The notes under the pieces: model-generated
The model's database searches: none
Seen by the model: the letters and a program-made list of their open reading frames with translations, nothing else
Told to the model about the DNA's origin: nothing
Shown: in pieces, positions 1-64,000 of the stretch
Layout of the letters: each line of letters begins with the position of its first letter
How positions within the stretch are numbered: the stretch's first letter is position 1
Assembly (NCBI RefSeq): GCF_003340495.1
Contig: NZ_QASA01000001.1
Location: 2,294,001-2,358,000, forward strand
Reading direction: 5' to 3'
Source of the DNA: Adhaeribacter pallidiroseus
GTDB taxonomy: Bacteria > Bacteroidota > Bacteroidia > Cytophagales > Hymenobacteraceae
Length of the DNA stretch: 64,000 nt
Position numbers and translations under genes: made by a program

Positions 1-2
1 AT

Positions 3-3000
3 GTTATTTTTAACGGCTCTAAAAACCGTAAGCCCCAGCAACTCGCCGAGGTTTCGCTAACCTTCGACAATAACAAAAACATTTTACCCACCGAATACTC
101 CCAGGTAACCGTAACCCGTCGCTACTTCCGGACCGGCGACAGCGAATACCTGCTCAACAACGTTACCTGTCGACTGAAAGACATTACCGATTTATTTTTA
201 GATACGGGCATTGGTTCCGATTCGTACGCCATTATTGAATTAAAAATGGTAGACGAGATTTTGAACGATAAAGATAATTCCCGCCGTACCTTATTCGAAG
301 AGGCTGCCGGTATTTCAAAATTTAAAGTCCGGAAAAAGCAAACCTTGAAAAAGCTCGAAGAAACCGACGCCGACCTGGAACGGGTAGAAGACGTACTTTT
401 TGAAATTAGTAAAAATTTAAAATCCCTGGAAAGGCAGGCCAAATTATACGAGCGCTACATCCGGTTAAAAGAAGAATACAAAACCTACAGCGTAGAATAC
501 GCCCGCCGGAATATTGCGCAATACCTGCAATCGCTGGAACGGTTAGATAAAGAATTAGCCAAAGAAGCCAACCAAAAGCAGAATATTGCCCGGGAAACCG
601 AAGAACTGGAACTAGCCTTATTTGAGCAGAAAACCATTTTAAATTTAATTCAGGAACAGTTAGCCGGCGAGCAGCGCAATTTAAGCAACCAAACGGCCCA
701 AATCCGGCAACTGGAAAATGATTTAAAGTTAAAATCCGAACGGATTAACTACTTGAAAGAAAGGCTGCGCACCTTACGGCAACAAATTAATCTGGATACT
801 ATCGCCTTGGAGCAAACCCAGGAAAGCATTGCGCAATTACAACAGGAAGGTGAAGCCCTGCACCTCGAGTTTACCGCTTCGGAACAACAAGTAGGTTATA
901 GCCGGCAGGAGCTTGAACAAGCCAACCAGCATAAAACGGTTATTCAAAATACGGCCCAGAATACCGCCAACCAGCAACGGGTAAAACAAAACTTGGTTTT
1001 TCAGCTCCGCAAGGATATGGAAATTACCCAGATGCAAATGGTAAACTTAACGAAGGAAATAGACCGGATTGCACTGGCCCAACAAAATGACCAACTGAGC
1101 GGCGATAAATACCGGACCGAGTTAGCCGATTTAGAAGAAAGTTTGGAGCGGAAAAACCAGGAGCTAGAACAACTTACGACGCAGGAAAACGAACTGAACG
1201 CATCTATCGCGCAAACTGAAGGCGAAATGGCGGAACTGCGCACAGTTTTACAAGATATCAACCGGCAAATAGATGCTAAAAAAAACCAGTACACGCTTAC
1301 TAAATCATTAGTAGAAAACCTGGAAGGATTTCCGGAAGCGATTAAGTTTTTGTATAAATTTAAAAATTGGCAAAAGCCGGCCCCGCTCCTCTCCGATCTG
1401 ATCGTTTGCGACCAGAAATACAAAGCTTTAATCGAAAGCTACCTGGAACCCTATATGAATTTTTTTGTGGTGGATACTGTAGAAGATGCTTTAGAAGCTA
1501 TTCAGCTACTAAATAACCAGAACAAAGGCCGGGCAAATTTTATTATTCTATCGGAGATTGAAGATTTAGAAGCCGAACCCACCGCCTCTACTTCTAAATA
1601 CAAAGCGGCCTATGAAGTAGTTTCGGCCGCCGAAAAGTACCACAACCTGGTACGCTACATCTTACAAGAAGTATATATTGTAGCGGACCAAGCGCCCGAT
1701 TATTACAGCCAAGACAACCGCACCTTTATTTTAAAGGATGGGTCTATTATTAAAAAGCCCTTGAGCATTTCGGGTGGTTCCGTGGGATTATTCGATGGGA
1801 GCCGCATTGGCCGTAAACAAAATTTAGAAAATCTGACGGCGGAGCTGCAAGAGTTAACCCATAAAGCCGAGTTTATTAAAGTTAAATTGAATACCCAGCA
1901 ACAGGTTTTGTTGAACTACCGGAATGCCACGCAACAAGTAGCTATTAAGCAGCTTGAAAAAAACGTTACAGCGGTACAACAAGAGTTGATAGCGGTGCGC
2001 ATCCGGCACGAACAACACGAGCAGTTGCAACAAAACAGCCAGGATAAAGTAGCCGATTTAACCCAACAATTAGAAGAACTACGGTACAAAAGCTACGAAC
2101 TAGGTCCGCAGGCCGATGAAGAACAGGCAGAGTTAAAAAGGTTGGAAAATGAACTGGAAGCTTTTAACGAATCTTTAGCCCGGCAAAACGAAGTTATTCA
2201 GAATATTACTACTGGTTATAACCAGGAAAACATTAAATTCCACCAGCTTAAAAACCGGTTAGGTAGTATTCAGCAGGAAATTAATTACAAGCAAAAATCT
2301 TTTGATACCAACCTGGCCCGCCGCAATGCGCAGGAAGAAGAATTAGCGCACTCGGAAGAAGAAATTTATAGTTTAGAAGAATTTATAAAAATTAACTCCG
2401 GATTGCTCGAAGAACTAAACGAACAACGGCAGCAGATTGCGCAGCAGTTGGACCAGGTAGAAAAAGAGTATTTTACGGTGCGTGGCGAAATAGAAGCGAA
2501 AGATAAAAACATCCGCGATCTGCAACGCAAGCGCCAGAACGCCGACGAGATTGTAGCCAGTGTGCAACAAGCCGCTAACGAAACTACCATTAAGTTAGTG
2601 GCCGTGCGGGAGCGTTTGCTGGCCGAATTTAATATTTCGGAAGAAGAAATTATGCAAGCTCCCGACGAAAGTTTGGAGTTAACTACCGAAGATTTAAATA
2701 ATCAAATAGCCGATATCAAAATTAAACTGGACAATTTAGGACAGGTAAACCCAACGGCCGCGCAGGCTTACGAAGAAATTAACGAACGGCATAATTTTAT
2801 TAAAGAACAACGTGCCGATTTGTTTCAGGCGAAAGAAGCATTACTGCGAACCATTAACGAGATTGATACCGTAGCCAAGCAAAAATATTTGGATTCGTTC
2901 GATTTGATTAAAAACAACTTTGTCCGGGTTTTTCAATCCTTGTTTTCCGAAGATGATACCTGCGATTTAGTGATTGCGGATCCGGCAAATCCTTTAGAAT

Positions 3001-3341
3001 CTAAGATCGAAATTATGGCCCGACCCAAAGGAAAACGGCCCTTAACCATTAACCAATTATCTGGCGGCGAAAAAACGTTAACGGCTATTTCTTTACTGTT
3101 TGCTATTTACCTGCTTAAACCGGCTCCGTTTTGTATTTTCGACGAGGTAGACGCGCCACTCGATGATGCCAACATCGATAAATTCAACAACATCGTCAAG
3201 AAATTTTCCGGTGAGTCGCAGTTTATTGTGGTTACGCATAACAAACGCACTATGGTTTCGACCGATATAATTTACGGCGTAACCATGCTGGAGCCCGGCG
3301 TATCGCGGGTTATTCCGGTGGATTTGAGGCAACTAGCTTAA
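3..3341 (+). CDS. smc: Chromosome segregation protein SMC (5'-truncated by window)
   Basis: This is an SMC ATPase that acts in chromosome condensation and segregation with ScpA/ScpB. The frame is open from base 3, so the N-terminal Walker A end lies outside the window; the first ATG at 246 is internal. The visible part begins just after the N-terminal head with residues typical of SMC (IFNGSKNRKP, then FRTGDSEYLLN and FEEAAGISKFK). Two long Glu/Gln/Lys-rich coiled coils flank a hinge near residues 370-530 of the ATG-numbered frame (GFPEAIKFL; FILKDGSIIKKP; SGGSVGLFDGSRIGR). The C-terminal head carries the ABC signature LSGGEKTLTAISLLFA and the Walker B motif CIFDEVDAPLDD. The gene ends at a TAA at 3341 and a short AT-rich gap follows. 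Identity is near certain. Confidence 0.97.
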   Translation, partial: VIFNGSKNRKPQQLAEVSLTFDNNKNILPTEYSQVTVTRRYFRTGDSEYLLNNVTCRLKDITDLFLDTGIGSDSYAIIELKMVDEILNDKDNSRRTLFEEAAGISKFKVRKKQTLKKLEETDADLERVEDVLFEISKNLKSLERQAKLYERYIRLKEEYKTYSVEYARRNIAQYLQSLERLDKELAKEANQKQNIARETEELELALFEQKTILNLIQEQLAGEQRNLSNQTAQIRQLENDLKLKSERINYLKERLRTLRQQINLDTIALEQTQESIAQLQQEGEALHLEFTASEQQVGYSRQELEQANQHKTVIQNTAQNTANQQRVKQNLVFQLRKDMEITQMQMVNLTKEIDRIALAQQNDQLSGDKYRTELADLEESLERKNQELEQLTTQENELNASIAQTEGEMAELRTVLQDINRQIDAKKNQYTLTKSLVENLEGFPEAIKFLYKFKNWQKPAPLLSDLIVCDQKYKALIESYLEPYMNFFVVDTVEDALEAIQLLNNQNKGRANFIILSEIEDLEAEPTASTSKYKAAYEVVSAAEKYHNLVRYILQEVYIVADQAPDYYSQDNRTFILKDGSIIKKPLSISGGSVGLFDGSRIGRKQNLENLTAELQELTHKAEFIKVKLNTQQQVLLNYRNATQQVAIKQLEKNVTAVQQELIAVRIRHEQHEQLQQNSQDKVADLTQQLEELRYKSYELGPQADEEQAELKRLENELEAFNESLARQNEVIQNITTGYNQENIKFHQLKNRLGSIQQEINYKQKSFDTNLARRNAQEEELAHSEEEIYSLEEFIKINSGLLEELNEQRQQIAQQLDQVEKEYFTVRGEIEAKDKNIRDLQRKRQNADEIVASVQQAANETTIKLVAVRERLLAEFNISEEEIMQAPDESLELTTEDLNNQIADIKIKLDNLGQVNPTAAQAYEEINERHNFIKEQRADLFQAKEALLRTINEIDTVAKQKYLDSFDLIKNNFVRVFQSLFSEDDTCDLVIADPANPLESKIEIMARPKGKRPLTINQLSGGEKTLTAISLLFAIYLLKPAPFCIFDEVDAPLDDANIDKFNNIVKKFSGESQFIVVTHNKRTMVSTDIIYGVTMLEPGVSRVIPVDLRQLA

Positions 3342-3462
3342 CTTAGATATTCGTTGCGGGTTGTTAGTTGTTAATTATATAAAAAATTTAAAAATTTTAA
3401 TGATTTAAGAAGGTTCAACAGATGTAACTTATTTAATGAATAACTAGCAACCAACAACTACA

Positions 3463-4011
3463 CTACCGGACACCATTTTCAGGAAACTTTGCGGTTTTGG
3501 TACGGTAAAAAGCCTGAATTTCTTCTAAGTCTTTTTCTATGTTACCACTTGGGTAAACCATTGGCCCCACGCCCGCTTCTTTTTTGGCATAATCCAAATA
3601 ACCCAAGCTTATCGGAACATTAGCCCCTAGCGCTGCATGATAAAAACCACGACGCCACCGAGGCTGGTATTTGCGGGTGCCTTCGGGCGTTATCATGATC
3701 ACCATTTTTTCATTTTGGTTAAAGATATCCACCATGGTTTGTACCAAGCTATTGTTCTTACTTCGGTCAACGGGTAAGGCACCCATGTATTTAATCCAGG
3801 AGCCCACAATGGGCCAGCTCAAGGCTTCTTTTTTAATGGTAAAACGTACATCTACGCCCATTATATAAAAAGCGCAGCGGGCAAATAAAAAATCCCAGTT
3901 GCTGGTGTGCGGAGCCGCAATCATCACACATTTTGGCACCTCTTTCGGAAAGCGACCAACTACCTTCCAACCAAAAAACTTCAAGATTAAATGCGATAAA
4001 AATTTAGTCAT
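3463..4011 (-). CDS. 1-acyl-glycerol-3-phosphate acyltransferase-like (PlsC family)
   Basis: A probable lysophospholipid acyltransferase that transfers an acyl chain onto a lysophosphatidate-like acceptor at the inner membrane. The family motif H-x4-D is present as HTSNWD, followed by the acceptor-binding EGTR block and a short basic, hydrophobic N-terminus. The protein is about 180 residues, at the short end of the family. I prefer the ATG at 4011 (MTKFLSHL) to the upstream ATG at 4035, because the latter abuts a strong hairpin at 4039-4073. It lies downstream of the patatin-like gene on the same strand, separated by that hairpin, so it may be its own unit. The exact substrate cannot be read from the sequence. 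Confidence 0.85.
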   Translation of the reverse strand: MTKFLSHLILKFFGWKVVGRFPKEVPKCVMIAAPHTSNWDFLFARCAFYIMGVDVRFTIKKEALSWPIVGSWIKYMGALPVDRSKNNSLVQTMVDIFNQNEKMVIMITPEGTRKYQPRWRRGFYHAALGANVPISLGYLDYAKKEAGVGPMVYPSGNIEKDLEEIQAFYRTKTAKFPENGVR

Positions 4012-4038
4012 TACCAACTTTCGATTACAGGTCATAAT

Positions 4039-4073
4039 AAAGCCAGTCTTCTTACTTCAGACAGACTGGCTTT
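4039..4073 (-). terminator. Hairpin between patatin-like gene and plsC-like gene
   Basis: A 10-bp perfect stem (AAAGCCAGTC paired with GACTGGCTTT) encloses a 15-nt loop. On the minus strand it follows the patatin-like gene at some distance and a weak T/A-rich stretch follows, so it is a candidate intrinsic terminator or attenuator in front of the acyltransferase. Confidence 0.5.
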
Positions 4074-4227
4074 CCTGGTTAAAATTAATAAAAATATTAT
4101 TATAATGTAAATCCGGCAAGATTCAATATTTTAAGGCGTTAATAAATTTTTATTAAACCAATCTCTTCTAAAGCGCCATGTTCAGCGGATGCTCCGGTCT
4201 TAAAATTTAAAAAAAATTACTTATAAC

Positions 4228-4986
4228 TTACCCTTTCAGGGAAAGCAATTTATCCGTAAACTGTAAGGTATGCGCGTAACCCGCCTCGAACATTACCCGG
4301 GCATTTTTTAAATCGGTTAAACTATAATATTTTAAAGCAGGCGGTTCGATGAGTAAATCGCAAAGAGCTAACCGGGGTTGCACGTTGTTATTAATGGCCA
4401 AATGGCTAGTGCGCTCTAAAATACTCCGGAAAGTGCGCAAAGGGGCATGCGGGTTTAATGGGTTTACATGAATGGCTATCTGGAATTCCGTAGTATCCAT
4501 TAAACATTCAATGGGTAAATTATTAGTCAAGCCGCCATCCACGAGTAAGCAGTTTTGATATTCGTAAGGTGGACAAAGTAAGGGAACCGTGTTGCTAGCC
4601 ACTAGCGGCTTAATAAGATTGCCCGAAGAAAAGAAAACCGAAATACCTTGCCGCAAATCGGTGGTGCCAATGGTTAAAGGTATTTTTAACGTTTCAAAAG
4701 TATGGTTGCCTAAGTATTTAATAAACTCTTTTTCTAATTTAAATAAGGTAATAAGTCCGCGTTTGTTAAAGGCCAGTTTAGCCAAGCGCCAGAAAACGGT
4801 ATTAGAAACAAATTTAAAAATTTCTTCCGGCGAGTACCCTGCCGCGTAAAAAGCACCCGCAATAGCTCCGGAACTAACCGCCGAAATAGCATGAATGGGA
4901 ATTTGCAGCTCATCTAATGCTTTTAATGCTCCTAAATGCGCTATACCATGCACGGCCCCTCCCGACAAGGTTAAACCAATTTTCAT
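4228..4986 (-). CDS. Patatin-like phospholipase (RssA-type)
   Basis: A serine acyl-hydrolase of the patatin family, expected to deacylate membrane or neutral lipids. The oxyanion loop is SGGAVHGIAHLG (residues 8-19). The nucleophile elbow reads AVSSG (Ser38), with the first glycine of G-x-S-x-G replaced by alanine. The second catalytic motif DGG is in VDGGLTNNLP. At 252 residues it matches the small bacterial RssA-like members. It starts 3 bp downstream of the metallo-hydrolase gene stop, which implies co-transcription. There is no signal peptide, so it is likely cytosolic. Confidence 0.9.
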   Translation of the reverse strand: MKIGLTLSGGAVHGIAHLGALKALDELQIPIHAISAVSSGAIAGAFYAAGYSPEEIFKFVSNTVFWRLAKLAFNKRGLITLFKLEKEFIKYLGNHTFETLKIPLTIGTTDLRQGISVFFSSGNLIKPLVASNTVPLLCPPYEYQNCLLVDGGLTNNLPIECLMDTTEFQIAIHVNPLNPHAPLRTFRSILERTSHLAINNNVQPRLALCDLLIEPPALKYYSLTDLKNARVMFEAGYAHTLQFTDKLLSLKG

Positions 4987-4989
4987 GCT

Positions 4990-5832
4990 TTATAAAGTTG
5001 CTAACGGAAAAGCTTCTTTTAAACGAACTCCTTTTTCGGTAAGTTGAACGGAGCAGCATTCGTGTACCGGGTCATGTTCCAAAAACAAAATGTATTGTTC
5101 GGCAGCGGCAATTTTTAAAAAATGCTCCTTTTCCTGTAAAGTAAGTAACGGCCTGGTATCGTAGCCCATTACGTAGGGCAGAGGCAAATGCCCGACGGAT
5201 GGCAGTAAATCTGCCATGTAAACCACCTTTTTCTCTTTGTACGCAATTATAGGCAGCATCATTTTGTCGGTATGCCCATCTACGTACAGAATATCGAACT
5301 GCGGAAAGGGGGATGATTCTTGCGGATTAATAAATTGCAACTGACCACTTTCCTGAATAGGGCAAATGTTTTCTTTTAAAAAGCTGGCTTTTTCCCGGGC
5401 GTTGGGTTGGGTAGCCCATTGCCAATGATCTTGGTTAGACCAATAAGTAGCATTCGGAAAAGTTAACTCGAACGCGGTGCGATTTTGGTTATATTGCACC
5501 GCTCCCCCACAATGATCAAAGTGCAGGTGCGTAAGAAAAACATCGGTTATATCGGCAAACTGAAAACCTAATTGGCTTAGTGATTTTTTTAAGGTATCTT
5601 CTCCGTGCAGATAGTAATGCGCTAAAAACGCAGCATTTTGCTTGGTTCCAATACCTGTATCAATTAAGATTAATCGATTTCCATCTTCGAGCAACAAGCA
5701 ACGCATGGCCCAGGCACATAAATTATTTTCATCGGCCGGGTTCGTGCGCTGCCAGATACTTTTGGGTACCACCCCGAACATGGCCCCTCCATCTAATTTA
5801 AAAAAACCGGTATTTATGACGTGTAGGCGCAA
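4990..5832 (-). CDS. Metallo-beta-lactamase-fold hydrolase
   Basis: A binuclear zinc hydrolase of the MBL superfamily. The H-x-H-x-D-H motif is intact as HLHFDHCGG (residues 102-110). Further metal ligands are plausible at DGHTDKM and at the C-terminal LEHDPVHE. It has 280 residues and no signal peptide. It is the first gene of a pair with the patatin-like lipase, which follows after 3 bp. The overall arrangement resembles lactonase/phosphodiesterase-like members of unknown substrate, so no specific reaction is assigned. Confidence 0.88.
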   Translation of the reverse strand: MRLHVINTGFFKLDGGAMFGVVPKSIWQRTNPADENNLCAWAMRCLLLEDGNRLILIDTGIGTKQNAAFLAHYYLHGEDTLKKSLSQLGFQFADITDVFLTHLHFDHCGGAVQYNQNRTAFELTFPNATYWSNQDHWQWATQPNAREKASFLKENICPIQESGQLQFINPQESSPFPQFDILYVDGHTDKMMLPIIAYKEKKVVYMADLLPSVGHLPLPYVMGYDTRPLLTLQEKEHFLKIAAAEQYILFLEHDPVHECCSVQLTEKGVRLKEAFPLATL

Positions 5833-5992
5833 AAGAGGGTAAGAGTTACAAGTTAAGAGATAAAAATTATGAGTTAAATCTTAAAATACATTCTTTGATT
5901 GAAGTTAATGACTTATTCTGTACTCCACTTATCAGTTTACTTGTGTAGGTATCCAGATAAATTTAACTCATAACTTTAAACTCTTAACTCTT

Positions 5993-6943
5993 TTATAGCT
6001 CCTGTATTACGCCCATCGTCGAAAACTTCTCAATGCGTTGCATAATACGTTCTTCGGCGGGGAGGCTGTTTAGTTCCGTTAAGGTTTTTAAGATATGCTT
6101 TTTGATGGTACGAATCATTTTTTCGGGTTCGGTATGAGCACCACCGAGTGGTTCTTTAATAATGCCGTCGATTAAGCCATTTTTTTGCATGTCGGTGGCC
6201 GTAAGCTTTAAGGCTTCGGCAGCTTGTTCTTTATAATTCCAACTGCGCCACAATATCGAAGAGCAAGATTCCGGAGAAATAACCGAATACCAGGTATTTT
6301 CGAGCATGTGCACGCGGTCGCCAATCGCAATACCCAGAGCTCCCCCCGACGCGCCTTCGCCGATAATAATGCAAATTACCGGCACTTTAAGCATAAACAT
6401 TTCTTTTAAATTACGCGCAATAGCCTCGCCTTGCCCGCGCTCTTCGGCTTCTAAACCGGGGTAAGCGCCCGGCGTATCAATAAAGGTAACAATAGGTTTA
6501 TTAAATTTTTCGGCCATTTTCATTAACCGGAGCGCTTTGCGGTAACCTTCCGGGTTTGCCATGCCAAAATTGCGTAATTGGCGTTGTTTGGTATTCCGGC
6601 CTTTTTGCTGACCGATAAACATAATGGTGTGCCCATCTACTTCGCCAAAGCCGCCCACCATGGCTTTATCATCCGACACATTGCGGTCGCCGTGAAGCTC
6701 AATAAAACGGGTGGAAATGCCTTCAATGTAATCTAAAGTATATGGCCGATCCTGGTGGCGTGATAACTGCACCCGCTGCCAGCGCGTTAAGTTGGCGTAC
6801 GTTTCTTTTTTAAGCGACTTAATTTTGTCTTCCAACGCCTTAACAGCCTCTGAAACATCTACCTGACTTTCAGCGGCCAGTTTTTTCATTTCTTTTAATT
6901 TCCCCTCGAGTGATGCAATGGGCTGTTCAAAATCTAAAAGCAT
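5993..6943 (-). CDS. accA: Acetyl-CoA carboxylase carboxyltransferase subunit alpha
   Basis: The alpha subunit of the acetyl-CoA carboxylase carboxyltransferase, which makes malonyl-CoA for fatty acid synthesis together with AccD, AccB and AccC. The whole protein aligns by eye with AccA: an N-terminal helical [17 protein letters not shown] segment, then [48 protein letters not shown] and the C-terminal [12 protein letters not shown] region. Starting at ATG 6943 gives 316 residues, the usual length; the ATG at 6970 would add an atypical extension. It is separated by about 160 bp from the MBL gene downstream and ends upstream of the tRNA-Asp promoter region. Confidence 0.97.
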
Positions 6944-7092
6944 ACATCCGTGATTAGTTATACTACACAAAGTTAACGGAATCCGTGAATTTAAGTAGGC
7001 TCCTGTTTATTTATCTGAAAAAGGCAGAGTAGTTATGGCGCGTGCGCAAAACGAAAAATTTAAAAATATTGCCAAATTATTACCAATAGCAC

Positions 7093-7123
7093 TTGCAGAA
7101 TAAAAATTAACCCTCTACATTTG
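7093..7123 (+). promoter_or_regulatory. Predicted Bacteroidota-type promoter of tRNA-Asp
   Basis: TACATTTG at 7116-7123 matches the Bacteroidota -7 consensus TAnnTTTG exactly. TTG at 7093-7095 lies 20 nt upstream, as expected for the -33 element. Transcription would start near 7130, about 35 nt before the tRNA. Confidence 0.65.
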
Positions 7124-7164
7124 CATCACTTTAAAGGAAACACCTGTTGCTCTTTAAAGAAAAC

Positions 7165-7238
7165 GGTCCGGTAGTTCAGTTGGTTAGAATGCCGCCCTGT
7201 CACGGCGGAGGTCGCGGGTTCGAGTCCCGTCCGGACCG
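7165..7238 (+). tRNA. tRNA-Asp (anticodon GTC)
   Basis: A full cloverleaf can be drawn: acceptor GGTCCGG (7165-7171) pairs with CCGGACC (7231-7237), the anticodon stem is CCGCC/GGCGG with GTC at 7199-7201, and the T loop is TTCGAGT. CA follows the discriminator at 7239-7240. Its last 14 nt plus CA form the attachment core shared with the right end of the prophage. The gene therefore stays intact, with a 3' end supplied by the phage. Confidence 0.97.
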
Positions 7239-7240
7239 CA
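7225..7240 (+). repeat. attL core (tRNA-Asp 3' end)
   Basis: TCCCGTCCGGACCGCA occurs here and again at 49339-49354 as a perfect 16-bp direct repeat. The second copy lies directly downstream of the tyrosine integrase gene, the expected place for attR. Confidence 0.92.
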
Positions 7241-7241
7241 T

Positions 7242-7279
7242 AAGTGCCCTTAGATAGCTTCTAAGGGCACTTTTTTTTT
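7242..7279 (+). terminator. Phage-supplied terminator after tRNA-Asp
   Basis: The stem GTGCCCTTAG (7244-7253) pairs with CTAAGGGCAC (7261-7270), has a 7-nt loop and is followed by nine T. A related but different terminator follows the other core copy at the right end, so the phage carries both a tRNA end and a replacement terminator. Confidence 0.85.
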
Positions 7280-7281
7280 CG

Positions 7282-7300
7282 GGTGCCAGTTTCGGTGCCA
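7282..7300 (+). repeat. Candidate integrase arm-type site, left end
   Basis: GGTGCCAGTTTCGGTGCCA is a tandem of two TTTCGGTGCCAG-like units. The same 19 bp occurs at 49206-49224 in the last codons of the integrase gene. Copies just inside both ends, in the same orientation, fit arm-type integrase binding sites of attP. Confidence 0.55.
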
Positions 7301-7349
7301 GTTTAATTAAAACTTTGGTCTAACCATTAACCTTCAGATAGTCTTTTAT

Positions 7350-8264
7350 ATGGCAACATTAATGGAATATTTTAATGGAGATTTCCATAGCCCAATGATT
7401 AATTGTGATAGAGCTGGTAGTTACAATATTAATGGTGAGATTATAAATTTCACATTTAGAGTAATGATAAGCATGGAATTTTCAACCAAATCTCTTGCAT
7501 TCTACATTCATGAAAGTAAAGACACCATAGATATAATTGGAGATATTCTGAATGATGTCGGAGTGTATATTAATGATGATTCCCTAAAAATTGATTTGAA
7601 GGGTGGGCACGTTTCTGATACTAAAGTTGAAGGACTAATTGAAAAAGACTTTAAAAACATTTTTTCAAATAGAATTTATTTTTATTCAGAAACACAATTA
7701 GATTCTAAGCAATTATTGCGACTTTATGATTTTGCAGCAGCTAAAGGTTTACTAATAACAATAAGGAGCACAAATTACATGGAAAATAGACAAGCATATG
7801 ACAAGCCAGTTGCTTTTATATCACATGATTGGAAAGATAAAGATAAAATTGCGCGCCCATTAGCGGAAGGTTTGTCAAAAAGATTATGCTCAGTTTGGTA
7901 TGACGAATATTCATTAAGGGTCGGTGATAGTTTAAGAGAATCTATTGAAAAGGGAATTAGGGAAGTTGAAAAATGTATAGTTGTTTTAACTAAAAACTAC
8001 CTAAATAATCATGGTTGGGGCAAGTATGAATTTGATTCTATTTTTACTAGGGAAAGAATTAATAAAGAAAAAATAATCATACCAATATGGTACGGGGTCA
8101 AAAAAGAGGATATATTTAAATATTCAACTTCTTTACCCGACACCATAGCTTTAATTTGGCCTTCATTAAAAAATAAAGACGAAGAACAATATAAAAAAGA
8201 GGTTGAACAATTAATCAGTAAGCTTCATACTGCCTTAACTGGTAAGTCAGGTGTAGACTATTAA
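7350..8264 (+). CDS. TIR-domain protein, candidate anti-phage NADase
   Basis: A 304-residue protein with an unrecognised N-terminal half (about 1-150) and a C-terminal TIR domain (about 152-300). TIR hallmarks are visible: the start strand and box AFISHDWKDKD, the BB-loop region WYDEYSLRVGDSLRESI, VVLTKNYL, and the catalytic glutamate in WGKYEFDS (Glu227). Prokaryotic TIR domains commonly cleave NAD or make signalling nucleotides in phage defence. The gene is AT-rich, stands alone as the first gene inside attL, and converges on the tape-measure gene with a hairpin between them. This is the classic position of a lysogenic-conversion gene. No partner gene such as a SIR2 or SLOG sensor is adjacent. 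The defence role is inferred. Confidence 0.85.
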   Translation: MATLMEYFNGDFHSPMINCDRAGSYNINGEIINFTFRVMISMEFSTKSLAFYIHESKDTIDIIGDILNDVGVYINDDSLKIDLKGGHVSDTKVEGLIEKDFKNIFSNRIYFYSETQLDSKQLLRLYDFAAAKGLLITIRSTNYMENRQAYDKPVAFISHDWKDKDKIARPLAEGLSKRLCSVWYDEYSLRVGDSLRESIEKGIREVEKCIVVLTKNYLNNHGWGKYEFDSIFTRERINKEKIIIPIWYGVKKEDIFKYSTSLPDTIALIWPSLKNKDEEQYKKEVEQLISKLHTALTGKSGVDY

Positions 8265-8313
8265 ACCTTGTTAAATTTAGAACTTACTAGGTAAAGAATC
8301 TAATAAGGTTTTT
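8263..8313. terminator. Bidirectional terminator between TIR gene and tape measure
   Basis: AAACCTT (8263-8269) pairs with AAGGTTT (8305-8311), and adjacent TTA/TAA bases extend the stem. T and A runs lie on both sides, so it can serve both converging genes. It starts immediately after the stop of the frameshifted tape-measure tail at 8312. Confidence 0.55.
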
Positions 8314-8403
8314 ATAAATTTGCCTCTTCCATAATAGTTTGAATTTCGTTTAGAGAATCACTAACCTCAGTAGCCACTACGTAGGCTTTTAGCAACGTTT
8401 TTG
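8312..8403 (-). pseudogene. Displaced C-terminus of tape measure protein (-1 frame)
   Basis: After the apparent stop of the tape-measure frame at 8389, the -1 frame continues open and encodes TLLKAYVVATEVSDSLNEIQ followed by TIMEEANL and a stop at 8312. To my eye this is the usual end of Bacteroidota phage tape-measure proteins, and a terminator hairpin follows directly. Inserting one A in the minus-strand A5 run (T5 at 8398-8402) joins it to the main frame. Confidence 0.7.
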
Positions 8404-11298
8404 AGTTTTAATTTCTTCCCTTATGCCTCGCATTTCGGCAACGAGCACGCCAAAAGCATCCGTATTAGGTCCACTCGGGCTAGAAACAGAACCATCGGAA
8501 TACATGCCACCATTAGCCATATGCACCTTCGAGCCGCCTCGATGTAAAGAAGAATCTAGTAGTTTATTGATTAGCGAACCATTGTTGGCTACGGTATTTC
8601 TACTAAGAATCATGTAGGCCTCGCCTTTCTCCCATTCGCCCAGGTGTTCACCGGTCGCACCATCTACCATTTGAATACCACCGTTGGAGTGCAATTGGCC
8701 ACTACCAGCAATACCAGCCGTAGGATTGATGGTGCCGCCATTAGCGAACTTTCTAGTGCCGCGCCAAGTATCTGCTCCGGCAGAAAAAATCCTGTGGCCA
8801 GCGCCTTTAAATAAACCTCCTAGGCTAAAACTAGGTAAAGGAGTTGCGGCAATTTTGGCCGTGGTGAGGGTAGCTAAAATACCGGTGGCAATTTGCAGAG
8901 GCACATTAGGAGCTGCTTTAATTACGCCTAATAATCCTGCCATTATAGAGTTCGCAATGTTGGCCGTTTTTTCATCCTGCGCCGCTTTCTTTTTAAGGTT
9001 GCGGGCCTTAGCATCATAATTAGTTTCTATCGCGTTTTTGCCGTTTTCGTAGCTTTCCTTGGATATTTTACCAGCGTTGTATTCCTGCTGCAACTTTTGC
9101 AAGCGAACCTGTTTATCTTTATCCAGCTTACTCATTTCCCGATCATTGGCAATTTTCTTAAACTCGAATAAAGCTGCGGTGCCTGCTTGGATTTGTTCCA
9201 TCGCAAATACGTTTTTCTCCAGCTCGGATTTTGAACGCTGCTCGGCATACGAGGCGGTTATTTCGGATTTCTTCTGCTCGTACTGGTCATGTATGAGTAA
9301 TTTTTCTTCTTCGGTTAAGGTGGTATTTTGTAATTCTAATTGGGTTTGTACATCTAATCGAGCTTTTTCGGCGGCTTCCATTGCGCCTAAATTGCCGCTT
9401 GACTTGGCTATGTTTACATCCAGTTCCGCGCGACCGTTGGCAATCCTGGCTCTAACTTCCTGTTCCTTTTTAGCCTGTTCTTCAACTTCTTTGAGTTTTT
9501 TGGCATCCGCTTCTTTCTGAACCTGGGCAATATCGGTTACAAGTTTTTTCTCCAGCAATTCCTTGATGGTAGCCTTTTGTTGGGCGGTACCCGTGGCAAG
9601 AGAAATTTCACGGCGGGCCTGCTCCTGAAGTGCCGCAATCTTACGAGCCGTTTCATCAGCGATATTCGCAATTTCTAAATCACGAATGTAGTTTTGCCTC
9701 TCGAGTTCTTCTTTAGCAAGCTGCTCCTGTTTTTTGCGTAATTCCTCGGCAGCTTTCTCTCGTTCCTTACGGAGTTTTTCAGCCGCTTTACTAGCTTCAT
9801 CGTTGGCTTTGGTTTCAGCCGCAAACTTGCGCTTTCCTGATTCCACTACGACAGTTTCCGAGGCGGCTAGTGCTTCTTTCTGGTCCTCGAAAATATTGGT
9901 AAAACCATCCTTGATGTTGCTGAAATTTTTGATGGCATTGGCTTCCATCTTATCGACCAGCGAACTAAAATTTTCCTTCGGGTCAATTTTGAAATCCGCA
10001 CCAAAGAAATTAGCCGCTTTCTTGCCTGCAAAAACCAAGATATTAAATTCATCTACTGCGAGTTGAATAAAGCCAGCTAAAGCCTTTAATGGAGTAAGGG
10101 AAAGATTGAAGGCAAAAGCCAACGTTTTCATAATTACGCTGCCTCGGTTGGCTCCTTCAAAGAAGGGAAATAAGGTAGCAAACAAGCTGCTAAAGCTATC
10201 CCAAAGGGTTTCTATCGTTTCTCCCAAGGATACAAATACCTCCTCCAGTGGCTCGGATTCTTCCAGCATATCGCCGATTAAGGCGGCTCCTTCTTCCAGC
10301 ACCGGTAGCAATCCCTCGCCAATGTTTTCCTGCATCACGCCGATCACATCGGAAACACGTTCAAAGCCATTAGCTCCATCATTAAGAGCCGCTTCCGAGG
10401 AACCTTTAAACTTATCAAAAGCATTAGTGATACCTTCCACCGTTAATTTGCTCTGATCTAAGGTAATACCGGATTTCTGCAAGGCTTTATCTTTGCCAAG
10501 CAATGCGGCGGTAACATCATCCGTAGCACCAGCCAAATCTTTTTTGTTGGCCGTGGCATAATCCAAAAGTTTAGGGGTTAACCTTTCAATTTCAGCGGCG
10601 GTTAAGCCAAAGGTTTTTAGTTGGGCCTGTGCTGCCTGAATGTTTTCGGCGCTAAATCCAAAAGTCATCATTTCCAGCTTGTCGGACTGGTCCAAAAGGC
10701 GCTGCAAACTTCCTTCTGATTCGCCGCCAAGCGTTACTACGGCATTTTTTAGATGGCCTGCGGATTGTTGGGCCTCGTTAAATGCGGCCACTGATTCTTT
10801 CCCGAAATTGAGAATTTCGGTGCCGACCTGCTTAATTCCATCGTACAGCGCCGTACCTGTCAGAACACCAAGGGCACCTTCTTTCACTTTTGACCATAAG
10901 CCGGTAGCTTTTTGCTGCTCGTCGCCAATGCCCCGCATGGCCGCTTTTACTTCTTTGGCCCGGGCTTCCACTTGGGTTAATTGTTTGGACTTATCTATAA
11001 AAGATGCGGTGCCAGGAGTTAAGCCTTTCAACTCGCGGTTTAACTCGCGGCTTTGTTTCTCCAGTTGGTTAAGCGTTAAAGCAGTAGTACCTAAAGAGGT
11101 TCTTAAGGTATCGACTTGCTTATTTACCTGGGTTAGCTCCTGGTTCGCCTTAACAAATTCATCGGTTCCCCGCTTCATATTTTTTAACTCATCGGTAATG
11201 AGTTTTTGCTTGCGGGTTAGATTGTCTAATTCTACTGTTGCTTGCTCGGTTTTTACGTCCAATTCAACTTGAACCTTATCGGTTCTTACTTGTGCCAT
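8389..11298 (-). CDS. Phage tail tape measure protein
   Basis: A 969-residue protein that sets tail length and is ejected with the DNA. The N-terminal 150 residues are coiled coil of the tape-measure type (LTRKQKLITDELKNMKRGTD, LNQLEKQSRELNRELKGLTP). A TMP core with helix-rich segments follows (FGFSAENIQAAQAQLKTFGL; VTAALLGKDKALQKSGITLD). A hydrophobic stretch lies near residues 385-425, then a long charged coiled coil at about 490-740, and a Gly/Ala-rich hydrophobic segment (IMAGLLGVIKAAPNVPLQIA). It is the last gene of the late region. The frame ends prematurely in KTQKRC, with the likely true C-terminus in the -1 frame to 8312. Confidence 0.92.
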   Translation of the reverse strand: MAQVRTDKVQVELDVKTEQATVELDNLTRKQKLITDELKNMKRGTDEFVKANQELTQVNKQVDTLRTSLGTTALTLNQLEKQSRELNRELKGLTPGTASFIDKSKQLTQVEARAKEVKAAMRGIGDEQQKATGLWSKVKEGALGVLTGTALYDGIKQVGTEILNFGKESVAAFNEAQQSAGHLKNAVVTLGGESEGSLQRLLDQSDKLEMMTFGFSAENIQAAQAQLKTFGLTAAEIERLTPKLLDYATANKKDLAGATDDVTAALLGKDKALQKSGITLDQSKLTVEGITNAFDKFKGSSEAALNDGANGFERVSDVIGVMQENIGEGLLPVLEEGAALIGDMLEESEPLEEVFVSLGETIETLWDSFSSLFATLFPFFEGANRGSVIMKTLAFAFNLSLTPLKALAGFIQLAVDEFNILVFAGKKAANFFGADFKIDPKENFSSLVDKMEANAIKNFSNIKDGFTNIFEDQKEALAASETVVVESGKRKFAAETKANDEASKAAEKLRKEREKAAEELRKKQEQLAKEELERQNYIRDLEIANIADETARKIAALQEQARREISLATGTAQQKATIKELLEKKLVTDIAQVQKEADAKKLKEVEEQAKKEQEVRARIANGRAELDVNIAKSSGNLGAMEAAEKARLDVQTQLELQNTTLTEEEKLLIHDQYEQKKSEITASYAEQRSKSELEKNVFAMEQIQAGTAALFEFKKIANDREMSKLDKDKQVRLQKLQQEYNAGKISKESYENGKNAIETNYDAKARNLKKKAAQDEKTANIANSIMAGLLGVIKAAPNVPLQIATGILATLTTAKIAATPLPSFSLGGLFKGAGHRIFSAGADTWRGTRKFANGGTINPTAGIAGSGQLHSNGGIQMVDGATGEHLGEWEKGEAYMILSRNTVANNGSLINKLLDSSLHRGGSKVHMANGGMYSDGSVSSPSGPNTDAFGVLVAEMRGIREEIKTQKRC

Positions 11299-11303
11299 TG
11301 CTA

Positions 11304-11825
11304 TTATTTTTTAAAGTTTGCTGCGATGTGTTTGCCAGATTCGGCCACATAAGCCGTTGCGATTTCATCGCATAGCTTATTGATGGAGGAAAAGAAAGTC
11401 TTGTTAAACCACTTGCCGGGGGTGTGCTGGTAGTTATTTTGCATACTTACCGCAATGCCCCAGGCAATGCGATTGATGGCCTTAGCCTGCGAAATAGGGA
11501 TAGTGCCCCGGTCATAGCCCGGACTGTAATTAAATTTGCCAATACCCACGTTCCGGACAAATTCTTCCAATGCCTCAATAGGTGGGCGCTTCTTAAACCG
11601 TAGGGTATTCATATCCCGCATGCGGCCAGAATCATGAAAAGAAAGCAGCATTTTGGCCGCTACATCACCGGAGCGGCTTTGCACTTGGGCCACTAAAGAA
11701 TTGTAGGTTTCCTTGCTTAAAGTTACCCGCTTATTCTTCATGCTTTGCTTCAAAAGGGAAAGAACCATAAAGCTCCATCCCTCCAGCTTGCCTTCGACTA
11801 GTTTATCTAATTCTTGTTTTGTCAT
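11304..11825 (-). CDS. Phage structural/tail protein, unknown
   Basis: A basic 173-residue protein that I do not recognise. It has helical N- and C-termini and a middle GRMRDMNTLRFKKRPPIEAL segment. It ends 5 bp before the tape-measure start, so the two are co-transcribed, and it heads the last late unit. A CGTCCTACCC element lies 30 nt upstream and a strong terminator lies just before that. A tail-completion or chaperone role is possible from position only. Confidence 0.75.
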   Translation of the reverse strand: MTKQELDKLVEGKLEGWSFMVLSLLKQSMKNKRVTLSKETYNSLVAQVQSRSGDVAAKMLLSFHDSGRMRDMNTLRFKKRPPIEALEEFVRNVGIGKFNYSPGYDRGTIPISQAKAINRIAWGIAVSMQNNYQHTPGKWFNKTFFSSINKLCDEIATAYVAESGKHIAANFKK

Positions 11826-11855
11826 GGTGCCAAGGTACAGGCACCGAAAGGTTAA

Positions 11856-11865
11856 GGGTAGGACG
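11856..11865 (-). promoter_or_regulatory. Late-unit element 7 (CGTCCTACCC)
   Basis: CGTCCTACCC on the minus strand lies 30 nt before the ATG at 11825, immediately after the U-tract of the terminator at 11867-11920. A short hairpin (GGTGCC/GGCACC, 11826-11845) separates it from the gene. It is one of seven related sites. Confidence 0.6.
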
Positions 11866-11866
11866 T

Positions 11867-11920
11867 AAAAAAAAGCCAGCCGGAGTAGGCATAGGCGCTA
11901 CTCCGGCTGGCTTTTTTTTA
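11867..11920. terminator. Strong bidirectional terminator
   Basis: A 15-bp perfect stem (AGCCAGCCGGAGTAG at 11874-11888 with its complement at 11898-11912) is flanked by A8 and T8 runs. It ends the unit containing the HigA-HicAB cassette and isolates the tape-measure unit. Confidence 0.9.
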
Positions 11921-11931
11921 CAAATAAATAT

Positions 11932-12300
11932 TTAAATAGAAAATTTTTGTAGCTTTCGAATAACAGGCTGATTGTTAGTTTGATTTCTTGTCTTCCGAAT
12001 TTCTTTACGTTTTTGAGCCGCTAAGTCTTTTTCCAAAATAGCTTCAATACGCTCCCTTTCGGGTGTTCCTCTTTCGCCGTAGTCCTTAGTAATTAATTCT
12101 TCCAAAGTAAGTCTCCTTTTGGGAGTTTTAATTTCCTCTTCCAGTTCACCTAGAAAATCTTTAACTGGCGTGGTTTCAAGTTTACCTTTTTTAAACAATT
12201 CTACATCACTTAAAACTTTCCGAAAACGCTTAGTCAATTGAGACACTTGCAGTCTATGGCGTAATTTTCTTTGCTTGGCGGTGCTCTTGTTACTAGGCAT
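11932..12300 (-). CDS. Small basic protein of the TA cassette, unknown
   Basis: A 122-residue, highly charged protein (Lys/Arg/Glu-rich, KQRKLRHRL at the start, then LEEEIKTPKRRLTLEELI). It overlaps the HicB-like gene by 8 bp and ends just before the strong terminator, so it is the last gene of the HigA-HicA-HicB operon. I do not recognise it. The charge pattern suggests nucleic-acid binding or a disordered protein. Confidence 0.6.
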   Translation of the reverse strand: MPSNKSTAKQRKLRHRLQVSQLTKRFRKVLSDVELFKKGKLETTPVKDFLGELEEEIKTPKRRLTLEELITKDYGERGTPERERIEAILEKDLAAQKRKEIRKTRNQTNNQPVIRKLQKFSI

Positions 12301-12523
12301 ACATTACTTTTGGTGGTGGAATGGCTCGGCCCAATTCTTGGGCTGTTTCAATCCACTCCTGTATAATAATTTCTACATTAGTTAAAACCTCCACTGAATT
12401 TTTACCATCTGCCATACAGCCAGGTAGTTCCGGCACTTCGGCAATGACCGCATTATCTTCTTCACTCCAATAAAGAAGAACTTCATATCCGGCATGGCTT
12501 GTTATTTTTTGAAGATATTCCAT
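12293..12523 (-). CDS. HicB-family antitoxin
   Basis: A 76-residue protein with the HicB fold signature: a short beta strand YEVLLYWSEEDNAVIAEVPE followed by LPGCMADGKNSVEVLTNVEI. HicB proteins neutralise HicA mRNA interferases and often autoregulate. No C-terminal DNA-binding extension is visible, so regulation probably rests with the HigA-like gene upstream. The start overlaps the HicA stop by one base. Confidence 0.85.
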   Translation of the reverse strand: MEYLQKITSHAGYEVLLYWSEEDNAVIAEVPELPGCMADGKNSVEVLTNVEIIIQEWIETAQELGRAIPPPKVMYA

Positions 12524-12774
12524 TAATCGTTCAATTTATATTTATTGATTATTTCTCTTACTTGTTTAACCTGATAAGGCTTTGCCTTGCTCCCAATGGG
12601 TTGAATATTAATCATTTCAGCTACTCCATCTTTGAAAAAAATTTTATGGCTAGTACCCCTTTGCCTTTCATCAAAACCGAGCCGATGCAAAAGATTTACT
12701 AATTCATCAAATTCAATATTAGCATCCGAACTACCATTTAAGATTTTTTTTATTAGTTTTTCAAACTTGCTCAT
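12523..12774 (-). CDS. HicA-family mRNA interferase toxin
   Basis: An 83-residue HicA-like protein. The diagnostic block G-T-S-H-K-I-F is present (RGTSHKIFFKDG), with the catalytic histidine inside it, followed by PIGSKAKPYQVKQVREII. An N-terminal helix precedes it. It overlaps the HigA-like gene by 14 bp and the HicB-like gene by one base, showing tight translational coupling. The order toxin then antitoxin is normal for hicAB. Confidence 0.85.
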   Translation of the reverse strand: MSKFEKLIKKILNGSSDANIEFDELVNLLHRLGFDERQRGTSHKIFFKDGVAEMINIQPIGSKAKPYQVKQVREIINKYKLND

Positions 12775-13084
12775 TCTTCAAAATATGGGGAGTCTGCAAA
12801 AATTTTTTTCTTTCGCGATAGAGGTCATAGTCTATTTGCAGCCTGAGCCAAAATTCGGCTTCAATGCTTAATTCTTTTTCCAACCGCAAAGCAATATTAG
12901 CCGTGATATTGCGCTTCTTTTTGGTAATCTCCAGCAAATGGGCGGGGTAAACCCCAATTCGCATGGCAAAGTTGGAAATTTTGAACCCTCGGGCATTTAT
13001 TTCATCTTTCAACACTTCGCCGGGATGTACCTCTATATTTAGTTTGATCTCCTGGCCATCTGAACCAATTATCTTGTTTAGCAT
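12761..13084 (-). CDS. HigA-type XRE antitoxin/regulator
   Basis: A 107-residue HTH protein of the HigA (VapI-like) family: HPGEVLKDEINARGFKISNFAMRIGV, then HLLEITKKKRNITANIALRLEKEL and EFWLRLQIDYDL. It is the first gene of the cassette. No HigB-like toxin is adjacent; a HicA/HicB pair follows instead. Two perfect 14-bp palindromes 21 bp apart lie upstream (13127-13161) and are the likely autoregulatory operator. Confidence 0.9.
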   Translation of the reverse strand: MLNKIIGSDGQEIKLNIEVHPGEVLKDEINARGFKISNFAMRIGVYPAHLLEITKKKRNITANIALRLEKELSIEAEFWLRLQIDYDLYRERKKFLQTPHILKNEQV

Positions 13085-13126
13085 ACCTTTTTTTTAAATT
13101 ATCATACCCTAAGATACGTATTTTAT

Positions 13127-13161
13127 TGTAATTGATTACACAAATAGTGTAATTAATTACA
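13127..13161. promoter_or_regulatory. Tandem palindromic operator of HigA-HicAB cassette
   Basis: TGTAATTGATTACA (13127-13140) and TGTAATTAATTACA (13148-13161) are near-identical perfect palindromes with centres 21 bp apart, two helical turns. They lie about 45-75 bp upstream of the HigA-like start, as expected for a dimeric HTH repressor. Confidence 0.75.
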
Positions 13162-13179
13162 ATAATTCTGTACTGGATT

Positions 13180-13977
13180 CTAACTATTTTGTTCTAATTC
13201 TTTGCGCTGGTAGAACTTCTTTCGCAAATGAAATAAGATGGTGTGCAAGGCAGTGAAGGCAGTTTTTTCCCAATCGCCAAAGGTGCCGGTTTCGGCTAAA
13301 TCATCTATAACGCCAATCCACCCTAAGTTAGGACCTTGGACTGCGGCGCTACTTTTGGTTTTGGATTCTTCAAAAATTTCCCGGTAGCTGGAGTGAATCA
13401 CTTTTTGGCCTTGAATGAATCGCTGCAAAACAATGATTTTGGTGAGGATATCCAGGGGGCCAAACTCCTGCGCGCGGCGTTCGGCAATTTTAGAATTGTA
13501 TTTTTCGCGCCGATCGCCGTTCCACTCGGGGTCGTTCACATTTAATTTTTTGGCCTGCGGGCGGCATAAGGTGGCCACTAAAAAATTGATGGCTTGGGTA
13601 TCGGGATTCTGCCGGCTGAAGGCCCGAAAATAATGGTCAGCCATGCCGTACTCGATAATGGTAAGGTTAGAAAAATCTGACTCCGGCAAAATATACTGTA
13701 CCTGGTTAAAAGAAAATTCGCCAATCGCTTTTTGGTCAACTGGTTTATCCCAAACCCATAAACATTGTTCCTGGAGCCTAAATACGTCAAAGGCATCCAT
13801 GCGCCGAAAAATAGCCTTCGGGATGGGAAATAAAACCTTTAACAAGGCGCTGCGCACTTCCGGATTATGGCGGTCAGCATACACAAACGGCAACAGCTCA
13901 TAAACCTGCTTTTCCGTTAGCTCCTGCCACTCGGTAGGCATCTGGCAAGGTTTCCCATTCAGTTTAAAACTAAGCAT
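13180..13977 (-). CDS. Phage protein, possible tail assembly protein
   Basis: A 265-residue protein beginning MLSFKLNGKPCQMPTEWQEL, with a largely helical body and many aromatic residues. It overlaps the small membrane protein by 8 bp and precedes the TA cassette and tape-measure unit. I do not recognise the family. Its place between portal/holin genes and the tape measure would fit a tail assembly chaperone analogue, but no frameshifted partner product is visible. Confidence 0.7.
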   Translation of the reverse strand: MLSFKLNGKPCQMPTEWQELTEKQVYELLPFVYADRHNPEVRSALLKVLFPIPKAIFRRMDAFDVFRLQEQCLWVWDKPVDQKAIGEFSFNQVQYILPESDFSNLTIIEYGMADHYFRAFSRQNPDTQAINFLVATLCRPQAKKLNVNDPEWNGDRREKYNSKIAERRAQEFGPLDILTKIIVLQRFIQGQKVIHSSYREIFEESKTKSSAAVQGPNLGWIGVIDDLAETGTFGDWEKTAFTALHTILFHLRKKFYQRKELEQNS

Positions 13978-14209
13978 TTTTGGCTGGTTCTAAAGGTGGT
14001 GGGGGTGGATTGGAATGGCCGGGAAAAGTTACCGTAATCGGAGCCTTAAAGCAGGCCAGTACCGCTACCCACAACACGAATAATACCTGGCTACCGACCA
14101 GCAACCAAACCCAAAACGGAGCCTGGCTAACGGGGTAACGTTCCGCTAAAATTTTAATTAACAGTAGGCAAAACTGGCTCACTAGCAGCCGGGTTGACGT
14201 TAAGCGCAT
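13970..14209 (-). CDS. Small membrane protein, lysis-associated candidate
   Basis: A 79-residue protein with hydrophobic segments near residues 9-20 and 31-54 (FWVWLLVGSQVLFVLWVAVL) and a proline-rich C-terminus (SNPPPPPLEP). It overlaps the holin-like gene by 56 bp in another frame. This compact overlap and topology suggest a second lysis component, but the role is inferred from position. The start is uncertain; a GTG at 14182 is an alternative. Confidence 0.55.
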   Translation of the reverse strand: MRLTSTRLLVSQFCLLLIKILAERYPVSQAPFWVWLLVGSQVLFVLWVAVLACFKAPITVTFPGHSNPPPPPLEPAKNA

Positions 14210-14654
14210 CTTCTTTAATTTTAGAATCCAACTTTTGATTGATGGTAAAGGCTAAATCTCTATTAATCCAGCCTAACAAGCGGAAATTTTTAACGAGCGA
14301 AATCATGGTTACGGCGACCATCGGCACGAATACAATGTGCGTCAGGAGCGGCATTACGCCTCCGGCTTTGCTGAACTGGAAAGTATAAAATAGCAAAGAA
14401 GTATAGGCCAGCATGGTAAAAATAACCCGTTGGGCTTTAATTTCGCAGTAGCCTTTGGATTTGTAGGCGTACAAAATGCCCGTGCAAAAATCCAGGAGTA
14501 CCAGCGACATTACCAGAAAATAAGTTTCGGCTGGACTCCAGATATGGCTATCTACAAAGCCATAAATAAGGCCGATTAGTGCCCCGATGGAGTGAATAAA
14601 TACTTGGTAGTTAAGCAAGTCAAAGGTGGGGGTTGGTAGCTTTTTCATACCCAA
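14154..14654 (-). CDS. Holin-like membrane protein
   Basis: A 166-residue protein with about four membrane segments (FIHSIGALIGLIYGFV; TYFLVMSLVLLDFCTGILYAY; VIFTMLAYTSLLFYTFQF; LTHIVFVPMVAVTMISLV) and a soluble C-terminal tail. The DFCTGILYAYKSKGY stretch between the second and third segments is typical of the toxin-secretion/phage-lysis holin family. It would permeabilise the inner membrane at lysis. The endolysin is 15 kb away in a different unit, which is unusual. Confidence 0.7.
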   Translation of the reverse strand: MGMKKLPTPTFDLLNYQVFIHSIGALIGLIYGFVDSHIWSPAETYFLVMSLVLLDFCTGILYAYKSKGYCEIKAQRVIFTMLAYTSLLFYTFQFSKAGGVMPLLTHIVFVPMVAVTMISLVKNFRLLGWINRDLAFTINQKLDSKIKEDALNVNPAASEPVLPTVN

Positions 14655-15625
14655 AAAGATGCTGAATCCGTGTTATCTGGTGCCTGCCACGTTTGGTTTT
14701 TATCGGCGGGCAAGTTTTCGCCGGTTTGGTTGGTTAGATCTAACTGGCGCAATACCTCGGCCATGTAGCGGTTCGCTAGCAGTTCGGCTTTAGTAGCCAG
14801 GTTAGCAATTTGCGATTCCGAAGCGGCCAGCCGGGAACGAATACCATCGTTCTCGTTTAAGATTCTGATGCCGGTACCACTTATTACCATGGGCAAATCC
14901 GGTAGGGCTTCTTTCAAGGCAAATTGCGCCAGCGCCGGTTTAATTTTGGCGGCCAGGGTATTTAATTCCGGATTCGGAGCTGCAGACAATTGCTTTAACT
15001 CGGCTAGCAACTCGTCGCCTACTTCCGGAGCGATGTATAAAATTTCGGCTCGCTCCAGATAGGGCCGCAACGCCAGATAAGCCCGCCGGCTATTCTGAAT
15101 ATTAACGTACCGGTTCAACTCGGCCGTAGAAGAAATTAGCAAACTAGAAGAAATGGTATACTGCTCGGAATTTTTCCAGAAAGCAAACAGCTCGGCATCT
15201 TTTTCCAGCAATTCCAAGGCAGCATCTAAAAGCCGGTCGGCATTTTCCGCCGTGGCATTTTCGGCTTGATTGTATACCCATTGGCGAACGGGCATCATAT
15301 CCTTAACATTGGCTTCCTGGGTACCCAAATTACCGGTTTGCTGGGTTAAGAAGGGTTGGGCCTCCAGCATAGTATAATAAGCCAGCGAAGCGGCTAATAA
15401 TGCGTACAGCTCGGCGGTTACGCCCTCGAAAGCCACCACGCTTAAACTATCGGGAGCTGTTACCGTGATGCCGGTGGTTAGTTCGTTTAAAAATGCCGAA
15501 CCAATGGCCGGTACTAAATATTTCTGCGTTGCCAGTATCACAAAGGGTTTAAGGGTGGCAAAGGTGGTATTTTTCGACAAAGTGCCGTAATACAATTTCA
15601 GGTCGGGCGTAGAATTTAATAGCAT
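14645..15625 (-). CDS. Phage structural protein, head-tail region
   Basis: A 326-residue, alanine/leucine-rich protein immediately downstream of the portal gene (1-bp gap). It has internal helix repeats such as RRAYLALRPYLERAEILYIA. It resembles an uncharacterised family (I believe DUF6712) common beside portals in Bacteroidota prophages, so a connector or head-completion role is likely but unproven. Confidence 0.7.
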   Translation of the reverse strand: MLLNSTPDLKLYYGTLSKNTTFATLKPFVILATQKYLVPAIGSAFLNELTTGITVTAPDSLSVVAFEGVTAELYALLAASLAYYTMLEAQPFLTQQTGNLGTQEANVKDMMPVRQWVYNQAENATAENADRLLDAALELLEKDAELFAFWKNSEQYTISSSLLISSTAELNRYVNIQNSRRAYLALRPYLERAEILYIAPEVGDELLAELKQLSAAPNPELNTLAAKIKPALAQFALKEALPDLPMVISGTGIRILNENDGIRSRLAASESQIANLATKAELLANRYMAEVLRQLDLTNQTGENLPADKNQTWQAPDNTDSASFWV

Positions 15626-15626
15626 C

Positions 15627-16919
15627 TTATTGGTTATTATTTACGGTTTTTTGTTGGCCGGTCGGGTTCTGGTCCAGCGTAGTGAGGCTTATATCTTCAA
15701 AGCCAATAAACTGCTCGCGCGGCCACCATTTCAAAATTGGTTTGGCTACCTTGTTAAATGGTTCGAGTAAAATTTTGCGCTTATTCGGCGTGCGTAGGGC
15801 TATATGCAGTTGGTAAGAAATCCGCTTTTCGGAGCCGGAACCGCCTAACTTGCCGCCCGTATCAATTCCGGCTAGACTTGGATCGATACCATGCCCGCTT
15901 GTATGCGCTATGTTGGACTGATTATTTACATTTGTATAAGCATCGTCGGACATCTTATTTTCAATAGGCAGTATCTCCCATCCTGGTATTTGTTTGCCAT
16001 TGGCATCTACCAAAAACTTGCTAACAAAGGCTTTATCCGCGTTTTCGGTGCCCGCTAACATTTCGTTCATCACTCCCATTAGCCGAGTTTCTTCTTTTTT
16101 CTTCTCGTCATTGGTTTTGAATTGGTCAAAATAATTCGCCGGTATCTTGATGTGATACTTGATGTTATAGCCGTTTTTCAGGCCGCTTTTATGGAAGTTT
16201 GGAATCAGGTTACTAACCCGCGTCCATTCCTCGGTTCCCCACCAAGGCGGTACATCGTAGTAGGGTTGGCCGGGAACTCTATCCCTGCCGTGGTACATGA
16301 AATCACCAAACTTAGTCGGGTTGATGCGGTCGAAGGCGGGCAAATTTGCTAAGTCGGATTCTTTGTAGTTGGCCCAATCCGGATGCAATAAGTACTGCTC
16401 GATGTTTTGCTGTTTGGCTAACATCTGCGCGGCCCGTACGTCCGTACAATCCCAGGATTTTAAAGTAAGGTTACTGGAAGTGTCCAGGCTAAAAGAGGTA
16501 AAAACATTGTGCGCAAACTCCAGGTTGTAGGCGGCGCTGCGCATGTAATTATCGGCATCGGTTTCCTCTAACCAATCCTCCAACTGCGGGTTAATAACCG
16601 GCTCTAAAGCAATTTCATTTTTGCCGGTAGTCGGGTTGGTTACAATTTTTCTTTCGAAGATGGATAACCGGGAACCTAGTAAAAAGTCGCGGCTGGTATA
16701 AATCAACTGCGGTTTAATGTGGTTGCCGTACACCAGGTGCAACATATTTTGGGGCTTCAGGTTATCGGCTCCCCACTTGGCTACTTTCCAGCCGCCCGAG
16801 GTGGTAATATTTTTTTCTGCGAACAGATTGTCTTTGCGGGTTCCTCCCGAAAATTCCACGACTGCTTGTGCATCGCGCAAAACATAGAAGTTTTCGCCTG
16901 CTTCAATTACTGATTCCAT
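15627..16919 (-). CDS. Phage portal protein
   Basis: A 430-residue protein matching the expected size and composition of a dodecameric portal, through which DNA enters the capsid. It contains a portal-like N-terminal wing (VKAWGADNLKPQN-like context, LIYTSRDFLLGSRLSIF), a central stem region (IPNFHKSGLKNGYNIKYHIKIP), and a C-terminal segment with SGHGIDPSLAGIDTGGKLGG, LGGSGSEKRISYQLHIA and PILKWWP, which recur in portal proteins of Bacteroidota phages. It overlaps the upstream 104-residue gene by one base and lies close to the terminase. Confidence 0.82.
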   Translation of the reverse strand: MESVIEAGENFYVLRDAQAVVEFSGGTRKDNLFAEKNITTSGGWKVAKWGADNLKPQNMLHLVYGNHIKPQLIYTSRDFLLGSRLSIFERKIVTNPTTGKNEIALEPVINPQLEDWLEETDADNYMRSAAYNLEFAHNVFTSFSLDTSSNLTLKSWDCTDVRAAQMLAKQQNIEQYLLHPDWANYKESDLANLPAFDRINPTKFGDFMYHGRDRVPGQPYYDVPPWWGTEEWTRVSNLIPNFHKSGLKNGYNIKYHIKIPANYFDQFKTNDEKKKEETRLMGVMNEMLAGTENADKAFVSKFLVDANGKQIPGWEILPIENKMSDDAYTNVNNQSNIAHTSGHGIDPSLAGIDTGGKLGGSGSEKRISYQLHIALRTPNKRKILLEPFNKVAKPILKWWPREQFIGFEDISLTTLDQNPTGQQKTVNNNQ

Positions 16920-17233
16920 TAGTGTCGTATGCGTTGGCCGTTATAGTGAGTTAAAAGAGAAATTTTTAAGGCGAATGGCTGACCGGTCCTGTTATCTACC
17001 AGCATGAACAAGCCGTTATTTTTGATGTTAATGCGAAATTTGTTACCGGATTCCTTCTTGGTTCCCTCGGTCGGATGATTAGAATAATTGCCCGACTTCC
17101 GGACTCTTTCTTTAAATCCTTTTTGCCCGTTTGTTTTGATGTAGTTTAAGGAAAAGGTATGCAGCCGGCCACCGATTTCGTATTGGTCTATCTCGGCAAG
17201 TACCTGGGCCATTCTGATTCTCGTTTCTGACAT
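16919..17233 (-). CDS. Small phage protein heading the portal unit
   Basis: A 104-residue basic protein (TNGQKGFKERVRKSGN; NKFRINIKNNGLFML) of unknown function. Its stop overlaps the portal start by one base. It is the first gene after a 344-bp regulatory gap that carries the CGTCCTACCC element and palindromes. Confidence 0.7.
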   Translation of the reverse strand: MSETRIRMAQVLAEIDQYEIGGRLHTFSLNYIKTNGQKGFKERVRKSGNYSNHPTEGTKKESGNKFRINIKNNGLFMLVDNRTGQPFALKISLLTHYNGQRIRH

Positions 17234-17272
17234 TGTGTTTTTTTAGCAATGTTACTGGAAACTGGAGCTAGA

Positions 17273-17282
17273 GGGTAGGACG
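17273..17282 (-). promoter_or_regulatory. Late-unit element 6 (CGTCCTACCC)
   Basis: An exact copy of the ten-base element, 39 nt upstream of the ATG at 17233. A TAGC/GCTA inverted repeat lies between element and gene. Confidence 0.6.
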
Positions 17283-17405
17283 TAAGCTGCCGAAAAAGTT
17301 TTGCGGTCAAATTTTTTGTAATTGCCTTAAAATCTGCTACTTGTTTCGAAAAAGAGCTTGAAAAATGAGGTATAACGCACTGTTGACTGCGCGCCCTTTA
17401 GCGGT

Positions 17406-17419
17406 TTGGAAATTTCCAA
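17406..17419. promoter_or_regulatory. 14-bp palindrome TTGGAAATTTCCAA
   Basis: A perfect palindrome. A 12-bp version (TGGAAATTTCCA) lies at 17499-17510 and the 10-bp core at 30735-30744, all in late-region gaps. Likely a dimeric protein site. Confidence 0.5.
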
Positions 17420-17526
17420 TCAAAAAAATCAGGGATATATGAAAGGCCCTCCCGCCGCCACCAAATAGCCCTTTGCAGCTTACTAAGGCACTTTCCATTG
17501 GAAATTTCCATTATAAAAGGAGCAAC

Positions 17527-17553
17527 AAAAAAAGCGTGCAGGATCCTGTACGC
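17527..17553 (-). terminator. Terminator after large terminase gene
   Basis: On the minus strand GCGTACAG/CTGCACGC forms a stem around GATC with one mismatch and is followed by a T7 run. It ends the terminase unit. Confidence 0.75.
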
Positions 17554-17577
17554 CTTGTTATAGGGAAGTTTCTTCAG

Positions 17578-19053
17578 TTAGATGGTGTATACCAATCCAG
17601 CGAGGCTTGTTTGTACGCCGAACATGTGGGCATACTTGCGGTACACGATGTTATCGAAACAGTCAGCTAAGTGGGTAGCCCGTTCCTGTTCCATCAGCAA
17701 TCCTTCACTCTTTTTACATTTCTTCCAATCCGGTAGAATAGGTGAGTTCTGAATGGAAATTGCCAGAAACTTGCATTTGTCCTGGTGCAGTCGGATCTTA
17801 GGTAAGCGAGAGTTGGTTTCTGCCAAGAGTTCATTGATCAGGATGTGCTTCAAGCGGTGGTCCGGATCCAGGCCTTCTACCATTAAGGTAGGTTCCCAGC
17901 CATTAGCCCTCAGGGTTTCTTGAATATGGTCATAAAAGGTTTTGTTATCACCAGCGCTTTTATTATTCCCGTTTCTATCCCCGTATATCAGCACTTCTTT
18001 ACATTGGTGGCCGGCATAGTCCTCACAAAATTGTTCCGTAAGAGCTATCACGAGTGATTTATCTTCGGCTTGTTTCTTCCAAAGGGCATCCACACACCGG
18101 AACTCGCTACTGGTTTCCTGACAGACGATCATGGAAGTAAAGGCGGCATTGAAATCCCAACTGGTTTCCAGGGGCGCACTCGGTTTATAAAAGTTATTAC
18201 CCATGACCCAAATGCCGGTTTCCTCATCATACTGGTAGGAATAAGTATCAAACTTCAGGTGCCGATCTTCATTAAACGCCGGATAGAAACTATTCGGGAG
18301 TTTCTTCAGGCGTTTATTCATTACCTCTACATCAAACTCGATGCTGCTCATTTCCTGTTTGAGACCGGCGAGATAGCCTGCTCCCAATACGGCCACGTTA
18401 TCGTAAGCCGTACTCTCGAGAAAGAAATAATCTTCCGGATGCGATTTAGCATTCTCTTCCGTTTCAAACACCCACTGGCCACTCGGTAACCAGGGCACCG
18501 AAGTATAATCACAAAAACTTTGGTGCAGGTAGTGCGTGAATCGGTAGATGTTGCCCCGGATCATCGGGCGCAGCACCTTAAAAATCACTTCGCGCTTAAA
18601 TAGGGCGCTTTCATCCACGTCGCCGCCGTCGTAATTACCACCTCTCCCACTATCCGGCCGATCCATGGAAAGTACTTCGATGGTATACCCATTGATGAAG
18701 GTAATAGCATTTTCGTACTTGCGCGGAGCTTGGTAAGGCTTCATAAAATGGGCGGGTGGGCGTTGGCAAACCACGTAATGCCCTAAACCGGTTTTCTTAT
18801 CAAATTCCCGTAAGCCGCAGGCATGCCAGGCATCCATAGCGGAAGGGAGCGTTTTGGTGTAAGCCTGGTTATAAGTTAAACCAGCCAGAAAGAATTTAGC
18901 GCGGGCCAGGGCATTATAATTCAGGTAAGTGCGATGCCCGTAAACCGTAGACTTACCGGATCCTCTACCACCCACAAAACCACGTCTTTTCTGCCGGGCA
19001 CTCAGAAAACGGCGCTGTTTATCATTCACGTAGACCCTACTTACCTTCTTCAT
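17578..19053 (-). CDS. Terminase large subunit
   Basis: The packaging motor ATPase and nuclease, 491 residues. Walker A is GGRGSGKS (28-35), directly after the family-typical RRGFVGGRG start. An acidic DVDESALF segment is the likely Walker B region. The RNase H-like nuclease half shows WDFNAAFTSMIVCQ and the later acidic LIYGDRNGNNKSAGD strand. It overlaps the small-subunit gene by 17 bp, and a terminator follows the stop. Confidence 0.93.
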   Translation of the reverse strand: MKKVSRVYVNDKQRRFLSARQKRRGFVGGRGSGKSTVYGHRTYLNYNALARAKFFLAGLTYNQAYTKTLPSAMDAWHACGLREFDKKTGLGHYVVCQRPPAHFMKPYQAPRKYENAITFINGYTIEVLSMDRPDSGRGGNYDGGDVDESALFKREVIFKVLRPMIRGNIYRFTHYLHQSFCDYTSVPWLPSGQWVFETEENAKSHPEDYFFLESTAYDNVAVLGAGYLAGLKQEMSSIEFDVEVMNKRLKKLPNSFYPAFNEDRHLKFDTYSYQYDEETGIWVMGNNFYKPSAPLETSWDFNAAFTSMIVCQETSSEFRCVDALWKKQAEDKSLVIALTEQFCEDYAGHQCKEVLIYGDRNGNNKSAGDNKTFYDHIQETLRANGWEPTLMVEGLDPDHRLKHILINELLAETNSRLPKIRLHQDKCKFLAISIQNSPILPDWKKCKKSEGLLMEQERATHLADCFDNIVYRKYAHMFGVQTSLAGLVYTI

Positions 19054-19570
19054 CGTCTGCTTCCTGGTAATCGGTATCTATTGTTTCTTCTTTTTGATGG
19101 TCAATCAGCACTTGCGCATCGGTCGTAAAGATGATTTCGGTTGGTTTCACGAAATCTTGCGGATTCATAACCTGTTCGCTTACCGTGTACAAATCATAAA
19201 TTCGAGCGGCATTTTCCTGGGCCCGGATCATGGCATTGTAATCTTTTTGCTTTTGAGCCAACTTTGCGGCCCGTATAAAGTTTTCGTAGGCGATGTAGCG
19301 CATGCCATCCTTCTCCGACTTAGTTATATCGCCGAAGAGCTCAATGGTATCGCGTACTAGGCTATAAGCATAGCCGTGCGCTACCAGGCATTCTTTGGTT
19401 AGAATGGTAATAGTGCGCAAACGGGAATAGCCATTACACAGCAGAGCATTGGCCCGGCGGTATTTGGCTAGCATTTCCGTTTGCTCCGGAGTTAATGCGG
19501 CATTGCTAAGCAGATGATCCCGGTATTTATCCAGCTTATCGCCCTTTCCTAATAGTTCTGTTTTTGCCAT
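19037..19570 (-). CDS. Putative terminase small subunit
   Basis: A 177-residue, helix-rich protein that overlaps the large terminase start by 17 bp, the usual position of the DNA-recognition subunit. It has a basic N-terminal half (KYRRANALLCNGYSRLRTIT) and a highly acidic C-terminal tail that could dock to the large subunit. I chose ATG 19570 (MAKTELLG) over an upstream TTG at 19612 that would run through a 5' hairpin. Confidence 0.7.
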   Translation of the reverse strand: MAKTELLGKGDKLDKYRDHLLSNAALTPEQTEMLAKYRRANALLCNGYSRLRTITILTKECLVAHGYAYSLVRDTIELFGDITKSEKDGMRYIAYENFIRAAKLAQKQKDYNAMIRAQENAARIYDLYTVSEQVMNPQDFVKPTEIIFTTDAQVLIDHQKEETIDTDYQEADDEEGK

Positions 19571-19612
19571 ATAAAAAGCTTTGCTACGAAGGTGCAGCAA
19601 AGCTTGAGACAA

Positions 19613-19622
19613 GGGTAGGACG
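19613..19622 (-). promoter_or_regulatory. Late-unit element 5 (CGTCCTACCC) with 5' hairpin
   Basis: The exact ten-base element lies 42 nt before ATG 19570. The leader carries a 10-bp hairpin (AAGCTTTGCT/AGCAAAGCTT, 19576-19605) whose loop shares GCTACRAAGGTG with the hairpin before the endolysin gene. Confidence 0.6.
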
Positions 19623-19636
19623 AGACAGTAACGTAC

Positions 19637-19670
19637 AAAAAGGCCCAGCTACAGGGTAACCGGGCCTTTT
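19637..19670 (-). terminator. Terminator upstream of terminase unit
   Basis: AAAGGCCC/GGGCCTTT arms enclose a 12-nt loop and T-rich sequence follows on the minus strand. It ends the 20036-20824/19722-20036 unit. Confidence 0.8.
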
Positions 19671-19721
19671 AAGAACACCAATGAGTATACTATTAAGAAA
19701 ACTACGAAAAAGCTTTTATGA

Positions 19722-20036
19722 TCAATTTAAATGAATTTTGGGCACCGGTATGTGGTAGAACTCCGACTTTTTGCGCGCATTCACGTACCGGTCAATTTCT
19801 GCCTGGGCCTTCTTACAAGTAACTTCCATAATCACCGGATCTTGGATTTGGTGCGGCCACAGATCACAATAGAATCTAAATTCATCTATTGGCTCGGTAC
19901 CTGGTCCGGCATCAATTCGCAACACGGATTTACCATCAAAGCCATTTTGAAACCAAATATTATAGTTCTTACCATTAAAAAAATCCCGGATGAATTGTTG
20001 CGACTCGAACGCCGGTTTTCTCTGTTCCTCTGCCAT
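19722..20036 (-). CDS. Small phage protein, unknown
   Basis: A 104-residue acidic protein (EEQRKPAFESQQFIRDFF; NGFDGKSVLRIDAGPGTEPI) with no family I recognise. Its start overlaps the end of the coiled-coil gene by one base, and it is followed by a terminator. Confidence 0.65.
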   Translation of the reverse strand: MAEEQRKPAFESQQFIRDFFNGKNYNIWFQNGFDGKSVLRIDAGPGTEPIDEFRFYCDLWPHQIQDPVIMEVTCKKAQAEIDRYVNARKKSEFYHIPVPKIHLN

Positions 20037-20824
20037 TAACCTACAAGTTTGATTTTGGCTTCAACTGCGTTTAGCTCTATTTCCAGTTTCGCCAATTTTT
20101 CCTGCTTGGTAACATCATCCGGTTTGGCTTCTAAGGCTTTTTTGGCTTTGCTCACGCTACTACGAAGGCGGTTACGTACCTCAATTAGGGTGGCTTTGTC
20201 CTCGGTATTTTCGGCATTGGGTACCGGTTCCGCTTCCGGAAATTTACCGTGTTCCTGAAAGTATTGCTTAGCCTGAGCGAGCTGGTTATAATGCTCCTGC
20301 TTATCCGCAATCGCTTTTACAGTTTGGGCCCTTTCTTCATCCGTAGCCAGATCAGCCAAGGTATTCGACAGCATCGCCTTTTCGTTAAAGAGGCTTTGCA
20401 TTTTTTTGTCTACTTCTTCCAACGATAAGGTGCGATTCTCCTGGTCAATGGTTTGGAGAGCTGCCAGCGTACCGGCATCCACTTTTTCCGGTTCTTTCGG
20501 TGGCTCTGGATTTTGACCAGTGGCCGGGGTACCTGGTGGAAAGTTAGGAACGGGTTGCTCCAATTTTAGCGGCTCCTGGTTCAACTGGTTTGCTTCATCA
20601 ATAGCCACAAAGGAAATTTGGGGGTTCTCATTAGCCTCTGCCTCAATTCGGGCAGTTGCGTAAATCTTTCCGAGTTCGTAAGCAAGCTTGGCGGTATTGG
20701 CATTATTTTCCTTGCGGCGGAGGTTACTTACTAGGGTGCGGTTTTTGGTGGCTTTCTCTAAAAGTAGGATTCCTTCTTGATAGTCTTTAGTTTCGGAATC
20801 AAGCCACAACTTGATTTTATCCAT
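20036..20824 (-). CDS. Coiled-coil phage protein, unknown
   Basis: A protein of about 262 residues rich in Glu, Lys, Ala and Gln, with predicted coiled coils in the N-terminal third and from about residue 125 to the end, joined by a proline-rich linker (PVPNFPPGTPATGQNPEPPK). I place the start at ATG 20824 (MDKIKLWLDSE); the ATG at 20875 would run back toward the terminator. Position between capsid and terminase genes suggests a morphogenesis or scaffold role, but this is inference. Confidence 0.65.
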   Translation of the reverse strand: MDKIKLWLDSETKDYQEGILLLEKATKNRTLVSNLRRKENNANTAKLAYELGKIYATARIEAEANENPQISFVAIDEANQLNQEPLKLEQPVPNFPPGTPATGQNPEPPKEPEKVDAGTLAALQTIDQENRTLSLEEVDKKMQSLFNEKAMLSNTLADLATDEERAQTVKAIADKQEHYNQLAQAKQYFQEHGKFPEAEPVPNAENTEDKATLIEVRNRLRSSVSKAKKALEAKPDDVTKQEKLAKLEIELNAVEAKIKLVG

Positions 20825-20881
20825 TTTTGGCGGTTTGATTGCTATACAGACAAATCTACCAGAAATTACGTGCAACGCAAC

Positions 20882-20917
20882 AAAAAAAAATCCTTAACCT
20901 TACGGGGTTAGGGATTA
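20882..20917 (-). terminator. Intrinsic terminator inside the leader of the coiled-coil gene
   Basis: On the minus strand AATCCCTAACC/GGTTAAGGATT encloses a short loop and is followed by nine T. It lies between the late element at 20924 and the gene start at 20824, so it can act as an attenuator. Confidence 0.8.
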
Positions 20918-20923
20918 AGATTT

Positions 20924-20933
20924 AAGTAGGGCG
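20924..20933 (-). promoter_or_regulatory. Late-unit element 4 (CGCCCTACTT variant)
   Basis: CGCCCTACTT on the minus strand is identical to the copy at 35460-35469. It lies 99 nt before ATG 20824, with a terminator between. Confidence 0.5.
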
Positions 20934-21027
20934 GCTCTTTGCCTATCGGGTCGCTAATCTGCTATTGGGGCATACTGAATCTCGTGTCAGTCCTGGTGCT
21001 AGATGCTCGTTAGGGCGAAAGAGCCGT
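20931..21027 (-). ncRNA. Candidate structured RNA downstream of capsid/tail-tube unit
   Basis: The outer arms CGGCTCTTT and AAAGAGCCG at the two ends pair over about 95 nt. Inside, ACTGA/TCAGT forms a second hairpin, with further CTAA/TTAG pairing. No ORF fits. It sits between the stop of the 21037 gene and the late element. It could be a stable 3' end, a regulatory leader or a packaging RNA; only the inverted repeats are directly visible. Confidence 0.4.
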
Positions 21028-21036
21028 TGGGCTTAC

Positions 21037-21708
21037 TTAAACTACGGCCGGAGCTTCCGATTCCAGTTCTCCATCGTAAAACAACGGCGGGTGGTTGGTA
21101 CCCACGGTAAACTTATAATCGCCACCGTTTTTATCATTGTATTTTTTGCCGGATTTGTAGTCAATATCAAATTTCATCGGGCGCTTTTGGGAACCACCGA
21201 TCATTACTTTATCGTCCGGCGTTTTTACCGCCACGACAAATTTGCCATTCAAGGCGTTGGCCACTACTTCCGCGATTTCTTCGTTCATCCGTGGAATGTA
21301 CACGCCGGTTTCCTGGCTGAAAGTTTGGCTGCCGGCTTCTCCTTCGGATTTGAATGTTATCTCGCCGGTATCTTCGGCAAAGTCCCACTTAGCCCATTTC
21401 TTGCCGGTTTTAAGCACTATATCGCCATCCAGAACTACTTTAGAGCCTGCTTTAAAGCCAGGCCAGGTTAAAATATCGCGTTTCAAAACAACGTACAGTT
21501 CGTACAAGCCGCCGGTGTTAGCGCCGCACTCATCTTCTTTGATGGATGCTACCGAAATACAAGTAGCCAGAACCATTGAAGTAGAAGAAGCTAAGCCGAG
21601 GGCTTCGCTCACGCCTAAATGGGTGAGGCCGTGGGTTTCGGTGAAAAATACCAAGCCTAATACAGTTAAGGCTACGGTGAACAAGGTTTTAAATATTTTA
21701 GGTATCAT
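21037..21708 (-). CDS. Tail-tube-like structural protein with hydrophobic N-terminus
   Basis: A 223-residue protein. Residues from about 60 to the end (CGANTGGLYELYVV; DGDIVLKTGKKWAKWDFAED; FTVGTNHPPLFYDGE) align throughout with the 208-residue product of 29353-29979, so the two are paralogues. The beta-rich content and position after the capsid gene suggest a major tail tube role. The first 57 residues are odd: they include a membrane-like segment (FKTLFTVALTVLGLVFF) and a second hydrophobic stretch absent from the paralogue. The start could be internal, or an upstream reading frame may be fused. Confidence 0.7.
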   Translation of the reverse strand: MIPKIFKTLFTVALTVLGLVFFTETHGLTHLGVSEALGLASSTSMVLATCISVASIKEDECGANTGGLYELYVVLKRDILTWPGFKAGSKVVLDGDIVLKTGKKWAKWDFAEDTGEITFKSEGEAGSQTFSQETGVYIPRMNEEIAEVVANALNGKFVVAVKTPDDKVMIGGSQKRPMKFDIDYKSGKKYNDKNGGDYKFTVGTNHPPLFYDGELESEAPAVV

Positions 21709-21748
21709 GCCTATGGATTGATTAAAGGATTTTTCGATTGTTTAAATT

Positions 21749-21773
21749 GTGGCTGGCCTTACGGGGCCAGCCA
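21749..21773. terminator. Hairpin between capsid and tail-tube-like genes
   Basis: TGGCTGGCC/GGCCAGCCA encloses TTACGG; no T-run follows on the minus strand. It may moderate read-through or protect the capsid mRNA. Confidence 0.5.
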
Positions 21774-21799
21774 CTAGGGGTAAAAAATTGCGGGTTATA

Positions 21800-22756
21800 C
21801 TATTCTTGGTCGTTGGTCCAAACTAAAGCACCTACCCCAAATTCGGGAGCGCACTCGAAATCCATCAGAACGTGAATGTTTCTTTTCTCTTTCTCAATAA
21901 TGATGGAGTTAACATTGGCTAAGTTGTTAGCTAACCAGAAAATGTTTACTTCCGGAGTGATGATAATCCGGTTAGAACCAGCCATAGAAGGCTCGGCAAT
22001 AAAACGGATATTAGAACCTTCAATACCAGATTTCTTGAACTCGGTATTGTATGGCAGGCTACCGTGGGTAATTTGGTAATCTTCCATGTAAGCCTCTATT
22101 TTGCTAGGAGCCGCCAAGCAAATTAATGGCTGGTCACGGTATTCTTCAGCTACCAATTTCTTAACGCCTTTGAATTGCTCCAGAGCGTTCGTTTCGGTAA
22201 TCGGGGCACCGGCAAAAATGTTAGCAGCAGGTACTTCGCCGGCTGTAATCATTGCTTTTAAAATGGTTAAATAACCATTCATGGTGTCAGCAGCAGCCGT
22301 TCCGGTTGGATTGTGAACGCCTTTGTAAACTGCTTTCAAACGCAGATCAGCTTGCGCTTTTTCTACAATTTTACCCATGAAGAAAGATTCAAAAGGCAAA
22401 TCGTAAGGAGAGCTTTTAGCCGCAGCCTTGGCAATTTCACCCAGGTAAGATTTCCAGATACGGTCAATGTCGCTTTGCTTGAAAGTTAAATCCACTTTAC
22501 AAGGGCGTACTTTACCAATCCGGGCTTTGAATTTAAACCCACCTTTGGGGTTGAAATCATCTTTGCCACCTGGTTGCAGCACTTCGCCGATTACTAATTC
22601 CGTAAGTGATATTTCATCATTACCGATTAACAATTGCGCATAAGAAAGAAAAGACATTCCATCAATTAATAACTTGGTTAGGATTGAGGAACTGTTAGAC
22701 AAGCTATATGCTTTTAGCTTGTCCGGTAAGGCTGAAAAATCAATTACATCTGCCAT
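21800..22756 (-). CDS. Major capsid protein
   Basis: A 318-residue protein in the position expected for the capsid, after the S49 protease-scaffold gene. Features consistent with an HK97-type coat protein are the mixed alpha/beta content, the conserved middle PLICLAAPSKIEAYMEDYQ and TEFKKSGIEGSNIRFIAEP, and the C-terminal strand IITPEVNIFWLANNLANVN. The N-terminal 60 residues have a helical delta-like region. It probably self-assembles on the scaffold domain of the preceding product. Identity rests on context and overall look, not on a unique motif. Confidence 0.8.
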   Translation of the reverse strand: MADVIDFSALPDKLKAYSLSNSSSILTKLLIDGMSFLSYAQLLIGNDEISLTELVIGEVLQPGGKDDFNPKGGFKFKARIGKVRPCKVDLTFKQSDIDRIWKSYLGEIAKAAAKSSPYDLPFESFFMGKIVEKAQADLRLKAVYKGVHNPTGTAAADTMNGYLTILKAMITAGEVPAANIFAGAPITETNALEQFKGVKKLVAEEYRDQPLICLAAPSKIEAYMEDYQITHGSLPYNTEFKKSGIEGSNIRFIAEPSMAGSNRIIITPEVNIFWLANNLANVNSIIIEKEKRNIHVLMDFECAPEFGVGALVWTNDQE

Positions 22757-22826
22757 AAAAATTTTGAATAAGGGATTGAAAAATTGTTTTAGGGTTTAGG
22801 GTTTGTTTTAGGGTGTTGTGGGCTTA

Positions 22827-24182
22827 TTACTTTTGGGCTAATTCTGCTTTGTATTTGTCGGCTTCCAATTCCCACGGTGCTTTCGGGGCAGCATCGGCAA
22901 CCGGATTGGTTAGCGTATCTTCCGCTTTCGCTCCGGGCTTGGCGGCGTTGGCTTTCCATTGTTCCAGTGTGGTAAGTTTGGCTTGTAAATCAGCTTTATC
23001 GGTGGTAAGAGCTGTTTTCTCGCCGGTTAAAGTGGCAATAGTGGCTTCTAAGCCTGCAACTTTATCCAAGGCGGCATCCCGTTCTGTTTCCAGAGCAGCA
23101 AGCGCACTTTCGGCGGCCTGGGCCTGTACATCGGTTAAATCGGCATCAGCCGTTACTTGATCAACTACCGCTTCGGTAGTGGCATCTACTTCTGTACCTT
23201 CGACAGCAGCAGATGGGGCCAGACCTAAAAGGCTCGCCAGTTTGGGAAATTTTAGCATATCAGATTTTTGAGAATTATTTGAATTTTGAGATTGTGCGGG
23301 GGTTTTAGCCAGTTTAGCGGCCCGGGAAACGGCATCTTGTAAAGAGCCTACTTTGTCTACCAAGCCTAATTTGATAGCATCTTTGCCGTTGTAAACTTTA
23401 GCCGTGAATACTTCCTCGGAAGTAATTTTTGCGCCACGACCGGCTTTCACGGTACTAATAAAAGTATCGTTGATGGAATTTAAATCGGCTTTAAAATCGG
23501 CAATGGCTTCTTCGGAAAGGGGCTCGGTGCTGTTTCCTTTTACTTTATCGGTGCTGCGATCAGCGGTGATATAAGTAACTTTCACGCCTTGCGCTTCCAG
23601 GTTTTTGCTTATATCCATGTGTTTTATCAGCGTTCCAATGGAACCGGCCCAAGCGGTCGTTCTCGAGGAAATGAAAATTTCGCTGGTTTGCGAAATGGCC
23701 CAATAAGCGGCACTGGCAGCTAGTCCATCCACGTACCCTACAATGGGTTTGGCGCTGGCACTAATAGCAGCTCCCAGAGCTTCCGTACCATCCACGGCCC
23801 CACCGGGAGAATCTACCAGCAGAACCATTGCGGAAATGCTGGCGTCGGCATTGGCTTGTTCTACCCAGGCAATAACATCTTTAGAGCCATAAGCACACAT
23901 ATTGCCGTTTTTCATCACCGGACCAACCAAAGGAATCACGGCTACCCGTTGTTCCTGGCTGGCGGCGCTGCGGCCGGCGGCAGCTTCAAAAGAAAGAATA
24001 GAACAACCAATCTCACCGGCCCCAATAACAGCTACCTGCATCGTAGGGCGCATGGACTTTGCTTTTTCTAAGGCGGCTACATCGGCAGAACCACTCGAAA
24101 ACATTTTAGAAATAATGCTTTCGTGTTGCGCTACGTACCGTGGGTCTATGGCCCAAACTGATTGTTCTAGTAATTCGATCAT
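22827..24182 (-). CDS. Prohead protease (S49/SppA-like) fused to scaffold domain
   Basis: A Ser/Lys peptidase of family S49 that matures the capsid. The N-terminal half (to about residue 255) has the ClpP/SppA fold: IPLVGPVMKNGN, VLLVDSPGGAVDG, the catalytic serine in VDGLAASAAYW, AGSIGTLIKHMD, and the lysine in STDKVKGNSTEP. The C-terminal 150 residues form an Ala/Glu-rich coiled coil, like a capsid scaffold. An internal ATG (MLKFPKLASLLGL, about 23258) lies at the junction and could yield free scaffold, as lambda C/Nu3 does. I chose ATG 24182; an in-frame GTG at 24209 is an alternative. Confidence 0.88.
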   Translation of the reverse strand: MIELLEQSVWAIDPRYVAQHESIISKMFSSGSADVAALEKAKSMRPTMQVAVIGAGEIGCSILSFEAAAGRSAASQEQRVAVIPLVGPVMKNGNMCAYGSKDVIAWVEQANADASISAMVLLVDSPGGAVDGTEALGAAISASAKPIVGYVDGLAASAAYWAISQTSEIFISSRTTAWAGSIGTLIKHMDISKNLEAQGVKVTYITADRSTDKVKGNSTEPLSEEAIADFKADLNSINDTFISTVKAGRGAKITSEEVFTAKVYNGKDAIKLGLVDKVGSLQDAVSRAAKLAKTPAQSQNSNNSQKSDMLKFPKLASLLGLAPSAAVEGTEVDATTEAVVDQVTADADLTDVQAQAAESALAALETERDAALDKVAGLEATIATLTGEKTALTTDKADLQAKLTTLEQWKANAAKPGAKAEDTLTNPVADAAPKAPWELEADKYKAELAQK

Positions 24183-24257
24183 TTTCTTTGCTACTTGGCC
24201 GAAAGGCACTTGCCATTCGTTAAAAAGTAAGCAAAGATGGTAGGCGGGAATGCCCGA

Positions 24258-24267
24258 AAGTAGGACG
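24258..24267 (-). promoter_or_regulatory. Late-unit element 3 (CGTCCTACTT)
   Basis: A one- or two-base variant of the late element, 75 nt before ATG 24182, just beyond the stop of the upstream amidase-like gene. A CGGG/CCCG hairpin follows it. Confidence 0.55.
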
Positions 24268-24273
24268 GGAAAG

Positions 24274-24744
24274 TTAAGCTGGTTTCGCGGTTAAATAGGC
24301 TTCTATCGACTGGGGGGTTGCTTCCCACCAATTCGGGATTTGGTAGACCAAGGCAATAAATTCAAAGCAATAAAGGCGTTTGGCTCCGGCTCCGGCTCGC
24401 CGGCCAAACCACTTGTTAAATAATTTGCGCCAAACGTGATTGACGCAACTCCAGTAATCGTAAGGCAAACCTTCGTAGGCGAGTACCTGGGCTAAATCAC
24501 AGGATCCACTTAACAATTTTACTTCCCGCGGGAGTTGCTTACACCAGTCCGCGTAAGGTGTGCGCTGGAGGGTGGTGCCGCCTTTGGCTTCTACGATAAA
24601 TACTTGATCAGCAATCACGGCCACAAAAACGGCGTGGTTCCAGTTAGAACCAAGTACTTGCCGAATGGCAAATGCTTCCAGAGAGTACTTGGTATGGCAC
24701 AGCAATACGTTACCGGTTTTCAGACTACTACTATTCGGGTACAT
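24274..24744 (-). CDS. Permuted NlpC/P60-like (YiiX-type) cysteine hydrolase
   Basis: A 156-residue protein with the look of the YiiX/permuted papain-like family. The N-terminal GNVLLCHTK strand is followed by the histidine block WNHAVFVAVI, and a nucleophile cysteine lies late in AKRLYCFEFIALVY. Such enzymes cleave amide bonds in peptidoglycan or lipids. It overlaps the 236-residue gene by 25 bp and ends the tail-fibre/lysis unit. A role in cell-wall penetration at the tail tip is plausible. Confidence 0.6.
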   Translation of the reverse strand: MYPNSSSLKTGNVLLCHTKYSLEAFAIRQVLGSNWNHAVFVAVIADQVFIVEAKGGTTLQRTPYADWCKQLPREVKLLSGSCDLAQVLAYEGLPYDYWSCVNHVWRKLFNKWFGRRAGAGAKRLYCFEFIALVYQIPNWWEATPQSIEAYLTAKPA

Positions 24745-25430
24745 GGCATGGAGCTGGCAGTAGTTACAAAAAGTAGATAAGTGCCTTTGGGTACATTTTC
24801 AAAGACATTGGAAGTTTGCACCTGGTAGTCGCCTAATTTATACAGTACCATTTCGGCGGCGGCTCCATCGTGGGCGCTAACGGTTACGGTGGCGGTATAA
24901 GAATAAACCGGCTCAACGGCGGGCACGTAGGGCGTTAACTCATAATGGGTTTCTTCGTCAAAGGTCGGCAGAATGGCCGGGGTTCCCTCACTCACCAGAA
25001 ATTGCGGATTGGGTTCTACCTGGTGCGTAAAGCTAAGCGGCGGGTAGAAATTTCCATCCGAGCCATAAATACCGTAGCTGAAGCCGTACACATCAATTAA
25101 AAGGCCGTTTACCTGCATTTTATCCAATCGCTCGCCGATCGGCTCCCCTAACTTTAAAGTGAGGTAATAGAAGTACGCCTGGTTCTCCTGGGTAATGGCA
25201 TTAAATTTTTTCTGCTCCTGCTTAATAATCGAATCGTTGGCCGCTAAGTGCTGTACCACGTATTCTACTTCCACGGCTCCCCGGTTGGCGGCGGCAATAC
25301 CCAAAAGAATATACCGCTTCCGGATGCCTAATTCCGGCTCGGTTACAATGACTTGCCAGTTACCGGTATAATCAGCCGGTACTATTTCAAAGGAGTTAAG
25401 GGCGTAAGCAAAAGTTAAAGAACTGGTCAT
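24720..25430 (-). CDS. Tail-associated protein, unknown
   Basis: A 236-residue beta-rich protein (LTFAYALNSFEIVPADYTGN; YSYTATVTVSAHDGAAAEMV) that looks like one or two Ig-like or fibre-attachment domains. It lies 6 bp after the 794-residue spike-like gene. I do not recognise the family; membership of the adsorption apparatus is inferred from position. Confidence 0.65.
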   Translation of the reverse strand: MTSSLTFAYALNSFEIVPADYTGNWQVIVTEPELGIRKRYILLGIAAANRGAVEVEYVVQHLAANDSIIKQEQKKFNAITQENQAYFYYLTLKLGEPIGERLDKMQVNGLLIDVYGFSYGIYGSDGNFYPPLSFTHQVEPNPQFLVSEGTPAILPTFDEETHYELTPYVPAVEPVYSYTATVTVSAHDGAAAEMVLYKLGDYQVQTSNVFENVPKGTYLLFVTTASSMPCTRIVVV

Positions 25431-25436
25431 AATTTC

Positions 25437-27821
25437 TTAGTTATAGCGTAAATGGAAAATTCCTGCGGCGGTGGTTAAATTGGTATTATTGTAGTCGCTG
25501 CGGCGTAACCGGTAATAATTAGAAAGTGCGCCGTTATTACTGGCGGCGGCATCGGTGCCTTTACTGATAATTACCCAGGCGCTTGTTTCCAGCGCCGCTT
25601 TGCCGGTTTGCTGCAACTCACAAAAATTATAGTTCGGGGTATAATCAAAAATATTGACCGTGTATGGGAGTTGAATAATAATATCGGTCGCTAAGGTGGT
25701 TACTTTGGCAATGGCCACGATTTTTAAATAAGACTCGAACTGGTTAGAATTGTATTTAAGGCGTAGCTGGTAGCTTTGGTTGTAACACAGGTTTATTACG
25801 TCCTGAATGCGATTCGGGCGGTTGCTATCGTTGGTGATCGGGTCGGTGTTGGCTCCGTAATAAGTAAAATGCCTCGCGTTGGCCGTATCCATATTCGCTA
25901 TGTTGGTGAGCAAACTATCCAGGCTGGCGTTGATGTTGGCCGAACTCATGCCATTTCTAACCAGGTAAATGTAATTGCTTAGTATTTTGGTACCCAATGG
26001 CATAAAATAATTATGGATGCCACTATCCACTAAATTAAAAGTAGTCGGCTGGGCGGCACTCCAACCGAAGCCTTTCCCGAAAATAGCATCGGTTCGGGTA
26101 CCAAAGTCCAAGGGTGCTAAATTCGGATTGTTAGCCATATTGAACAAGCACAGTTGCGCGCCAACGTTGGTCGGCAGCAATACCTGGTTCACTTTCCCGC
26201 CGTACAGATCGCAATAGCCTAAGTGCCTGGCATTGCCCACGAGGTTAGAAAAATCCAGCGTTACGCCGCTCGCGTGGCTCCAGGTGCTCCGAATATCCCA
26301 AACGCGGAAAAATTTTAATGTACCGGCCAGTAAAGCCGTGTTCCAATAGAGGGTATAGGTATTGCGAAAATCGTAGCCATTGGTGGCTGTCAGGTTGGTT
26401 CCTGATAAAATTAAACTACCGGTTAAGGTATCGGGAATCTGCGGCAAGGGGCCGGTTAAGCCCGAATTATTAGTTAAATCGACGTTGGTAGTCCGGGGCG
26501 AAAATTTACTAATGCCTCCGGTTAAACCCGCGCCAATGCTACCCCAGCGCAATTCCTGGTACTGAATAATATCCGGGTCCAGTACCGAGGCAAAAGTTTG
26601 GTTTAAAGGGTTACTGGTTAGCTGAACGATAACCGGGAGCCGAACCACGTTGTTTTTCGAGGTAATAATTACTTTCTTTTTCCGGCTACTGGCAAAATAA
26701 AGCAAACAGTTTGCCGCCAGTTCCAGGCACATTTCATCAAAGCCCAGCGGCGTACAATTTTGCGCCTGAAATTGCGAGGCGGTAATATTGGTTATGGTGG
26801 TGCTGGTCGTTTCACTGGCCGTTAAGCCGCCCCACTTGTTCCCATCGAGGTTGACTGTTCGGCCAAAAAAATTACTCGGCATATCGGTATTGGCCGGTTG
26901 GTCTACCCGATACAAAGGGCCGGTTTTAGCAAAAGAAGCTAAATATTCGCTGGCTCCTTCGTACCAGTAATCGGCTATGGAAGCACTATCCGGCCCCGCG
27001 CTGCCGGCTCGGATTTTATCGCCGATGCGCAAAGGTGCAAATTGCTCAAAATTCATTTTGTGCTGCCAAGTAACGCCTTTGGTAGAACCGTACATTTGCT
27101 GCGCGGTATAGGTATTGCCGTTTCTTACTTTTTGCAGCAAGCCGGTTGTAAAACTGATTTTCTGCGCATCCGGAAACACTTTATCTGTCCAGCAACCCCG
27201 GCCCGAGTTGTAATGCTTGAAAAATGCCCGTTCGTAGTAGGTTTTTTGCGGAAAATTAGCGGCGGTTTGCTGGGTAAAATTTTGGTTAGTAGTGTAGTAT
27301 TTTAAATTGGTTACGCCCCAAACAATCCCGGTAAAATTATTGGCGGTGCCCAGCGTATAAGCGCCCAGGCTGAAAGTGCCCGTTTCGGCGAATCCCTGGT
27401 AGCAACCGGGAATCTGCACTAAAAATTTTCCGTTCAACCACACGTCCATCAAGGGTACAAAAGCATTACTGACGTAATCCTGGTGCTGCACCAGTCCTAC
27501 TTCGTAATATTTATTACTTTCCAGATACGCGCCGGTATTGTATTGCGAAATACCCGCGTACACCCGGGCTACATTAAAATAAAGTTCGCCGGTGGTGGTA
27601 ATACCAAAAAACCACCAATCATTTTGCCCGCCTACGGTGCGGTAAGTCATGGCTACTATTTGGTTAACCGCGGTTACTACGTTGGAAGTAGTAAAGCCCA
27701 CAATTACCGGAAAAGTATACGACTGCACGCCGGAATGAATAACCTGCAAGCGTTCGTTTCCTGTGAATCGGTAGCCGTAGCCCCGAAAGGTGGCCGCAGC
27801 TTTTTTGGCGATGGTTATCAT
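25437..27821 (-). CDS. Putative receptor-binding/tail spike protein
   Basis: A 794-residue protein. Residues 1-200 resemble a concanavalin-like (LamG) fold (FTGNERLQVIHSGVQSYTFP; DVWLNGKFLVQIPGCYQGF). Residues about 410-590 show leucine-rich-repeat-like strands (SGLTGPLPQIPDTLTGSLIL; RHLGYCDLYGGKV; CLFNMANNPNLAPLDF). The C-terminus is beta-rich. It overlaps the fibre gene by 4 bp. Size, composition and place at the end of the adsorption genes fit a receptor-binding protein. The LRR-like segment is a candidate for host-range diversification. Confidence 0.65.
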   Translation of the reverse strand: MITIAKKAAATFRGYGYRFTGNERLQVIHSGVQSYTFPVIVGFTTSNVVTAVNQIVAMTYRTVGGQNDWWFFGITTTGELYFNVARVYAGISQYNTGAYLESNKYYEVGLVQHQDYVSNAFVPLMDVWLNGKFLVQIPGCYQGFAETGTFSLGAYTLGTANNFTGIVWGVTNLKYYTTNQNFTQQTAANFPQKTYYERAFFKHYNSGRGCWTDKVFPDAQKISFTTGLLQKVRNGNTYTAQQMYGSTKGVTWQHKMNFEQFAPLRIGDKIRAGSAGPDSASIADYWYEGASEYLASFAKTGPLYRVDQPANTDMPSNFFGRTVNLDGNKWGGLTASETTSTTITNITASQFQAQNCTPLGFDEMCLELAANCLLYFASSRKKKVIITSKNNVVRLPVIVQLTSNPLNQTFASVLDPDIIQYQELRWGSIGAGLTGGISKFSPRTTNVDLTNNSGLTGPLPQIPDTLTGSLILSGTNLTATNGYDFRNTYTLYWNTALLAGTLKFFRVWDIRSTWSHASGVTLDFSNLVGNARHLGYCDLYGGKVNQVLLPTNVGAQLCLFNMANNPNLAPLDFGTRTDAIFGKGFGWSAAQPTTFNLVDSGIHNYFMPLGTKILSNYIYLVRNGMSSANINASLDSLLTNIANMDTANARHFTYYGANTDPITNDSNRPNRIQDVINLCYNQSYQLRLKYNSNQFESYLKIVAIAKVTTLATDIIIQLPYTVNIFDYTPNYNFCELQQTGKAALETSAWVIISKGTDAAASNNGALSNYYRLRRSDYNNTNLTTAAGIFHLRYN

Positions 27822-29353
27822 AATTTCGGATTGATAAAGACTTCGAAGCGTTTGGCTTCAATCATGGAAATTTCCACATCGTGGCGCACTCCCGGTATGA
27901 AAGTAAAGCCGGTCTGATCGACAATCACGGCTTGATAGGTCAAACCATTGAGCGTAACATTTAAGGTGCCATTGGTCGCTAAAAAGCCGGTTAAGGTGTC
28001 CGTGAGGTTTTTAGAATCCAGAATAAGGCGCAAGGAGGGGCCAATGCGAATATTATTCAGAACACTAGCGCCCGAACCTAGATCGGTGGCTACGCCAACG
28101 GCTGAAGCGCGTTTAGTGGTATAATAACTCCCATCAATCGAAGGCAAGGTACTGGTACCTAAATCCCGGTAACTGGTGTAATCATTGATGGTTTTTAACA
28201 AGGCCACATCACTCTCCAGGGTAGTGGCGCGGGTGCCTAAACTGGTTAGTTGCGTGTCCTGGGTCGTATTTTTGGCAATGGCCGCTTCCGCTTTGGCATC
28301 TACTCCCGCGATGGAAGTTGCCAAGGGGTTCAGGTCGTTTTTTAAAGCGTAGGGCGCTAAATTCGGCGCGGCTGGTAAATCCGTTTTTAAAAGGTAGTAC
28401 TGCTTGATCGCGCCGGCAGTCAATCCATCTTTGGTAGAATCACTCGGCGCACTTAACAGCTTGAACGGGTCGTTGTTGTAAACTACGGCCTGGATGCTGC
28501 TTAATTCAATATAGGTGAGGTGCAAGAAATTTTCCCCAACTACCGGAAAAATATAGTTCTTATCGTCGTCTACCGGTTCGCCAAAAATAATTGACCAGAT
28601 ATTACTGGTTAAATTTACCGCTATCGAGCAAACCTGTTTTTTACCGGTCGCTGGTAATAAAATAGGTTCGGAAACAGCCGCCGCCGTTTTTTCTACTTCA
28701 TTCACGGCGTAAGTCGCCTGCCCGATAGAAAGAATATTACCGGCAATTACTGGCGTACTCGGCTTTACTTTCCATTCTACGCCCTTGGGAATCGGGGGCG
28801 CAGGTGTGCCCAATAATACGCCGTTTACGGTAATAGAGCCAGCCACTACCAAGTTGCCACCACCATCTAAATAAGCTAATTCGCGCACGAAATCACCGGA
28901 GCGCCAAACAAAGCGTTCGCCGGTCACATTGCGAAATTCCAGATCACCGGTATTGCGCAAATAAATTTCGGCCCGTTGCTCCTGGTTTACTTTGCCGGTA
29001 ATGGTATCATTCCATAATTGAAAATGCGGCTGGTCAATGCTCGAAGTTGCCAAACGAATCTTAATCATGCCGGTAAACAATGCCCCGGTTAAACTGGCTT
29101 TGGCCTGGGCCACCCGATCGAGCGCCAAGCCGAAAGTAGTTTTGCCGGTTGCCAGCAATCCTTTCCAAAATCCGGTGGTGTTGCTGGAGTCTACCGGCAA
29201 ATATTCAAATTCGGGCAGCTCGTCTTTGGCAAGGAAAGTTTCGTTGGCATCATCTACAAAATCACGCAGCGCCTTTTCATTAATTAAACCTTCCTCGTTA
29301 TCGGCAAAAACGTAGGTGTATTCTTGTTCTAAATTGTCTTTTAAAGCACTCAT
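27818..29353 (-). CDS. Tail fibre protein
   Basis: A 511-residue protein with a fibre-like plan. The N-terminal region (to about 160) has a beta-prism-like repeat (DQPHFQLWNDTITGKVNQEQ; IYLRNTGDLEFRNVTGERF) typical of trimeric phage fibres. A middle domain is followed by a short heptad coiled coil near residues 350-395 (AGVDAKAEAAIAKNTTQDTQ; LTSLGTRATTLESDVALLK) and a C-terminal beta domain. It overlaps the upstream paralogue of the tail tube by one base and the downstream spike gene by four. Confidence 0.75.
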   Translation of the reverse strand: MSALKDNLEQEYTYVFADNEEGLINEKALRDFVDDANETFLAKDELPEFEYLPVDSSNTTGFWKGLLATGKTTFGLALDRVAQAKASLTGALFTGMIKIRLATSSIDQPHFQLWNDTITGKVNQEQRAEIYLRNTGDLEFRNVTGERFVWRSGDFVRELAYLDGGGNLVVAGSITVNGVLLGTPAPPIPKGVEWKVKPSTPVIAGNILSIGQATYAVNEVEKTAAAVSEPILLPATGKKQVCSIAVNLTSNIWSIIFGEPVDDDKNYIFPVVGENFLHLTYIELSSIQAVVYNNDPFKLLSAPSDSTKDGLTAGAIKQYYLLKTDLPAAPNLAPYALKNDLNPLATSIAGVDAKAEAAIAKNTTQDTQLTSLGTRATTLESDVALLKTINDYTSYRDLGTSTLPSIDGSYYTTKRASAVGVATDLGSGASVLNNIRIGPSLRLILDSKNLTDTLTGFLATNGTLNVTLNGLTYQAVIVDQTGFTFIPGVRHDVEISMIEAKRFEVFINPKL

Positions 29354-29979
29354 TATGATAAAATTCTAAATCCGTAAGAGAAACCTGATTTAATTTGGAA
29401 GGTGCCGCCTGGCTGTACGGTGGCTAAAATGCGGCCTTTCCCATCGACAATAGTTACCGGTGCGCCGGAAGTGTTAGGCTCCTGGGCACCTACTTCCATT
29501 CCGTAGTAGAAAAATGCTTTTTGCAGGGCTTCGCCCGAAAACAAGAAAGTAGTGCCGCTTTTATTAGCGCCACTTTTACCGGTTTCCAGGCTTGATGAAA
29601 TAGTAAGCGGAAATTCCGGAGATCCCACTACTTTCCAGTTGCCGTTGTTGTCGCAGTAAACCACGAGGCAGAATTTTATCTGGCCGAGGGCATTGGTCCA
29701 TTGGGCCATTTGCGGGGTGTCATTCGGCATGAAAACCTCCAGCTTGGTTTTATAATAGGGGCCGTGGTCATTTTCGGCGCTATCTTCTTTAAACTCGGCC
29801 GCATCTTCCGGAAATTCTAACTGGCTCATGCTGGTTCCTTCTTCCAGCACAATGTCCGCGCCAAGCAAATACTCCTGGTGCTCGGGCACCGCGAGTACTT
29901 GATCAGCCGGAATGACAAAAAGTTGGCTGAGCCCGCCCAAATGCGAACCGCACAACTCGTAAGAGAGATTCGGTAGCAT
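29353..29979 (-). CDS. Tail-tube-like paralogue in adsorption module
   Basis: A 208-residue protein whose body (CGSHLGGLSQLFVI; GADIVLEEGTSMSQLEFPED; PLTISSSLETGKSG; AFFYYGME) aligns by eye with residues 60-223 of the 21037-21708 product. It lacks that protein's hydrophobic N-terminus. It overlaps the endolysin gene by one base. Two tube-like paralogues in separate units suggest one forms the tail tube and the other a tip or terminator ring, but the assignment is open. Confidence 0.65.
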   Translation of the reverse strand: MLPNLSYELCGSHLGGLSQLFVIPADQVLAVPEHQEYLLGADIVLEEGTSMSQLEFPEDAAEFKEDSAENDHGPYYKTKLEVFMPNDTPQMAQWTNALGQIKFCLVVYCDNNGNWKVVGSPEFPLTISSSLETGKSGANKSGTTFLFSGEALQKAFFYYGMEVGAQEPNTSGAPVTIVDGKGRILATVQPGGTFQIKSGFSYGFRILS

Positions 29980-30572
29980 TAGGCTTCTAATTTAAATTTG
30001 GCGTAGGCTTTGGCTAATTTGATGTGGTATTGGTGCTTGGCGTAAGAAACGCCGTTGTACATGCGGGCTACATCATCCCAATCGGCCATCGTGATCGCGG
30101 CCATTAAGCCGGGAACCAGCTTGCAATACCGGAACATGGCCACGAGCTGGTTATATTCGCTCTCGTACATGGCATTGACAAAATCCTGTAAAGAGGCGTA
30201 CCCTAGCTTTTGCCAGTGATAACCCATTACTTGACCCATGCCCCAACTCGCCGATGCTAAGGCCGCTTTGCTATCCAGTTGAATGGCCTGAGCCATCCGG
30301 AACCATTCCTTTTGACTGCGAACGGTAGCGGTTGCGCCGGTTGAATAACCACCGGCTAATTTGTTGGAAATTACCGGATGGGTAGTCGAGTACATGCCGT
30401 TGGTAAAGTTGTGAAACTTGTGGCGCTCAAATAAAATTTTCGGGCGGCCCGAGCCATCCGGAACGTAGCCACTGCCCGCGCTTTCTACTTCCACCATGGC
30501 CCGTACTCCGGCAAGTGGTAAATTAAATTGTTTGGCTAAGGTGCGGAGTTGGTCAAGAGTAATTGTTTTCAT
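29979..30572 (-). CDS. Endolysin: N-acetylmuramidase
   Basis: A 197-residue lysin of the N-acetylmuramidase (DUF3380) family that cleaves peptidoglycan glycan chains. The catalytic glutamate lies in AMVEVESAGSGYV, followed by the family block GRPKILFERHKFH and the WGMGQVMGYHWQKLGY and MYNGVSYAKHQYH regions. No signal peptide or binding domain is visible, so it depends on a holin. It heads the second late unit, 46 nt after a CGTCCTACCC element, with a hairpin in the leader (30582-30604). Confidence 0.88.
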   Translation of the reverse strand: MKTITLDQLRTLAKQFNLPLAGVRAMVEVESAGSGYVPDGSGRPKILFERHKFHNFTNGMYSTTHPVISNKLAGGYSTGATATVRSQKEWFRMAQAIQLDSKAALASASWGMGQVMGYHWQKLGYASLQDFVNAMYESEYNQLVAMFRYCKLVPGLMAAITMADWDDVARMYNGVSYAKHQYHIKLAKAYAKFKLEA

Positions 30573-30618
30573 GTGCTTCTAGGATTATGCTACAAAGGTG
30601 TAGCATCCCAGAGGCGAA

Positions 30619-30628
30619 GGGTAGGACG
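30619..30628 (-). promoter_or_regulatory. Late-unit element 2 (CGTCCTACCC)
   Basis: An exact copy of the element, 46 nt before the endolysin ATG. Upstream is a TGCCCGATA/TATCGGGCA hairpin; downstream is a GATGCTACA/TGTAGCAT hairpin. Confidence 0.6.
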
Positions 30629-30696
30629 AGCCAAAGCCATACATGCCCGATAGACAATTCATATCGGGCACATATTCTTTCAGTCTGTATATGTCG

Positions 30697-30723
30697 GTAC
30701 AAGCTAGTACAAGCTAGTACAAG
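30697..30723 (+). repeat. Tandem repeat GTACAAGCTA x 2.7
   Basis: Two full copies of the ten-base unit at 30697-30706 and 30707-30716 and a partial third to 30723. The period is about one helical turn. Confidence 0.8.
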
Positions 30724-30856
30724 TGGAGAGGGCTGGAAATTTCCGGTATTATCGGAAATGTGCAATAAATCTGAAAAATGTTAAATTTTGGCACAAACCG
30801 GGAAATTCCTGGGACAAACCGGGAAATTTAATTTTAAAATTTTTGATTTTTTTTCT

Positions 30857-32584
30857 TTAAACTTTCCAGAGTTCGACCGTGGCTTTCTTCCTGATCGGGA
30901 GCACTACATTAATTTTTCGAACCAGGTAGCGCAAGCCGTTTATATCTTTTTTCCGGTTCATGTTCAGGTTCGCTAAATCCACCGCATCGAGCGCCACCAA
31001 GCCGGTAACTACGCGGCTCTGGCTTTTAAAATTGAGCCAGCTTTCGTGAAAGTTTTTACCCAGGCCACTAGCACCCCCAACGGCTAAAGAATAATTGCCC
31101 AGGGTAACATTTTGCAGGTTGGTCGTATCTATTGATACCAGCGGATAATTAAATTGGTAGCTGCTCGGGTTGGCTTCGTTGGGTTGCATGCCGCGCCAGA
31201 ATCCCAGGCGCAAAGTTTGGCTTTTTTGATTGTTGCCACTTTCCGGAGAAAAGCCGGGTTCATCTATCACCGGTACTTTTACTTTTACCACGTTTCCTTC
31301 GCCCTGGTTAACGGTTTCCATTAAATAGAGCGTATGGCCTACCGTAATTTCTTCGCCGCCTCCCGCCACTTTTAAAGGCGAATAATTGCGCGAATAAAAT
31401 TGCCAGCCGTTGCCGTACTGCCAGTATTCATTTTTATCAATCACTAGCCGGATTTGCTGCGGCTCTGCCGGCATGGGTAGTTGCAGCATGGTAGCTACGG
31501 GTTCTTTGACTAACTCGGCCGGCAGGTCTTTTACAAACTTAGCTGTTTCCGAATCGGCGGCTTCCAGATTATCTTTGAGGGTATAACCCGCTACATCGTT
31601 TATCTGAATTTCAAAATTGGGATCCACTTTAGTACTCCAGTCGTCATACTCGGTACTTTCGATCACATCATCCAATTTTTGAATAATAAGGGTATTGTTT
31701 AAAGTGGCCTGAATGCTTAAACTGAAACTAGCCGCAATCTTTTTTAAGAAATCAATTAAAGTTAAATCCGGTAAGGCTTGCCCGATTTTAAATTTATTGC
31801 GGAATCCGTTGGCTCCTTTGGCTCCTAAGAGCTCGTACCGGGAGAAATAATCATCTAGTAAATTATTGCTGATAATAACCAGTTTCGAGAGTTCTTCATT
31901 AAAAAAAGCGTCTACTACCGGAACGCCGTTTTCGCGGAATGCTTCTAAGATCACGTACCGCACATAAGGCATGGGGCTTAAACTGGTATTGTTAAAACTA
32001 GCCTGAAAGTCGGTGCCAAATAAGTTCTGCTGAAAGCCAGAGCCGCGCTGATAATCATAATCAAAGTGGTTTACCCAATACTGGTAAGGGGTGCCGCTTT
32101 GGGAGCCAATGGCGCTGTTATTGAGGTAAGGGGCGAACACGTAATCAAACTGGTTGGCATTGTTTACTACCTGGTTCATGTGCGCCGTTATTTCCTGGGT
32201 AGTGGTTCCCATTACTCGTTCGCCGCCAAAGGAAAATTCGCTGAGTTTTTTCTTCAAAAAGTTAGCGAGGGCACTTAATCCTACGGTAGCATCGGCTTGA
32301 ATTTTTCCATTAACAATTTTGCGCAATTTGAGAGTGCCACGCAATAATTCCCCATCCGATTCTATTTCAATCGGGTATTCGCCGCGTACATCGTAAGTGC
32401 TATCCAGCACGTCCGGAAAGTTGAAAGTAATCCGGTTGGGTTCCAATGGAATCGTAAAAGGTAGCGAGTAGCTACCTTTTATTACTTCCGAATTAGTTTC
32501 AAATATGGGATTATTAATTTCGAGGGCAATGCTGGTGCCTGGGAGCAAATGAATCTCCCGGGAGCCGATGTACAGTCTTAACAT
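30857..32584 (-). CDS. Tail tip/baseplate hub-like protein
   Basis: A 575-residue protein that starts with a beta-rich domain (RLYIGSREIHLLPGTSIALE; YSLPFTIPLEPNRITFNFPD), like distal tail or hub proteins. A middle domain follows (IDFLKKIAASFSLSIQATLN), then a C-terminal beta domain ending in RYLVRKINVVLPIRKKATVE. It ends the first late unit and follows the 593-residue protein. Function is inferred from size, fold impression and neighbours. Confidence 0.65.
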   Translation of the reverse strand: MLRLYIGSREIHLLPGTSIALEINNPIFETNSEVIKGSYSLPFTIPLEPNRITFNFPDVLDSTYDVRGEYPIEIESDGELLRGTLKLRKIVNGKIQADATVGLSALANFLKKKLSEFSFGGERVMGTTTQEITAHMNQVVNNANQFDYVFAPYLNNSAIGSQSGTPYQYWVNHFDYDYQRGSGFQQNLFGTDFQASFNNTSLSPMPYVRYVILEAFRENGVPVVDAFFNEELSKLVIISNNLLDDYFSRYELLGAKGANGFRNKFKIGQALPDLTLIDFLKKIAASFSLSIQATLNNTLIIQKLDDVIESTEYDDWSTKVDPNFEIQINDVAGYTLKDNLEAADSETAKFVKDLPAELVKEPVATMLQLPMPAEPQQIRLVIDKNEYWQYGNGWQFYSRNYSPLKVAGGGEEITVGHTLYLMETVNQGEGNVVKVKVPVIDEPGFSPESGNNQKSQTLRLGFWRGMQPNEANPSSYQFNYPLVSIDTTNLQNVTLGNYSLAVGGASGLGKNFHESWLNFKSQSRVVTGLVALDAVDLANLNMNRKKDINGLRYLVRKINVVLPIRKKATVELWKV

Positions 32585-32608
32585 ATCTAGCGAGTGCCTT
32601 TAGGCCGT

Positions 32609-34390
32609 TTAGTTTAAATGCGAATAGGTGAAAGGCGTATAAGCATAATCATACTCGAAAAAATAACCGGTGGGCCTGCGGCTATCCGGTTCAAAAGTGT
32701 AGCTTCTTTTCTGCAAAATGATGGGTAGCAAGTCCTCGCCTTTTATTTCGTAACGCCGTTTGGAAAAAACAAAGCCTTGCAGGTATTCTTGTTCTTCCGG
32801 AGTATGGAGCCCGCTAGATTGCTTAATTCTTCTTTGCATATCCTGCGCAAAAACCGATTGCAAATCATTGCCCGAAATTGAAATTTCGTCTTTTCCATCG
32901 ATGGCCAATTCCTGCGGGCCAGTGGTGCGCAAAGTTTCCCAAACCCCAAAAGCATTTTCGTACAAGAAAAATTTCTCGTAACGCCGGAAGCTTCGGTCAA
33001 TTTTAAAAGTTCGGGTTTCGCTGATCGCTTCCTGGTTGCTGTTTAAAAGCCGAATTTCAATGCGCTTCACGTGCGCCGGTACTGCTTCTAGCTTTACCGG
33101 AATACTGATTAAAGTATTAATAGGCGAGCTGGTATCTAAAGCAAAATTTTCCTTGTAAGTAGTAGTTACTACGCCAATATACTTGCGCTCGATTATAAAA
33201 TCGTTGGTGTTACTTTGGTTTAACCAATACAAAAATTCCGGCTGGTCCGGGCCAATGGTTTTTGTTTTCGGCAGCCAAGTGAGGAAAGATTTTTTTTCCT
33301 GTAAATAGCCGAAAAAATTAAGGCGCGTCCAATCCTGCAAAGGCAAACCACCTTTGACTACCGTATAAACCGGCGACTTGGTATATGCACCTATTACTTT
33401 GGTTACGGGGTCAACAAAGGCGGTTTGGAAGGAATAATTTAAGATTCCTTGTTTCACGCGTCTGGTAGCAATAGAAGCCGCCTGGAGGTAAGGTAAATCC
33501 AGAGCTTTGTTCAAAAAGCTATGCAGCAATAAGTTTAAATCAAAATTGGCCGAATCATTGGTTAAAAACCTTCGGCGCGCAATTACCGGCTGGAAGTCGC
33601 CTTTGTAGTGTTCACTTTCTACCGATAATTCCAATACTACTTCACTGTTTTCGACTATCTCGGGTGCTGCGCCAATTACTTCTAATATGGGATTTAAGGA
33701 GAAATATAAGCCCGTACTCGTAACCGGAACAACCGGTGGTTCCTCCGTTTCTTCCTCCGGAGGCGCTACGCCAAGGGTTTTATTGCCGGAGCCGATGCAA
33801 TCATGGTTCGCTTTATGGCGAACATAAATTGTATAGGCGCGCGCTTCCAAGCCGGCAAAAGTGGGCGAATCCTGCCAGTTATTAATAGAGGTAAAAGGAA
33901 TCACGCAAGCAAACTCGTGCGGCTCGGAACTAGTAGTGGTGATCGTGATAGAACCATCCGCGTAATTAGTGGCGCTGCATGGAACGGTGGTAGCCGTAAC
34001 CGAACCAGGCGACAGATCACAGACTGGACCAACGCCCCCGGTAGTCGTAAAATAGTCAAAGGGTCCTTCCCGGTAAATGCCCAGGGTAAAGTCCTGCGCC
34101 ATGACAATCGGCTGAAATTCGTACTCGGCCGCGGGATTGGCCGGGAACTGAAAAACGCCTTGAAATTGTACGCTATTGGCGCCGAAATTACAAGTCGTAT
34201 AATCCGATTGCGACTGCGGCGGGTATACCCACGGCAACGTCCAATCCAAGGTATTTTTGACTCTTACTCGGAACGCCACATAAAAAGGGCAATGAGTTCC
34301 GGTGCCATCGTAAGTAAAGGAGCCTTTCAGCCTTATTTGGGTTAAGGTTTTCTGATCGGAACCAAGATTAGAAACGGTTGCTGCGGCCAT
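32609..34390 (-). CDS. Large tail-tip protein with Ig-like N-terminal region
   Basis: A 593-residue protein. The N-terminal 210 residues look like two to three beta-sandwich domains (KGSFTYDGTGTHCPFYVAF; CSATNYADGSITITTT; ARAYTIYVRHKANHDCIG), separated by an acidic, proline-rich linker (PPEEETEEPPVVPV) from a C-terminal body with ELSVESEHYKGDFQPVIARR. The middle domain resembles surface repeats of Bacteroidota adhesins. It probably belongs to the tail tip. It shares one base with the upstream gene. Confidence 0.65.
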   Translation of the reverse strand: MAAATVSNLGSDQKTLTQIRLKGSFTYDGTGTHCPFYVAFRVRVKNTLDWTLPWVYPPQSQSDYTTCNFGANSVQFQGVFQFPANPAAEYEFQPIVMAQDFTLGIYREGPFDYFTTTGGVGPVCDLSPGSVTATTVPCSATNYADGSITITTTSSEPHEFACVIPFTSINNWQDSPTFAGLEARAYTIYVRHKANHDCIGSGNKTLGVAPPEEETEEPPVVPVTSTGLYFSLNPILEVIGAAPEIVENSEVVLELSVESEHYKGDFQPVIARRRFLTNDSANFDLNLLLHSFLNKALDLPYLQAASIATRRVKQGILNYSFQTAFVDPVTKVIGAYTKSPVYTVVKGGLPLQDWTRLNFFGYLQEKKSFLTWLPKTKTIGPDQPEFLYWLNQSNTNDFIIERKYIGVVTTTYKENFALDTSSPINTLISIPVKLEAVPAHVKRIEIRLLNSNQEAISETRTFKIDRSFRRYEKFFLYENAFGVWETLRTTGPQELAIDGKDEISISGNDLQSVFAQDMQRRIKQSSGLHTPEEQEYLQGFVFSKRRYEIKGEDLLPIILQKRSYTFEPDSRRPTGYFFEYDYAYTPFTYSHLN

Positions 34391-34707
34391 TATACAGTTG
34401 TCCAGTTAGCAGGGTTATAACAAATATTGATGGGCTTATCTAGGGAAAATTCCATGCGCCAGCCGTAATCCGAATCAATAAACAAGGTACTCACGGGGTC
34501 TAATTGCACCTGGCTCAAATTAATGAAAAAACGATGTTCCTTGCGGTCTTTGCGCATTCTGGATAAGATATCCAAAGCGATATTCTCGGTTTTTTCCCAA
34601 ATTTCATCTAACTCGGTTTCCGAGGCATCCGGCGCGTTCCACAGAATAATTAAGGCTCCGTAGCGATTGCCGGTGATCTGGTTGGCTTCGTTGTCCGTAA
34701 ACTTCAT
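34390..34707 (-). CDS. Tail completion-type protein, C-terminal part of split gene
   Basis: About 105 residues from ATG 34707 (MKFTDNEANQITGNRYGALI) to NICYNPANWTTV. The DSDYGWRMEFSLDKPINICY end is, as I recall, typical of a roughly 160-residue family in Bacteroidota prophages. The missing N-terminal part is encoded in the +1-shifted frame immediately upstream (34704-34871). The two ORFs overlap as ATGA, so they are either translationally coupled or one gene broken at the C5 run 34708-34712. An ATG at 34731 extends the frame by 8 residues. Confidence 0.65.
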   Translation of the reverse strand: MKFTDNEANQITGNRYGALIILWNAPDASETELDEIWEKTENIALDILSRMRKDRKEHRFFINLSQVQLDPVSTLFIDSDYGWRMEFSLDKPINICYNPANWTTV

Positions 34708-34871
34708 TTGGGGGTTTCCAGCCACAAACAAGGGTAGGATAAATCACTGCGGGTTTTACCCATAATATCGGCGGCGGTGCCGTGGGTAAAATCCTTTAAT
34801 TGAAAATGCTCTTGCGAGAGCTTCCGGAAGTAATCGACGTACTCGGCAAATCGGTTTGTTACCATGGACAT
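34704..34871 (-). CDS. N-terminal part of split tail completion-type gene
   Basis: A 55-residue ORF (MSMVTNRFAEYVDYFRKLSQ ... LSYPCLWLETPK) that stops by overlapping the ATG of the next ORF. Adding one C to the run 34708-34712 makes a continuous reading LETPQMKFTDNE and a protein of about 160 residues. It is too short to be expected as an independent domain. Confidence 0.6.
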   Translation of the reverse strand: MSMVTNRFAEYVDYFRKLSQEHFQLKDFTHGTAADIMGKTRSDLSYPCLWLETPK

Positions 34872-34932
34872 TTAAGAAATAAAGAGAATGAGGGAAAAGG
34901 TCGATTTTTAAGAATTAAATCGACAATAGGAA

Positions 34933-35442
34933 TTAGGCGTAAGCCATACCGGTAAATCCGGCTGGCTGATGGGCAACCATTTGATTTACTTTGTAGATGC
35001 GGTCTTTATAATCTCTCCAGCATTTACGGGCTACTTCCAGATCGTAGCTTTCCGTGTCAATCTGGTACAAATTCATAAACATCGTGATCGCGGCCAGCTC
35101 GTTGCCGGTGCGGGCCACTTGGCCTTTCACAAAAAATAAAAGTTGCTGCTGGAAGTATTTTTCAAAGAAATCAGACAACGCTTTCATGTTGTCCTCGGTC
35201 ATGGCGTAGTGCTTTAACGCCTTAGGGAGTTGTAAGGAAATTTCCGCTACGTTGCCGCTTTTTTCTTTTTTGGTTTTTAATTGACGGTAAGGCAGTTTAT
35301 CTACGGCCATTACTATTGTTTTTCCAAGAAAAGTATTCTGGTGTATTCTAATAAAATTCTCTCCTGGTAATCCGAACTCTTGTAGTAAAAACTCCTTTAC
35401 GTGTTTGCGTACGGGTATTGAGATTAAAGTAGACTTAGACAT
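34933..35442 (-). CDS. First gene of late region, unknown phage protein
   Basis: A 169-residue protein (LISIPVRKHVKEFLLQEFGL; KTKKEKSGNVAEISLQLPKA; FFEKYFQQQLLFFVKGQVAR) rich in helices. It looks like a widely kept Bacteroidota phage protein, but I cannot name a function. The KHVKEFLLQEFG start and KCWRDYKDRIYK end suggest a small DNA-binding or regulatory protein rather than a virion protein. As the first gene of the late region it is a candidate late regulator. Confidence 0.65.
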   Translation of the reverse strand: MSKSTLISIPVRKHVKEFLLQEFGLPGENFIRIHQNTFLGKTIVMAVDKLPYRQLKTKKEKSGNVAEISLQLPKALKHYAMTEDNMKALSDFFEKYFQQQLLFFVKGQVARTGNELAAITMFMNLYQIDTESYDLEVARKCWRDYKDRIYKVNQMVAHQPAGFTGMAYA

Positions 35443-35459
35443 TAGTAGTTTAGTAGTAG

Positions 35460-35469
35460 AAGTAGGGCG
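35460..35469 (-). promoter_or_regulatory. Late-unit element 1 (CGCCCTACTT variant)
   Basis: Identical to the copy at 20924-20933 and one base from the 24258 copy. It lies 17 nt before the ATG at 35442, next to a GGCGATA/TATCGCC hairpin. Confidence 0.45.
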
Positions 35470-35624
35470 ATAGTAAAATTCTAGGATTGTATATCGCCTA
35501 AATCAAATGTTCAGCCAGATTGTGCCAAATTTGATTAGCAGCAGCTACATTCTTGAAAGTTGATGCTCTTACTTTTTAAAGTGAAACGCATCTATAATTT
35601 AAAGAATATATTTTAGCACTTCCC

Positions 35625-35734
35625 GGCTCAAAAAGGTCTACCATTCGGAGCCGACCTACTTTCACCCAAAAACCGGTAAAAACTAGGCTCAACAACTTGG
35701 CTCAACATTGATATTTTTTAATTAAATTTGAGCC
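35625..35734. repeat. GGCTCAA repeats upstream of serine recombinase
   Basis: GGCTCAA at 35625-35631, 35686-35692 and 35699-35705, and inverted (TTGAGCC) at 35728-35734. A CGGCTC/GAGCCG inverted pair lies at 35624-35654. They resemble resolvase subsites or an autoregulatory operator. Confidence 0.5.
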
Positions 35735-35748
35735 TGAATTAATGAGCT

Positions 35749-36321
35749 ATGAGTTTAATTTTCGGTTATGCCCGGGTGTCCTCAATCGACCAAAATTTAG
35801 ATACCCAAATAGAAGCTCTGGAGAAAGCCGGTTGCCAAGAAATCTTTACCGATAAAGTTTCGGGCGTGGCCACATCGCGGCCAGCTCTCGATAAGATGCT
35901 CGACTTACTCCGGCCGGGAGACACTATAATCGTGGCCCGATTAACCCGATTAGGAAGGAGCCGCGATCACCTTATAAAACTAGTTACTGAATTTGGGGAA
36001 AAGGGCATTCATTTCAAGGCACTCGATTTGAACATCGATACCACTACGCCCATGGGCATGTTAGTTTTTACCATTTTTGCGGCCCTGGCCGAATACGACC
36101 GGCAAACTATCAAAGAACGAACCAAGGCAGGAATTGAGTTAGCCAAAGCCAAAGGCAAGCACTTAGGCCGGAGAAAAGGCGTTGACATTGTTTCCTACGT
36201 AAAAGTAAAAACAGCCTACGAAAAGGGTATGTCCATTGCCGATACCGCGCGAATGACCGGCGTCAGTTTAGCCAGCGTGAAACGTTACCGCAACATGATT
36301 AAGAAGAGCAATCTAACTTAA
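35749..36321 (+). CDS. Serine recombinase (resolvase/invertase family)
   Basis: A 190-residue small serine recombinase. The catalytic domain runs to about residue 140: YARVSSIDQNLDTQ with the nucleophile Ser10-11 region, IVARLTRLGRSRDHL with catalytic arginines, and AALAEYDRQTIKERTKAG at the E helix. A C-terminal HTH follows (GMSIADTARMTGVSLASVKR). It is the only plus-strand gene among leftward genes and lies at the early/late junction. Substrate sites are unknown; the GGCTCAA repeats just upstream are candidates. It may resolve dimers, invert a segment, or be an inserted moron gene. Confidence 0.93.
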   Translation: MSLIFGYARVSSIDQNLDTQIEALEKAGCQEIFTDKVSGVATSRPALDKMLDLLRPGDTIIVARLTRLGRSRDHLIKLVTEFGEKGIHFKALDLNIDTTTPMGMLVFTIFAALAEYDRQTIKERTKAGIELAKAKGKHLGRRKGVDIVSYVKVKTAYEKGMSIADTARMTGVSLASVKRYRNMIKKSNLT

Positions 36322-36543
36322 TAGCACGCCAGCCATCAAAAAAATAACGCCTACAGCCACGGCCACTAAAAACAAGATCCCTTCAACATAAGGGTCGGGG
36401 TTCTGCTTCACTTCTTCAATGGCTTTCGAAATATAACTTGCTCCGGGTAAGGTGAGCTTCAAATTCAGCAGCCGGAATATGTGCTTGGAATTTGTCTGGA
36501 TGAAAATTAGGGCTATAACTGTAATTAATACTACTGACTGCAT
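36313..36543 (-). CDS. Small membrane protein, early operon end
   Basis: A 76-residue protein with hydrophobic segments at each end (SVVLITVIALIFIQ and GILFLVAVAVGVIFLMAGVLL). It overlaps the 92-residue ORF (36416-36694) by 128 bp in another frame, so only one may be real. The membrane pattern favours this one. It converges with the recombinase gene by 9 bp. Confidence 0.45.
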   Translation of the reverse strand: MQSVVLITVIALIFIQTNSKHIFRLLNLKLTLPGASYISKAIEEVKQNPDPYVEGILFLVAVAVGVIFLMAGVLLS

Positions 36544-36694
36544 TGGCGTAATCTCTTTTCTCCAATTGCTCCCTAAATAGTGCCAAAGTAATGCATTTAA
36601 TTTGACACGGATTAATTTCCATATATTTCACCAGAATCAGCAATCTGGGGCTGCTAGGTACAACGCCGTACTGAATTTTGTTTAATTCTGCCAT
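36416..36694 (-). CDS. Small early protein, uncertain
   Basis: A 92-residue ORF beginning MAELNKIQYGVVPSSPRLLI, with a plausible first half and an unremarkable second half. It overlaps the membrane ORF heavily. No family is recognised. Confidence 0.4.
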   Translation of the reverse strand: MAELNKIQYGVVPSSPRLLILVKYMEINPCQIKCITLALFREQLEKRDYANAVSSINYSYSPNFHPDKFQAHIPAAEFEAHLTRSKLYFESH

Positions 36695-36724
36695 AGCCTA
36701 TAAAATGGGTAAAACTATTTATTG

Positions 36725-36952
36725 TTAGGCGTTACGCCGTCGAAAATTCACTTCATTTTGGATACAAGCCTGCAATTTACGCAGCAAGGTTCTAACGGCA
36801 GGTTCTAATAATGGCTGTTCTGCCAAAACTTTGCTGATGGCCTGAGTATCGAATAACAACTGGTGCTCGGTTTCATCCCGAAAGTTAACCGAACGTTGGG
36901 CATACTTGGCTGCCAGTTCCTCCGGAGTTTTTGCTTGGTGGGCTCTTGCCAT
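36725..36952 (-). CDS. Small early protein, unknown
   Basis: A 75-residue helical, basic protein (MARAHQAKTPEELAAKYAQR ... EVNFRRRNA). The N-terminus resembles short regulatory helices. Part of the leftward early operon. Confidence 0.6.
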   Translation of the reverse strand: MARAHQAKTPEELAAKYAQRSVNFRDETEHQLLFDTQAISKVLAEQPLLEPAVRTLLRKLQACIQNEVNFRRRNA

Positions 36953-36972
36953 TAATTTTTAATTACAGTCAA

Positions 36973-37398
36973 TTATTCAAAGAGTTTTTGCGGATTTTCC
37001 TCGAAATGTTGGTACAAAGTTTTACCATTTTTAAGAACAACGTAGGGCAAAAATATTTCCGGAACAGTGGCTAACTGTGCCTCCACAATCGCCATTTGCG
37101 CTTCTATCCAATCCTTAATGATGCGCCAGGCAACCCGGATTGATTGTTCTTTATTGCAAAATTTATTTGGTACCTGGCTATCGTTTTGCATGGCTTTTAA
37201 AACTCCTTGCCAATTACAAGGGAGGGCATAAAAGATCATATTACCTCGAATTTCTAAGCTGAAAGTAATTGAAATAAGCAGACCGTTTTCGTCATTATCC
37301 ATCACAATTTTCCTGGCGCCTTTTTCGGTTAAGGTTTTAGTAATTTGACCAATCGTTACAGCAGGATCCACTTTAGTAGTATAATTTAAGATGGGCAT
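36973..37398 (-). CDS. Early phage protein, unknown
   Basis: A 141-residue protein (TTKVDPAVTIGQITKTLTEK; ENGLLISITFSLEIRGNMIF; RVAWRIIKDWIEAQMAIVEA). The pattern of a short ferredoxin-like domain followed by a helix resembles proteins found in replication/recombination regions of Bacteroidota phages, but I cannot name it. Confidence 0.65.
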   Translation of the reverse strand: MPILNYTTKVDPAVTIGQITKTLTEKGARKIVMDNDENGLLISITFSLEIRGNMIFYALPCNWQGVLKAMQNDSQVPNKFCNKEQSIRVAWRIIKDWIEAQMAIVEAQLATVPEIFLPYVVLKNGKTLYQHFEENPQKLFE

Positions 37399-37407
37399 AA
37401 AATGTGC

Positions 37408-37605
37408 TTATTGTACGCCGGCAGCGTTGTTTCTATTCTTTCTAATTTCTTCTTCCAATCGGTAATATTCCTGTTTTAAGACGTAAACCCGCAACCGAAT
37501 TTGTTCCAAATTCTCGTTGTAATGCGGGTCAATAAAGTAATTCAACTCGGCTGCTTCATCCGTTAAGTTGGTGATCTCGTCCCGAATTTCATTTAAACTA
37601 CGCAT
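37408..37605 (-). CDS. Short coiled-coil early protein
   Basis: A 65-residue helical protein (MRSLNEIRDEITNLTDEAAE; LKQEYYRLEEEIRKNRNN). Its start shares one base with the stop of the upstream gene. Confidence 0.6.
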   Translation of the reverse strand: MRSLNEIRDEITNLTDEAAELNYFIDPHYNENLEQIRLRVYVLKQEYYRLEEEIRKNRNNAAGVQ

Positions 37606-37805
37606 TATTTAAGGTTATTTAACTCCAGCCGCTTGAGCCGAAATAAGGCTTGCAAGCTGATTCGCTCCATCTGGTCGTAATACTCGGCTTCATATATGAG
37701 TATTTCGTGCACCTGCCAGAGAAATTCCGTTTCGGTTGCCTCGGTGAGCAAATCAATCATTTCTTGGTAACTGTAAAGCGGTTTGCTTCTTTGGGGTTGG
37801 TACAT
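37605..37805 (-). CDS. Small early protein (start uncertain)
   Basis: About 66 residues from ATG 37805 (MYQPQRSKPLYSYQEMIDLL ... LQALFRLKRLELNNLK). The frame is open farther upstream to 37958, but that part is antisense-like and overlaps the zinc-ribbon gene. A second ATG (MIDLLTEAT) that nearly coincides with the zinc-ribbon stop could be the coupled start. Confidence 0.55.
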   Translation of the reverse strand: MYQPQRSKPLYSYQEMIDLLTEATETEFLWQVHEILIYEAEYYDQMERISLQALFRLKRLELNNLK

Positions 37806-38016
37806 GATGTCTACTACAATTCCCACAAAATTTTTCGGCAATGTCAACTTGATTGTGGCTGATAGCATTGCATTTAAGGCACCAGAAACCACCGGTTTCC
37901 AGCAGTTTGAAAGTAAGTCCTTGGCCCAATAGATCGCAACGTTCCTTATCTTTTTCACTTTTAACTGGTCCGAAGATTAGAGAATAATTGGTTTGAGGCA
38001 CGTTCTTTTTCGCCAT
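37753..38016 (-). CDS. Small zinc-ribbon-like early protein
   Basis: An 87-residue protein with two Cys-x2-Cys knuckles (WCLKC and FCGNC) about 20 residues apart, a likely zinc ribbon. It overlaps the next gene upstream by 56 bp and the one downstream by about 53 bp. A nucleic-acid-binding regulator is plausible. Confidence 0.6.
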   Translation of the reverse strand: MAKKNVPQTNYSLIFGPVKSEKDKERCDLLGQGLTFKLLETGGFWCLKCNAISHNQVDIAEKFCGNCSRHHVPTPKKQTALQLPRND

Positions 38017-38380
38017 AAAAAATCTGATTGTTTTTTAGTAAATAATCAAAGTTTAACGACTTCCGGTGCAAATCACCTAACAACTTCCGCAATAAGGAAT
38101 TATCCGTTGGAATCGGTATACAAAGGAGAATGGCAAAAATTTCCTGACAGGAAAACGTAAAATTGAAATCCAACTTGCGCTTAAAGTTTGCTCGGATAAC
38201 CGCCGACTGGAGCCGGTTTTTTACGTTGAACAAATAGCTGGTAGCGAGTAGTTCGGCCAGCGTAAGTTTATCTTTTCCCGGCTCGGGCCGATATTCCAGC
38301 CAGTTACAAATACTAACTGCCAAGTACTCGGCTCCTTGCCGCGATATATTAATTTGTTCCTTAAAGTGCTTCATTGCCAT
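37961..38380 (-). CDS. Early phage protein, unknown
   Basis: A 139-residue helical protein (FKEQINISRQGAEYLAVSIC; FKRKLDFNFTFSCQEIFAIL). It overlaps its upstream neighbour by 10 bp. Family unknown. Confidence 0.55.
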   Translation of the reverse strand: MAMKHFKEQINISRQGAEYLAVSICNWLEYRPEPGKDKLTLAELLATSYLFNVKNRLQSAVIRANFKRKLDFNFTFSCQEIFAILLCIPIPTDNSLLRKLLGDLHRKSLNFDYLLKNNQIFYGEKERASNQLFSNLRTS

Positions 38381-38664
38381 TCTCCTTTTTCGTATTTAAA
38401 CAGTATGGTATCGGTTAGATTGCAATAGATCGTGGCACGAACTACGCCACCTTTATGTTTTTTGGTCTGGTAGGTTTTTACCATTTTTTTGAGGCGGTAT
38501 AAACCGAGTTCTTTGTTGGCCGGAGCACTGGGCGAACTGCTGCTGAAATCGCGGCTGTACCGCTTTCCGGTGTCTCCGTCTACAAACACTAAAAAGGCTT
38601 TCGTTAAAGCGGTCTCCCTAAATTTTAGGGCTTTTGCCGATGGGGTGTATTTGGCTGGTTGCAT
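38371..38664 (-). CDS. Small early protein, unknown
   Basis: A 97-residue basic protein (AFLVFVDGDTGKRYSRDFSS; YRLKKMVKTYQTKKHKGGVV) with a short beta-rich core. It follows the replication-type gene by 3 bp. Confidence 0.6.
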   Translation of the reverse strand: MQPAKYTPSAKALKFRETALTKAFLVFVDGDTGKRYSRDFSSSSPSAPANKELGLYRLKKMVKTYQTKKHKGGVVRATIYCNLTDTILFKYEKGEWQ

Positions 38665-38667
38665 AAT

Positions 38668-40032
38668 CTAGCGGAATTGAGGTAAAAAATTTAAAGCGTT
38701 ATTTTTTGGTAAAGTAATGCGGGTCAGGTTGCAGAACCGGTCTTGTGCCGGTAAGCCGTACGACTTCAACTTGCCCAGGTAATATTGAAAAATGCCGAGT
38801 TTGTCCAGATTTTGCAGGTGTTTGGCAACGGGCTTACCCAGGGTGAAATTCCTAATCTGCTGATAGCCGTTCTGAATAATTTTATCGGCTTTGGCCTGCC
38901 TCGCTTTTTCGCGGTTTTCTTTGTGCCAGCCAAAAATTCGATGAAATCCGTATTCGTTCGTTCGGTCAAAATAACCTTTGCCCGCTACGGCCAGCGAATA
39001 AGGCTTAGGCACATACTCCAGCGGTCGGCGTTTGTAGTAATTGTGGGCTATGGTAATGCAAGACAATAGATTAGCCTGATATTGCCACCATTCATCAGCC
39101 GTTTTCTGCCAACGGAAACAGTTATAAATATTGAGATAAATGGAGTTGAGGGCGGCTTTTTCCTCGGCCACGGTAAAAGTGTAAGGCAAGTAGATCGTTT
39201 TACAGGCTGCTCGCCAGAACGATAGTAGAAAATCCATCTGCCACTGCGGAACAGGGCGTTGTGGGGCCAATGGAACCGCCGCCGCGCCGCGCCCCGGTGT
39301 GCGTAGCTGCGCTGGCTTTTCGTGCGATGGAACAGCTTTTAAACCCGCTGCTGCCGAAATCTGGGGGTCTTGCGGCCCTGGTGCGCTGGAAAAAAGTGGG
39401 CCTGGGCCGTCGGCTTTAGCCACGGCAGGCGGTGGCTCCGCCACTCCGCTTATTTCCACATAGCTAGTTTTGGTTTCTTCTATATCTGATAGCTCTGGAG
39501 ATAAAGTATGCGGTAAATTGTTCGACAGAGGGGCAAAACCAGTTGATTTTTGAGCGATTTTTAAAGCATTGGTTTGGCTGGTGGCATAAAGGATTTCCGG
39601 ATTAATGGCCAGCTCGTAAGAGGCATTGGAACCTTTAAATTTGTAGCCGGTGATTAATTTGATTTGGCAATGTTTTAACTTTTTGAAATGGGTGTATACC
39701 GTTTTTTCGCAAGCCGTTATTAACGCCGCGAAATCCGGATTGTTGGTTTTAAAAATGGGCAATTGCCCCGATTCGTGTAAACTTTCCTGTATTAATTTGG
39801 ATTGTAGAACTAAATCGTATACTTTTACGTATTCTATAATCAGGCGGGTACCGGTCGCTGCTACTGGCTGTTTTATTAATTTTGGCTGGTGCTTATACCT
39901 CTGTTTATAAAACTCCCCTGTTTTCGGATTTTTTTTGGTGCGAAAACGTTCCGATATTGGTTGTCTGGCATTTAGTTCTTCAACGGTTAAATGCCAAGCT
40001 AGTAACGCTTGTTTTAAATCTATTAATTTCAT
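38668..40032 (-). CDS. Putative phage replication/initiation protein
   Basis: About 454 residues. The N-terminal 190 residues hold a winged-helix-like region (ALITACEKTVYTHFKKLKHC, GYKFKGSNASYELAINPEIL). A GC-rich, Ala/Pro linker lies near residues 205-280. The C-terminal domain has ATIAHNYYKRR-like and RQAKADKIIQNGYQQIRNF segments. The layout recalls early DNA-binding proteins in Bacteroidota phage replication regions. The start at ATG 40032 (MKLIDLKQALLAW) is supported by AAGGA seven bases upstream, one of the clear Shine-Dalgarno sites in the window. Confidence 0.6.
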   Translation of the reverse strand: MKLIDLKQALLAWHLTVEELNARQPISERFRTKKNPKTGEFYKQRYKHQPKLIKQPVAATGTRLIIEYVKVYDLVLQSKLIQESLHESGQLPIFKTNNPDFAALITACEKTVYTHFKKLKHCQIKLITGYKFKGSNASYELAINPEILYATSQTNALKIAQKSTGFAPLSNNLPHTLSPELSDIEETKTSYVEISGVAEPPPAVAKADGPGPLFSSAPGPQDPQISAAAGLKAVPSHEKPAQLRTPGRGAAAVPLAPQRPVPQWQMDFLLSFWRAACKTIYLPYTFTVAEEKAALNSIYLNIYNCFRWQKTADEWWQYQANLLSCITIAHNYYKRRPLEYVPKPYSLAVAGKGYFDRTNEYGFHRIFGWHKENREKARQAKADKIIQNGYQQIRNFTLGKPVAKHLQNLDKLGIFQYYLGKLKSYGLPAQDRFCNLTRITLPKNNALNFLPQFR

Positions 40033-40136
40033 AGGCATTCCTTGGTAAGAAAAAAAGTGATTTAATGGGTTTAAATTTTTCGGTCGCAACAGTTTTCCTT
40101 GGCGGGCTTGGTGTTGCGAGAATGAAAAAAGGCTGC

Positions 40137-40188
40137 GGAGCCGGTTGATTTGCTAGAATGTGTCGTTCTATCAAAATAAACCGGCTCC
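40137..40188. terminator. Bidirectional hairpin in early operon
   Basis: GGAGCCGGTT (40137-40146) pairs with AACCGGCTCC (40179-40188) around an inner TAGAA/TTCTA helix, with A/T runs on both sides. It lies between 40211 and 40032 and probably attenuates early transcription. Confidence 0.75.
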
Positions 40189-40210
40189 ATTTTTTGCAGA
40201 CCCTGGTATT

Positions 40211-40441
40211 TTAAAAAAGCGACATTTGCGTTCTTTCCAATAAGAACTCCAACCGCTTTTCCTGTTTTTCTAACCGCTCGTTTAGCCGCGAAATAGAATC
40301 TTCGATTTCCCGCCGCATCTTAAAATGATAATCTTTCGGGTACTTCTTTTTCTCGCGTTCCAACTCCGCAATAGAATCAGTCAGCGATTTGATATGGCCG
40401 CGAACCGTTATTAATTCTGCCTGGATTTCCTTAGGTGTCAT
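40211..40441 (-). CDS. Coiled-coil early protein
   Basis: A 76-residue heptad-rich protein (MTPKEIQAELITVRGHIKSL ... LNERLEKQEKRLEFLLERTQ). It overlaps the upstream ORF by 4 bp (ATGA), showing translational coupling. Confidence 0.65.
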   Translation of the reverse strand: MTPKEIQAELITVRGHIKSLTDSIAELEREKKKYPKDYHFKMRREIEDSISRLNERLEKQEKRLEFLLERTQMSLF

Positions 40442-40713
40442 AGCTTTCTAGTTTCGAGATCAGGAGAAATCCAAGATGGATCGAAAGGCGGATCACAGGT
40501 AAGCGCTAAGGTGGCAAGATCGGCGTGGCCATTGAGCACGAGGTACAATTTGCCCCCGTTGGCTTGCAGCTGCGCGAGATGTTCCGGAGTAAATTGCCAG
40601 CAGATGATAATGTGCCGGCCATCCTGGTAAGCTGGTATCGTGCAGGCAATTGTCTCTTGTTTCCATTTATAAAAGAAGGAATTGCGTTGGGGAAAGTCGA
40701 TGGCCTGAAACAT
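40438..40713 (-). CDS. Early phage protein, unknown
   Basis: A 91-residue protein (FPQRNSFFYKWKQETIACTI; QFTPEHLAQLQANGGKLYLV). It is placed by single-base overlap after the excisionase-like gene and by ATGA overlap before the coiled-coil gene. Confidence 0.6.
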   Translation of the reverse strand: MFQAIDFPQRNSFFYKWKQETIACTIPAYQDGRHIIICWQFTPEHLAQLQANGGKLYLVLNGHADLATLALTCDPPFDPSWISPDLETRKL

Positions 40714-41078
40714 TAGCTGACCAGCTTTAAAGGGTTATTAGGCAGATTATTCTTGCGCTTGATGGCAGCGCTTTCCAAACCTATCCTACCGAAAGCAATT
40801 AGATCGCTTTTCGCAATGCGGGGGAAGCCGGGCGCAAACTCCGAAGTAGGCAGCTTTACCAGCTTGCCGTTATTATCGAGCTTGCCTTTATTGATCCACT
40901 TTTTGACCGTGCTCCGGTCGTGGCCAGTAAATTCGGCGGCACCATCGAGAGTGAAATACTTCTCCTCCTCGCCTACATCCGGCACTTTTAACAAGCGGTT
41001 GAGCTCCGCAATTATGGCTTTGCCAAATAGCTCTAAATCTCCCTTGGTCGCTATTTCGAGTAGATCCTCCGGCTTCAT
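40713..41078 (-). CDS. HTH/excisionase-like DNA-binding protein
   Basis: A 121-residue protein with a MerR/Xis-type helix-turn-helix (YFTLDGAAEFTGHDRSTVKK, then WINKGKLDNNGKLVKLP). It is the second gene of the early operon. It may serve as excisionase or early regulator. Confidence 0.75.
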   Translation of the reverse strand: MKPEDLLEIATKGDLELFGKAIIAELNRLLKVPDVGEEEKYFTLDGAAEFTGHDRSTVKKWINKGKLDNNGKLVKLPTSEFAPGFPRIAKSDLIAFGRIGLESAAIKRKNNLPNNPLKLVS

Positions 41079-41158
41079 AGTAATAGATCAAATTCTAATA
41101 AATATTTAAATTATTATATAGGAAGTTTTTATATATACATGGGAGTATATACCTTTGC

Positions 41159-41488
41159 TTAAATGCTAATCTTGGTTTGTTTGCCTAATAGATCAATGCG
41201 TTTATCGTACTTCCGCTCTAAATCGTACACCGTTGGCCTTATTGGTGGTTTTTGTCTAAATAAATCAGGAATGGTACAGCCATACATAGCTGCAAAGAAT
41301 TGTAGCTCTTCATCAGTTAGTACATCTTTTCTAAGGGTTTTGTAAAATGCACGCTCTTGGAATCCGAATGTTTTTTCAAATTCTGCTTTCATAAGCTTTT
41401 TTTGATCATCGTTTAGCTTCTCATACCTAATTCCTATGTTGAACTTAGGTCCTTCAAGAGCAGCTTTTTTTCGGGCTGTTTTAGGCAT
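41159..41488 (-). CDS. First early gene, possible Cro-like regulator
   Basis: A 109-residue basic protein (MPKTARKKAALEGPKFNIGI; KTLRKDVLTDEELQFFAAMY; GCTIPDLFRQK). The middle has HTH-like spacing but no sure family. It is transcribed away from the CI-like gene, with the inverted-repeat operator between them, so a Cro role fits. Confidence 0.6.
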   Translation of the reverse strand: MPKTARKKAALEGPKFNIGIRYEKLNDDQKKLMKAEFEKTFGFQERAFYKTLRKDVLTDEELQFFAAMYGCTIPDLFRQKPPIRPTVYDLERKYDKRIDLLGKQTKISI

Positions 41489-41553
41489 TTCTTTAGGCTT
41501 TTATGTACCTTTCATTGTTTATCTTATACAATACTAACAAATGTGTTGTGCTG

Positions 41554-41583
41554 TTGCAAATATATTATGAAAATATGTTGCAA
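41554..41583. promoter_or_regulatory. Lysogeny operator between CI-like and early genes
   Basis: TTGCAAATAT faces ATATGTTGCAA as an imperfect inverted repeat in the 109-bp divergent gap. A GTTGTGCTGTTG repeat flanks it. Confidence 0.5.
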
Positions 41584-41630
41584 TATGGTATAACGTATTG
41601 ATTATCAGTTTGAAAATTTTCACAAAATAT

Positions 41631-42065
41631 ATGTTGTTAGGGCAGAAGGTAAAAAATGCGATTAATGAAGCTGGATTAACTACTGAAGATGTGGCCTACA
41701 AAATTGATATGTCATCTAATAATTTATATAGGCTTTATAAGAAGGATTCCTTTGAGATTAAATACCTTATAAAGATTGCTGAGATTGTTAAGAAGCCTTT
41801 AAGCTATTTTATATCTGAATTAGATCAGGAAGAGAGAGGTCAATATAATTTGGCACAAGGCGGCATAGGAAACCAGGCTGGCAATAATAATAAGCAAAAA
41901 ATAATGCCTATCCATGGTAAGGAGGCATTTATAGAAAGTTCTGACATTAATTTAAATAAACTTCAACATGAACTGGAGTTATGCCAACGTGAAAATTCAC
42001 ATTTGAAAAATCAAATTTCTTTGCAAGAGGATCTGATCGAAGTATTAAAGAAGAACCAGAAGTGA
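41631..42065 (+). CDS. CI-like XRE phage repressor
   Basis: About 144 residues from ATG 41631 (MLLGQKVKNAINEAGLT); an ATG at 41598 adds 11 residues. The XRE helix-turn-helix spans VKNAINEAGLTTEDVAYKID and MSSNNLYRLYKKDSF. A Gly/Asn-rich linker (GIGNQAGNNNKQ) leads to a C-terminal coiled coil (LQHELELCQRENSHLKNQIS) likely for oligomerisation. It diverges from the early operon. A fragment with a similar C-terminus lies at 46519-46647. Confidence 0.85.
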   Translation: MLLGQKVKNAINEAGLTTEDVAYKIDMSSNNLYRLYKKDSFEIKYLIKIAEIVKKPLSYFISELDQEERGQYNLAQGGIGNQAGNNNKQKIMPIHGKEAFIESSDINLNKLQHELELCQRENSHLKNQISLQEDLIEVLKKNQK

Positions 42066-42211
42066 AATTCGTAATTAATACCTACGGCTTTTTCAATAGA
42101 AATATATTGAAACTGGTTTTAGGTAAGCATTTCTAAAATTGGTACACGAACTATTTGCCGAATGGCTTAAGGAATAACTATTCTAAACAAATAATTTTTT
42201 ATAGATATTTT

Positions 42212-43375
42212 ATGATGCAGGGAGATTATAATCCTTTAGAAACTGCTACAGAAACTATTACTAAAGAATTGTATGGTGATTTTAAAAAATGGGCGCTTTC
42301 AGTAGTGGGCCCTATCCAAAAGGTTATAAATCATTTAAAAAAAATTAGGTATTATAATCTATTCGATCTATTAAGCGACATTTCGAATAATTCTATTAGA
42401 AATGGTCAACTAGTTGAAATTGAATGCAAGTTCTCTTCTTTTGGGCCATTTTTAAAGCAATTGTACATAAGCCCTATATCTGGAAGTAATACATTAAATA
42501 GGCTTGGCCCAACTATTGAATCGGATAATTTTGTGTTTAGCTTATTTGCGCAAACTACCACGCATTTAACCCCAGTAGGATTGTACCCGGCAATCTCAAA
42601 TACGGCCTCCCAGGTTCAGCTTTACCCCTCCAATGCTGAAGCTTTAGGTTTTTTCGGCCCATTTCCAGGCGTCAATAATATGGTACCTTCCTTTAATGCC
42701 CTAATAAAACCTGAATTTTTAAACGATGCCCATAAGCCTTGCAAGTTAACGGGTAGAATCAGGTTTGTAAATCAACATAACTTTATTCAGGCAGGTTTCA
42801 AGTTAGAAGAATACGAAGCTATTAGGAGCATGAATAATATTTGGTTTTTAGATGCTACAAAGGACGAAAGCGAATGTAGCTTGATTGAAAACGAAGTTAA
42901 ACAGCTTTGGGGTGGCCTATATTCAGCTGGCCATCTTGAAATAGAAGGCTCACTTCCGCTTACTACTTTAGTGGATAATTACATCAATAAGTTAGGCCCA
43001 CTTGTAAAGAATATAGAAGTAGTTCAAAATACAGCTGGAAATAAGGAAGTAAACCTTTTTGGAATAGGTTTCAGAATGGTTCAGCACATTAATAAAAGTG
43101 GGCTTTATGCTCTTCACTACGACATTGATATTGGAACCAATTACTCTAAACAGAAAGAAGAATTTGATAACTTAATTAATGCCGTTCATTCATCAATAAT
43201 AGAAGCATGTCAAAAGGAATCAGCTAAAGTATTAAATCCTAATGATTTAGATTTCAATTACTCCAATAGTAGCGAAAGTTTTAGAATACTTGAGTCAATG
43301 GGTGCTAAAAATATAAAAGATCCTTTAGCTATAGCAATTAGAAAATGGACGCAAGGTAAGACTACTAAAAATTAA
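42212..43375 (+). CDS. Unknown AT-rich cargo protein beside PARIS-like gene
   Basis: About 387 residues from ATG 42212 (MMQGDYNPLETATETITKEL); an upstream ATG at 42155 adds 19. I recognise no family. Two similar beta-rich stretches (GQLVEIECKFSSFGPFLKQL and HKPCKLTGRIRFVNQHNF) suggest an OB- or barrel-like domain. A mid region FSLFAQTTTHLTPVGLYPAI is notable. No membrane segment or nuclease motif is visible. It lies between the repressor and the PARIS-like gene on the same strand with about 90-bp gaps, so a defence or sensor role is a guess from context. Confidence 0.7.
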   Translation: MMQGDYNPLETATETITKELYGDFKKWALSVVGPIQKVINHLKKIRYYNLFDLLSDISNNSIRNGQLVEIECKFSSFGPFLKQLYISPISGSNTLNRLGPTIESDNFVFSLFAQTTTHLTPVGLYPAISNTASQVQLYPSNAEALGFFGPFPGVNNMVPSFNALIKPEFLNDAHKPCKLTGRIRFVNQHNFIQAGFKLEEYEAIRSMNNIWFLDATKDESECSLIENEVKQLWGGLYSAGHLEIEGSLPLTTLVDNYINKLGPLVKNIEVVQNTAGNKEVNLFGIGFRMVQHINKSGLYALHYDIDIGTNYSKQKEEFDNLINAVHSSIIEACQKESAKVLNPNDLDFNYSNSSESFRILESMGAKNIKDPLAIAIRKWTQGKTTKN

Positions 43376-43463
43376 ATTATTAACCTTTTAACTTTATAGT
43401 TAAAAACTTATATCCTTTTAATAGAGGAGTAGTCTTAATTCATTTATATAGTTTAATACTTAT

Positions 43464-45077
43464 ATGAATTTAATTATACCTAATAAACTAGACAATATTA
43501 ATACAAACAATATAGAAATTGTTAAAAGCTTAGTACTAATCGGAGCTAATGGAACTGGTAAAACGAGATTTGGAACATGGATTGAACAAAAGAACTCTAC
43601 AATTACACACCGTATTTCAGCACAGAGATCTTTATCAATGCCTAAAGCATCAAGTCCGACCCTTAAGCAAATAGCAGAATATTCATTTAGATATGGCCAT
43701 TTTCAAGAATCAAGCAATTTAGATTGGCATGAAGCATATGGAAGAAATATATTTAGGTGGCAAAACAACCCTAATACAAGTCTCCTAAATGACTATGAAC
43801 AACTTATGGTTCTTCTTCAAACTGAAGAATTTGAAGAATCTACTGCTTTCAGGGTAAAATCGAAAACAAATTCTGAAATACCACCAGTTACCAAATTAGA
43901 TAAAATTCAAAATATTTGGGAACAAATACTTCCACATCGAAAACTGTTTTTTAAATCTGGTACAGTTGAAGCAGCTTTAACGGAATCTGATGCTTCAAAT
44001 TACAATGCATCAGAGATGAGTGATGGAGAAAGGGTAATTTTTTACCTCATAGGTCAAGCTATATGTGCACCAGTTAATTCCATCATAATTATTGATGAAC
44101 CCGAAACTCACTTACATAAATCAATTGTAAATGCCCTCTGGGATAAAATAGAATTAGAACGTCCTGATTGCATTTTTGTATATCTCACACATGATATTGA
44201 TTTTGCGATAGGAAGAACAGATAGTAAAAGAATCTGGCTTAGATCTTACCAAAATGAAAATTTATGGAATTATGAGATACTAGAGGATCAAGATTCGATT
44301 CCCGAAGGTGTTTACCTTGAGATTTTAGGTAGTAGAAAGCCGATATTATTTATAGAGGGTACTAATAAATTTAGTGTTGATATAAAATTGTATCCTCAAA
44401 TATATCCTGAATATACAATTAAACCACTAGGTGGATGCCAAAAGGTTTTAGAAGCTACTAAGGCATTTAATGACCTACAAAGTTTTCACCATATAACTGC
44501 TAAGGGAATAATTGATAGAGATCGCCGGACTGATGAAGAAGTAGCTAGATTAAATGAGAATATCTATGTAGCTGATGTTACCGAGGTTGAAAATCTTCTG
44601 TTAAAAGAACCTGTCATTAAAACAGTTGCAAAAAAGATGGATAAAACTCCAGAAATGGTTTTTGACCAAACTAAGCAAAAGGTAATTGAACTATTTAGCA
44701 GAGATTTAGAGAATCAGACTTTACTTCATACTCAGCATACCATTAAGAAAACTCTGGAACAAAGACTTAATACCAGCAGTGCTACCATTACAGAGCTCAA
44801 AGACAAATTTGCAAACATACCTCAGTTTTTAGAGCCAGAAACTATTTACAATGAAAAGAAAGCCCACTTTCAAACCTTGATAGACAATAATGATTATAAT
44901 GGCATATTAAAAATTTACAATAATAAAGGCTTATTACCAGAATGTAGAGTAATACAAAATTGCGACTTGAAAGATAAAGAAGCTTACCTGAATGCAGTTA
45001 TATCATTATTAAAGAAAAACGAAGAAGATGGTATTGCTATTCGCAACTGTATTCGGGAAAGTGTAGGATTAACGTAA
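43464..45077 (+). CDS. Fused ABC ATPase-DUF4435 protein, PARIS-like (AriA-AriB)
   Basis: A 537-residue two-domain protein. Residues 1-285 are an ABC-type ATPase: Walker A GANGTGKT (27-34), signature MSDGER (185-190), Walker B IIIIDEPE (207-214), H-loop His243. Residues 290-537 match the DUF4435/TOPRIM plan: ILFIEGT (Glu298), GG at 323-324, DRD at 351-353, and Glu375. In PARIS, AriA senses anti-restriction phage proteins and releases the AriB toxin nuclease; fused versions are known. The gene is AT-rich and stands alone in the prophage cargo region. A related but different ATPase-TOPRIM system such as an OLD-like nuclease is the alternative. Confidence 0.75.
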   Translation: MNLIIPNKLDNINTNNIEIVKSLVLIGANGTGKTRFGTWIEQKNSTITHRISAQRSLSMPKASSPTLKQIAEYSFRYGHFQESSNLDWHEAYGRNIFRWQNNPNTSLLNDYEQLMVLLQTEEFEESTAFRVKSKTNSEIPPVTKLDKIQNIWEQILPHRKLFFKSGTVEAALTESDASNYNASEMSDGERVIFYLIGQAICAPVNSIIIIDEPETHLHKSIVNALWDKIELERPDCIFVYLTHDIDFAIGRTDSKRIWLRSYQNENLWNYEILEDQDSIPEGVYLEILGSRKPILFIEGTNKFSVDIKLYPQIYPEYTIKPLGGCQKVLEATKAFNDLQSFHHITAKGIIDRDRRTDEEVARLNENIYVADVTEVENLLLKEPVIKTVAKKMDKTPEMVFDQTKQKVIELFSRDLENQTLLHTQHTIKKTLEQRLNTSSATITELKDKFANIPQFLEPETIYNEKKAHFQTLIDNNDYNGILKIYNNKGLLPECRVIQNCDLKDKEAYLNAVISLLKKNEEDGIAIRNCIRESVGLT

Positions 45078-45163
45078 TTTAAGATTGGAATTAGGCAGCG
45101 ATTGCTTAATAATTTGATGTGCCTGATGTTAGGGAAAGATGAAGACTTTATAATTGTATTACA

Positions 45164-45382
45164 ATGGATGACAATCGCATGTATGAGGTAATGGTGGAAA
45201 TGCTGGCCGAGCAGCGCATTACTAATCAAAAATTAGCCTCGCTGGAAGAGGCGCAAATTAAACATAGCTTGGAACTTCAAATGCTGAATCGGTCTATGTT
45301 AAAGATTTCGGACCAGCTAAATCACTTCGCTGAACACGAAACACGCATCCGACACATTGATAACATACTTAAAATTGCCTAA
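45164..45382 (+). CDS. Small coiled-coil protein
   Basis: A 72-residue helical protein (MVEMLAEQRITNQKLASLEE; LQMLNRSMLKISDQLNHFAE). It resembles small helical proteins common in Bacteroidota mobile elements. No function is known. Confidence 0.6.
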   Translation: MDDNRMYEVMVEMLAEQRITNQKLASLEEAQIKHSLELQMLNRSMLKISDQLNHFAEHETRIRHIDNILKIA

Positions 45383-45452
45383 GCAAGCGATTGTCGCTAT
45401 TTCATTCTAGCTAGTTGCTATTGAAATTTATATATTTTAATAAATTAAAATT

Positions 45453-46379
45453 ATGGCAAAGGAAAAGGAAGAACCTACTGCTAATCAAAAGCATGAATCG
45501 GAAGATAAAAAAACACCTGATAAAAAGCCCACTTGTGGTCTAATTATGCCAATAAGTGCCATTGGCAATTTACTTGAAAATCATTGGAGGGAGGTCAAGA
45601 ACATATTAGTCAGCACAATTAGTGAATTAGGATTTGAAGCAAAATTAGTCAGTGAAGATCAAGACATAGGTGTCATTCATAACCGAATCGTTAACAATAT
45701 TTATAATAGCGATATAGTAGTTTGCGACATAAGTGAAAAGAATCCTAACGTTATGTTTGAATTGGGATTACGATTAGCATTTGATAAACCAACCATCTTG
45801 ATTAAAGACGAGGCTACAAGTTATCCTTTTGACATAGGCTTAATTGAACATATTCCATACCCAAGGGATTTAAGGTATTACGGCGTGGAAAAATTTAAAG
45901 CTGATATTAGGGAAAAGTTGCCAGCAACATACGAAAAATCTAAATCTGGTGAAGGTTATACAACATTTTTAGGACACTTCAAAAACATTAAACCAGCTAA
46001 GCTACAAGATAAAGAGGTAACAGGAATAGAATTTGTTATGAGACAATTACAAGACATCCAATCTCAAATTAGGAATATATCATTGAGCAATTCTTCAAAT
46101 GATTATTATAAAAAGTTAATAACCTATAATCAAAAATTGAATAAATTAAAAATTAACTCTTCAAGGGCTACTGATGATGAAGTACGATTTAGAGCAACAG
46201 TTAGAGATGAGTTTTTCAAATTTTTTGCTGAAAATAATATTCCTGTAGATAATGTAAAACAAGATGAAGTATTCTATTCAGTGTTGAACTATATATTTGA
46301 CAATATAAAATATACAGATTACGATATTGCAGATATAGTTGATGTTGTTCAAAGATTACAAAGGGATGTTTATAGATAG
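45453..46379 (+). CDS. Deoxyribosyltransferase/TIR-like domain protein, candidate effector
   Basis: A 308-residue protein. A charged, disordered N-terminus (to about 26) is followed by a Rossmann-like domain of the nucleoside-2-deoxyribosyltransferase/TIR-like superfamily (28-155): LIMPISAIGN, the DIVVCDISEKNPNVMFELGL box (Asp87, Asp92, Glu103) and PTILIKDE. The C-terminal half is helical without a known motif. Related domains act as NAD- or nucleotide-processing effectors in bacterial immunity. AT-rich like the PARIS-like gene, it is likely part of the same island. Specific chemistry is not deducible. Confidence 0.7.
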   Translation: MAKEKEEPTANQKHESEDKKTPDKKPTCGLIMPISAIGNLLENHWREVKNILVSTISELGFEAKLVSEDQDIGVIHNRIVNNIYNSDIVVCDISEKNPNVMFELGLRLAFDKPTILIKDEATSYPFDIGLIEHIPYPRDLRYYGVEKFKADIREKLPATYEKSKSGEGYTTFLGHFKNIKPAKLQDKEVTGIEFVMRQLQDIQSQIRNISLSNSSNDYYKKLITYNQKLNKLKINSSRATDDEVRFRATVRDEFFKFFAENNIPVDNVKQDEVFYSVLNYIFDNIKYTDYDIADIVDVVQRLQRDVYR

Positions 46380-46394
46380 TTTTTTAAATATATT

Positions 46395-46526
46395 GTGCAA
46401 GTAAAACGCTACCTGGATAAAACCAAGGCAAATAAGTTAGGTATGGCCCCTATTTACCTGGTGGTTCATTGGGATGGTAATAGAACCAAGCTATTTCCTA
46501 ATGAAAAAACCCATGTGGATGCCTGA
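46395..46526 (+). pseudogene. Integrase N-terminal remnant
   Basis: The frame from GTG 46395 encodes VQVKRYLDKTKANKLGMAPI and continues to a TGA at 46526. It matches the first 43 residues of the resident integrase (MQVKRYIITSKVNKLGMAPI) at most positions. The rest of the gene is missing. It marks an earlier integrase copy. Confidence 0.85.
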
Positions 46527-46647
46527 TGAAATTATTGCCAATCTCAAGATCTGTGAATCGGAAAAGGCTGGTTTACAGGAGCAATTAAGATTAAAAGACC
46601 AATTATTGGCCATGAAGGATGAGTTAATAAATCAGTTAAGAAAGTAA
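46519..46647 (+). pseudogene. Repressor C-terminal remnant fused to integrase scar
   Basis: A 42-residue coiled-coil frame (MPDEIIANLKICESEKAGLQ ... LAMKDELINQLRK) resembles the C-terminal helix of the CI-like repressor (LQHELELCQRENSHLKN). No HTH precedes it. It overlaps the integrase remnant, so a deletion probably joined the start of one gene to the end of another. Confidence 0.55.
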
Positions 46648-46659
46648 GAAAGTAAGAAA

Positions 46660-46878
46660 ATGAGAACAGTAGAAATATCAGTAAAGGATCAGGATTTCTC
46701 CAGGTTGCAAAGCATTTTGAAGCAACTAGATTTTATTGAAGCAATAAAGGAAAAAGAAAAAACGCCTATTTCGGAAACTGCTTTGCTATCCGAGCAAGCT
46801 TTAGCTGAAGATTGGGATAGTGAAGAAGACAGCCGGTATGAACAATTATATAAAAATACAGCTCAAGGCACTACCTAA
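46660..46878 (+). CDS. Antitoxin of PemK/MazF pair
   Basis: A 72-residue acidic protein (MRTVEISVKDQDFSRLQSIL; LLSEQALAEDWDSEEDSRYE). The C-terminal ALAEDWDSEEDSRYEQL tail is typical of small antitoxins that wrap MazF-like toxins. The toxin start follows the stop directly. Confidence 0.8.
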   Translation: MRTVEISVKDQDFSRLQSILKQLDFIEAIKEKEKTPISETALLSEQALAEDWDSEEDSRYEQLYKNTAQGTT

Positions 46879-47214
46879 ATGAAGTACAAACAAGGCGATA
46901 TTGTCTGGATTAATTTTCCTTTTACGGATGGTAGTCAATCTAAACCTCGGCCAGCCTTAATTCTATCAAATACCCGAGTTAATGACACCGGTGATTATAT
47001 CTTGGTACAGATAACTTCCAAGGTAAGAAATGATGGATTATCGCTGGCTATTTCAGTTAATGACTATCGGCTATCGCCACTGCTATTAACTAGCTATGTC
47101 CGAATCCACCGAATTTTTACCTCCAATGAAGCCCTTATTTCGAGTAAAATATCAGCCGTAACGGATAGATTCACACAAAAAGTGATAAATCAGCTAATAC
47201 TCCTACTGCAATAG
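46879..47214 (+). CDS. PemK/MazF-family endoribonuclease toxin
   Basis: A 111-residue PemK-like protein: QGDIVWINFPFTDGSQSKPR, PALILSNTRVNDTGDYILVQ, then SYVRIHRIFTSNEALI. It begins immediately after the antitoxin stop. It likely stabilises the prophage or acts in defence. Confidence 0.9.
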   Translation: MKYKQGDIVWINFPFTDGSQSKPRPALILSNTRVNDTGDYILVQITSKVRNDGLSLAISVNDYRLSPLLLTSYVRIHRIFTSNEALISSKISAVTDRFTQKVINQLILLLQ

Positions 47215-47260
47215 GCTGGATTACTAAAGGAAATAAATAACCTGTTAAAATATAAAATAA

Positions 47261-47821
47261 ATGAGCATAACGAAAATAAAGCAAATTGAAGATTTAAAAG
47301 TATCACTTAATGATATCAAAGCTTCGTTAGCTGAAGCGGTAAAAAATTCTAAAGAAAAATTTTCTAAATCTGTAGGTCAAGAATATGAAGACTTTTTTAA
47401 AGGAAAGGGATTTATAGTTGATTCATTATCAAATTTTAGCGGAAAAATTGCAAGCTATGGTACTTATTCAATTACCTTAAAATTTCCAAATTCTGATTTT
47501 ACTTCTTATAAATTAGATTTACCTGAACCTAATCAGGCAGCTTACCTTATCAAAATATTTTCCAAAAACATTCCTACAGGAAATACTAGTAGGATTATCC
47601 CACAAGAACCTGATCAAAGGCTTAATGCAGAAATTCAGTTTTTACAAGAACAAATATTTATTGCCAAGAAGGAAAAGGAAAATGCATCTTCTGAAAAGTA
47701 TTATTTCCAAGTAACCAATGATGTTAGTAGCCGACAAATGATGTATTCAGGCCCACCAAAAAGCTATAAAAAGGATTTTGAAAGCTTCACAGACTTACTT
47801 CAGGAATTAATAAAGGATTAG
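47261..47821 (+). CDS. Unknown AT-rich protein between TA pair and integrase
   Basis: A 186-residue protein with a helical N-terminus (MSITKIKQIEDLKVSLNDIK), a short beta region (GKIASYGTYSITLKFPNSDF) and a helical, charged C-terminal part. No family is recognised. It lies 33 bp before the integrase. Confidence 0.65.
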   Translation: MSITKIKQIEDLKVSLNDIKASLAEAVKNSKEKFSKSVGQEYEDFFKGKGFIVDSLSNFSGKIASYGTYSITLKFPNSDFTSYKLDLPEPNQAAYLIKIFSKNIPTGNTSRIIPQEPDQRLNAEIQFLQEQIFIAKKEKENASSEKYYFQVTNDVSSRQMMYSGPPKSYKKDFESFTDLLQELIKD

Positions 47822-47853
47822 TAAAACAAAAAAATTTAGAGTTCCTGAAGTTA

Positions 47854-49248
47854 ATGCAAGTAAAACGCTACATCATAACTAGCAAAGTAAATAAGTTGGG
47901 TATGGCTCCCATCTACCTAACGGCTAGTTGGGATGGCAAGCGCTTGAAGTTATTTCCGGAAGAAAAAGTACACCTGGAGGCTTGGGATAATAAACTGAAA
48001 AAAGTTAAACCAAAGCAAACCTATACCACTCGGATTAATGGTAAGCTGGAAGCTGTTGAAATTGCCTTAACGGAGTTGTATGATAATGCCCGAAAAGCCA
48101 ATAAAGCATTAACCGAAGCAGAAGTTAAAACGGAATTTGACAAGGCTGCCGGTTTTACCGTCATATCTGCCCAAGAGTTATCTGCTAGTGCCAAGAAAAT
48201 TTTACAGCACCTTTCACCAAAAAAGGAAGCCGAACCCGAATTGGAATCACCCTTTCTCCAGCTCATGGATAGCTGGATTAATCACAAAAAATTAGAGAGG
48301 GATTCTAAAGGCAACCGGTTAGAAGCAAGCACCATCACCGCCTTAAAAGCTAGCCGTGATCGCTTAATAGATTTTGAAGCTACTACCAAATTTAAGCTTA
48401 CTCTGGCTAAAATGGATAACCTATTTTTTCAGGCATTTTTAAATTATATGCTAGAAAATTTGGGCCAAAGTATAAACACGGTTGGCAAACACATCAAGCG
48501 ATTGACTGAATTTTTAGAGTGGTGCGAAGATCAGGATTTGGAAGTTAACCGGAAGTACCGCAAAATGTCGGTAACCGAGGAATACCAAGAGGTTGAATCG
48601 CTAACCGAAGAGGAAGTTCACCTGATTTACAATCTGGATTTTAGAACCCAACAAGCCGTTGATTTTGTCAAGCAATGTTTTCGGGAAGAATATAAGAAAG
48701 AAATTAACCGGCTCATGCTGGCCCAGCGCATTAAAGTTTTGGAAGAAATGCAGGATGTTTTCTTGTTCCTCTGCTATTCCGGAATGCGAATTTCTGATGC
48801 TTTTACTTTTACGCCGAAGGATATCCATAATGGAATTATCAAAATTAAAGCGGGTAAAACCAAGAAGCATAATATCTGGTGCTACATTCCTTACTACGAC
48901 GATGCTATTTTTAAGCCGGTGGAGATTGTAACCAAGTACCAAGGCAAATACAACACCTGCCTACCGGTAAATAAAGGCATTAATTCCTATTTAAAATATA
49001 TTGGTAAGTTCGCCGGCATAACCAGGTTAGAGCTTACTACTAAGATTGGCCGCAAAACGTTTGCCACCTTAAAGCTCTACCAAGGGGTGCCTGATCGGAT
49101 GGTTATGCAGGCCACCGGCCACAAAACCGAGAAAGCATTTGTGCGCTACATCGGCGTTAACACCATTAAGCTGCTGGAAAATTTTCAAAAGAGATCCCAA
49201 ATTTCGGTGCCAGTTTCGGTGCCACTTTTGGAAGAACAGAATAATTAA
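47854..49248 (+). CDS. Tyrosine integrase (phage integrase, Bacteroidota type)
   Basis: A 464-residue site-specific recombinase. It has an N-terminal arm-binding domain (1-90), a core-binding SAM-like domain (about 130-235) and a catalytic domain (about 245-445). Catalytic residues are Arg312 in CYSGMRISDAF, Lys335 in KAGKTKKH, KxxR at 397-400 (TTKIGRKTFA, Lys in place of the usual His), His423 in ATGHKTEKAF and the nucleophile Tyr432. Its last codons contain the arm-type repeat also present at the left end, and attR lies about 90 bp downstream. Confidence 0.95.
   Translation: MQVKRYIITSKVNKLGMAPIYLTASWDGKRLKLFPEEKVHLEAWDNKLKKVKPKQTYTTRINGKLEAVEIALTELYDNARKANKALTEAEVKTEFDKAAGFTVISAQELSASAKKILQHLSPKKEAEPELESPFLQLMDSWINHKKLERDSKGNRLEASTITALKASRDRLIDFEATTKFKLTLAKMDNLFFQAFLNYMLENLGQSINTVGKHIKRLTEFLEWCEDQDLEVNRKYRKMSVTEEYQEVESLTEEEVHLIYNLDFRTQQAVDFVKQCFREEYKKEINRLMLAQRIKVLEEMQDVFLFLCYSGMRISDAFTFTPKDIHNGIIKIKAGKTKKHNIWCYIPYYDDAIFKPVEIVTKYQGKYNTCLPVNKGINSYLKYIGKFAGITRLELTTKIGRKTFATLKLYQGVPDRMVMQATGHKTEKAFVRYIGVNTIKLLENFQKRSQISVPVSVPLLEEQNN
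49206..49224 (+). repeat. Candidate integrase arm-type site, right end
   Basis: GGTGCCAGTTTCGGTGCCA, identical to 7282-7300, lies inside the integrase 3' coding end and encodes VPVSVP. Confidence 0.55.
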
Positions 49249-49306
49249 GGCACCTTAAAGAGAAAAGGCAATTTCTAAAAAAGTGCCTTTACGAATGTTT
49301 CTGTAA
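49247..49306 (+). terminator. Weak terminator after integrase
   Basis: AAGGCAC and GTGCCTT form a 7-bp stem over a loop of about 30 nt, without a strong T-run. Confidence 0.35.
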
Positions 49307-49338
49307 GGTTTGGTAAGGGCGCACGAAGCAGTTAAGAA

Positions 49339-49354
49339 TCCCGTCCGGACCGCA
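49339..49354 (+). repeat. attR core
   Basis: TCCCGTCCGGACCGCA, identical to the tRNA-Asp 3' end at 7225-7240. Confidence 0.92.
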
Positions 49355-49589
49355 AAAAAGTCCTTAGATTAATTTCTAAGGGCTTTTTTATTTTTATGGG
49401 TGCTACTTAACTTATACCATAAAAGGATTGTAATTTGCTTCATTGATTAATCTTTTTAAATCAACTAAAAAACTTTATTAGGTTAATTTACAAAGATTCT
49501 TTTGCGAATTTTACTTAGGTTATCTACAGATAACTTAAAATAAAACCCGAACAAATGATGCTGAGTTTGATTCTAGTTCATTAGTATAA
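49355..49589. other. Host gap right of attR with original tRNA-Asp terminator
   Basis: AAGTCCTTAGA and TCTAAGGGCTT form a hairpin followed by T6 (49356-49386): the native tRNA-Asp terminator displaced by integration. The rest is AT-rich with no gene seen. Confidence 0.75.
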
Positions 49590-50012
49590 TTATGCCGCTG
49601 AAGATACACTTATATTTACGTTCTTTAAAGCCGTAGCTAATTTATGAATAGCTTCTTCAATTTTCCGTACCTGGTCCGCGGAAGGATGTTTTAAACCTGA
49701 TGCATATTGCCGCACTAAGCTAGAATTTAGACCGGCCAGCTCAGCAATTTTAGACTGCTTCAAAAAGTTGAATTCCTGAAAAAAGGCTTGCACATCGTAC
49801 GTAAATTCAAATTTTAATTCTTTTACGTTAAATTGGTTCCAGGCCGCATCAGCAGCTCCTTCGTGCTGAATATAATCTTCAATTAATAAGATCAGGTTAG
49901 TCACAACCTCTTTGGTAGTTTCTCCCACCGTTAAAGGCATAAAGTCGCCAATGTCCTCTATGCGTGCCCAGAGCTCACTTTCATTCTTTTCGATAATTAC
50001 CGTTATTTTCAT
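49590..50012 (-). CDS. HicB-family antitoxin with HTH
   Basis: A 140-residue HicB protein: N-terminal KITVIIEKNESELWARIEDI and a C-terminal XRE-like HTH (KQSKIAELAGLNSSLVRQYA; SADQVRKIEEA) for autoregulation. It follows the HicA gene at 50045 by 32 bp on the same strand. It lies outside attR and is therefore host DNA. Confidence 0.85.
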   Translation of the reverse strand: MKITVIIEKNESELWARIEDIGDFMPLTVGETTKEVVTNLILLIEDYIQHEGAADAAWNQFNVKELKFEFTYDVQAFFQEFNFLKQSKIAELAGLNSSLVRQYASGLKHPSADQVRKIEEAIHKLATALKNVNISVSSAA

Positions 50013-50044
50013 CTTGGGGTGGTTTTTAGTAAAAGACTGCCAAG

Positions 50045-50230
50045 CTACTTTAACTCAGCTTGCTTCAGAATTGCATTAAGAGTACCAATTTTTAGATCTT
50101 GTTTTCCGTGGTCGGGTATTGGAATAGTCTCTAATTTCGTTGGATGCTTGAAAATCCGGTGGCTTCCTGTTTGTCTAACCTGGTACCAGCCATTCTTCTC
50201 GAGCAGCTTAATTAAATCCTTGGCTTTCAT
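50045..50230 (-). CDS. HicA-family toxin
   Basis: A 61-residue HicA mRNA interferase: MKAKDLIKLLEKNGWYQVRQ, then TGSHRIFKHP with the catalytic histidine, and IPIPDHGKQDLKIGTLNAIL. It has the normal family length and toxin-first order with the HicB at 49590. Confidence 0.92.
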   Translation of the reverse strand: MKAKDLIKLLEKNGWYQVRQTGSHRIFKHPTKLETIPIPDHGKQDLKIGTLNAILKQAELK

Positions 50231-50493
50231 ATTTTGAATGTAACAGAATCGTTACCTATTTGCAAAAATAATTTCATTCGCCGTAAATGAAATTAAATGT
50301 ATCTGTTACATTATCTAGGTTAATCTCTTGATCAAAATCTTTTCTTTGACTAATATTAGTATAATGGTTATCTGTTTAAATGAAAGACAGCAGTTATAAA
50401 TTTAAAAATTTTACCAGATAGATTTTAAAATTAAATTTAAGCAGATCATTAGCAGTCTTCTAGCAAAAAAACAATCTTATAATTTAAAAATAC

Positions 50494-52314
50494 CTAAGAA
50501 TAAATCCGATCCAACTGCTTGTTTAACTCCATGGCGGCACTGATTAAAGCCAGGTGCGTAAAGGCTTGCGGGAAATTGCCTAAGTGTTCGCCTTTTTTGC
50601 CTAGTTCCTCACTAAATAAGCCTAAGTGGTTCGCGTAACCCAGCATTTTCTCAAAATTTTCGACGGCCCGGTCTACTTGGCCGCTTTTGGCTAAAGCCTC
50701 GATGTACCAAAACGAGCACATGTTAAAGGTACCTTCTTCCCCATCCAGGCCATCTACTTTTTCAAAAGAATTTTGGTAGCGGTAGATTAATACATCTAAT
50801 CGCAGCCGATCATCAATTACGGCCAGAGTAGAGACCCAGCGGGGCTCCAGCGGCGAAATAAAATGGACTAAAGGCATGAGCAAAACGCTGGCATCTACTA
50901 CCTGGGCTCCTTTGTACTGCACCCAAGCTTTTATCTCGTCGTTCCAGAAATTATGATAAATGTCTAAGTAAATCGCATTTCTTCCCTCAGTCCATTCGGT
51001 TACCGGAAAAGGAAAAGAGCGTGATTCGGCAATTTTAATGGCCCGATCCAGGGCCACCCAGCACATTAAACGCGTATGTAAAAATTCTTTTTTCTCGTTC
51101 CGGATTTCCCAAATACCGTGATCGGGTAATTGCCACTGCTGGATAACCGCTTCAACCATTTGCGTTACGATATTCCAAAACGCATAAGTGATTGGTTTGT
51201 ACGACTTATTATAAATATAGATGGTATCAATCAGCTCGCCGTAAATATCGATCTGCAACTGGCTCATGGCACCATTACCAATCCGAACCGGTTTAGAGTT
51301 TTTGTAACCTGCTAAGTGCGGCAGTTCTTTTTCTTCTAAATCGGTCGTACCATCCACCCCATAAATTAATTGCAGCTTATTTCCCTGGCATTGTTTAAAG
51401 ATCCAGGTTAAAAAGTTAGTAGCTTCCTCATTCAGGCCCAACCGCAGAAACGCATACATGGTAAAGGCCGCATCACGGATCCAGGTGTACCGGTAATCCC
51501 AGTTGCGGTTGCCACCAATAGTTTCGGGCAAACCAAAAGTAGCGGCGGCTATTACCGAACCAAACTGACTGGAGGTTAATAATTTTAAAGTGATAGCAGA
51601 CCGATGTATCAATTCGCTCCAACGGCCTTTATAGCTGGATTTGCTCAGCCAGTTGCGCCAAAAACCTAAAGCTTGTTGGTAAGTATCCTGCGTGTATTGC
51701 GCTATATCGGTAATACTACTTGCTTTACCAGCACTAACCGATTCCAGCACAAAATGTACTATCTCCGTTTCTTTTACCGTAAATTCAGCGTAGCCATCGG
51801 CACCAGTTACTTGCAAAGGCACATCGGCCAAAAGGCGTAACTGAATAGCTGAATCTGGTGCGGTGGTGAAAGTTATTTGATTATTGTTGAGGGTACAAGT
51901 ATGGGTGGCGGCTGCATAATAGAACCGGGGAGCACAATGCAGCCGAAACGTGAGGTTACCGCGTACTGCTTTTACTTTTCTAACAATGGTACTCCCTTCC
52001 AGGTCCTGGTCACCCGGAAGTGGCATATAATCCATAATTTCGGCTATACCGTTATCGGAGAAAAAACGAGTCAGCAGGATGGCTGTTCCGGGTAAGTATA
52101 ATTGTTTGTTCGTAAAATCACCCATTAATGGCTCAATGGAAAAATAGCCCCCTTGGTTAGCATCCAGCAAAGAAGCAAATACCGTCGGCGAATCAAACCG
52201 GGGAAAAGCCATAAAATCTATAGATCCCTTGGTAGAAACCAGAGCCACCGTTTTTAAATTGCCAATAATGCCGTAATTTTCGATAGGTTCATTCGGCCGG
52301 TTTTGATGTTGCAT
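50494..52314 (-). CDS. Glycoside hydrolase family 15 (glucoamylase/trehalase-like)
   Basis: A 606-residue GH15 enzyme. An N-terminal beta-sandwich domain (IENYGIIGNLKTVALVSTKG) precedes an (alpha/alpha)6 barrel with NRNWDYRYTWIRDAAFTMYA, GVDGTTDLEEKELPHLAGYK, FWNDEIKAWVQ and a late EEGTFNMCSFWYIEALAKSG segment that is likely to hold a catalytic glutamate. The N-terminal opening is typical of cytosolic bacterial GH15 proteins, which include trehalases and glucoamylases; the substrate cannot be chosen. No signal peptide. It diverges from the sulfatase gene. Confidence 0.92.
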   Translation of the reverse strand: MQHQNRPNEPIENYGIIGNLKTVALVSTKGSIDFMAFPRFDSPTVFASLLDANQGGYFSIEPLMGDFTNKQLYLPGTAILLTRFFSDNGIAEIMDYMPLPGDQDLEGSTIVRKVKAVRGNLTFRLHCAPRFYYAAATHTCTLNNNQITFTTAPDSAIQLRLLADVPLQVTGADGYAEFTVKETEIVHFVLESVSAGKASSITDIAQYTQDTYQQALGFWRNWLSKSSYKGRWSELIHRSAITLKLLTSSQFGSVIAAATFGLPETIGGNRNWDYRYTWIRDAAFTMYAFLRLGLNEEATNFLTWIFKQCQGNKLQLIYGVDGTTDLEEKELPHLAGYKNSKPVRIGNGAMSQLQIDIYGELIDTIYIYNKSYKPITYAFWNIVTQMVEAVIQQWQLPDHGIWEIRNEKKEFLHTRLMCWVALDRAIKIAESRSFPFPVTEWTEGRNAIYLDIYHNFWNDEIKAWVQYKGAQVVDASVLLMPLVHFISPLEPRWVSTLAVIDDRLRLDVLIYRYQNSFEKVDGLDGEEGTFNMCSFWYIEALAKSGQVDRAVENFEKMLGYANHLGLFSEELGKKGEHLGNFPQAFTHLALISAAMELNKQLDRIYS

Positions 52315-52611
52315 AAGCTTTTGTTTACAAAAATAAGGCAGTTGCCCGTTTAGGCTATTTGCTCCGGAAATAATACGCGTACATTAAAAATTGATTTACC
52401 AGACGCATTCCATTCACCAACACTCGTAATTTTTAAATTTTAAAAATTTTCGGATTACCTATTAATGCCCTGCCATACAAGTAAACAAACAAAAGTGATA
52501 TTGTTTGTTTTATTTACAGGGAAAAGCAAAGCCGGGATAAAACAGCAGGCGTTCACTTTTTTGGCACCAGAAACATTTATTGATAATTACGCACCTCCTA
52601 AAAGATTACGT

Positions 52612-54303
52612 ATGAACAAATTTTTAAATTTTAACGTGTTACTGGCTTTCATGTGTTTGGAATTATTTTGGGGTTGCAAAAGGCCCCAAACTGAAACGGT
52701 GTTTACGACAGATACACGTCCGAATATTATTCTTATTTTGGCCGACGACTTGGGATACTCGGATTTAGGTTGCTATGGTAGCGAAATTAACACCCCCAAT
52801 CTTGATTATTTAGCCGCAAATGGGGTTAGATTTTCGCGGTTTTACAATACATCGCGGTGTTGCCCCACCCGGGCCGCCTTATTAACAGGTTTGTATAACC
52901 ACCAAGCCGGCATTGGCGAAATGACTGAAGATCGTTCTCTTCCGGGTTACCGGGGTTATCTTACCGAAACTACAGTTACTTTGGCCGAAGTATTAAAAGA
53001 AGCTGGTTACCATACCGGCATGGTAGGAAAATGGCACGTCTCTAATACCGTAGTGCAACCAGAGGCAAAAGCGCAATTGGCCTGGTTGAATCACCAAAAA
53101 CAATTTCCCTTGTTTTCACCAGTAGCGCAGTATCCTACCAACCGGGGGTTTGAGAAATATTACGGCAATATCTGGGGAGTGGTGGACTTCTTCGACCCTT
53201 TCAGTCTGGTAAATAATACTTCCCCGGTTGCATCCGTACCCAAAAATTACTACCATACCAATGCCTTGAGTGACTCGGCTGTTGCGTACATCCAGCAATT
53301 TAGTAAAGCAAACCAGCCATTTTTCCTGTACGTTGCCGAAACGGCTCCGCATTGGCCCTTGCATGCTTTGCCGGAAGATATTCAGAAATACAAAGATACT
53401 TACCAACTCGGGTGGGATGTAATTCGCGAAAAACGGTATCAAAAATTAATTAAACTAGGTTTAATTAATCCGGCCCTTTGTCCGTTATCTCCCCGGATTG
53501 ACAATCAACTTAACTGGAAAGATAACCCGGACCAAGCCTGGGATGCCCGGGCAATGGCGGTACATGCCGCCATGATCGATCGCATGGATCAGGGAATAGG
53601 CAAAATGATTGCAGCTCTACGAGTTGCTAATGAATTAAACAATACCCTTCTTGTTTTCTTAAGTGATAACGGAGCTAGCCCAGAAGATGCTGCCGGTTAC
53701 GGTCCTGGATTTGACCGGCCTAGTGAAACCAGATCCGGTGAAAGAATTGTTTACCCGGTGGATAAAAAAGTATTGCCGGGTCCCCAAAATACCTTTGCTT
53801 CTATTGGGCCCCGCTGGGCAAATGTTGCCAATACGCCGTTTCGGTACGCCAAAGCCCAGTCTTACGAAGGTGGTATCCGCACTCCCATGATTGCTTTTTG
53901 GCCAAAAGGGATAAAGAACAAGCCAGGAACCATCGTGCAACAAGAAGCACACGTTATGGATTTTATGGCAACTTTCACGCAACTGGCTCAAGCGCCTTAT
54001 CCGGCTATCTATAAAGGCCGGCCAATAACTCCCATGCAGGGTATCAGTTTAGTAGCAGCCATAACAGGTGCCAAAGGTGAGATGCACGAGGCTTTATTCA
54101 ACGAGCATTTTGGCGCCAGGTACGTCCGTCATCAGGGCTGGAAATTAGTTTCCCGAAATAAAGAAGAATGGCATCTATATAAAATAAACTCCGACGAAAC
54201 AGAAACCAACAACCTGGCTGCACAATACCCCCATAAAGTAAAAGAATTAAACGAAATGTGGCAAAATTGGGCAACCAAGAATAAGGTGCTATCTAAACCT
54301 TAA
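52612..54303 (+). CDS. Sulfatase (arylsulfatase family, exported)
   Basis: A formylglycine sulfatase of about 563 residues from ATG 52612 ([20 protein letters not shown]), which gives a signal peptide with a possible lipobox Cys (LFWGC). The ATG at 52465 would add 49 residues in front of the signal and is disfavoured. Motifs: metal-binding [20 protein letters not shown], and the formylglycine site [13 protein letters not shown] (C-x-P-x-R), then GMVGKWHV. It likely removes sulfate from a polysaccharide or glycolipid in the periplasm. No anaerobic or FGE maturase is in the window. Confidence 0.92.
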
Positions 54304-54496
54304 TCGTACACTTACAGTTTTTAAAGTACTGTGGCAGCAGTTTACCTATTTGTTTGCGTTCTTCCTGAATGAATGATTGCTGACTAAAAAAAGAAACAGC
54401 TGTGATAGCTGAATGAAGCCTGTTTTTAAAATTATCGGAGCCCGAGACTTTAAAATTTAAAAAAACCCTGGTGAGGAGGGCTTTTTAAATAAAGTT

Positions 54497-54829
54497 TTAA
54501 GCATTCGTTTCGGAACTGCTTGGTGTAACAGGTTCCTTTTTAGCAACGGAAGCTTTTGGTACCACCGTTGCTTTAACTTTATTAACCACCGCTTTGGCCG
54601 TCTCTTCCATGGTAGTTGCTAAGGTTGGTTGTTCTTCTGTTTTAATAGCTTTGCTTTTACGGGCTTTTTTTGGTTTTTCTGTTTTATCGGCAATTAATTT
54701 GGTTATTAATCCCGTGACAAAACCCAAAGCCAACTCCGTTCCGTGAACTTTAATCGCTCTTTTTAATTGCTTGGTTAGTTGTTTGGTGAGTTTCTTTCTT
54801 GATTTTCCCTTTTTTTTCTTCTTTGACAT
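54497..54829 (-). CDS. Lysine-rich small protein, unknown
   Basis: A 110-residue protein with a very basic N-terminus (MSKKKKKGKSRKKLTKQLTK), a short hydrophobic stretch (ELALGFVTGLITKLIA) and a low-complexity Thr/Ser/Ala tail. Possibly nucleoid- or membrane-associated. No family is assigned. Confidence 0.65.
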   Translation of the reverse strand: MSKKKKKGKSRKKLTKQLTKQLKRAIKVHGTELALGFVTGLITKLIADKTEKPKKARKSKAIKTEEQPTLATTMEETAKAVVNKVKATVVPKASVAKKEPVTPSSSETNA

Positions 54830-55017
54830 AAAATTTAATTAAGTGTGAATGGATGTAAGTTAAATAGATTGATAGTTAAAGTAAGTAAAACATTTTACAG
54901 GTAACAATAAGGTTATAACCAATTTTCAGCTTGCGGCCCTGAACCTCTCCTATTATATAGAGGAACCAACTTTCTTAGAAAGCTACTCTCGATAAGTTCA
55001 TTTGTGTTCCAATCTTT

Positions 55018-55066
55018 AAAGCTAAAAAGCCTGTAAGACAACTTCTTACAGGCTTTTTAGCTTTTT
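55018..55066. terminator. Bidirectional terminator beside tRNA-Ser
   Basis: GCTAAAAAGCCTGTAAG and its complement form a 17-bp stem with a short loop and T/A runs on both sides; it ends tRNA-Ser transcription. Confidence 0.85.
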
Positions 55067-55067
55067 C

Positions 55068-55158
55068 TGGCAGAGAGGAAGGGATTCGAACCCTCGATAC
55101 CCTTTTGAGGTATACACACTTTCCAGGCGTGCTCCTTCAACCACTCGGACACCTCTCT
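55068..55158 (-). tRNA. tRNA-Ser (anticodon GGA)
   Basis: On the minus strand the acceptor AGAGAGG (55158-55152) pairs with CCTCTCT before G and an encoded CCA (55070-55068). The long variable arm and CTGGAAA anticodon loop (GGA) mark serine. Confidence 0.95.
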
Positions 55159-55793
55159 GTTTACGGGAGTGCAAAAAAACAGATAATTATTTACCCACGC
55201 AAATTTACGGCTTACTTTCTCTTTACATTTAGCTGGCCTCTATCAGGCACATGTAAAATTAAAAATTTTTAACGCGGTTTCACGTTTCTGCTCTTCCAAA
55301 AGCAAGCCTCTGGCCAAAACGTAGATATAGCGGTGGGTTTTATCCTGAAAATACTTAAAAATAAGTATTTTTAATACCAAATATCTTTATACCTTGCATC
55401 TGTTAACAGCCTGTTCTACAAGGCTTTGTTGTCCTGTTAATCTTGTTGAATTAGTTTTTGGGTACTTATTTCAGATTCCTTTCTTTATTAAAATCCAGAA
55501 CCATATTCTGGTAATTTTTAAATTTTAAACCTCTTTAGGCTGAGTTTTTTAGATTTTCTCAGCAGAATGTAATTATTGGACTTGCCCGTTCTCCATTTTA
55601 TGAAATGAAAATTCGGCAGCATTACCGGCACTAATCATTGTTCCTGGCCGGAGCTAATAAAAAATTTTTTCATTTCGTTCGGATGTAATCAGCATAAAAA
55701 TCAGGAATCAGATAAACGCACAGTTCGAGCACCTAATTTTTGGGAACGTTTTAATACTCCTTTTCTTCACCATATCTCCTAAATAAATTAACT
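55159..55793. other. 635-bp intergenic region
   Basis: No gene is seen. It holds TAAATTTG on the minus strand (55200-55207), a plausible -7 element for tRNA-Ser, and a perfect 10-bp-arm inverted repeat AAAATACTTA/TAAGTATTTT at 55348-55371, followed by AT-rich sequence before the repeat-protein gene. Confidence 0.5.
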
Positions 55794-58700
55794 ATGAAGT
55801 CAACCTTACTGTTAACCAAATTTTTTCCATTTGCCCACCCGGGTCCCAGTATTGCCCGATTTTCGGCTTTATACCGGAAGCTGGGCAACTTTCCCTTAAT
55901 TTATTATTGCTCAATTTTAGCAATGGGGCTTATATTAAGTGGGACACCTTTACGCGCCCAAGACGAATTGCTCGGACTTACTTCCGTGGGCGGTTCACAA
56001 GGAGCCGGCACTGCTTTTGGCATCAAAAGCAATGGCTCGGGCTTTAACGTTCAAAAAACCTTTGTGGAATCAGGTTACTATCCTTATGGTAATTTAATCA
56101 AAGGGTCTGATGGCAATTACTACGGCATGACCTACCAGGGAGGCCATAAGAATTATGGCTCTATTTTTAAAATGACGCCCGGCGGTTCCGTTACTATCCT
56201 GGTAAGTTTAGATTATTACATAACCGGAGGCAATCCCCGGGGCAGTTTATTACAAGGTGCAGATGGCAATTTTTATGGTATGACTTACCAGGGCGGGGCT
56301 AGTGGCTATGGTACTATTTTTAAAGTTACGCCGGCTGGTACTTTTACGCTGTTGCGGAATTTTAATGGGGAATTGGACGGACGTAATCCGGAAGGCAGTT
56401 TGGTGCAAAGTACCGACGGCAACCTATATGGCCTAACGCGCTATGGCGGTAGTAAAAAGTACGGCACTATTTTTAAAATTTCGCCATCGGGCACCTTCAC
56501 GGTTTTAAAAAGCTTTGATTATACCACCTCCGGAGGTTACCCCCGAGGTAGTTTAGTTAGAGCAACAGATGGTAATTTTTACGGTATGACTTACCAGGGC
56601 GGTACCAGTTCGTACGGCACTATTTTCCGGATAACTCCGGCTGGGGTTTTCACCGTACGTCGGAATTTAGATTATAGCCTGACGGGCGGTTATCCCCAAG
56701 GTAGTTTAATACAGGCCACCAACGGCTCTTTGTACGGCATGACCTACCAGGGCGGTAGCAATGGATACGGCACCATTTTCCGGTTAACTTTAGCCGGGGC
56801 TTTTTCCGTGATCCGGAACCTAAGTTCCGCTTTAGACGGTAGTTACCCACTGGGCGATTTAATTCAAGGTTCCGATAACAATCTCTATGGCTTAACGAGT
56901 AATGGCGGATCTTTTAACTCCGGTACTATTTTTAAAATAACAACGGGTGGCGCTTATACGGTCCTGCATCACCTGGATAATATTAATGATGGCCGAAGTC
57001 CGCAGGGGAGTCTGGTGCAAGGCACCGGGAATAACTTTTACGGCATGACTCTGGAAGGCGGACCAGGTAAATTAGGAACTGTATTTCGTGTTTCTTCTGC
57101 CGGAGCTTTTTCAGTACTCACGTCTTTTCCGGAAGCAGGCAAAGGGCAAACGCCGCAAGGCAGCCTGATTCAAGCGCGAAACGGCAGCTTTTACGGATTT
57201 ACCTCGTCGGGTGGGGTGTATAACCAGGGTACCGTCTTTAAATTGTGCGATGGCGTGTACTCTACCGTTTATTCTTTTAACGCGGCCGTTAGTGGCAGCA
57301 ACCCACAAGGCGATTTGGTACAAGGCGCGGATAATAACTTTTACGGCATGACCCAGGATGGTGGTACGGCTAGTTACGGCACCATATTTAAATTAACGCC
57401 GGGTGGTACCCTTACGGTTTTACGTCATTTAGTTAATGCTACGGATGGCGGTAGACCGAAAGGAAATTTAATCCAGCACAACAATAACTTTTTCGGCATG
57501 ACTACTATTGGCGGTGCTAATAATAACGGTACCATTTTTAGAATATCGCCTTCCGGTGCGTTCCAGATTTTAAAAAATCTGGATAATGCAACCACGGGTA
57601 GCAATCCGCAGGGCAGCTTAGTATTAGGCCAGGACGGCAATTTTTACGGCATGACTTCCCGGGGTGGCTCGAACAATTACGGTACTGTTTTTAAAATCAC
57701 GCCTGCAGGAACCCTCACCGTTTTACGTAACCTGGATTCTACCAACGATGGACGGTACCCGGAAGGCAGTTTAATTCAAGCCACCGACGGCAACTTTTAC
57801 GGCTTAACCAACAGTGGTGGATTGTTTGGCTACGGTACTCTTTTCAAAATAACTACTGGTGGCGTTTACACCGTTTTGCATCATTTTGATTTTTACAATG
57901 ATGGCGGCCGGGCGGTAGGGAGCTTAGTACAAGGGAGTGGTAACAATTTATACGGCTTAACCCCGGATGGTGGGTATTTTGATGCGGGAACAATCTTTAA
58001 GATTACCACTACCGGTACTTTTTCTATTTTACGCCAACTAGAGCAAACTACCGATGGCGGCTTACCTACCGGAGAATTAATTGTGAGAAAAGCTAACCCT
58101 ATCGCTAATGCGCAAACTGTTACCACCACCGAAGAAACGGCTAAAGCAATCACGCTAGTGGGTTCAGCCAGTGGTACGCCGCTAATTTACAGCATTGTTA
58201 CTCCTCCCCAAAACGGCACCTTATCCGGCGGTACCGGAGCCAATCGCACCTATACCCCCAAAGCCAACTTCTCCGGCCAGGATTCATTTACTTTTAAGGT
58301 AATCTGGGGATGCCAGGAATCGGCGATTAAAACCGTATCTATAACTGTTACTAACCTGAACGATGCCCCCGTGCTGGCTGCCATTGGTGATAAAAACGCC
58401 GCGGTGGGTTCAAAGCTAAGTTTTACCGCCACAGCTACCGATGCGGATGCCGGCCAGACGAAAACATTTTCTTTAATCGGGGCACCGGCCGGAGCCAGCA
58501 TCAATGCTAGTTCCGGAACCTTCACCTGGACTCCTACGGCGGAGGGTAGTTATTTTTTTAAAATTAAAGTTACCGACAACGGTACTCCGCAGCTCTCTGA
58601 TGAAGAAATTATTACTGTCACGGTATCCGCCAGCCTAGTGCGTTTGGCCAGCCAGCAGGCAAAATCACCGGAACCGGAAAAAGTTAATACGGTAGAGCTA

Positions 58701-58928
58701 TACCCCAACCCGGCCGTTCAGACAATTACCGTTAATTTACCCGAACCGGTAAGTACCTTGTCTACGATTATCAGCAATGCGGCGGGTAGTAGCGTACTGG
58801 TAAATAAACACCAACTGGTTACTCCCCAGCAAGTGCAGGTAAATGTAGAGCAACTACCGGCTGGTTTATATTTGTTTAAGGTCGATTTAAATCACAAACT
58901 GGAAACGCTGAAATTTATAAAACAATAA
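55794..58928 (+). CDS. GloVer-repeat secreted protein with T9SS tail
   Basis: A 1044-residue exported protein. A long N-terminal leader ends in a signal-like LAMGLILSGTPLRAQ. Thirteen full units of about 51 residues follow (consensus GSLxQGxDGNFYGMTxxGG, YGTIFKxTPxG, TVLxxL), with a half-unit at each end, as in velcro-closed beta propellers: 14 blades, perhaps two seven-blade rings. Next are two Ig/cadherin-like domains (about 770-950: AITLVGSASGTPLIYSI; NDAPVLAAIGDKNAAVGSKL) and a type IX secretion sorting domain (VELYPNPAVQTITVNLPEPV to the end). It is likely displayed or shed at the surface. Ligand unknown. Confidence 0.93.
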   Translation: MKSTLLLTKFFPFAHPGPSIARFSALYRKLGNFPLIYYCSILAMGLILSGTPLRAQDELLGLTSVGGSQGAGTAFGIKSNGSGFNVQKTFVESGYYPYGNLIKGSDGNYYGMTYQGGHKNYGSIFKMTPGGSVTILVSLDYYITGGNPRGSLLQGADGNFYGMTYQGGASGYGTIFKVTPAGTFTLLRNFNGELDGRNPEGSLVQSTDGNLYGLTRYGGSKKYGTIFKISPSGTFTVLKSFDYTTSGGYPRGSLVRATDGNFYGMTYQGGTSSYGTIFRITPAGVFTVRRNLDYSLTGGYPQGSLIQATNGSLYGMTYQGGSNGYGTIFRLTLAGAFSVIRNLSSALDGSYPLGDLIQGSDNNLYGLTSNGGSFNSGTIFKITTGGAYTVLHHLDNINDGRSPQGSLVQGTGNNFYGMTLEGGPGKLGTVFRVSSAGAFSVLTSFPEAGKGQTPQGSLIQARNGSFYGFTSSGGVYNQGTVFKLCDGVYSTVYSFNAAVSGSNPQGDLVQGADNNFYGMTQDGGTASYGTIFKLTPGGTLTVLRHLVNATDGGRPKGNLIQHNNNFFGMTTIGGANNNGTIFRISPSGAFQILKNLDNATTGSNPQGSLVLGQDGNFYGMTSRGGSNNYGTVFKITPAGTLTVLRNLDSTNDGRYPEGSLIQATDGNFYGLTNSGGLFGYGTLFKITTGGVYTVLHHFDFYNDGGRAVGSLVQGSGNNLYGLTPDGGYFDAGTIFKITTTGTFSILRQLEQTTDGGLPTGELIVRKANPIANAQTVTTTEETAKAITLVGSASGTPLIYSIVTPPQNGTLSGGTGANRTYTPKANFSGQDSFTFKVIWGCQESAIKTVSITVTNLNDAPVLAAIGDKNAAVGSKLSFTATATDADAGQTKTFSLIGAPAGASINASSGTFTWTPTAEGSYFFKIKVTDNGTPQLSDEEIITVTVSASLVRLASQQAKSPEPEKVNTVELYPNPAVQTITVNLPEPVSTLSTIISNAAGSSVLVNKHQLVTPQQVQVNVEQLPAGLYLFKVDLNHKLETLKFIKQ

Positions 58929-59151
58929 TCATCCGCTCCATTATTTCTAAACTTGGTTCGACCACTCTGCCCCTTGGTAAAGTGGTCGAATTATTATTGG
59001 TAAAACAAAGGTTTTAAATTCAGGTTCAGGCTGGATTTTTTAAATTTTACAAGCTTGACCCGGTTGTTAGTAATGCCTTAGGTAAACCAAAAAGTAGCGG
59101 CCGGAAAGAATCTTTCCGGCCGTTACTTTTTAATCCCATTCAAAAATTTTT

Positions 59152-60222
59152 TTAATCTATAGTCATTTCGCCGCGTAAATCGGTTTGTAATAGCCGGCGG
59201 GTTTCTTCGGGTGGTAAATTTTGGCCCAGCACAAACATGAGCTTGGTGACGGCAGCTTCGCTGGTAATATCACTCACCCCGATAATGCCCATTTCTTCCA
59301 GATACTTACTATTCTGGTATTTCCCCTGGAAAACCCGTCCGCCATCGCACTGCGAAACATTTACGATAAACGTACCGCGGCTAATGGCTGCTTCCATAGC
59401 GTCTAAAAACCAACGGGCCGTCGGGGCATTACCCGAGCCATAACTCTCCAGCACTACGCCTTGCAAATTTTCGGTCAGTACCAGATTGCGAATAACATGT
59501 TCCGATAACCCCGGAAACAAGCGCAGCCGAACTACCCGATTATCTAATTTTTGATGGGCTTTAAACGGTCCGTTAGGTAGCGGCAGAATGTTCTTGACGT
59601 GGTATTCAATTTCAACCCCCGCTTGAGCCAATACCGGATAATTAGTTGATTTAAAAGCATTAAAGTGACTACTCTCTACTTTTTTAGACCGGTTTCCCCG
59701 CAACAATAAATCACCAAAATAAATACAAACTTCCGGCACAATACAAATACCCCGGCTGGTGGAAGTAGCAATCTCCAAAGCCGTGATTAAATTTTCGCGG
59801 GCATCGGTGCGCATTTTACCAATGGGCACTTGCGCACCCGTAAAAATAACCGGCTTTTGTAAATTTTCGAGCAGAAACGAAAGGGCCGAGGCCGTATAAG
59901 CCATGGTATCGGTACCGTGCAGGATCACAAATCCATCGAAGTCATCGTAATTTTGCTGGATTATGTACGACAGCACAATCCAATCGGCATCGGTAACGTC
60001 CGAGGAATCGATGGGTCGGGCAAAACTAATCAGGGACAAGTCAATATTTAGTTGCCGGAGTTCCGGCATTTTATCCATTATTTCGTTAAACTTAAAAGGC
60101 ACCAAGTGGCGGCCGGTTTTATCAAATACCATCCCGATGGTGCCACCCGTATAAATAACCAACACCGAACCAACTGGTTCGAGGGTAACGGCCGTATTTA
60201 AATGAACTCTGCGTAATTTCAT
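59152..60222 (-). CDS. ansA: Type I L-asparaginase
   Basis: A 356-residue cytosolic asparaginase that hydrolyses L-asparagine to aspartate and ammonia. Motifs: VLVIYTGGTIGMV with the catalytic threonine in TGGT, FVILHGTDTMAYTASAL with the second catalytic Thr-Asp pair, and the C-terminal EMGIIGVSDITSEAAVTKLM. No signal peptide, so type I. The TatD gene ends upstream with a 1-bp gap. Confidence 0.93.
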   Translation of the reverse strand: MKLRRVHLNTAVTLEPVGSVLVIYTGGTIGMVFDKTGRHLVPFKFNEIMDKMPELRQLNIDLSLISFARPIDSSDVTDADWIVLSYIIQQNYDDFDGFVILHGTDTMAYTASALSFLLENLQKPVIFTGAQVPIGKMRTDARENLITALEIATSTSRGICIVPEVCIYFGDLLLRGNRSKKVESSHFNAFKSTNYPVLAQAGVEIEYHVKNILPLPNGPFKAHQKLDNRVVRLRLFPGLSEHVIRNLVLTENLQGVVLESYGSGNAPTARWFLDAMEAAISRGTFIVNVSQCDGGRVFQGKYQNSKYLEEMGIIGVSDITSEAAVTKLMFVLGQNLPPEETRRLLQTDLRGEMTID

Positions 60223-60223
60223 G

Positions 60224-60994
60224 TTATAAATTAAATAAATTACGGGTATTACGGGTTGTTGCTTCCGCTACTTGCGCCAAGTCAATTTGCTTAATATCTG
60301 CCACTCGTTGTGCAATAAGCGGCAGATAAGCCGGTTCGTTGCGCTTGCTGCGGTGAGGCACCGGAGCCAGGTACGGGCAATCGGTTTCTAATAAAAGATG
60401 ATCCAGCGACACCTCCGGTACTAAGCGATCTAATCCGCCGTTCTTAAAAGTACTTACCCCGCCAATACCCAGGTAAAATTTTAAATTTAGGGCCCGTTGC
60501 GCTTGCTCCGGCGTGCCCGAAAAACAATGGAACACGCCAGTTAAGGTGCCATCTTGGGCAGCGGCTACTAACTCGTACGTTTCCTCAAAAGAATCACGGG
60601 TATGCAGCACGATAGGCAATTTGTATTGTTTCGCCCATTCTAGTTGAATAATTAAAGCTTCTTTTTGCTGGGGCAAAAAAGTTCTGTCCCAATACAAATC
60701 CAGACCGGTTTCGCCTATAGCAATAAAGGGCCGTTTGGTAAGCCACTCCTCTACCAGGTATAATTCTTTCTGAAAATCTTTCTTCACCGAACACGGGTGC
60801 AATCCCATCATGGGACGGCATATGCCCGGATAATCAGCTTCGGTTTGTAAAAGGCTATCGAGGGAGGTATGATCCACGTTCGGCATCAAGATTTGGCTTA
60901 CACCAACTTCCTGAGCTTTCCGGATTACTGCTCCCCTATCGGGTTTAAACTCTGCGGCATAGATGTGCGCGTGTGAATCAATGTACTCGGGCAT
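60224..60994 (-). CDS. TatD-family metal-dependent hydrolase (DNase-like)
   Basis: A 256-residue TatD hydrolase: metal ligands in IDSHAHIY, ETGLDLYWDRT, HTRDSFEE, VFHCFSGTPEQA and LLLETDCPYLAP. Members act as 3'-5' exonucleases or phosphoesterases. The pair with ansA is probably one operon. Confidence 0.92.
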   Translation of the reverse strand: MPEYIDSHAHIYAAEFKPDRGAVIRKAQEVGVSQILMPNVDHTSLDSLLQTEADYPGICRPMMGLHPCSVKKDFQKELYLVEEWLTKRPFIAIGETGLDLYWDRTFLPQQKEALIIQLEWAKQYKLPIVLHTRDSFEETYELVAAAQDGTLTGVFHCFSGTPEQAQRALNLKFYLGIGGVSTFKNGGLDRLVPEVSLDHLLLETDCPYLAPVPHRSKRNEPAYLPLIAQRVADIKQIDLAQVAEATTRNTRNLFNL

Positions 60995-61037
60995 GCTTAA
61001 GCTTGGGTAAGTTTTTAAACCGCGAATTTACCCAAGC

Positions 61038-62132
61038 TTACGCATATTTACGTTGTTTCCAGGCAATTTTAACCGGTAAGAGGTAGTAAATAATAGAAGC
61101 AATGCCCAGGAACATCATAAAGAACTCATATACCAGTAATTGCCAGACATTAAATTTAAGGTTTACCCGCCGGGCACATAACCAGATAAAAACAGATTGC
61201 CAGGTAATTTTAGCTACTAAAATGCCCCAGTAAAACAAAGGGGTGGTTTCCTGGAAAAAAGGAATCCAAACGGGATAAAAACAAGAATATAAAATAAATA
61301 CCGCCGACATATAATAGGGAATGTGGCTAATTCCCTCCATCCACCGCCGCCTTTGTCGCAGTAAATGGCCCATATCTACAGCTGGCGTGGAGAGTGCCAA
61401 CACCGACTGATCAAAAATATTTACCGTATGAAAATGTCTTTTCACAACTTCCTGGTACAATTTGGCATCTTCGGTAATGGAAAACGGAATGTTTTCGTAA
61501 CCGCCGGTGGCTTCGTAAGCTTCGCGGGTAATAAGCATATTGTTACCCATGGTAAAAACCGGTAAATCCAAGTCCGTTACTACCTGAAATAATCCCAGCG
61601 CATAAATCCAATCAATGGATTGCATTTTATCGAACAGCCGGGGGCCATTTACCGTGGTAATGCCCGTAACAATGCCAATATAAGGCCGCACGTGCGCCAT
61701 CATAATCTGAATCCAAGTAGGTGGCACCTGAATGTCGGCATCGGTAATGAAGAAATAATTACTGGTGGCCATGTGGGCCAGGTGCGCTAACACATTGCCT
61801 TTGCCCCGGGCCATTCCCAGATTTTGAGTAATGGTAACGCATTTAAACTGCGGTTTGTCGTGGATAAACTGCCGCACTACCCGGTACGTGTTATCCGTAG
61901 AAGCATCGTCGCCAATGAGTACTTCAATTTTATCGCGCGGATAATCCAGCTGCTCAATGGCTTTTAAGCACCGGATGATGGTTTGTTCCTCGTTACGGGC
62001 TGCGATTAAAATGCTTACTTTCGGAAATACGAGCAACTGCTTGCGGTATCGCCGGCGATTTAACACCCACAAGCCCAGTATCACCAAGGAAACACTAAAT
62101 AATATAGCAAAATAAATAACCTTCAGCATCAT
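61038..62132 (-). CDS. Family 2 glycosyltransferase (membrane-anchored)
   Basis: A 364-residue inverting GT2. An N-terminal anchor (YFAILFSVSLVILGLWVL) precedes the nucleotide-binding VSILIAARNEEQTIIRCLKA, GDDASTDNT and the DAD box ITDADIQVP. LRQRRRWMEG (Q-x-x-R-W) matches processive synthases. Two or three C-terminal membrane helices follow. It overlaps the deacetylase gene by 4 bp, suggesting joint synthesis or modification of a polysaccharide. Confidence 0.92.
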   Translation of the reverse strand: MMLKVIYFAILFSVSLVILGLWVLNRRRYRKQLLVFPKVSILIAARNEEQTIIRCLKAIEQLDYPRDKIEVLIGDDASTDNTYRVVRQFIHDKPQFKCVTITQNLGMARGKGNVLAHLAHMATSNYFFITDADIQVPPTWIQIMMAHVRPYIGIVTGITTVNGPRLFDKMQSIDWIYALGLFQVVTDLDLPVFTMGNNMLITREAYEATGGYENIPFSITEDAKLYQEVVKRHFHTVNIFDQSVLALSTPAVDMGHLLRQRRRWMEGISHIPYYMSAVFILYSCFYPVWIPFFQETTPLFYWGILVAKITWQSVFIWLCARRVNLKFNVWQLLVYEFFMMFLGIASIIYYLLPVKIAWKQRKYA

Positions 62133-62758
62133 AATACTTTAAAGCTGTAACCTTGTTCAGCAAAATAGTGCAGATAACGTGGTAGCACGTACTGCAGGTT
62201 AGGAAACGCCTTCACGGAATCATGAAATACCACCACGGAACCGGATGTGGTTTTTTTCAAAGCCTGCTGCAAAATTTTTTCCGGCGCAAGAGTAATATCG
62301 AAATCATACGTAAGTATATCCCACATGATGACGCGATAAGTAGATTTAATTTTTAAAAATTGTTTTTGTTTGATTCTGCCGTAGGGAGGCCGGAATAATT
62401 TAACGCTGGTATTTTCCTGAATCTGATCTATTTGTTCCTGACACAAAGCAATATTCTGCACGTAAGTTTCGGTGGGCGTAGCCCAGCCCCGCAAATGATT
62501 ATGGGTATGATTACCTAAGTAATGGCCTTGCCGCACTATTAGTTGGGCAATTTCCGGAAAACGACTAATGTTTTCGCCGACACAAAAAAAAATAGCTTTG
62601 GCTTGAAAATCTGCGAGTTGTTTTAACACAAACTCCGTTACCACCGGAATAGGTCCGTCATCAAAGGTAAGATAAATATTTTTTTCTGTATTTGGTTTAC
62701 GCCAGGTATAATCCGGAAATAAATACCGCAACAAAGCTGGGGTTTTAAAAATACGCAT
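62129..62758 (-). CDS. Polysaccharide deacetylase (NodB homology)
   Basis: A 209-residue NodB-type deacetylase: TFDDGPIP with the catalytic base aspartate, the metal-binding HTHNHLRGW, and RPPYGRIK. It removes N-acetyl groups from glycans. It overlaps the GT2 gene by 4 bp and follows the GT4 gene by 10 bp, so it belongs to a glycan cluster. Confidence 0.93.
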   Translation of the reverse strand: MRIFKTPALLRYLFPDYTWRKPNTEKNIYLTFDDGPIPVVTEFVLKQLADFQAKAIFFCVGENISRFPEIAQLIVRQGHYLGNHTHNHLRGWATPTETYVQNIALCQEQIDQIQENTSVKLFRPPYGRIKQKQFLKIKSTYRVIMWDILTYDFDITLAPEKILQQALKKTTSGSVVVFHDSVKAFPNLQYVLPRYLHYFAEQGYSFKVL

Positions 62759-62768
62759 GGCAGAAACG

Positions 62769-63911
62769 CTAAGAAGATAAAGGTAGATTTTGCACGGCCT
62801 CTTCCAGGCTTTGGTAAACCAATCCGGCTGATTTTTCCCAGGAATAACGTTGGTAATTTAAATGCCCTAATCGGGTGTAGTAATCTCTTTTTTCCGGATA
62901 ATGATAAATTTGCACCATTGCCTGGCCTATTTCGTTCGGCGAATAAGGATCTACGAGCAAGGCGCTACCCGCCGCTACTTCGGGCATCGAGCTAATATTA
63001 CTGGTAATTACCGGACAATTACATTTTTGGGCTTCCAGTATGGGTAAGCCGAATCCTTCGAAAAAAGAAGCAAAAACCAGCGCCAAAGCAGAACCATATA
63101 ATTCCCGGATAACCGCATCCGAAACCCGACCGGTAAAAACCACATCTGCTTTATGCGTCATGGCGTTATAAGCTTTTAAAATGGCCCCGGCTTTCCAGGC
63201 TTTTCGGCCCGCAATAACCAATTTTACTTCGCTGCGCGTTAGATTTTTAAAATTATCGAATGCCCTAAACACATTTACCAGATTTTTACGCAGCTGCACC
63301 GCACCCACACAAACGAAATACATTTCGCCGGCGCAATATTTTTGCCGCAGCGCTATTTGCTGGGCATAAGGGGTGGGCTTAAAAAAGTTGGAAACGGCGC
63401 AAGGTGCCACCCGAATTTTGTCCGGTTCCACTTGTAAACTTTTAATTAAATCGGATTTCGTGAATTCAGATACCGTCAGCAATCGCCTGGAAGCTTCGGC
63501 AATACGCGGAATAAATTTTTGGTAATACCGCAGATCCAAGTATTTTTTCTCGACCGGAAAATGCAAATACGCCAAATCATGCAGCACGGTAACCCGGGGC
63601 ACATTTGTGCGCAAGGTAGTCATGTTGTCTAATGATAAAAATACATCGGGCTGCAATTGTTGCAAAACCCGGGGCAACCTGATCTCAAACCAAAGATAAT
63701 ACAACACCAGATGCCGGGTGGGCGGATAAATAACAATCGGGGTTACGTTGGAGGCGTAAATAAACTGTTGGTGATAAGGCCGGTCGAACAAAAAATAAAA
63801 GTCGTGTTCCGGGTGTTGTATTACTAAGTGCCGTAAAATTTCGTGCGAAAACTTACCGATCCCCTCTAATTTATCGGCTAACAAAAAACGGGTATTCACA
63901 ACTATTTTCAT
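62769..63911 (-). CDS. Family 4 glycosyltransferase
   Basis: A retaining GT-B enzyme of about 380 residues from ATG 63911 (MKIVVNTRFLLADKLEGIGK); an ATG at 63923 adds four. The C-terminal donor domain shows VGAVQLRKNLVNVFRAF, VFTGRVSDAVIRELY, and EGFGLPILEAQKCNCPVITS with the E-x7-E motif. It starts the deacetylase/GT2 cluster. Confidence 0.93.
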   Translation of the reverse strand: MKIVVNTRFLLADKLEGIGKFSHEILRHLVIQHPEHDFYFLFDRPYHQQFIYASNVTPIVIYPPTRHLVLYYLWFEIRLPRVLQQLQPDVFLSLDNMTTLRTNVPRVTVLHDLAYLHFPVEKKYLDLRYYQKFIPRIAEASRRLLTVSEFTKSDLIKSLQVEPDKIRVAPCAVSNFFKPTPYAQQIALRQKYCAGEMYFVCVGAVQLRKNLVNVFRAFDNFKNLTRSEVKLVIAGRKAWKAGAILKAYNAMTHKADVVFTGRVSDAVIRELYGSALALVFASFFEGFGLPILEAQKCNCPVITSNISSMPEVAAGSALLVDPYSPNEIGQAMVQIYHYPEKRDYYTRLGHLNYQRYSWEKSAGLVYQSLEEAVQNLPLSS

Positions 63912-63932
63912 GCAAGAGGGCAAGGATATACT

Positions 63933-64000
63933 TTAATTTTTAGAAGAGAATAAATTGGCTTTAAGGTCGGCAATACGAACCACTTGGGTTATCAGTAATA
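63933..64000 (-). CDS. C-terminal end of a gene cut by the window edge
   Basis: The frame reads LLITQVVRIADLKANLFSSK, then N and a TAA at 63935-63933. It ends 21 bp before the GT4 start on the same strand, so it is the next upstream gene of the glycan cluster. Too short to identify. Confidence 0.5.
   Translation of the reverse strand, partial: LLITQVVRIADLKANLFSSKN

Follow-up and report, generated by a model that had tools for sequence, protein, structure and literature searches.

A ten-nucleotide repeat as the probable upstream half of a phage-specific late promoter in Bacteroidota prophages

A ten-nucleotide repeat in a prophage of Adhaeribacter pallidiroseus very probably forms the upstream half of a late promoter with two parts, a phage-specific box and a degenerate, host-type -7 element. 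The repeat lies in a 64,000-nucleotide stretch of contig NZ_QASA01000001.1 (the window). From sequence we infer its promoter nature, its late action and a phage-encoded factor. Four features support the reading as a phage-specific late promoter: the fixed spacing to the -7 box, the bias towards one strand, the placement of start codons and the conservation of sites in front of orthologous genes. No description of the element was found by title or abstract in the literature searched, the reach of which stopped short of preprints and most subscription papers.

The pattern CGYCCTACYY occurs exactly seven times in the window, always on the minus strand, at the positions reported in a preliminary description of this DNA, and every copy stands immediately 5' of a minus-strand open reading frame (ORF). 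Four of the seven read exactly CGTCCTACCC. In the shuffled-sequence control suggested in that description, the mean count was 0.62 and none of 100 shuffles reached seven (largest, 3). Across the 6.43 Mb genome the pattern was found 28 times, compared to 50 for a reversed control pattern, so the seven copies within 24 kb of prophage form a local cluster. The copies had been treated as equal. This holds for five, which combine CGTCCTA with a downstream box, but not for the two CGCCCTACTT copies at 20924 and 35460 (Table 1). In the window, the genes that follow these sites are those for the muramidase, head protease and terminase, a portal-like gene and tail genes.

Table 1. Putative promoter boxes and related features of the window (positions count from the first nucleotide of the window).
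Feature	Position	Strand	-7-like box	Predicted start	Associated gene or unit, and remarks
CGCCCTACTT copy	35460-35469	-	none		17 nt 5' of the 35442 start; unsupported as a promoter
fam 0 gene	34933-35442	-			uncharacterised protein of 169 aa; leading candidate for the factor that reads the late promoter
CGTCCTA	30622-30628	-	CACCTTTG, 30593-30600	~30588	30572 unit, muramidase gene first (muramidase by sequence match)
CGTCCTA	24261-24267	-	CATCTTTG, 24232-24239	~24227	head-protease unit (phrog_53 head maturation protease)
CGCCCTACTT copy	20924-20933	-	none		relatives have a late promoter here
CGTCCTA	19616-19622	-	CACCTTCG, 19587-19594	~19582	19570 gene (small-terminase position) and large terminase gene
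Hairpin and T-run	19576-19605	-			encloses the -7-like box 5' of the 19570 gene
CGTCCTA	17276-17282	-	TAACATTG, 17247-17254	~17242	17233 unit (next gene portal-like)
CGTCCTA	11859-11865	-	TACCTTGG, 11830-11837	11825 (A of ATG)	11825 gene and tape-measure gene

It had been stated that no host-type TAnnTTTG motif lies near the copies, and this had to be revised: in five of the seven, a -7-like box begins exactly 20 nt past CGTCCTAC. With the -7 element recognised by the Bacteroidota housekeeping sigma set at -12 to -5, CGTCCTA (core GTCCT) is predicted to lie at about -40 to -34, near the expected host -33 element, and 21 nt separate it from a degenerate TAnnTTTG. At the same place the CGCCCTACTT copies have TGTCTAAG (35460) and CCGTAAGG (20924), neither of which is -7-like. 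A host-type TAGATTTG is present near the 20924 copy, at 20851-20858, with TTG 19 nt upstream of it; this copy is unsupported as a promoter and may be decayed, replaced or a chance occurrence. When the pattern was relaxed to allow CGCCCTAC, only 3 such places were found in six relatives, all in one genome (G011) and all within ORFs.

We examined conservation in 20 assembled regions, comprising the window and its relatives (the Hymenobacteraceae set), 19 of which carry at least one coding-strand CGTCCTA. The heptamer occurs 81 times on the late-gene strand and twice on the opposite strand, and the element is conserved at orthologous gene starts. Following the 81 copies, ....TT[TG]G was found at a spacing of 21 in 34 cases, 20 in 11 and 22 in 6, with two or fewer at any other spacing (0 to 44); since the phages of these regions are related, the 81 sites are not independent. 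Several sites have the full host TAnnTTTG (TAAGTTTG, TACATTTG, TACTTTTG and TAGCTTTG). Each full-length relative has 3 to 7 putative late promoters, spread over the late region. In a separate logo of 81 sites, made with the distant phages described below, the -7-like box matches TAnnTTTG in degenerate form, with A at position 2 (76%), T at positions 5 (86%), 6 (96%) and 7 (43%), and G at position 8 (61%); position 1 is C (56%) or T (22%) and position 4 is C (72%). The -33 TTTG of housekeeping promoters is absent from this logo at the position of the upstream box (about -40 to -34).

Across 15 whole genomes, 43 of the 66 places matching CGTCCTA-N25-TTNG fell, by our own tally, either within the examined prophages or next to a gene of fam 0 (described below); the reversed control gave 160 places genome-wide in the same genomes. 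Genus g5, which includes the named Hymenobacter genomes, is split: one of its lineages has CGTCCTA and another has TGTCCTTT-type boxes (G046, G165). In G085, the region without CGTCCTA, fam 0 is present and TTAGGCC is a possible substitute box, resting on three sites.

Start codons are often placed as expected for promoters of this kind. ATG begins exactly 4 nt past the box at 22 of 68 sites in the Hymenobacteraceae set and at 17 of 101 in the distant set described below, counts that use a loosely defined -7 box. In Flavobacterium johnsoniae, transcription starts 4–5 nt past the -7 element (PMC6847099), the distance behind the predicted start of the 30572 unit in Table 1. As the start codon often lies 4–5 nt past the box, where transcription is expected to start, many late mRNAs of these phages should be leaderless. 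Leaders exceed 10 nt in 87% of predicted F. johnsoniae transcripts (PMC6847099).

Terminator-like hairpins, defined by a fold test requiring a T-run behind the stem, lie 5' of the element at 13 of 67 and 26 of 101 sites, compared to means of 1.5 and 2.5 at random positions that took in coding sequence. The preliminary description placed a terminator or hairpin just upstream of most copies; for terminators this proved too general in the window, as a hairpin that passes the fold test occurs within 50 nt upstream of only two of the five full copies (19613 and 11856). The one directly upstream of the 11859-11865 box has a predicted energy of -28.5 kcal/mol. At the 30619 copy there is a hairpin with no T-run. 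A DNA hairpin as the recognised feature was considered and rejected because many sites have none. The terminase-site promoter has counterparts in 12 other regions, and folding region by region gave a hairpin in all 13. The folded pieces had energies between -17.6 and -34.3 kcal/mol, which fell to between 0 and -0.2 when only the sequence from +1 was folded. A transcript from the predicted +1 of the 19570 gene would not include the left arm of the 19576-19605 hairpin.

A second, separate set (the distant set) comprised 20 phages chosen through fam 0 irrespective of the motif. They were drawn mostly in score order from 45 genomes with fam 0, with G494, G489, G394 and G262 left out. A strict -7-like box follows 43 of 321 coding-strand GTCCT at N22, compared to two or fewer at each of 29 other spacings, and none of 459 GTCCT on the opposite strand has a box at N22. 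Six of the 20 phages have a single N22 site and one has none, so the other late units of these seven are not explained by the element. In a k-mer search seeded with the -7 box alone, GTCCT words ranked top or tied top in 9 of the 20, clearly in G046 (6 copies) and G165 (5) and near background in the others. The GTCCT words of G411 and G409 had 2 copies, which is shuffle level, and opposite-strand words reached up to 3 in G256 and G359.

Among named phages, the element was found in those of Polaribacter, Cellulophaga, Bacteroides and Porphyromonas. What look like variants of the box occur in two Flavobacterium phages, and four control phages lack the element. We take the hosts of the element-bearing phages to belong to the orders Cytophagales, Flavobacteriales and Bacteroidales. 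In Polaribacter phage Leef_1 the strict box gives 2 sites, and six GTCCTTTT sites were read by eye. The 4 sites of the Porphyromonas phage were found with the motif in hand, GTCCT not being returned by the k-mer search. In phage 6H, four CATGTCTTAAA copies were read by eye and the k-mer count (3) was within that of shuffles, while in phage laban6-1 TGTCACA occurs 5 times against a shuffle maximum of 4.

The chances that the late-promoter factor is the fam 0 protein, encoded at the border of the early and late genes (Table 1), appear about even. Fam 0 is present in the window and in all eight relatives whose early region was covered, in 45 of 390 genomes of the order and, in a phylum-wide search with a diverse alignment (A4), in 5 of 395 genomes. 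It is found in all six named phages that have the element or one of its variants, and in none of four controls, although phage 6H, having been located through the fam 0 protein of laban6-1, is no independent test. Its presence in 20 of 20 distant phages is by construction, and the E-values of the six named proteins come from a profile that includes those proteins. The element lies 5' of the fam 0 gene in seven of eight relatives, but none could be recognised in front of the fam 0 gene of the window. Furthermore, the base after GTCCT, as labelled by us, follows the fam 0 tree with 6 changes compared to a shuffled mean of 13.1 (0 of 200 shuffles as low). Together with the differing boxes within genus g5, this tracking argues for a phage-encoded factor. 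It should also be noted that box and fam 0 could share a phylogeny simply through joint inheritance of whole phages.

Of the six named phages, five have the fam 0 protein annotated as 'hypothetical protein' and the sixth, BT-TP2, as 'transcriptional regulator'. Family searches returned no match with E ≤ 0.01, and none tying it to Q or RinA/ArpU types; the best match among sequences of solved structures was an unrelated chain (E 0.022), and a phage-collection search with the window protein gave no match. The structural model used was the best of five (mean pLDDT 78.4, 66.3, 65.6, 63.1 and 49.3). Foldseek comparison of this model with solved structures gave no hit with E ≤ 0.001 and no recognised DNA-binding fold, and the single match at that threshold among viral models was a protein of Polaribacter phage Leef_1 (6.8e-7).

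The preliminary description considered a phage-specific late promoter, antitermination or an RNA-processing site likely. Five of the seven copies are best read as the first of these, and the RNA-level readings fit worse. An antitermination or processing site within a long late transcript would account for hairpins around the second box, as at the terminase site in all 13 regions and at some other window sites, and cleavage could also yield leaderless ends. However, the second box is similar to the sigma -7 consensus and also occurs at hairpin-free sites, the start codon is placed where transcription from a promoter would be expected to begin, and many elements follow directly on a terminator-like hairpin, so RNA from upstream would not carry them. 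We therefore rejected this as first choice on start-codon placement, terminase-site folding and upstream terminators, and consider it highly improbable. That the repeat is a chance or compositional artefact is next to inconceivable given the shuffles, strand bias, spacing and separate phage set, though the two CGCCCTACTT copies may be just that.

The rival that deserves most attention, while still unlikely, is an alternative sigma factor of phage or host that reads both boxes in place of an activator acting with the housekeeping sigma. Fixed spacing between two boxes is what a sigma factor needs, the downstream box departs regularly from TAnnTTTG at positions 1 and 4, and fam 0 has no recognised DNA-binding fold. 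Nevertheless, several sites have the full host TAnnTTTG, as the housekeeping sigma would want, and the sole sigma-family match in the scanned part of the window proteins was a weak, below-cut-off Sigma70_r4_2 on a resolvase. A host regulator such as a stress activator, by which late genes would follow a host signal, is a good deal less probable. A core GTCCT alike across phages of hosts from three orders is what a conserved host protein would give, but box variants differ among phages of one host genus, and in the A. pallidiroseus genome four of the five places matching CGTCCTA-N25-TTNG are these prophage promoters.

Under the preferred reading, a bipartite late promoter, a phage-encoded protein would bind the CGTCCTA box during lytic growth and recruit or hold the RNA polymerase of the host at a -7 box which, in most cases, is too poor to work by itself. 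The lysis, head protease, terminase, portal and tail units would thus be switched on separately but together, some starting just behind the terminator of the preceding unit, and the start codon would often be at +1, giving a leaderless mRNA.

Several known systems share parts of this arrangement. The SAS/ESAS of mycobacteriophages are short, asymmetric and repeated ahead of many genes in a single phage, in some cases near inverted repeats, and lie a few nucleotides before start codons with no promoter box at a fixed distance. The present element likewise stands 5' of many genes but, unlike SAS/ESAS, has its position set by the -7 box. Late activators of the Q or RinA/ArpU type, encoded near the start of the late region in other temperate phages, resemble the proposed role of fam 0, a small gene between early and late genes whose product would activate the latter. 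They act at one late promoter or by antitermination, in contrast to the multiple putative promoters in the late region of each full-length relative here. In T4 middle promoters (MotA box, sigma appropriation), as would be the case here, a phage box replaces the host upstream element and the host downstream element is kept (PMC6755090). The MotA box, however, is centred near -30 with an excellent -10 match (PMC6755090), compared to about -40 to -34 with a poor -7 here; the genes concerned here are structural and lysis genes, and fam 0, the only family compared, resembles neither MotA nor another protein of solved structure. Bacteroidota sigma ABfr promoters (-33 TTTG/-7 TAnnTTTG) have a -7 box that the downstream box here matches in degenerate form, with the start-codon peak here at the distance expected from them (PMC6847099). 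They differ in having TTTG in place of CGTCCTA, whose position is invariant here, and in a stronger -7 box.

In the literature searched we found no account of late-gene activation in this group of Bacteroidota phages. The element provides a promoter consensus precise enough to be tested and covering phages whose bacterial hosts live in soil, sea, gut and mouth, with a candidate regulator named and transcription starts predicted to the base. It also predicts leaderless late mRNAs in a phylum where the leaders of F. johnsoniae are mostly longer than 10 nt. Late regions of prophages could be found and parsed by sequence alone, and the promoters are a possible supply of phage-controlled promoters for Bacteroidota genetics. 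Tentatively, and at slightly below even probability, fam 0 proteins could be late-transcription factors throughout the Bacteroidota, each reading its own GTCCT-like variant at -40 to -34 with the host housekeeping sigma, so that mostly temperate phages of Cytophagales, Flavobacteriales and Bacteroidales hosts would share one late programme of separately promoted, often leaderless units. Most likely, distantly related Bacteroidota phages use the same kind of late switch, and they also carry a related gene, whose product may be the protein recognising it.

The region is a prophage. Its minus-strand genes encode a tape measure, terminase, portal-like protein, head protease and muramidase, and a tyrosine integrase gene lies on the plus strand. 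The seven minus-strand copies of CGYCCTACYY listed in the preliminary description are all present where it placed them (shuffle mean 0.62, never seven). Across the 6.43 Mb genome the pattern occurs 28 times versus 50 for the reversed pattern, so that it is not a host feature and background does not explain the cluster. An IMG/VR sequence of 41,899 bases (IMGVR_UViG_2832857875_000001; loci L039 and L111) has identical large terminase and fam 0 (uncharacterised family) proteins, and thus represents either this prophage or one nearly identical to it. A TIR-domain protein gene sits just past the tape-measure gene and adjoins tRNA-Asp, which could be the integration site. A block of low G+C (about 33%) between the early genes and the integrase is possibly a defence or cargo insert. 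Among the late genes are one of the peptidase C92 family (YaeF/YiiX-type amidase) and two whose products each match the other's orthologues in relatives at 22-29% identity, making them probable paralogues.

Features of the prophage region (window coordinates; boxes are placed by the element copy that they follow)
Feature	Position	Strand	Remark
tRNA-Asp	7165-7239		
TIR-domain protein gene	7350-8264	+	
-7-like box TACCTTGG	copy 11856	-	20 nt after CGTCCTAC
Small genes	11932-13084	-	between genes 13180 and 11825
-7-like box TAACATTG	copy 17273	-	20 nt after CGTCCTAC
-7-like box CACCTTCG	copy 19613	-	20 nt after CGTCCTAC
Late protein, probable paralogue	21037-21708	-	
-7-like box CATCTTTG	copy 24258	-	20 nt after CGTCCTAC
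Peptidase C92 family gene	24274-24744	-	
Late protein, probable paralogue	29353-29979	-	
-7-like box CACCTTTG	copy 30619	-	20 nt after CGTCCTAC
fam 0, 169 aa	34933-35442	-	border of early and late genes
Serine resolvase	35749-36321	+	just upstream of fam 0
Low G+C block	42155-46379	+	
DUF4435/AAA protein	43464-45077		in low G+C block
Nucleoside deoxyribosyltransferase match	45453-46379		in low G+C block; below cut-off
Tyrosine integrase	47854-49248	+	prophage region

The key to the nature of the element is a second box that had been overlooked. The preliminary description reported no host-type motif near the copies, but when these are aligned, five of the seven carry a variant of TAnnTTTG exactly 20 nt after CGTCCTAC. 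Both CGCCCTACTT copies have other sequences, TGTCTAAG and CCGTAAGG, at that place. Downstream of copy 20924, a hairpin with a T-run is followed by TTG-N19-TAGATTTG (20851-20858), plausibly a host-type promoter. The element is real, with two fewer sites in the window than first stated and a stronger case for its mechanism and reach.

The large terminase and the portal-like protein served as queries to locate relatives, whose regions were then fetched. CGTCCTA is conserved, with 81 occurrences on the late-gene strand versus 2 on the other in 20 assembled regions (window plus relatives), 19 of which have at least one; a few of the 81 are without a second box. The pattern ....TT[TG]G follows CGTCCTA at a spacing of 21 nt in 34/81 cases, 20 nt in 11 and 22 nt in 6, and in at most 2 at every other spacing from 0 to 44. 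Comparison of positions shows sites before the same genes across relatives: fam 0, its downstream neighbour, the head protease, the small-terminase position and the orthologues of 20875, 17233 and 11825 (window genes named by start). Upstream of 11825 itself, the window has small genes, including one for an HTH antitoxin-like protein (phrog_1381), that are possibly toxin-antitoxin cargo; no counterparts are listed in the relatives compared. The one region lacking CGTCCTA (G085) may use TTAGGCC instead, which precedes three -7-like boxes at a constant spacing. In 15 whole genomes, CGTCCTA-N25-TTNG occurs at 66 places (reversed control, 160), and by our tally 43 of these are inside fetched prophage regions or directly adjoin a fam 0 gene, as are 4/5 in A. 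pallidiroseus.

The fam 0 profile matches 45/390 genomes of the order. From 20 new genomes, selected by this gene and not by the motif, we took the surrounding 25 to 40 kb and looked, without specifying a sequence, for 7-mers over-represented at a constant spacing upstream of a -7-like box. GTCCT words ranked top or tied-top in 9/20 (G411, G259, G409, G256, G359, G314, G407, G046, G165), clearly so in G046 (6 copies) and G165 (5); five others had 3, and G411 and G409 had 2, the shuffle level, with shuffles made of one region only. With GTCCT fixed, a strict box at N22 followed 43/321 occurrences on the coding strand and 0/459 on the opposite strand, and at most 2 coding-strand occurrences had one at each of 29 other spacings. 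Allowing a slightly looser box, 13/20 phages have at least two N22 sites, six have one and one has none.

Named phages give a similar picture. GTCCT-N22-box sites number five in Cellulophaga phage Ingeline_1, five in Bacteroides phage BT-TP2, four in Porphyromonas phage phage017a and, in Polaribacter phage Leef_1, two by rule and six by eye, with none on the opposite strand of these four. In Flavobacterium phage laban6-1, TGTCACA stands at five corresponding sites, and in Flavobacterium phage 6H late genes are preceded four times by CATGTCTTAAA; these variants are weaker evidence, since their counts barely exceed or equal those of shuffles. The Bacteroidota control phages B40-8, 11b, FCL-2 and crAss001 (first 50 kb) have no fam 0 and no forward-strand sites, and three of the four have one reverse-strand site.

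Within one genus (g5, which includes named Hymenobacter genomes), phages carry either CGTCCTA or TGTCCTTT-type boxes (the latter in G046 and G165), which argues for a phage-encoded reader. The window encodes the fam 0 protein, as do all eight relatives with an early region available, and in seven of these relatives an element copy precedes the fam 0 gene. A resolvase-like gene occupies the place of the window's serine resolvase in seven relatives, on the late strand. When nine families without a known structural role were compared in six named phages, the Hymenobacteraceae fam 0 profile matched four (E 1.2e-9 to 0.0028), the integrase three, the neighbouring fam 2 one and the remaining six families none; a broader fam 0 profile matched every one of these phages (first-pass E 5.9e-18 to 7.9e-4). 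The best of five structural models (mean pLDDT 78.4) is confident in the C-terminal helical part, where basic residues R139, K140 and R143 are conserved among close relatives; no DNA-binding fold was recognised in the model. The base after GTCCT, as labelled by us, tracks the fam 0 tree, needing 6 changes versus 13.1 for shuffled labels; whole-phage inheritance alone could also explain this agreement. We give fam 0 an about even chance of being the late-promoter factor.

A terminator-like hairpin is found in the 50 nt upstream of 13/67 Hymenobacteraceae and 26/101 distant sites; random positions, mostly in coding sequence, averaged 1.5 and 2.5. In 13/13 regions such a hairpin encloses the -7 box at the small-terminase position. 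RNA from upstream could form this hairpin and RNA from the predicted start could not; it may thus terminate transcripts arriving from upstream and contain the promoter within it.

PMC6847099 places the Flavobacterium johnsoniae -7 element at -12 to -5, with transcription starting 4-5 nt downstream, a geometry that would put CGTCCTA at about -40 to -34. As the preliminary description held, our searches of an open-access library listed no account of the element. From its sequence it is most likely a class of late promoter whose general type is already known, combining a phage box with a host downstream element. An ATG exactly 4 nt past the box forms a sharp peak (22/68 Hymenobacteraceae sites, many orthologous, and 17/101 distant sites; 11825 in the window), suggesting that many late mRNAs should begin at their own start codon.
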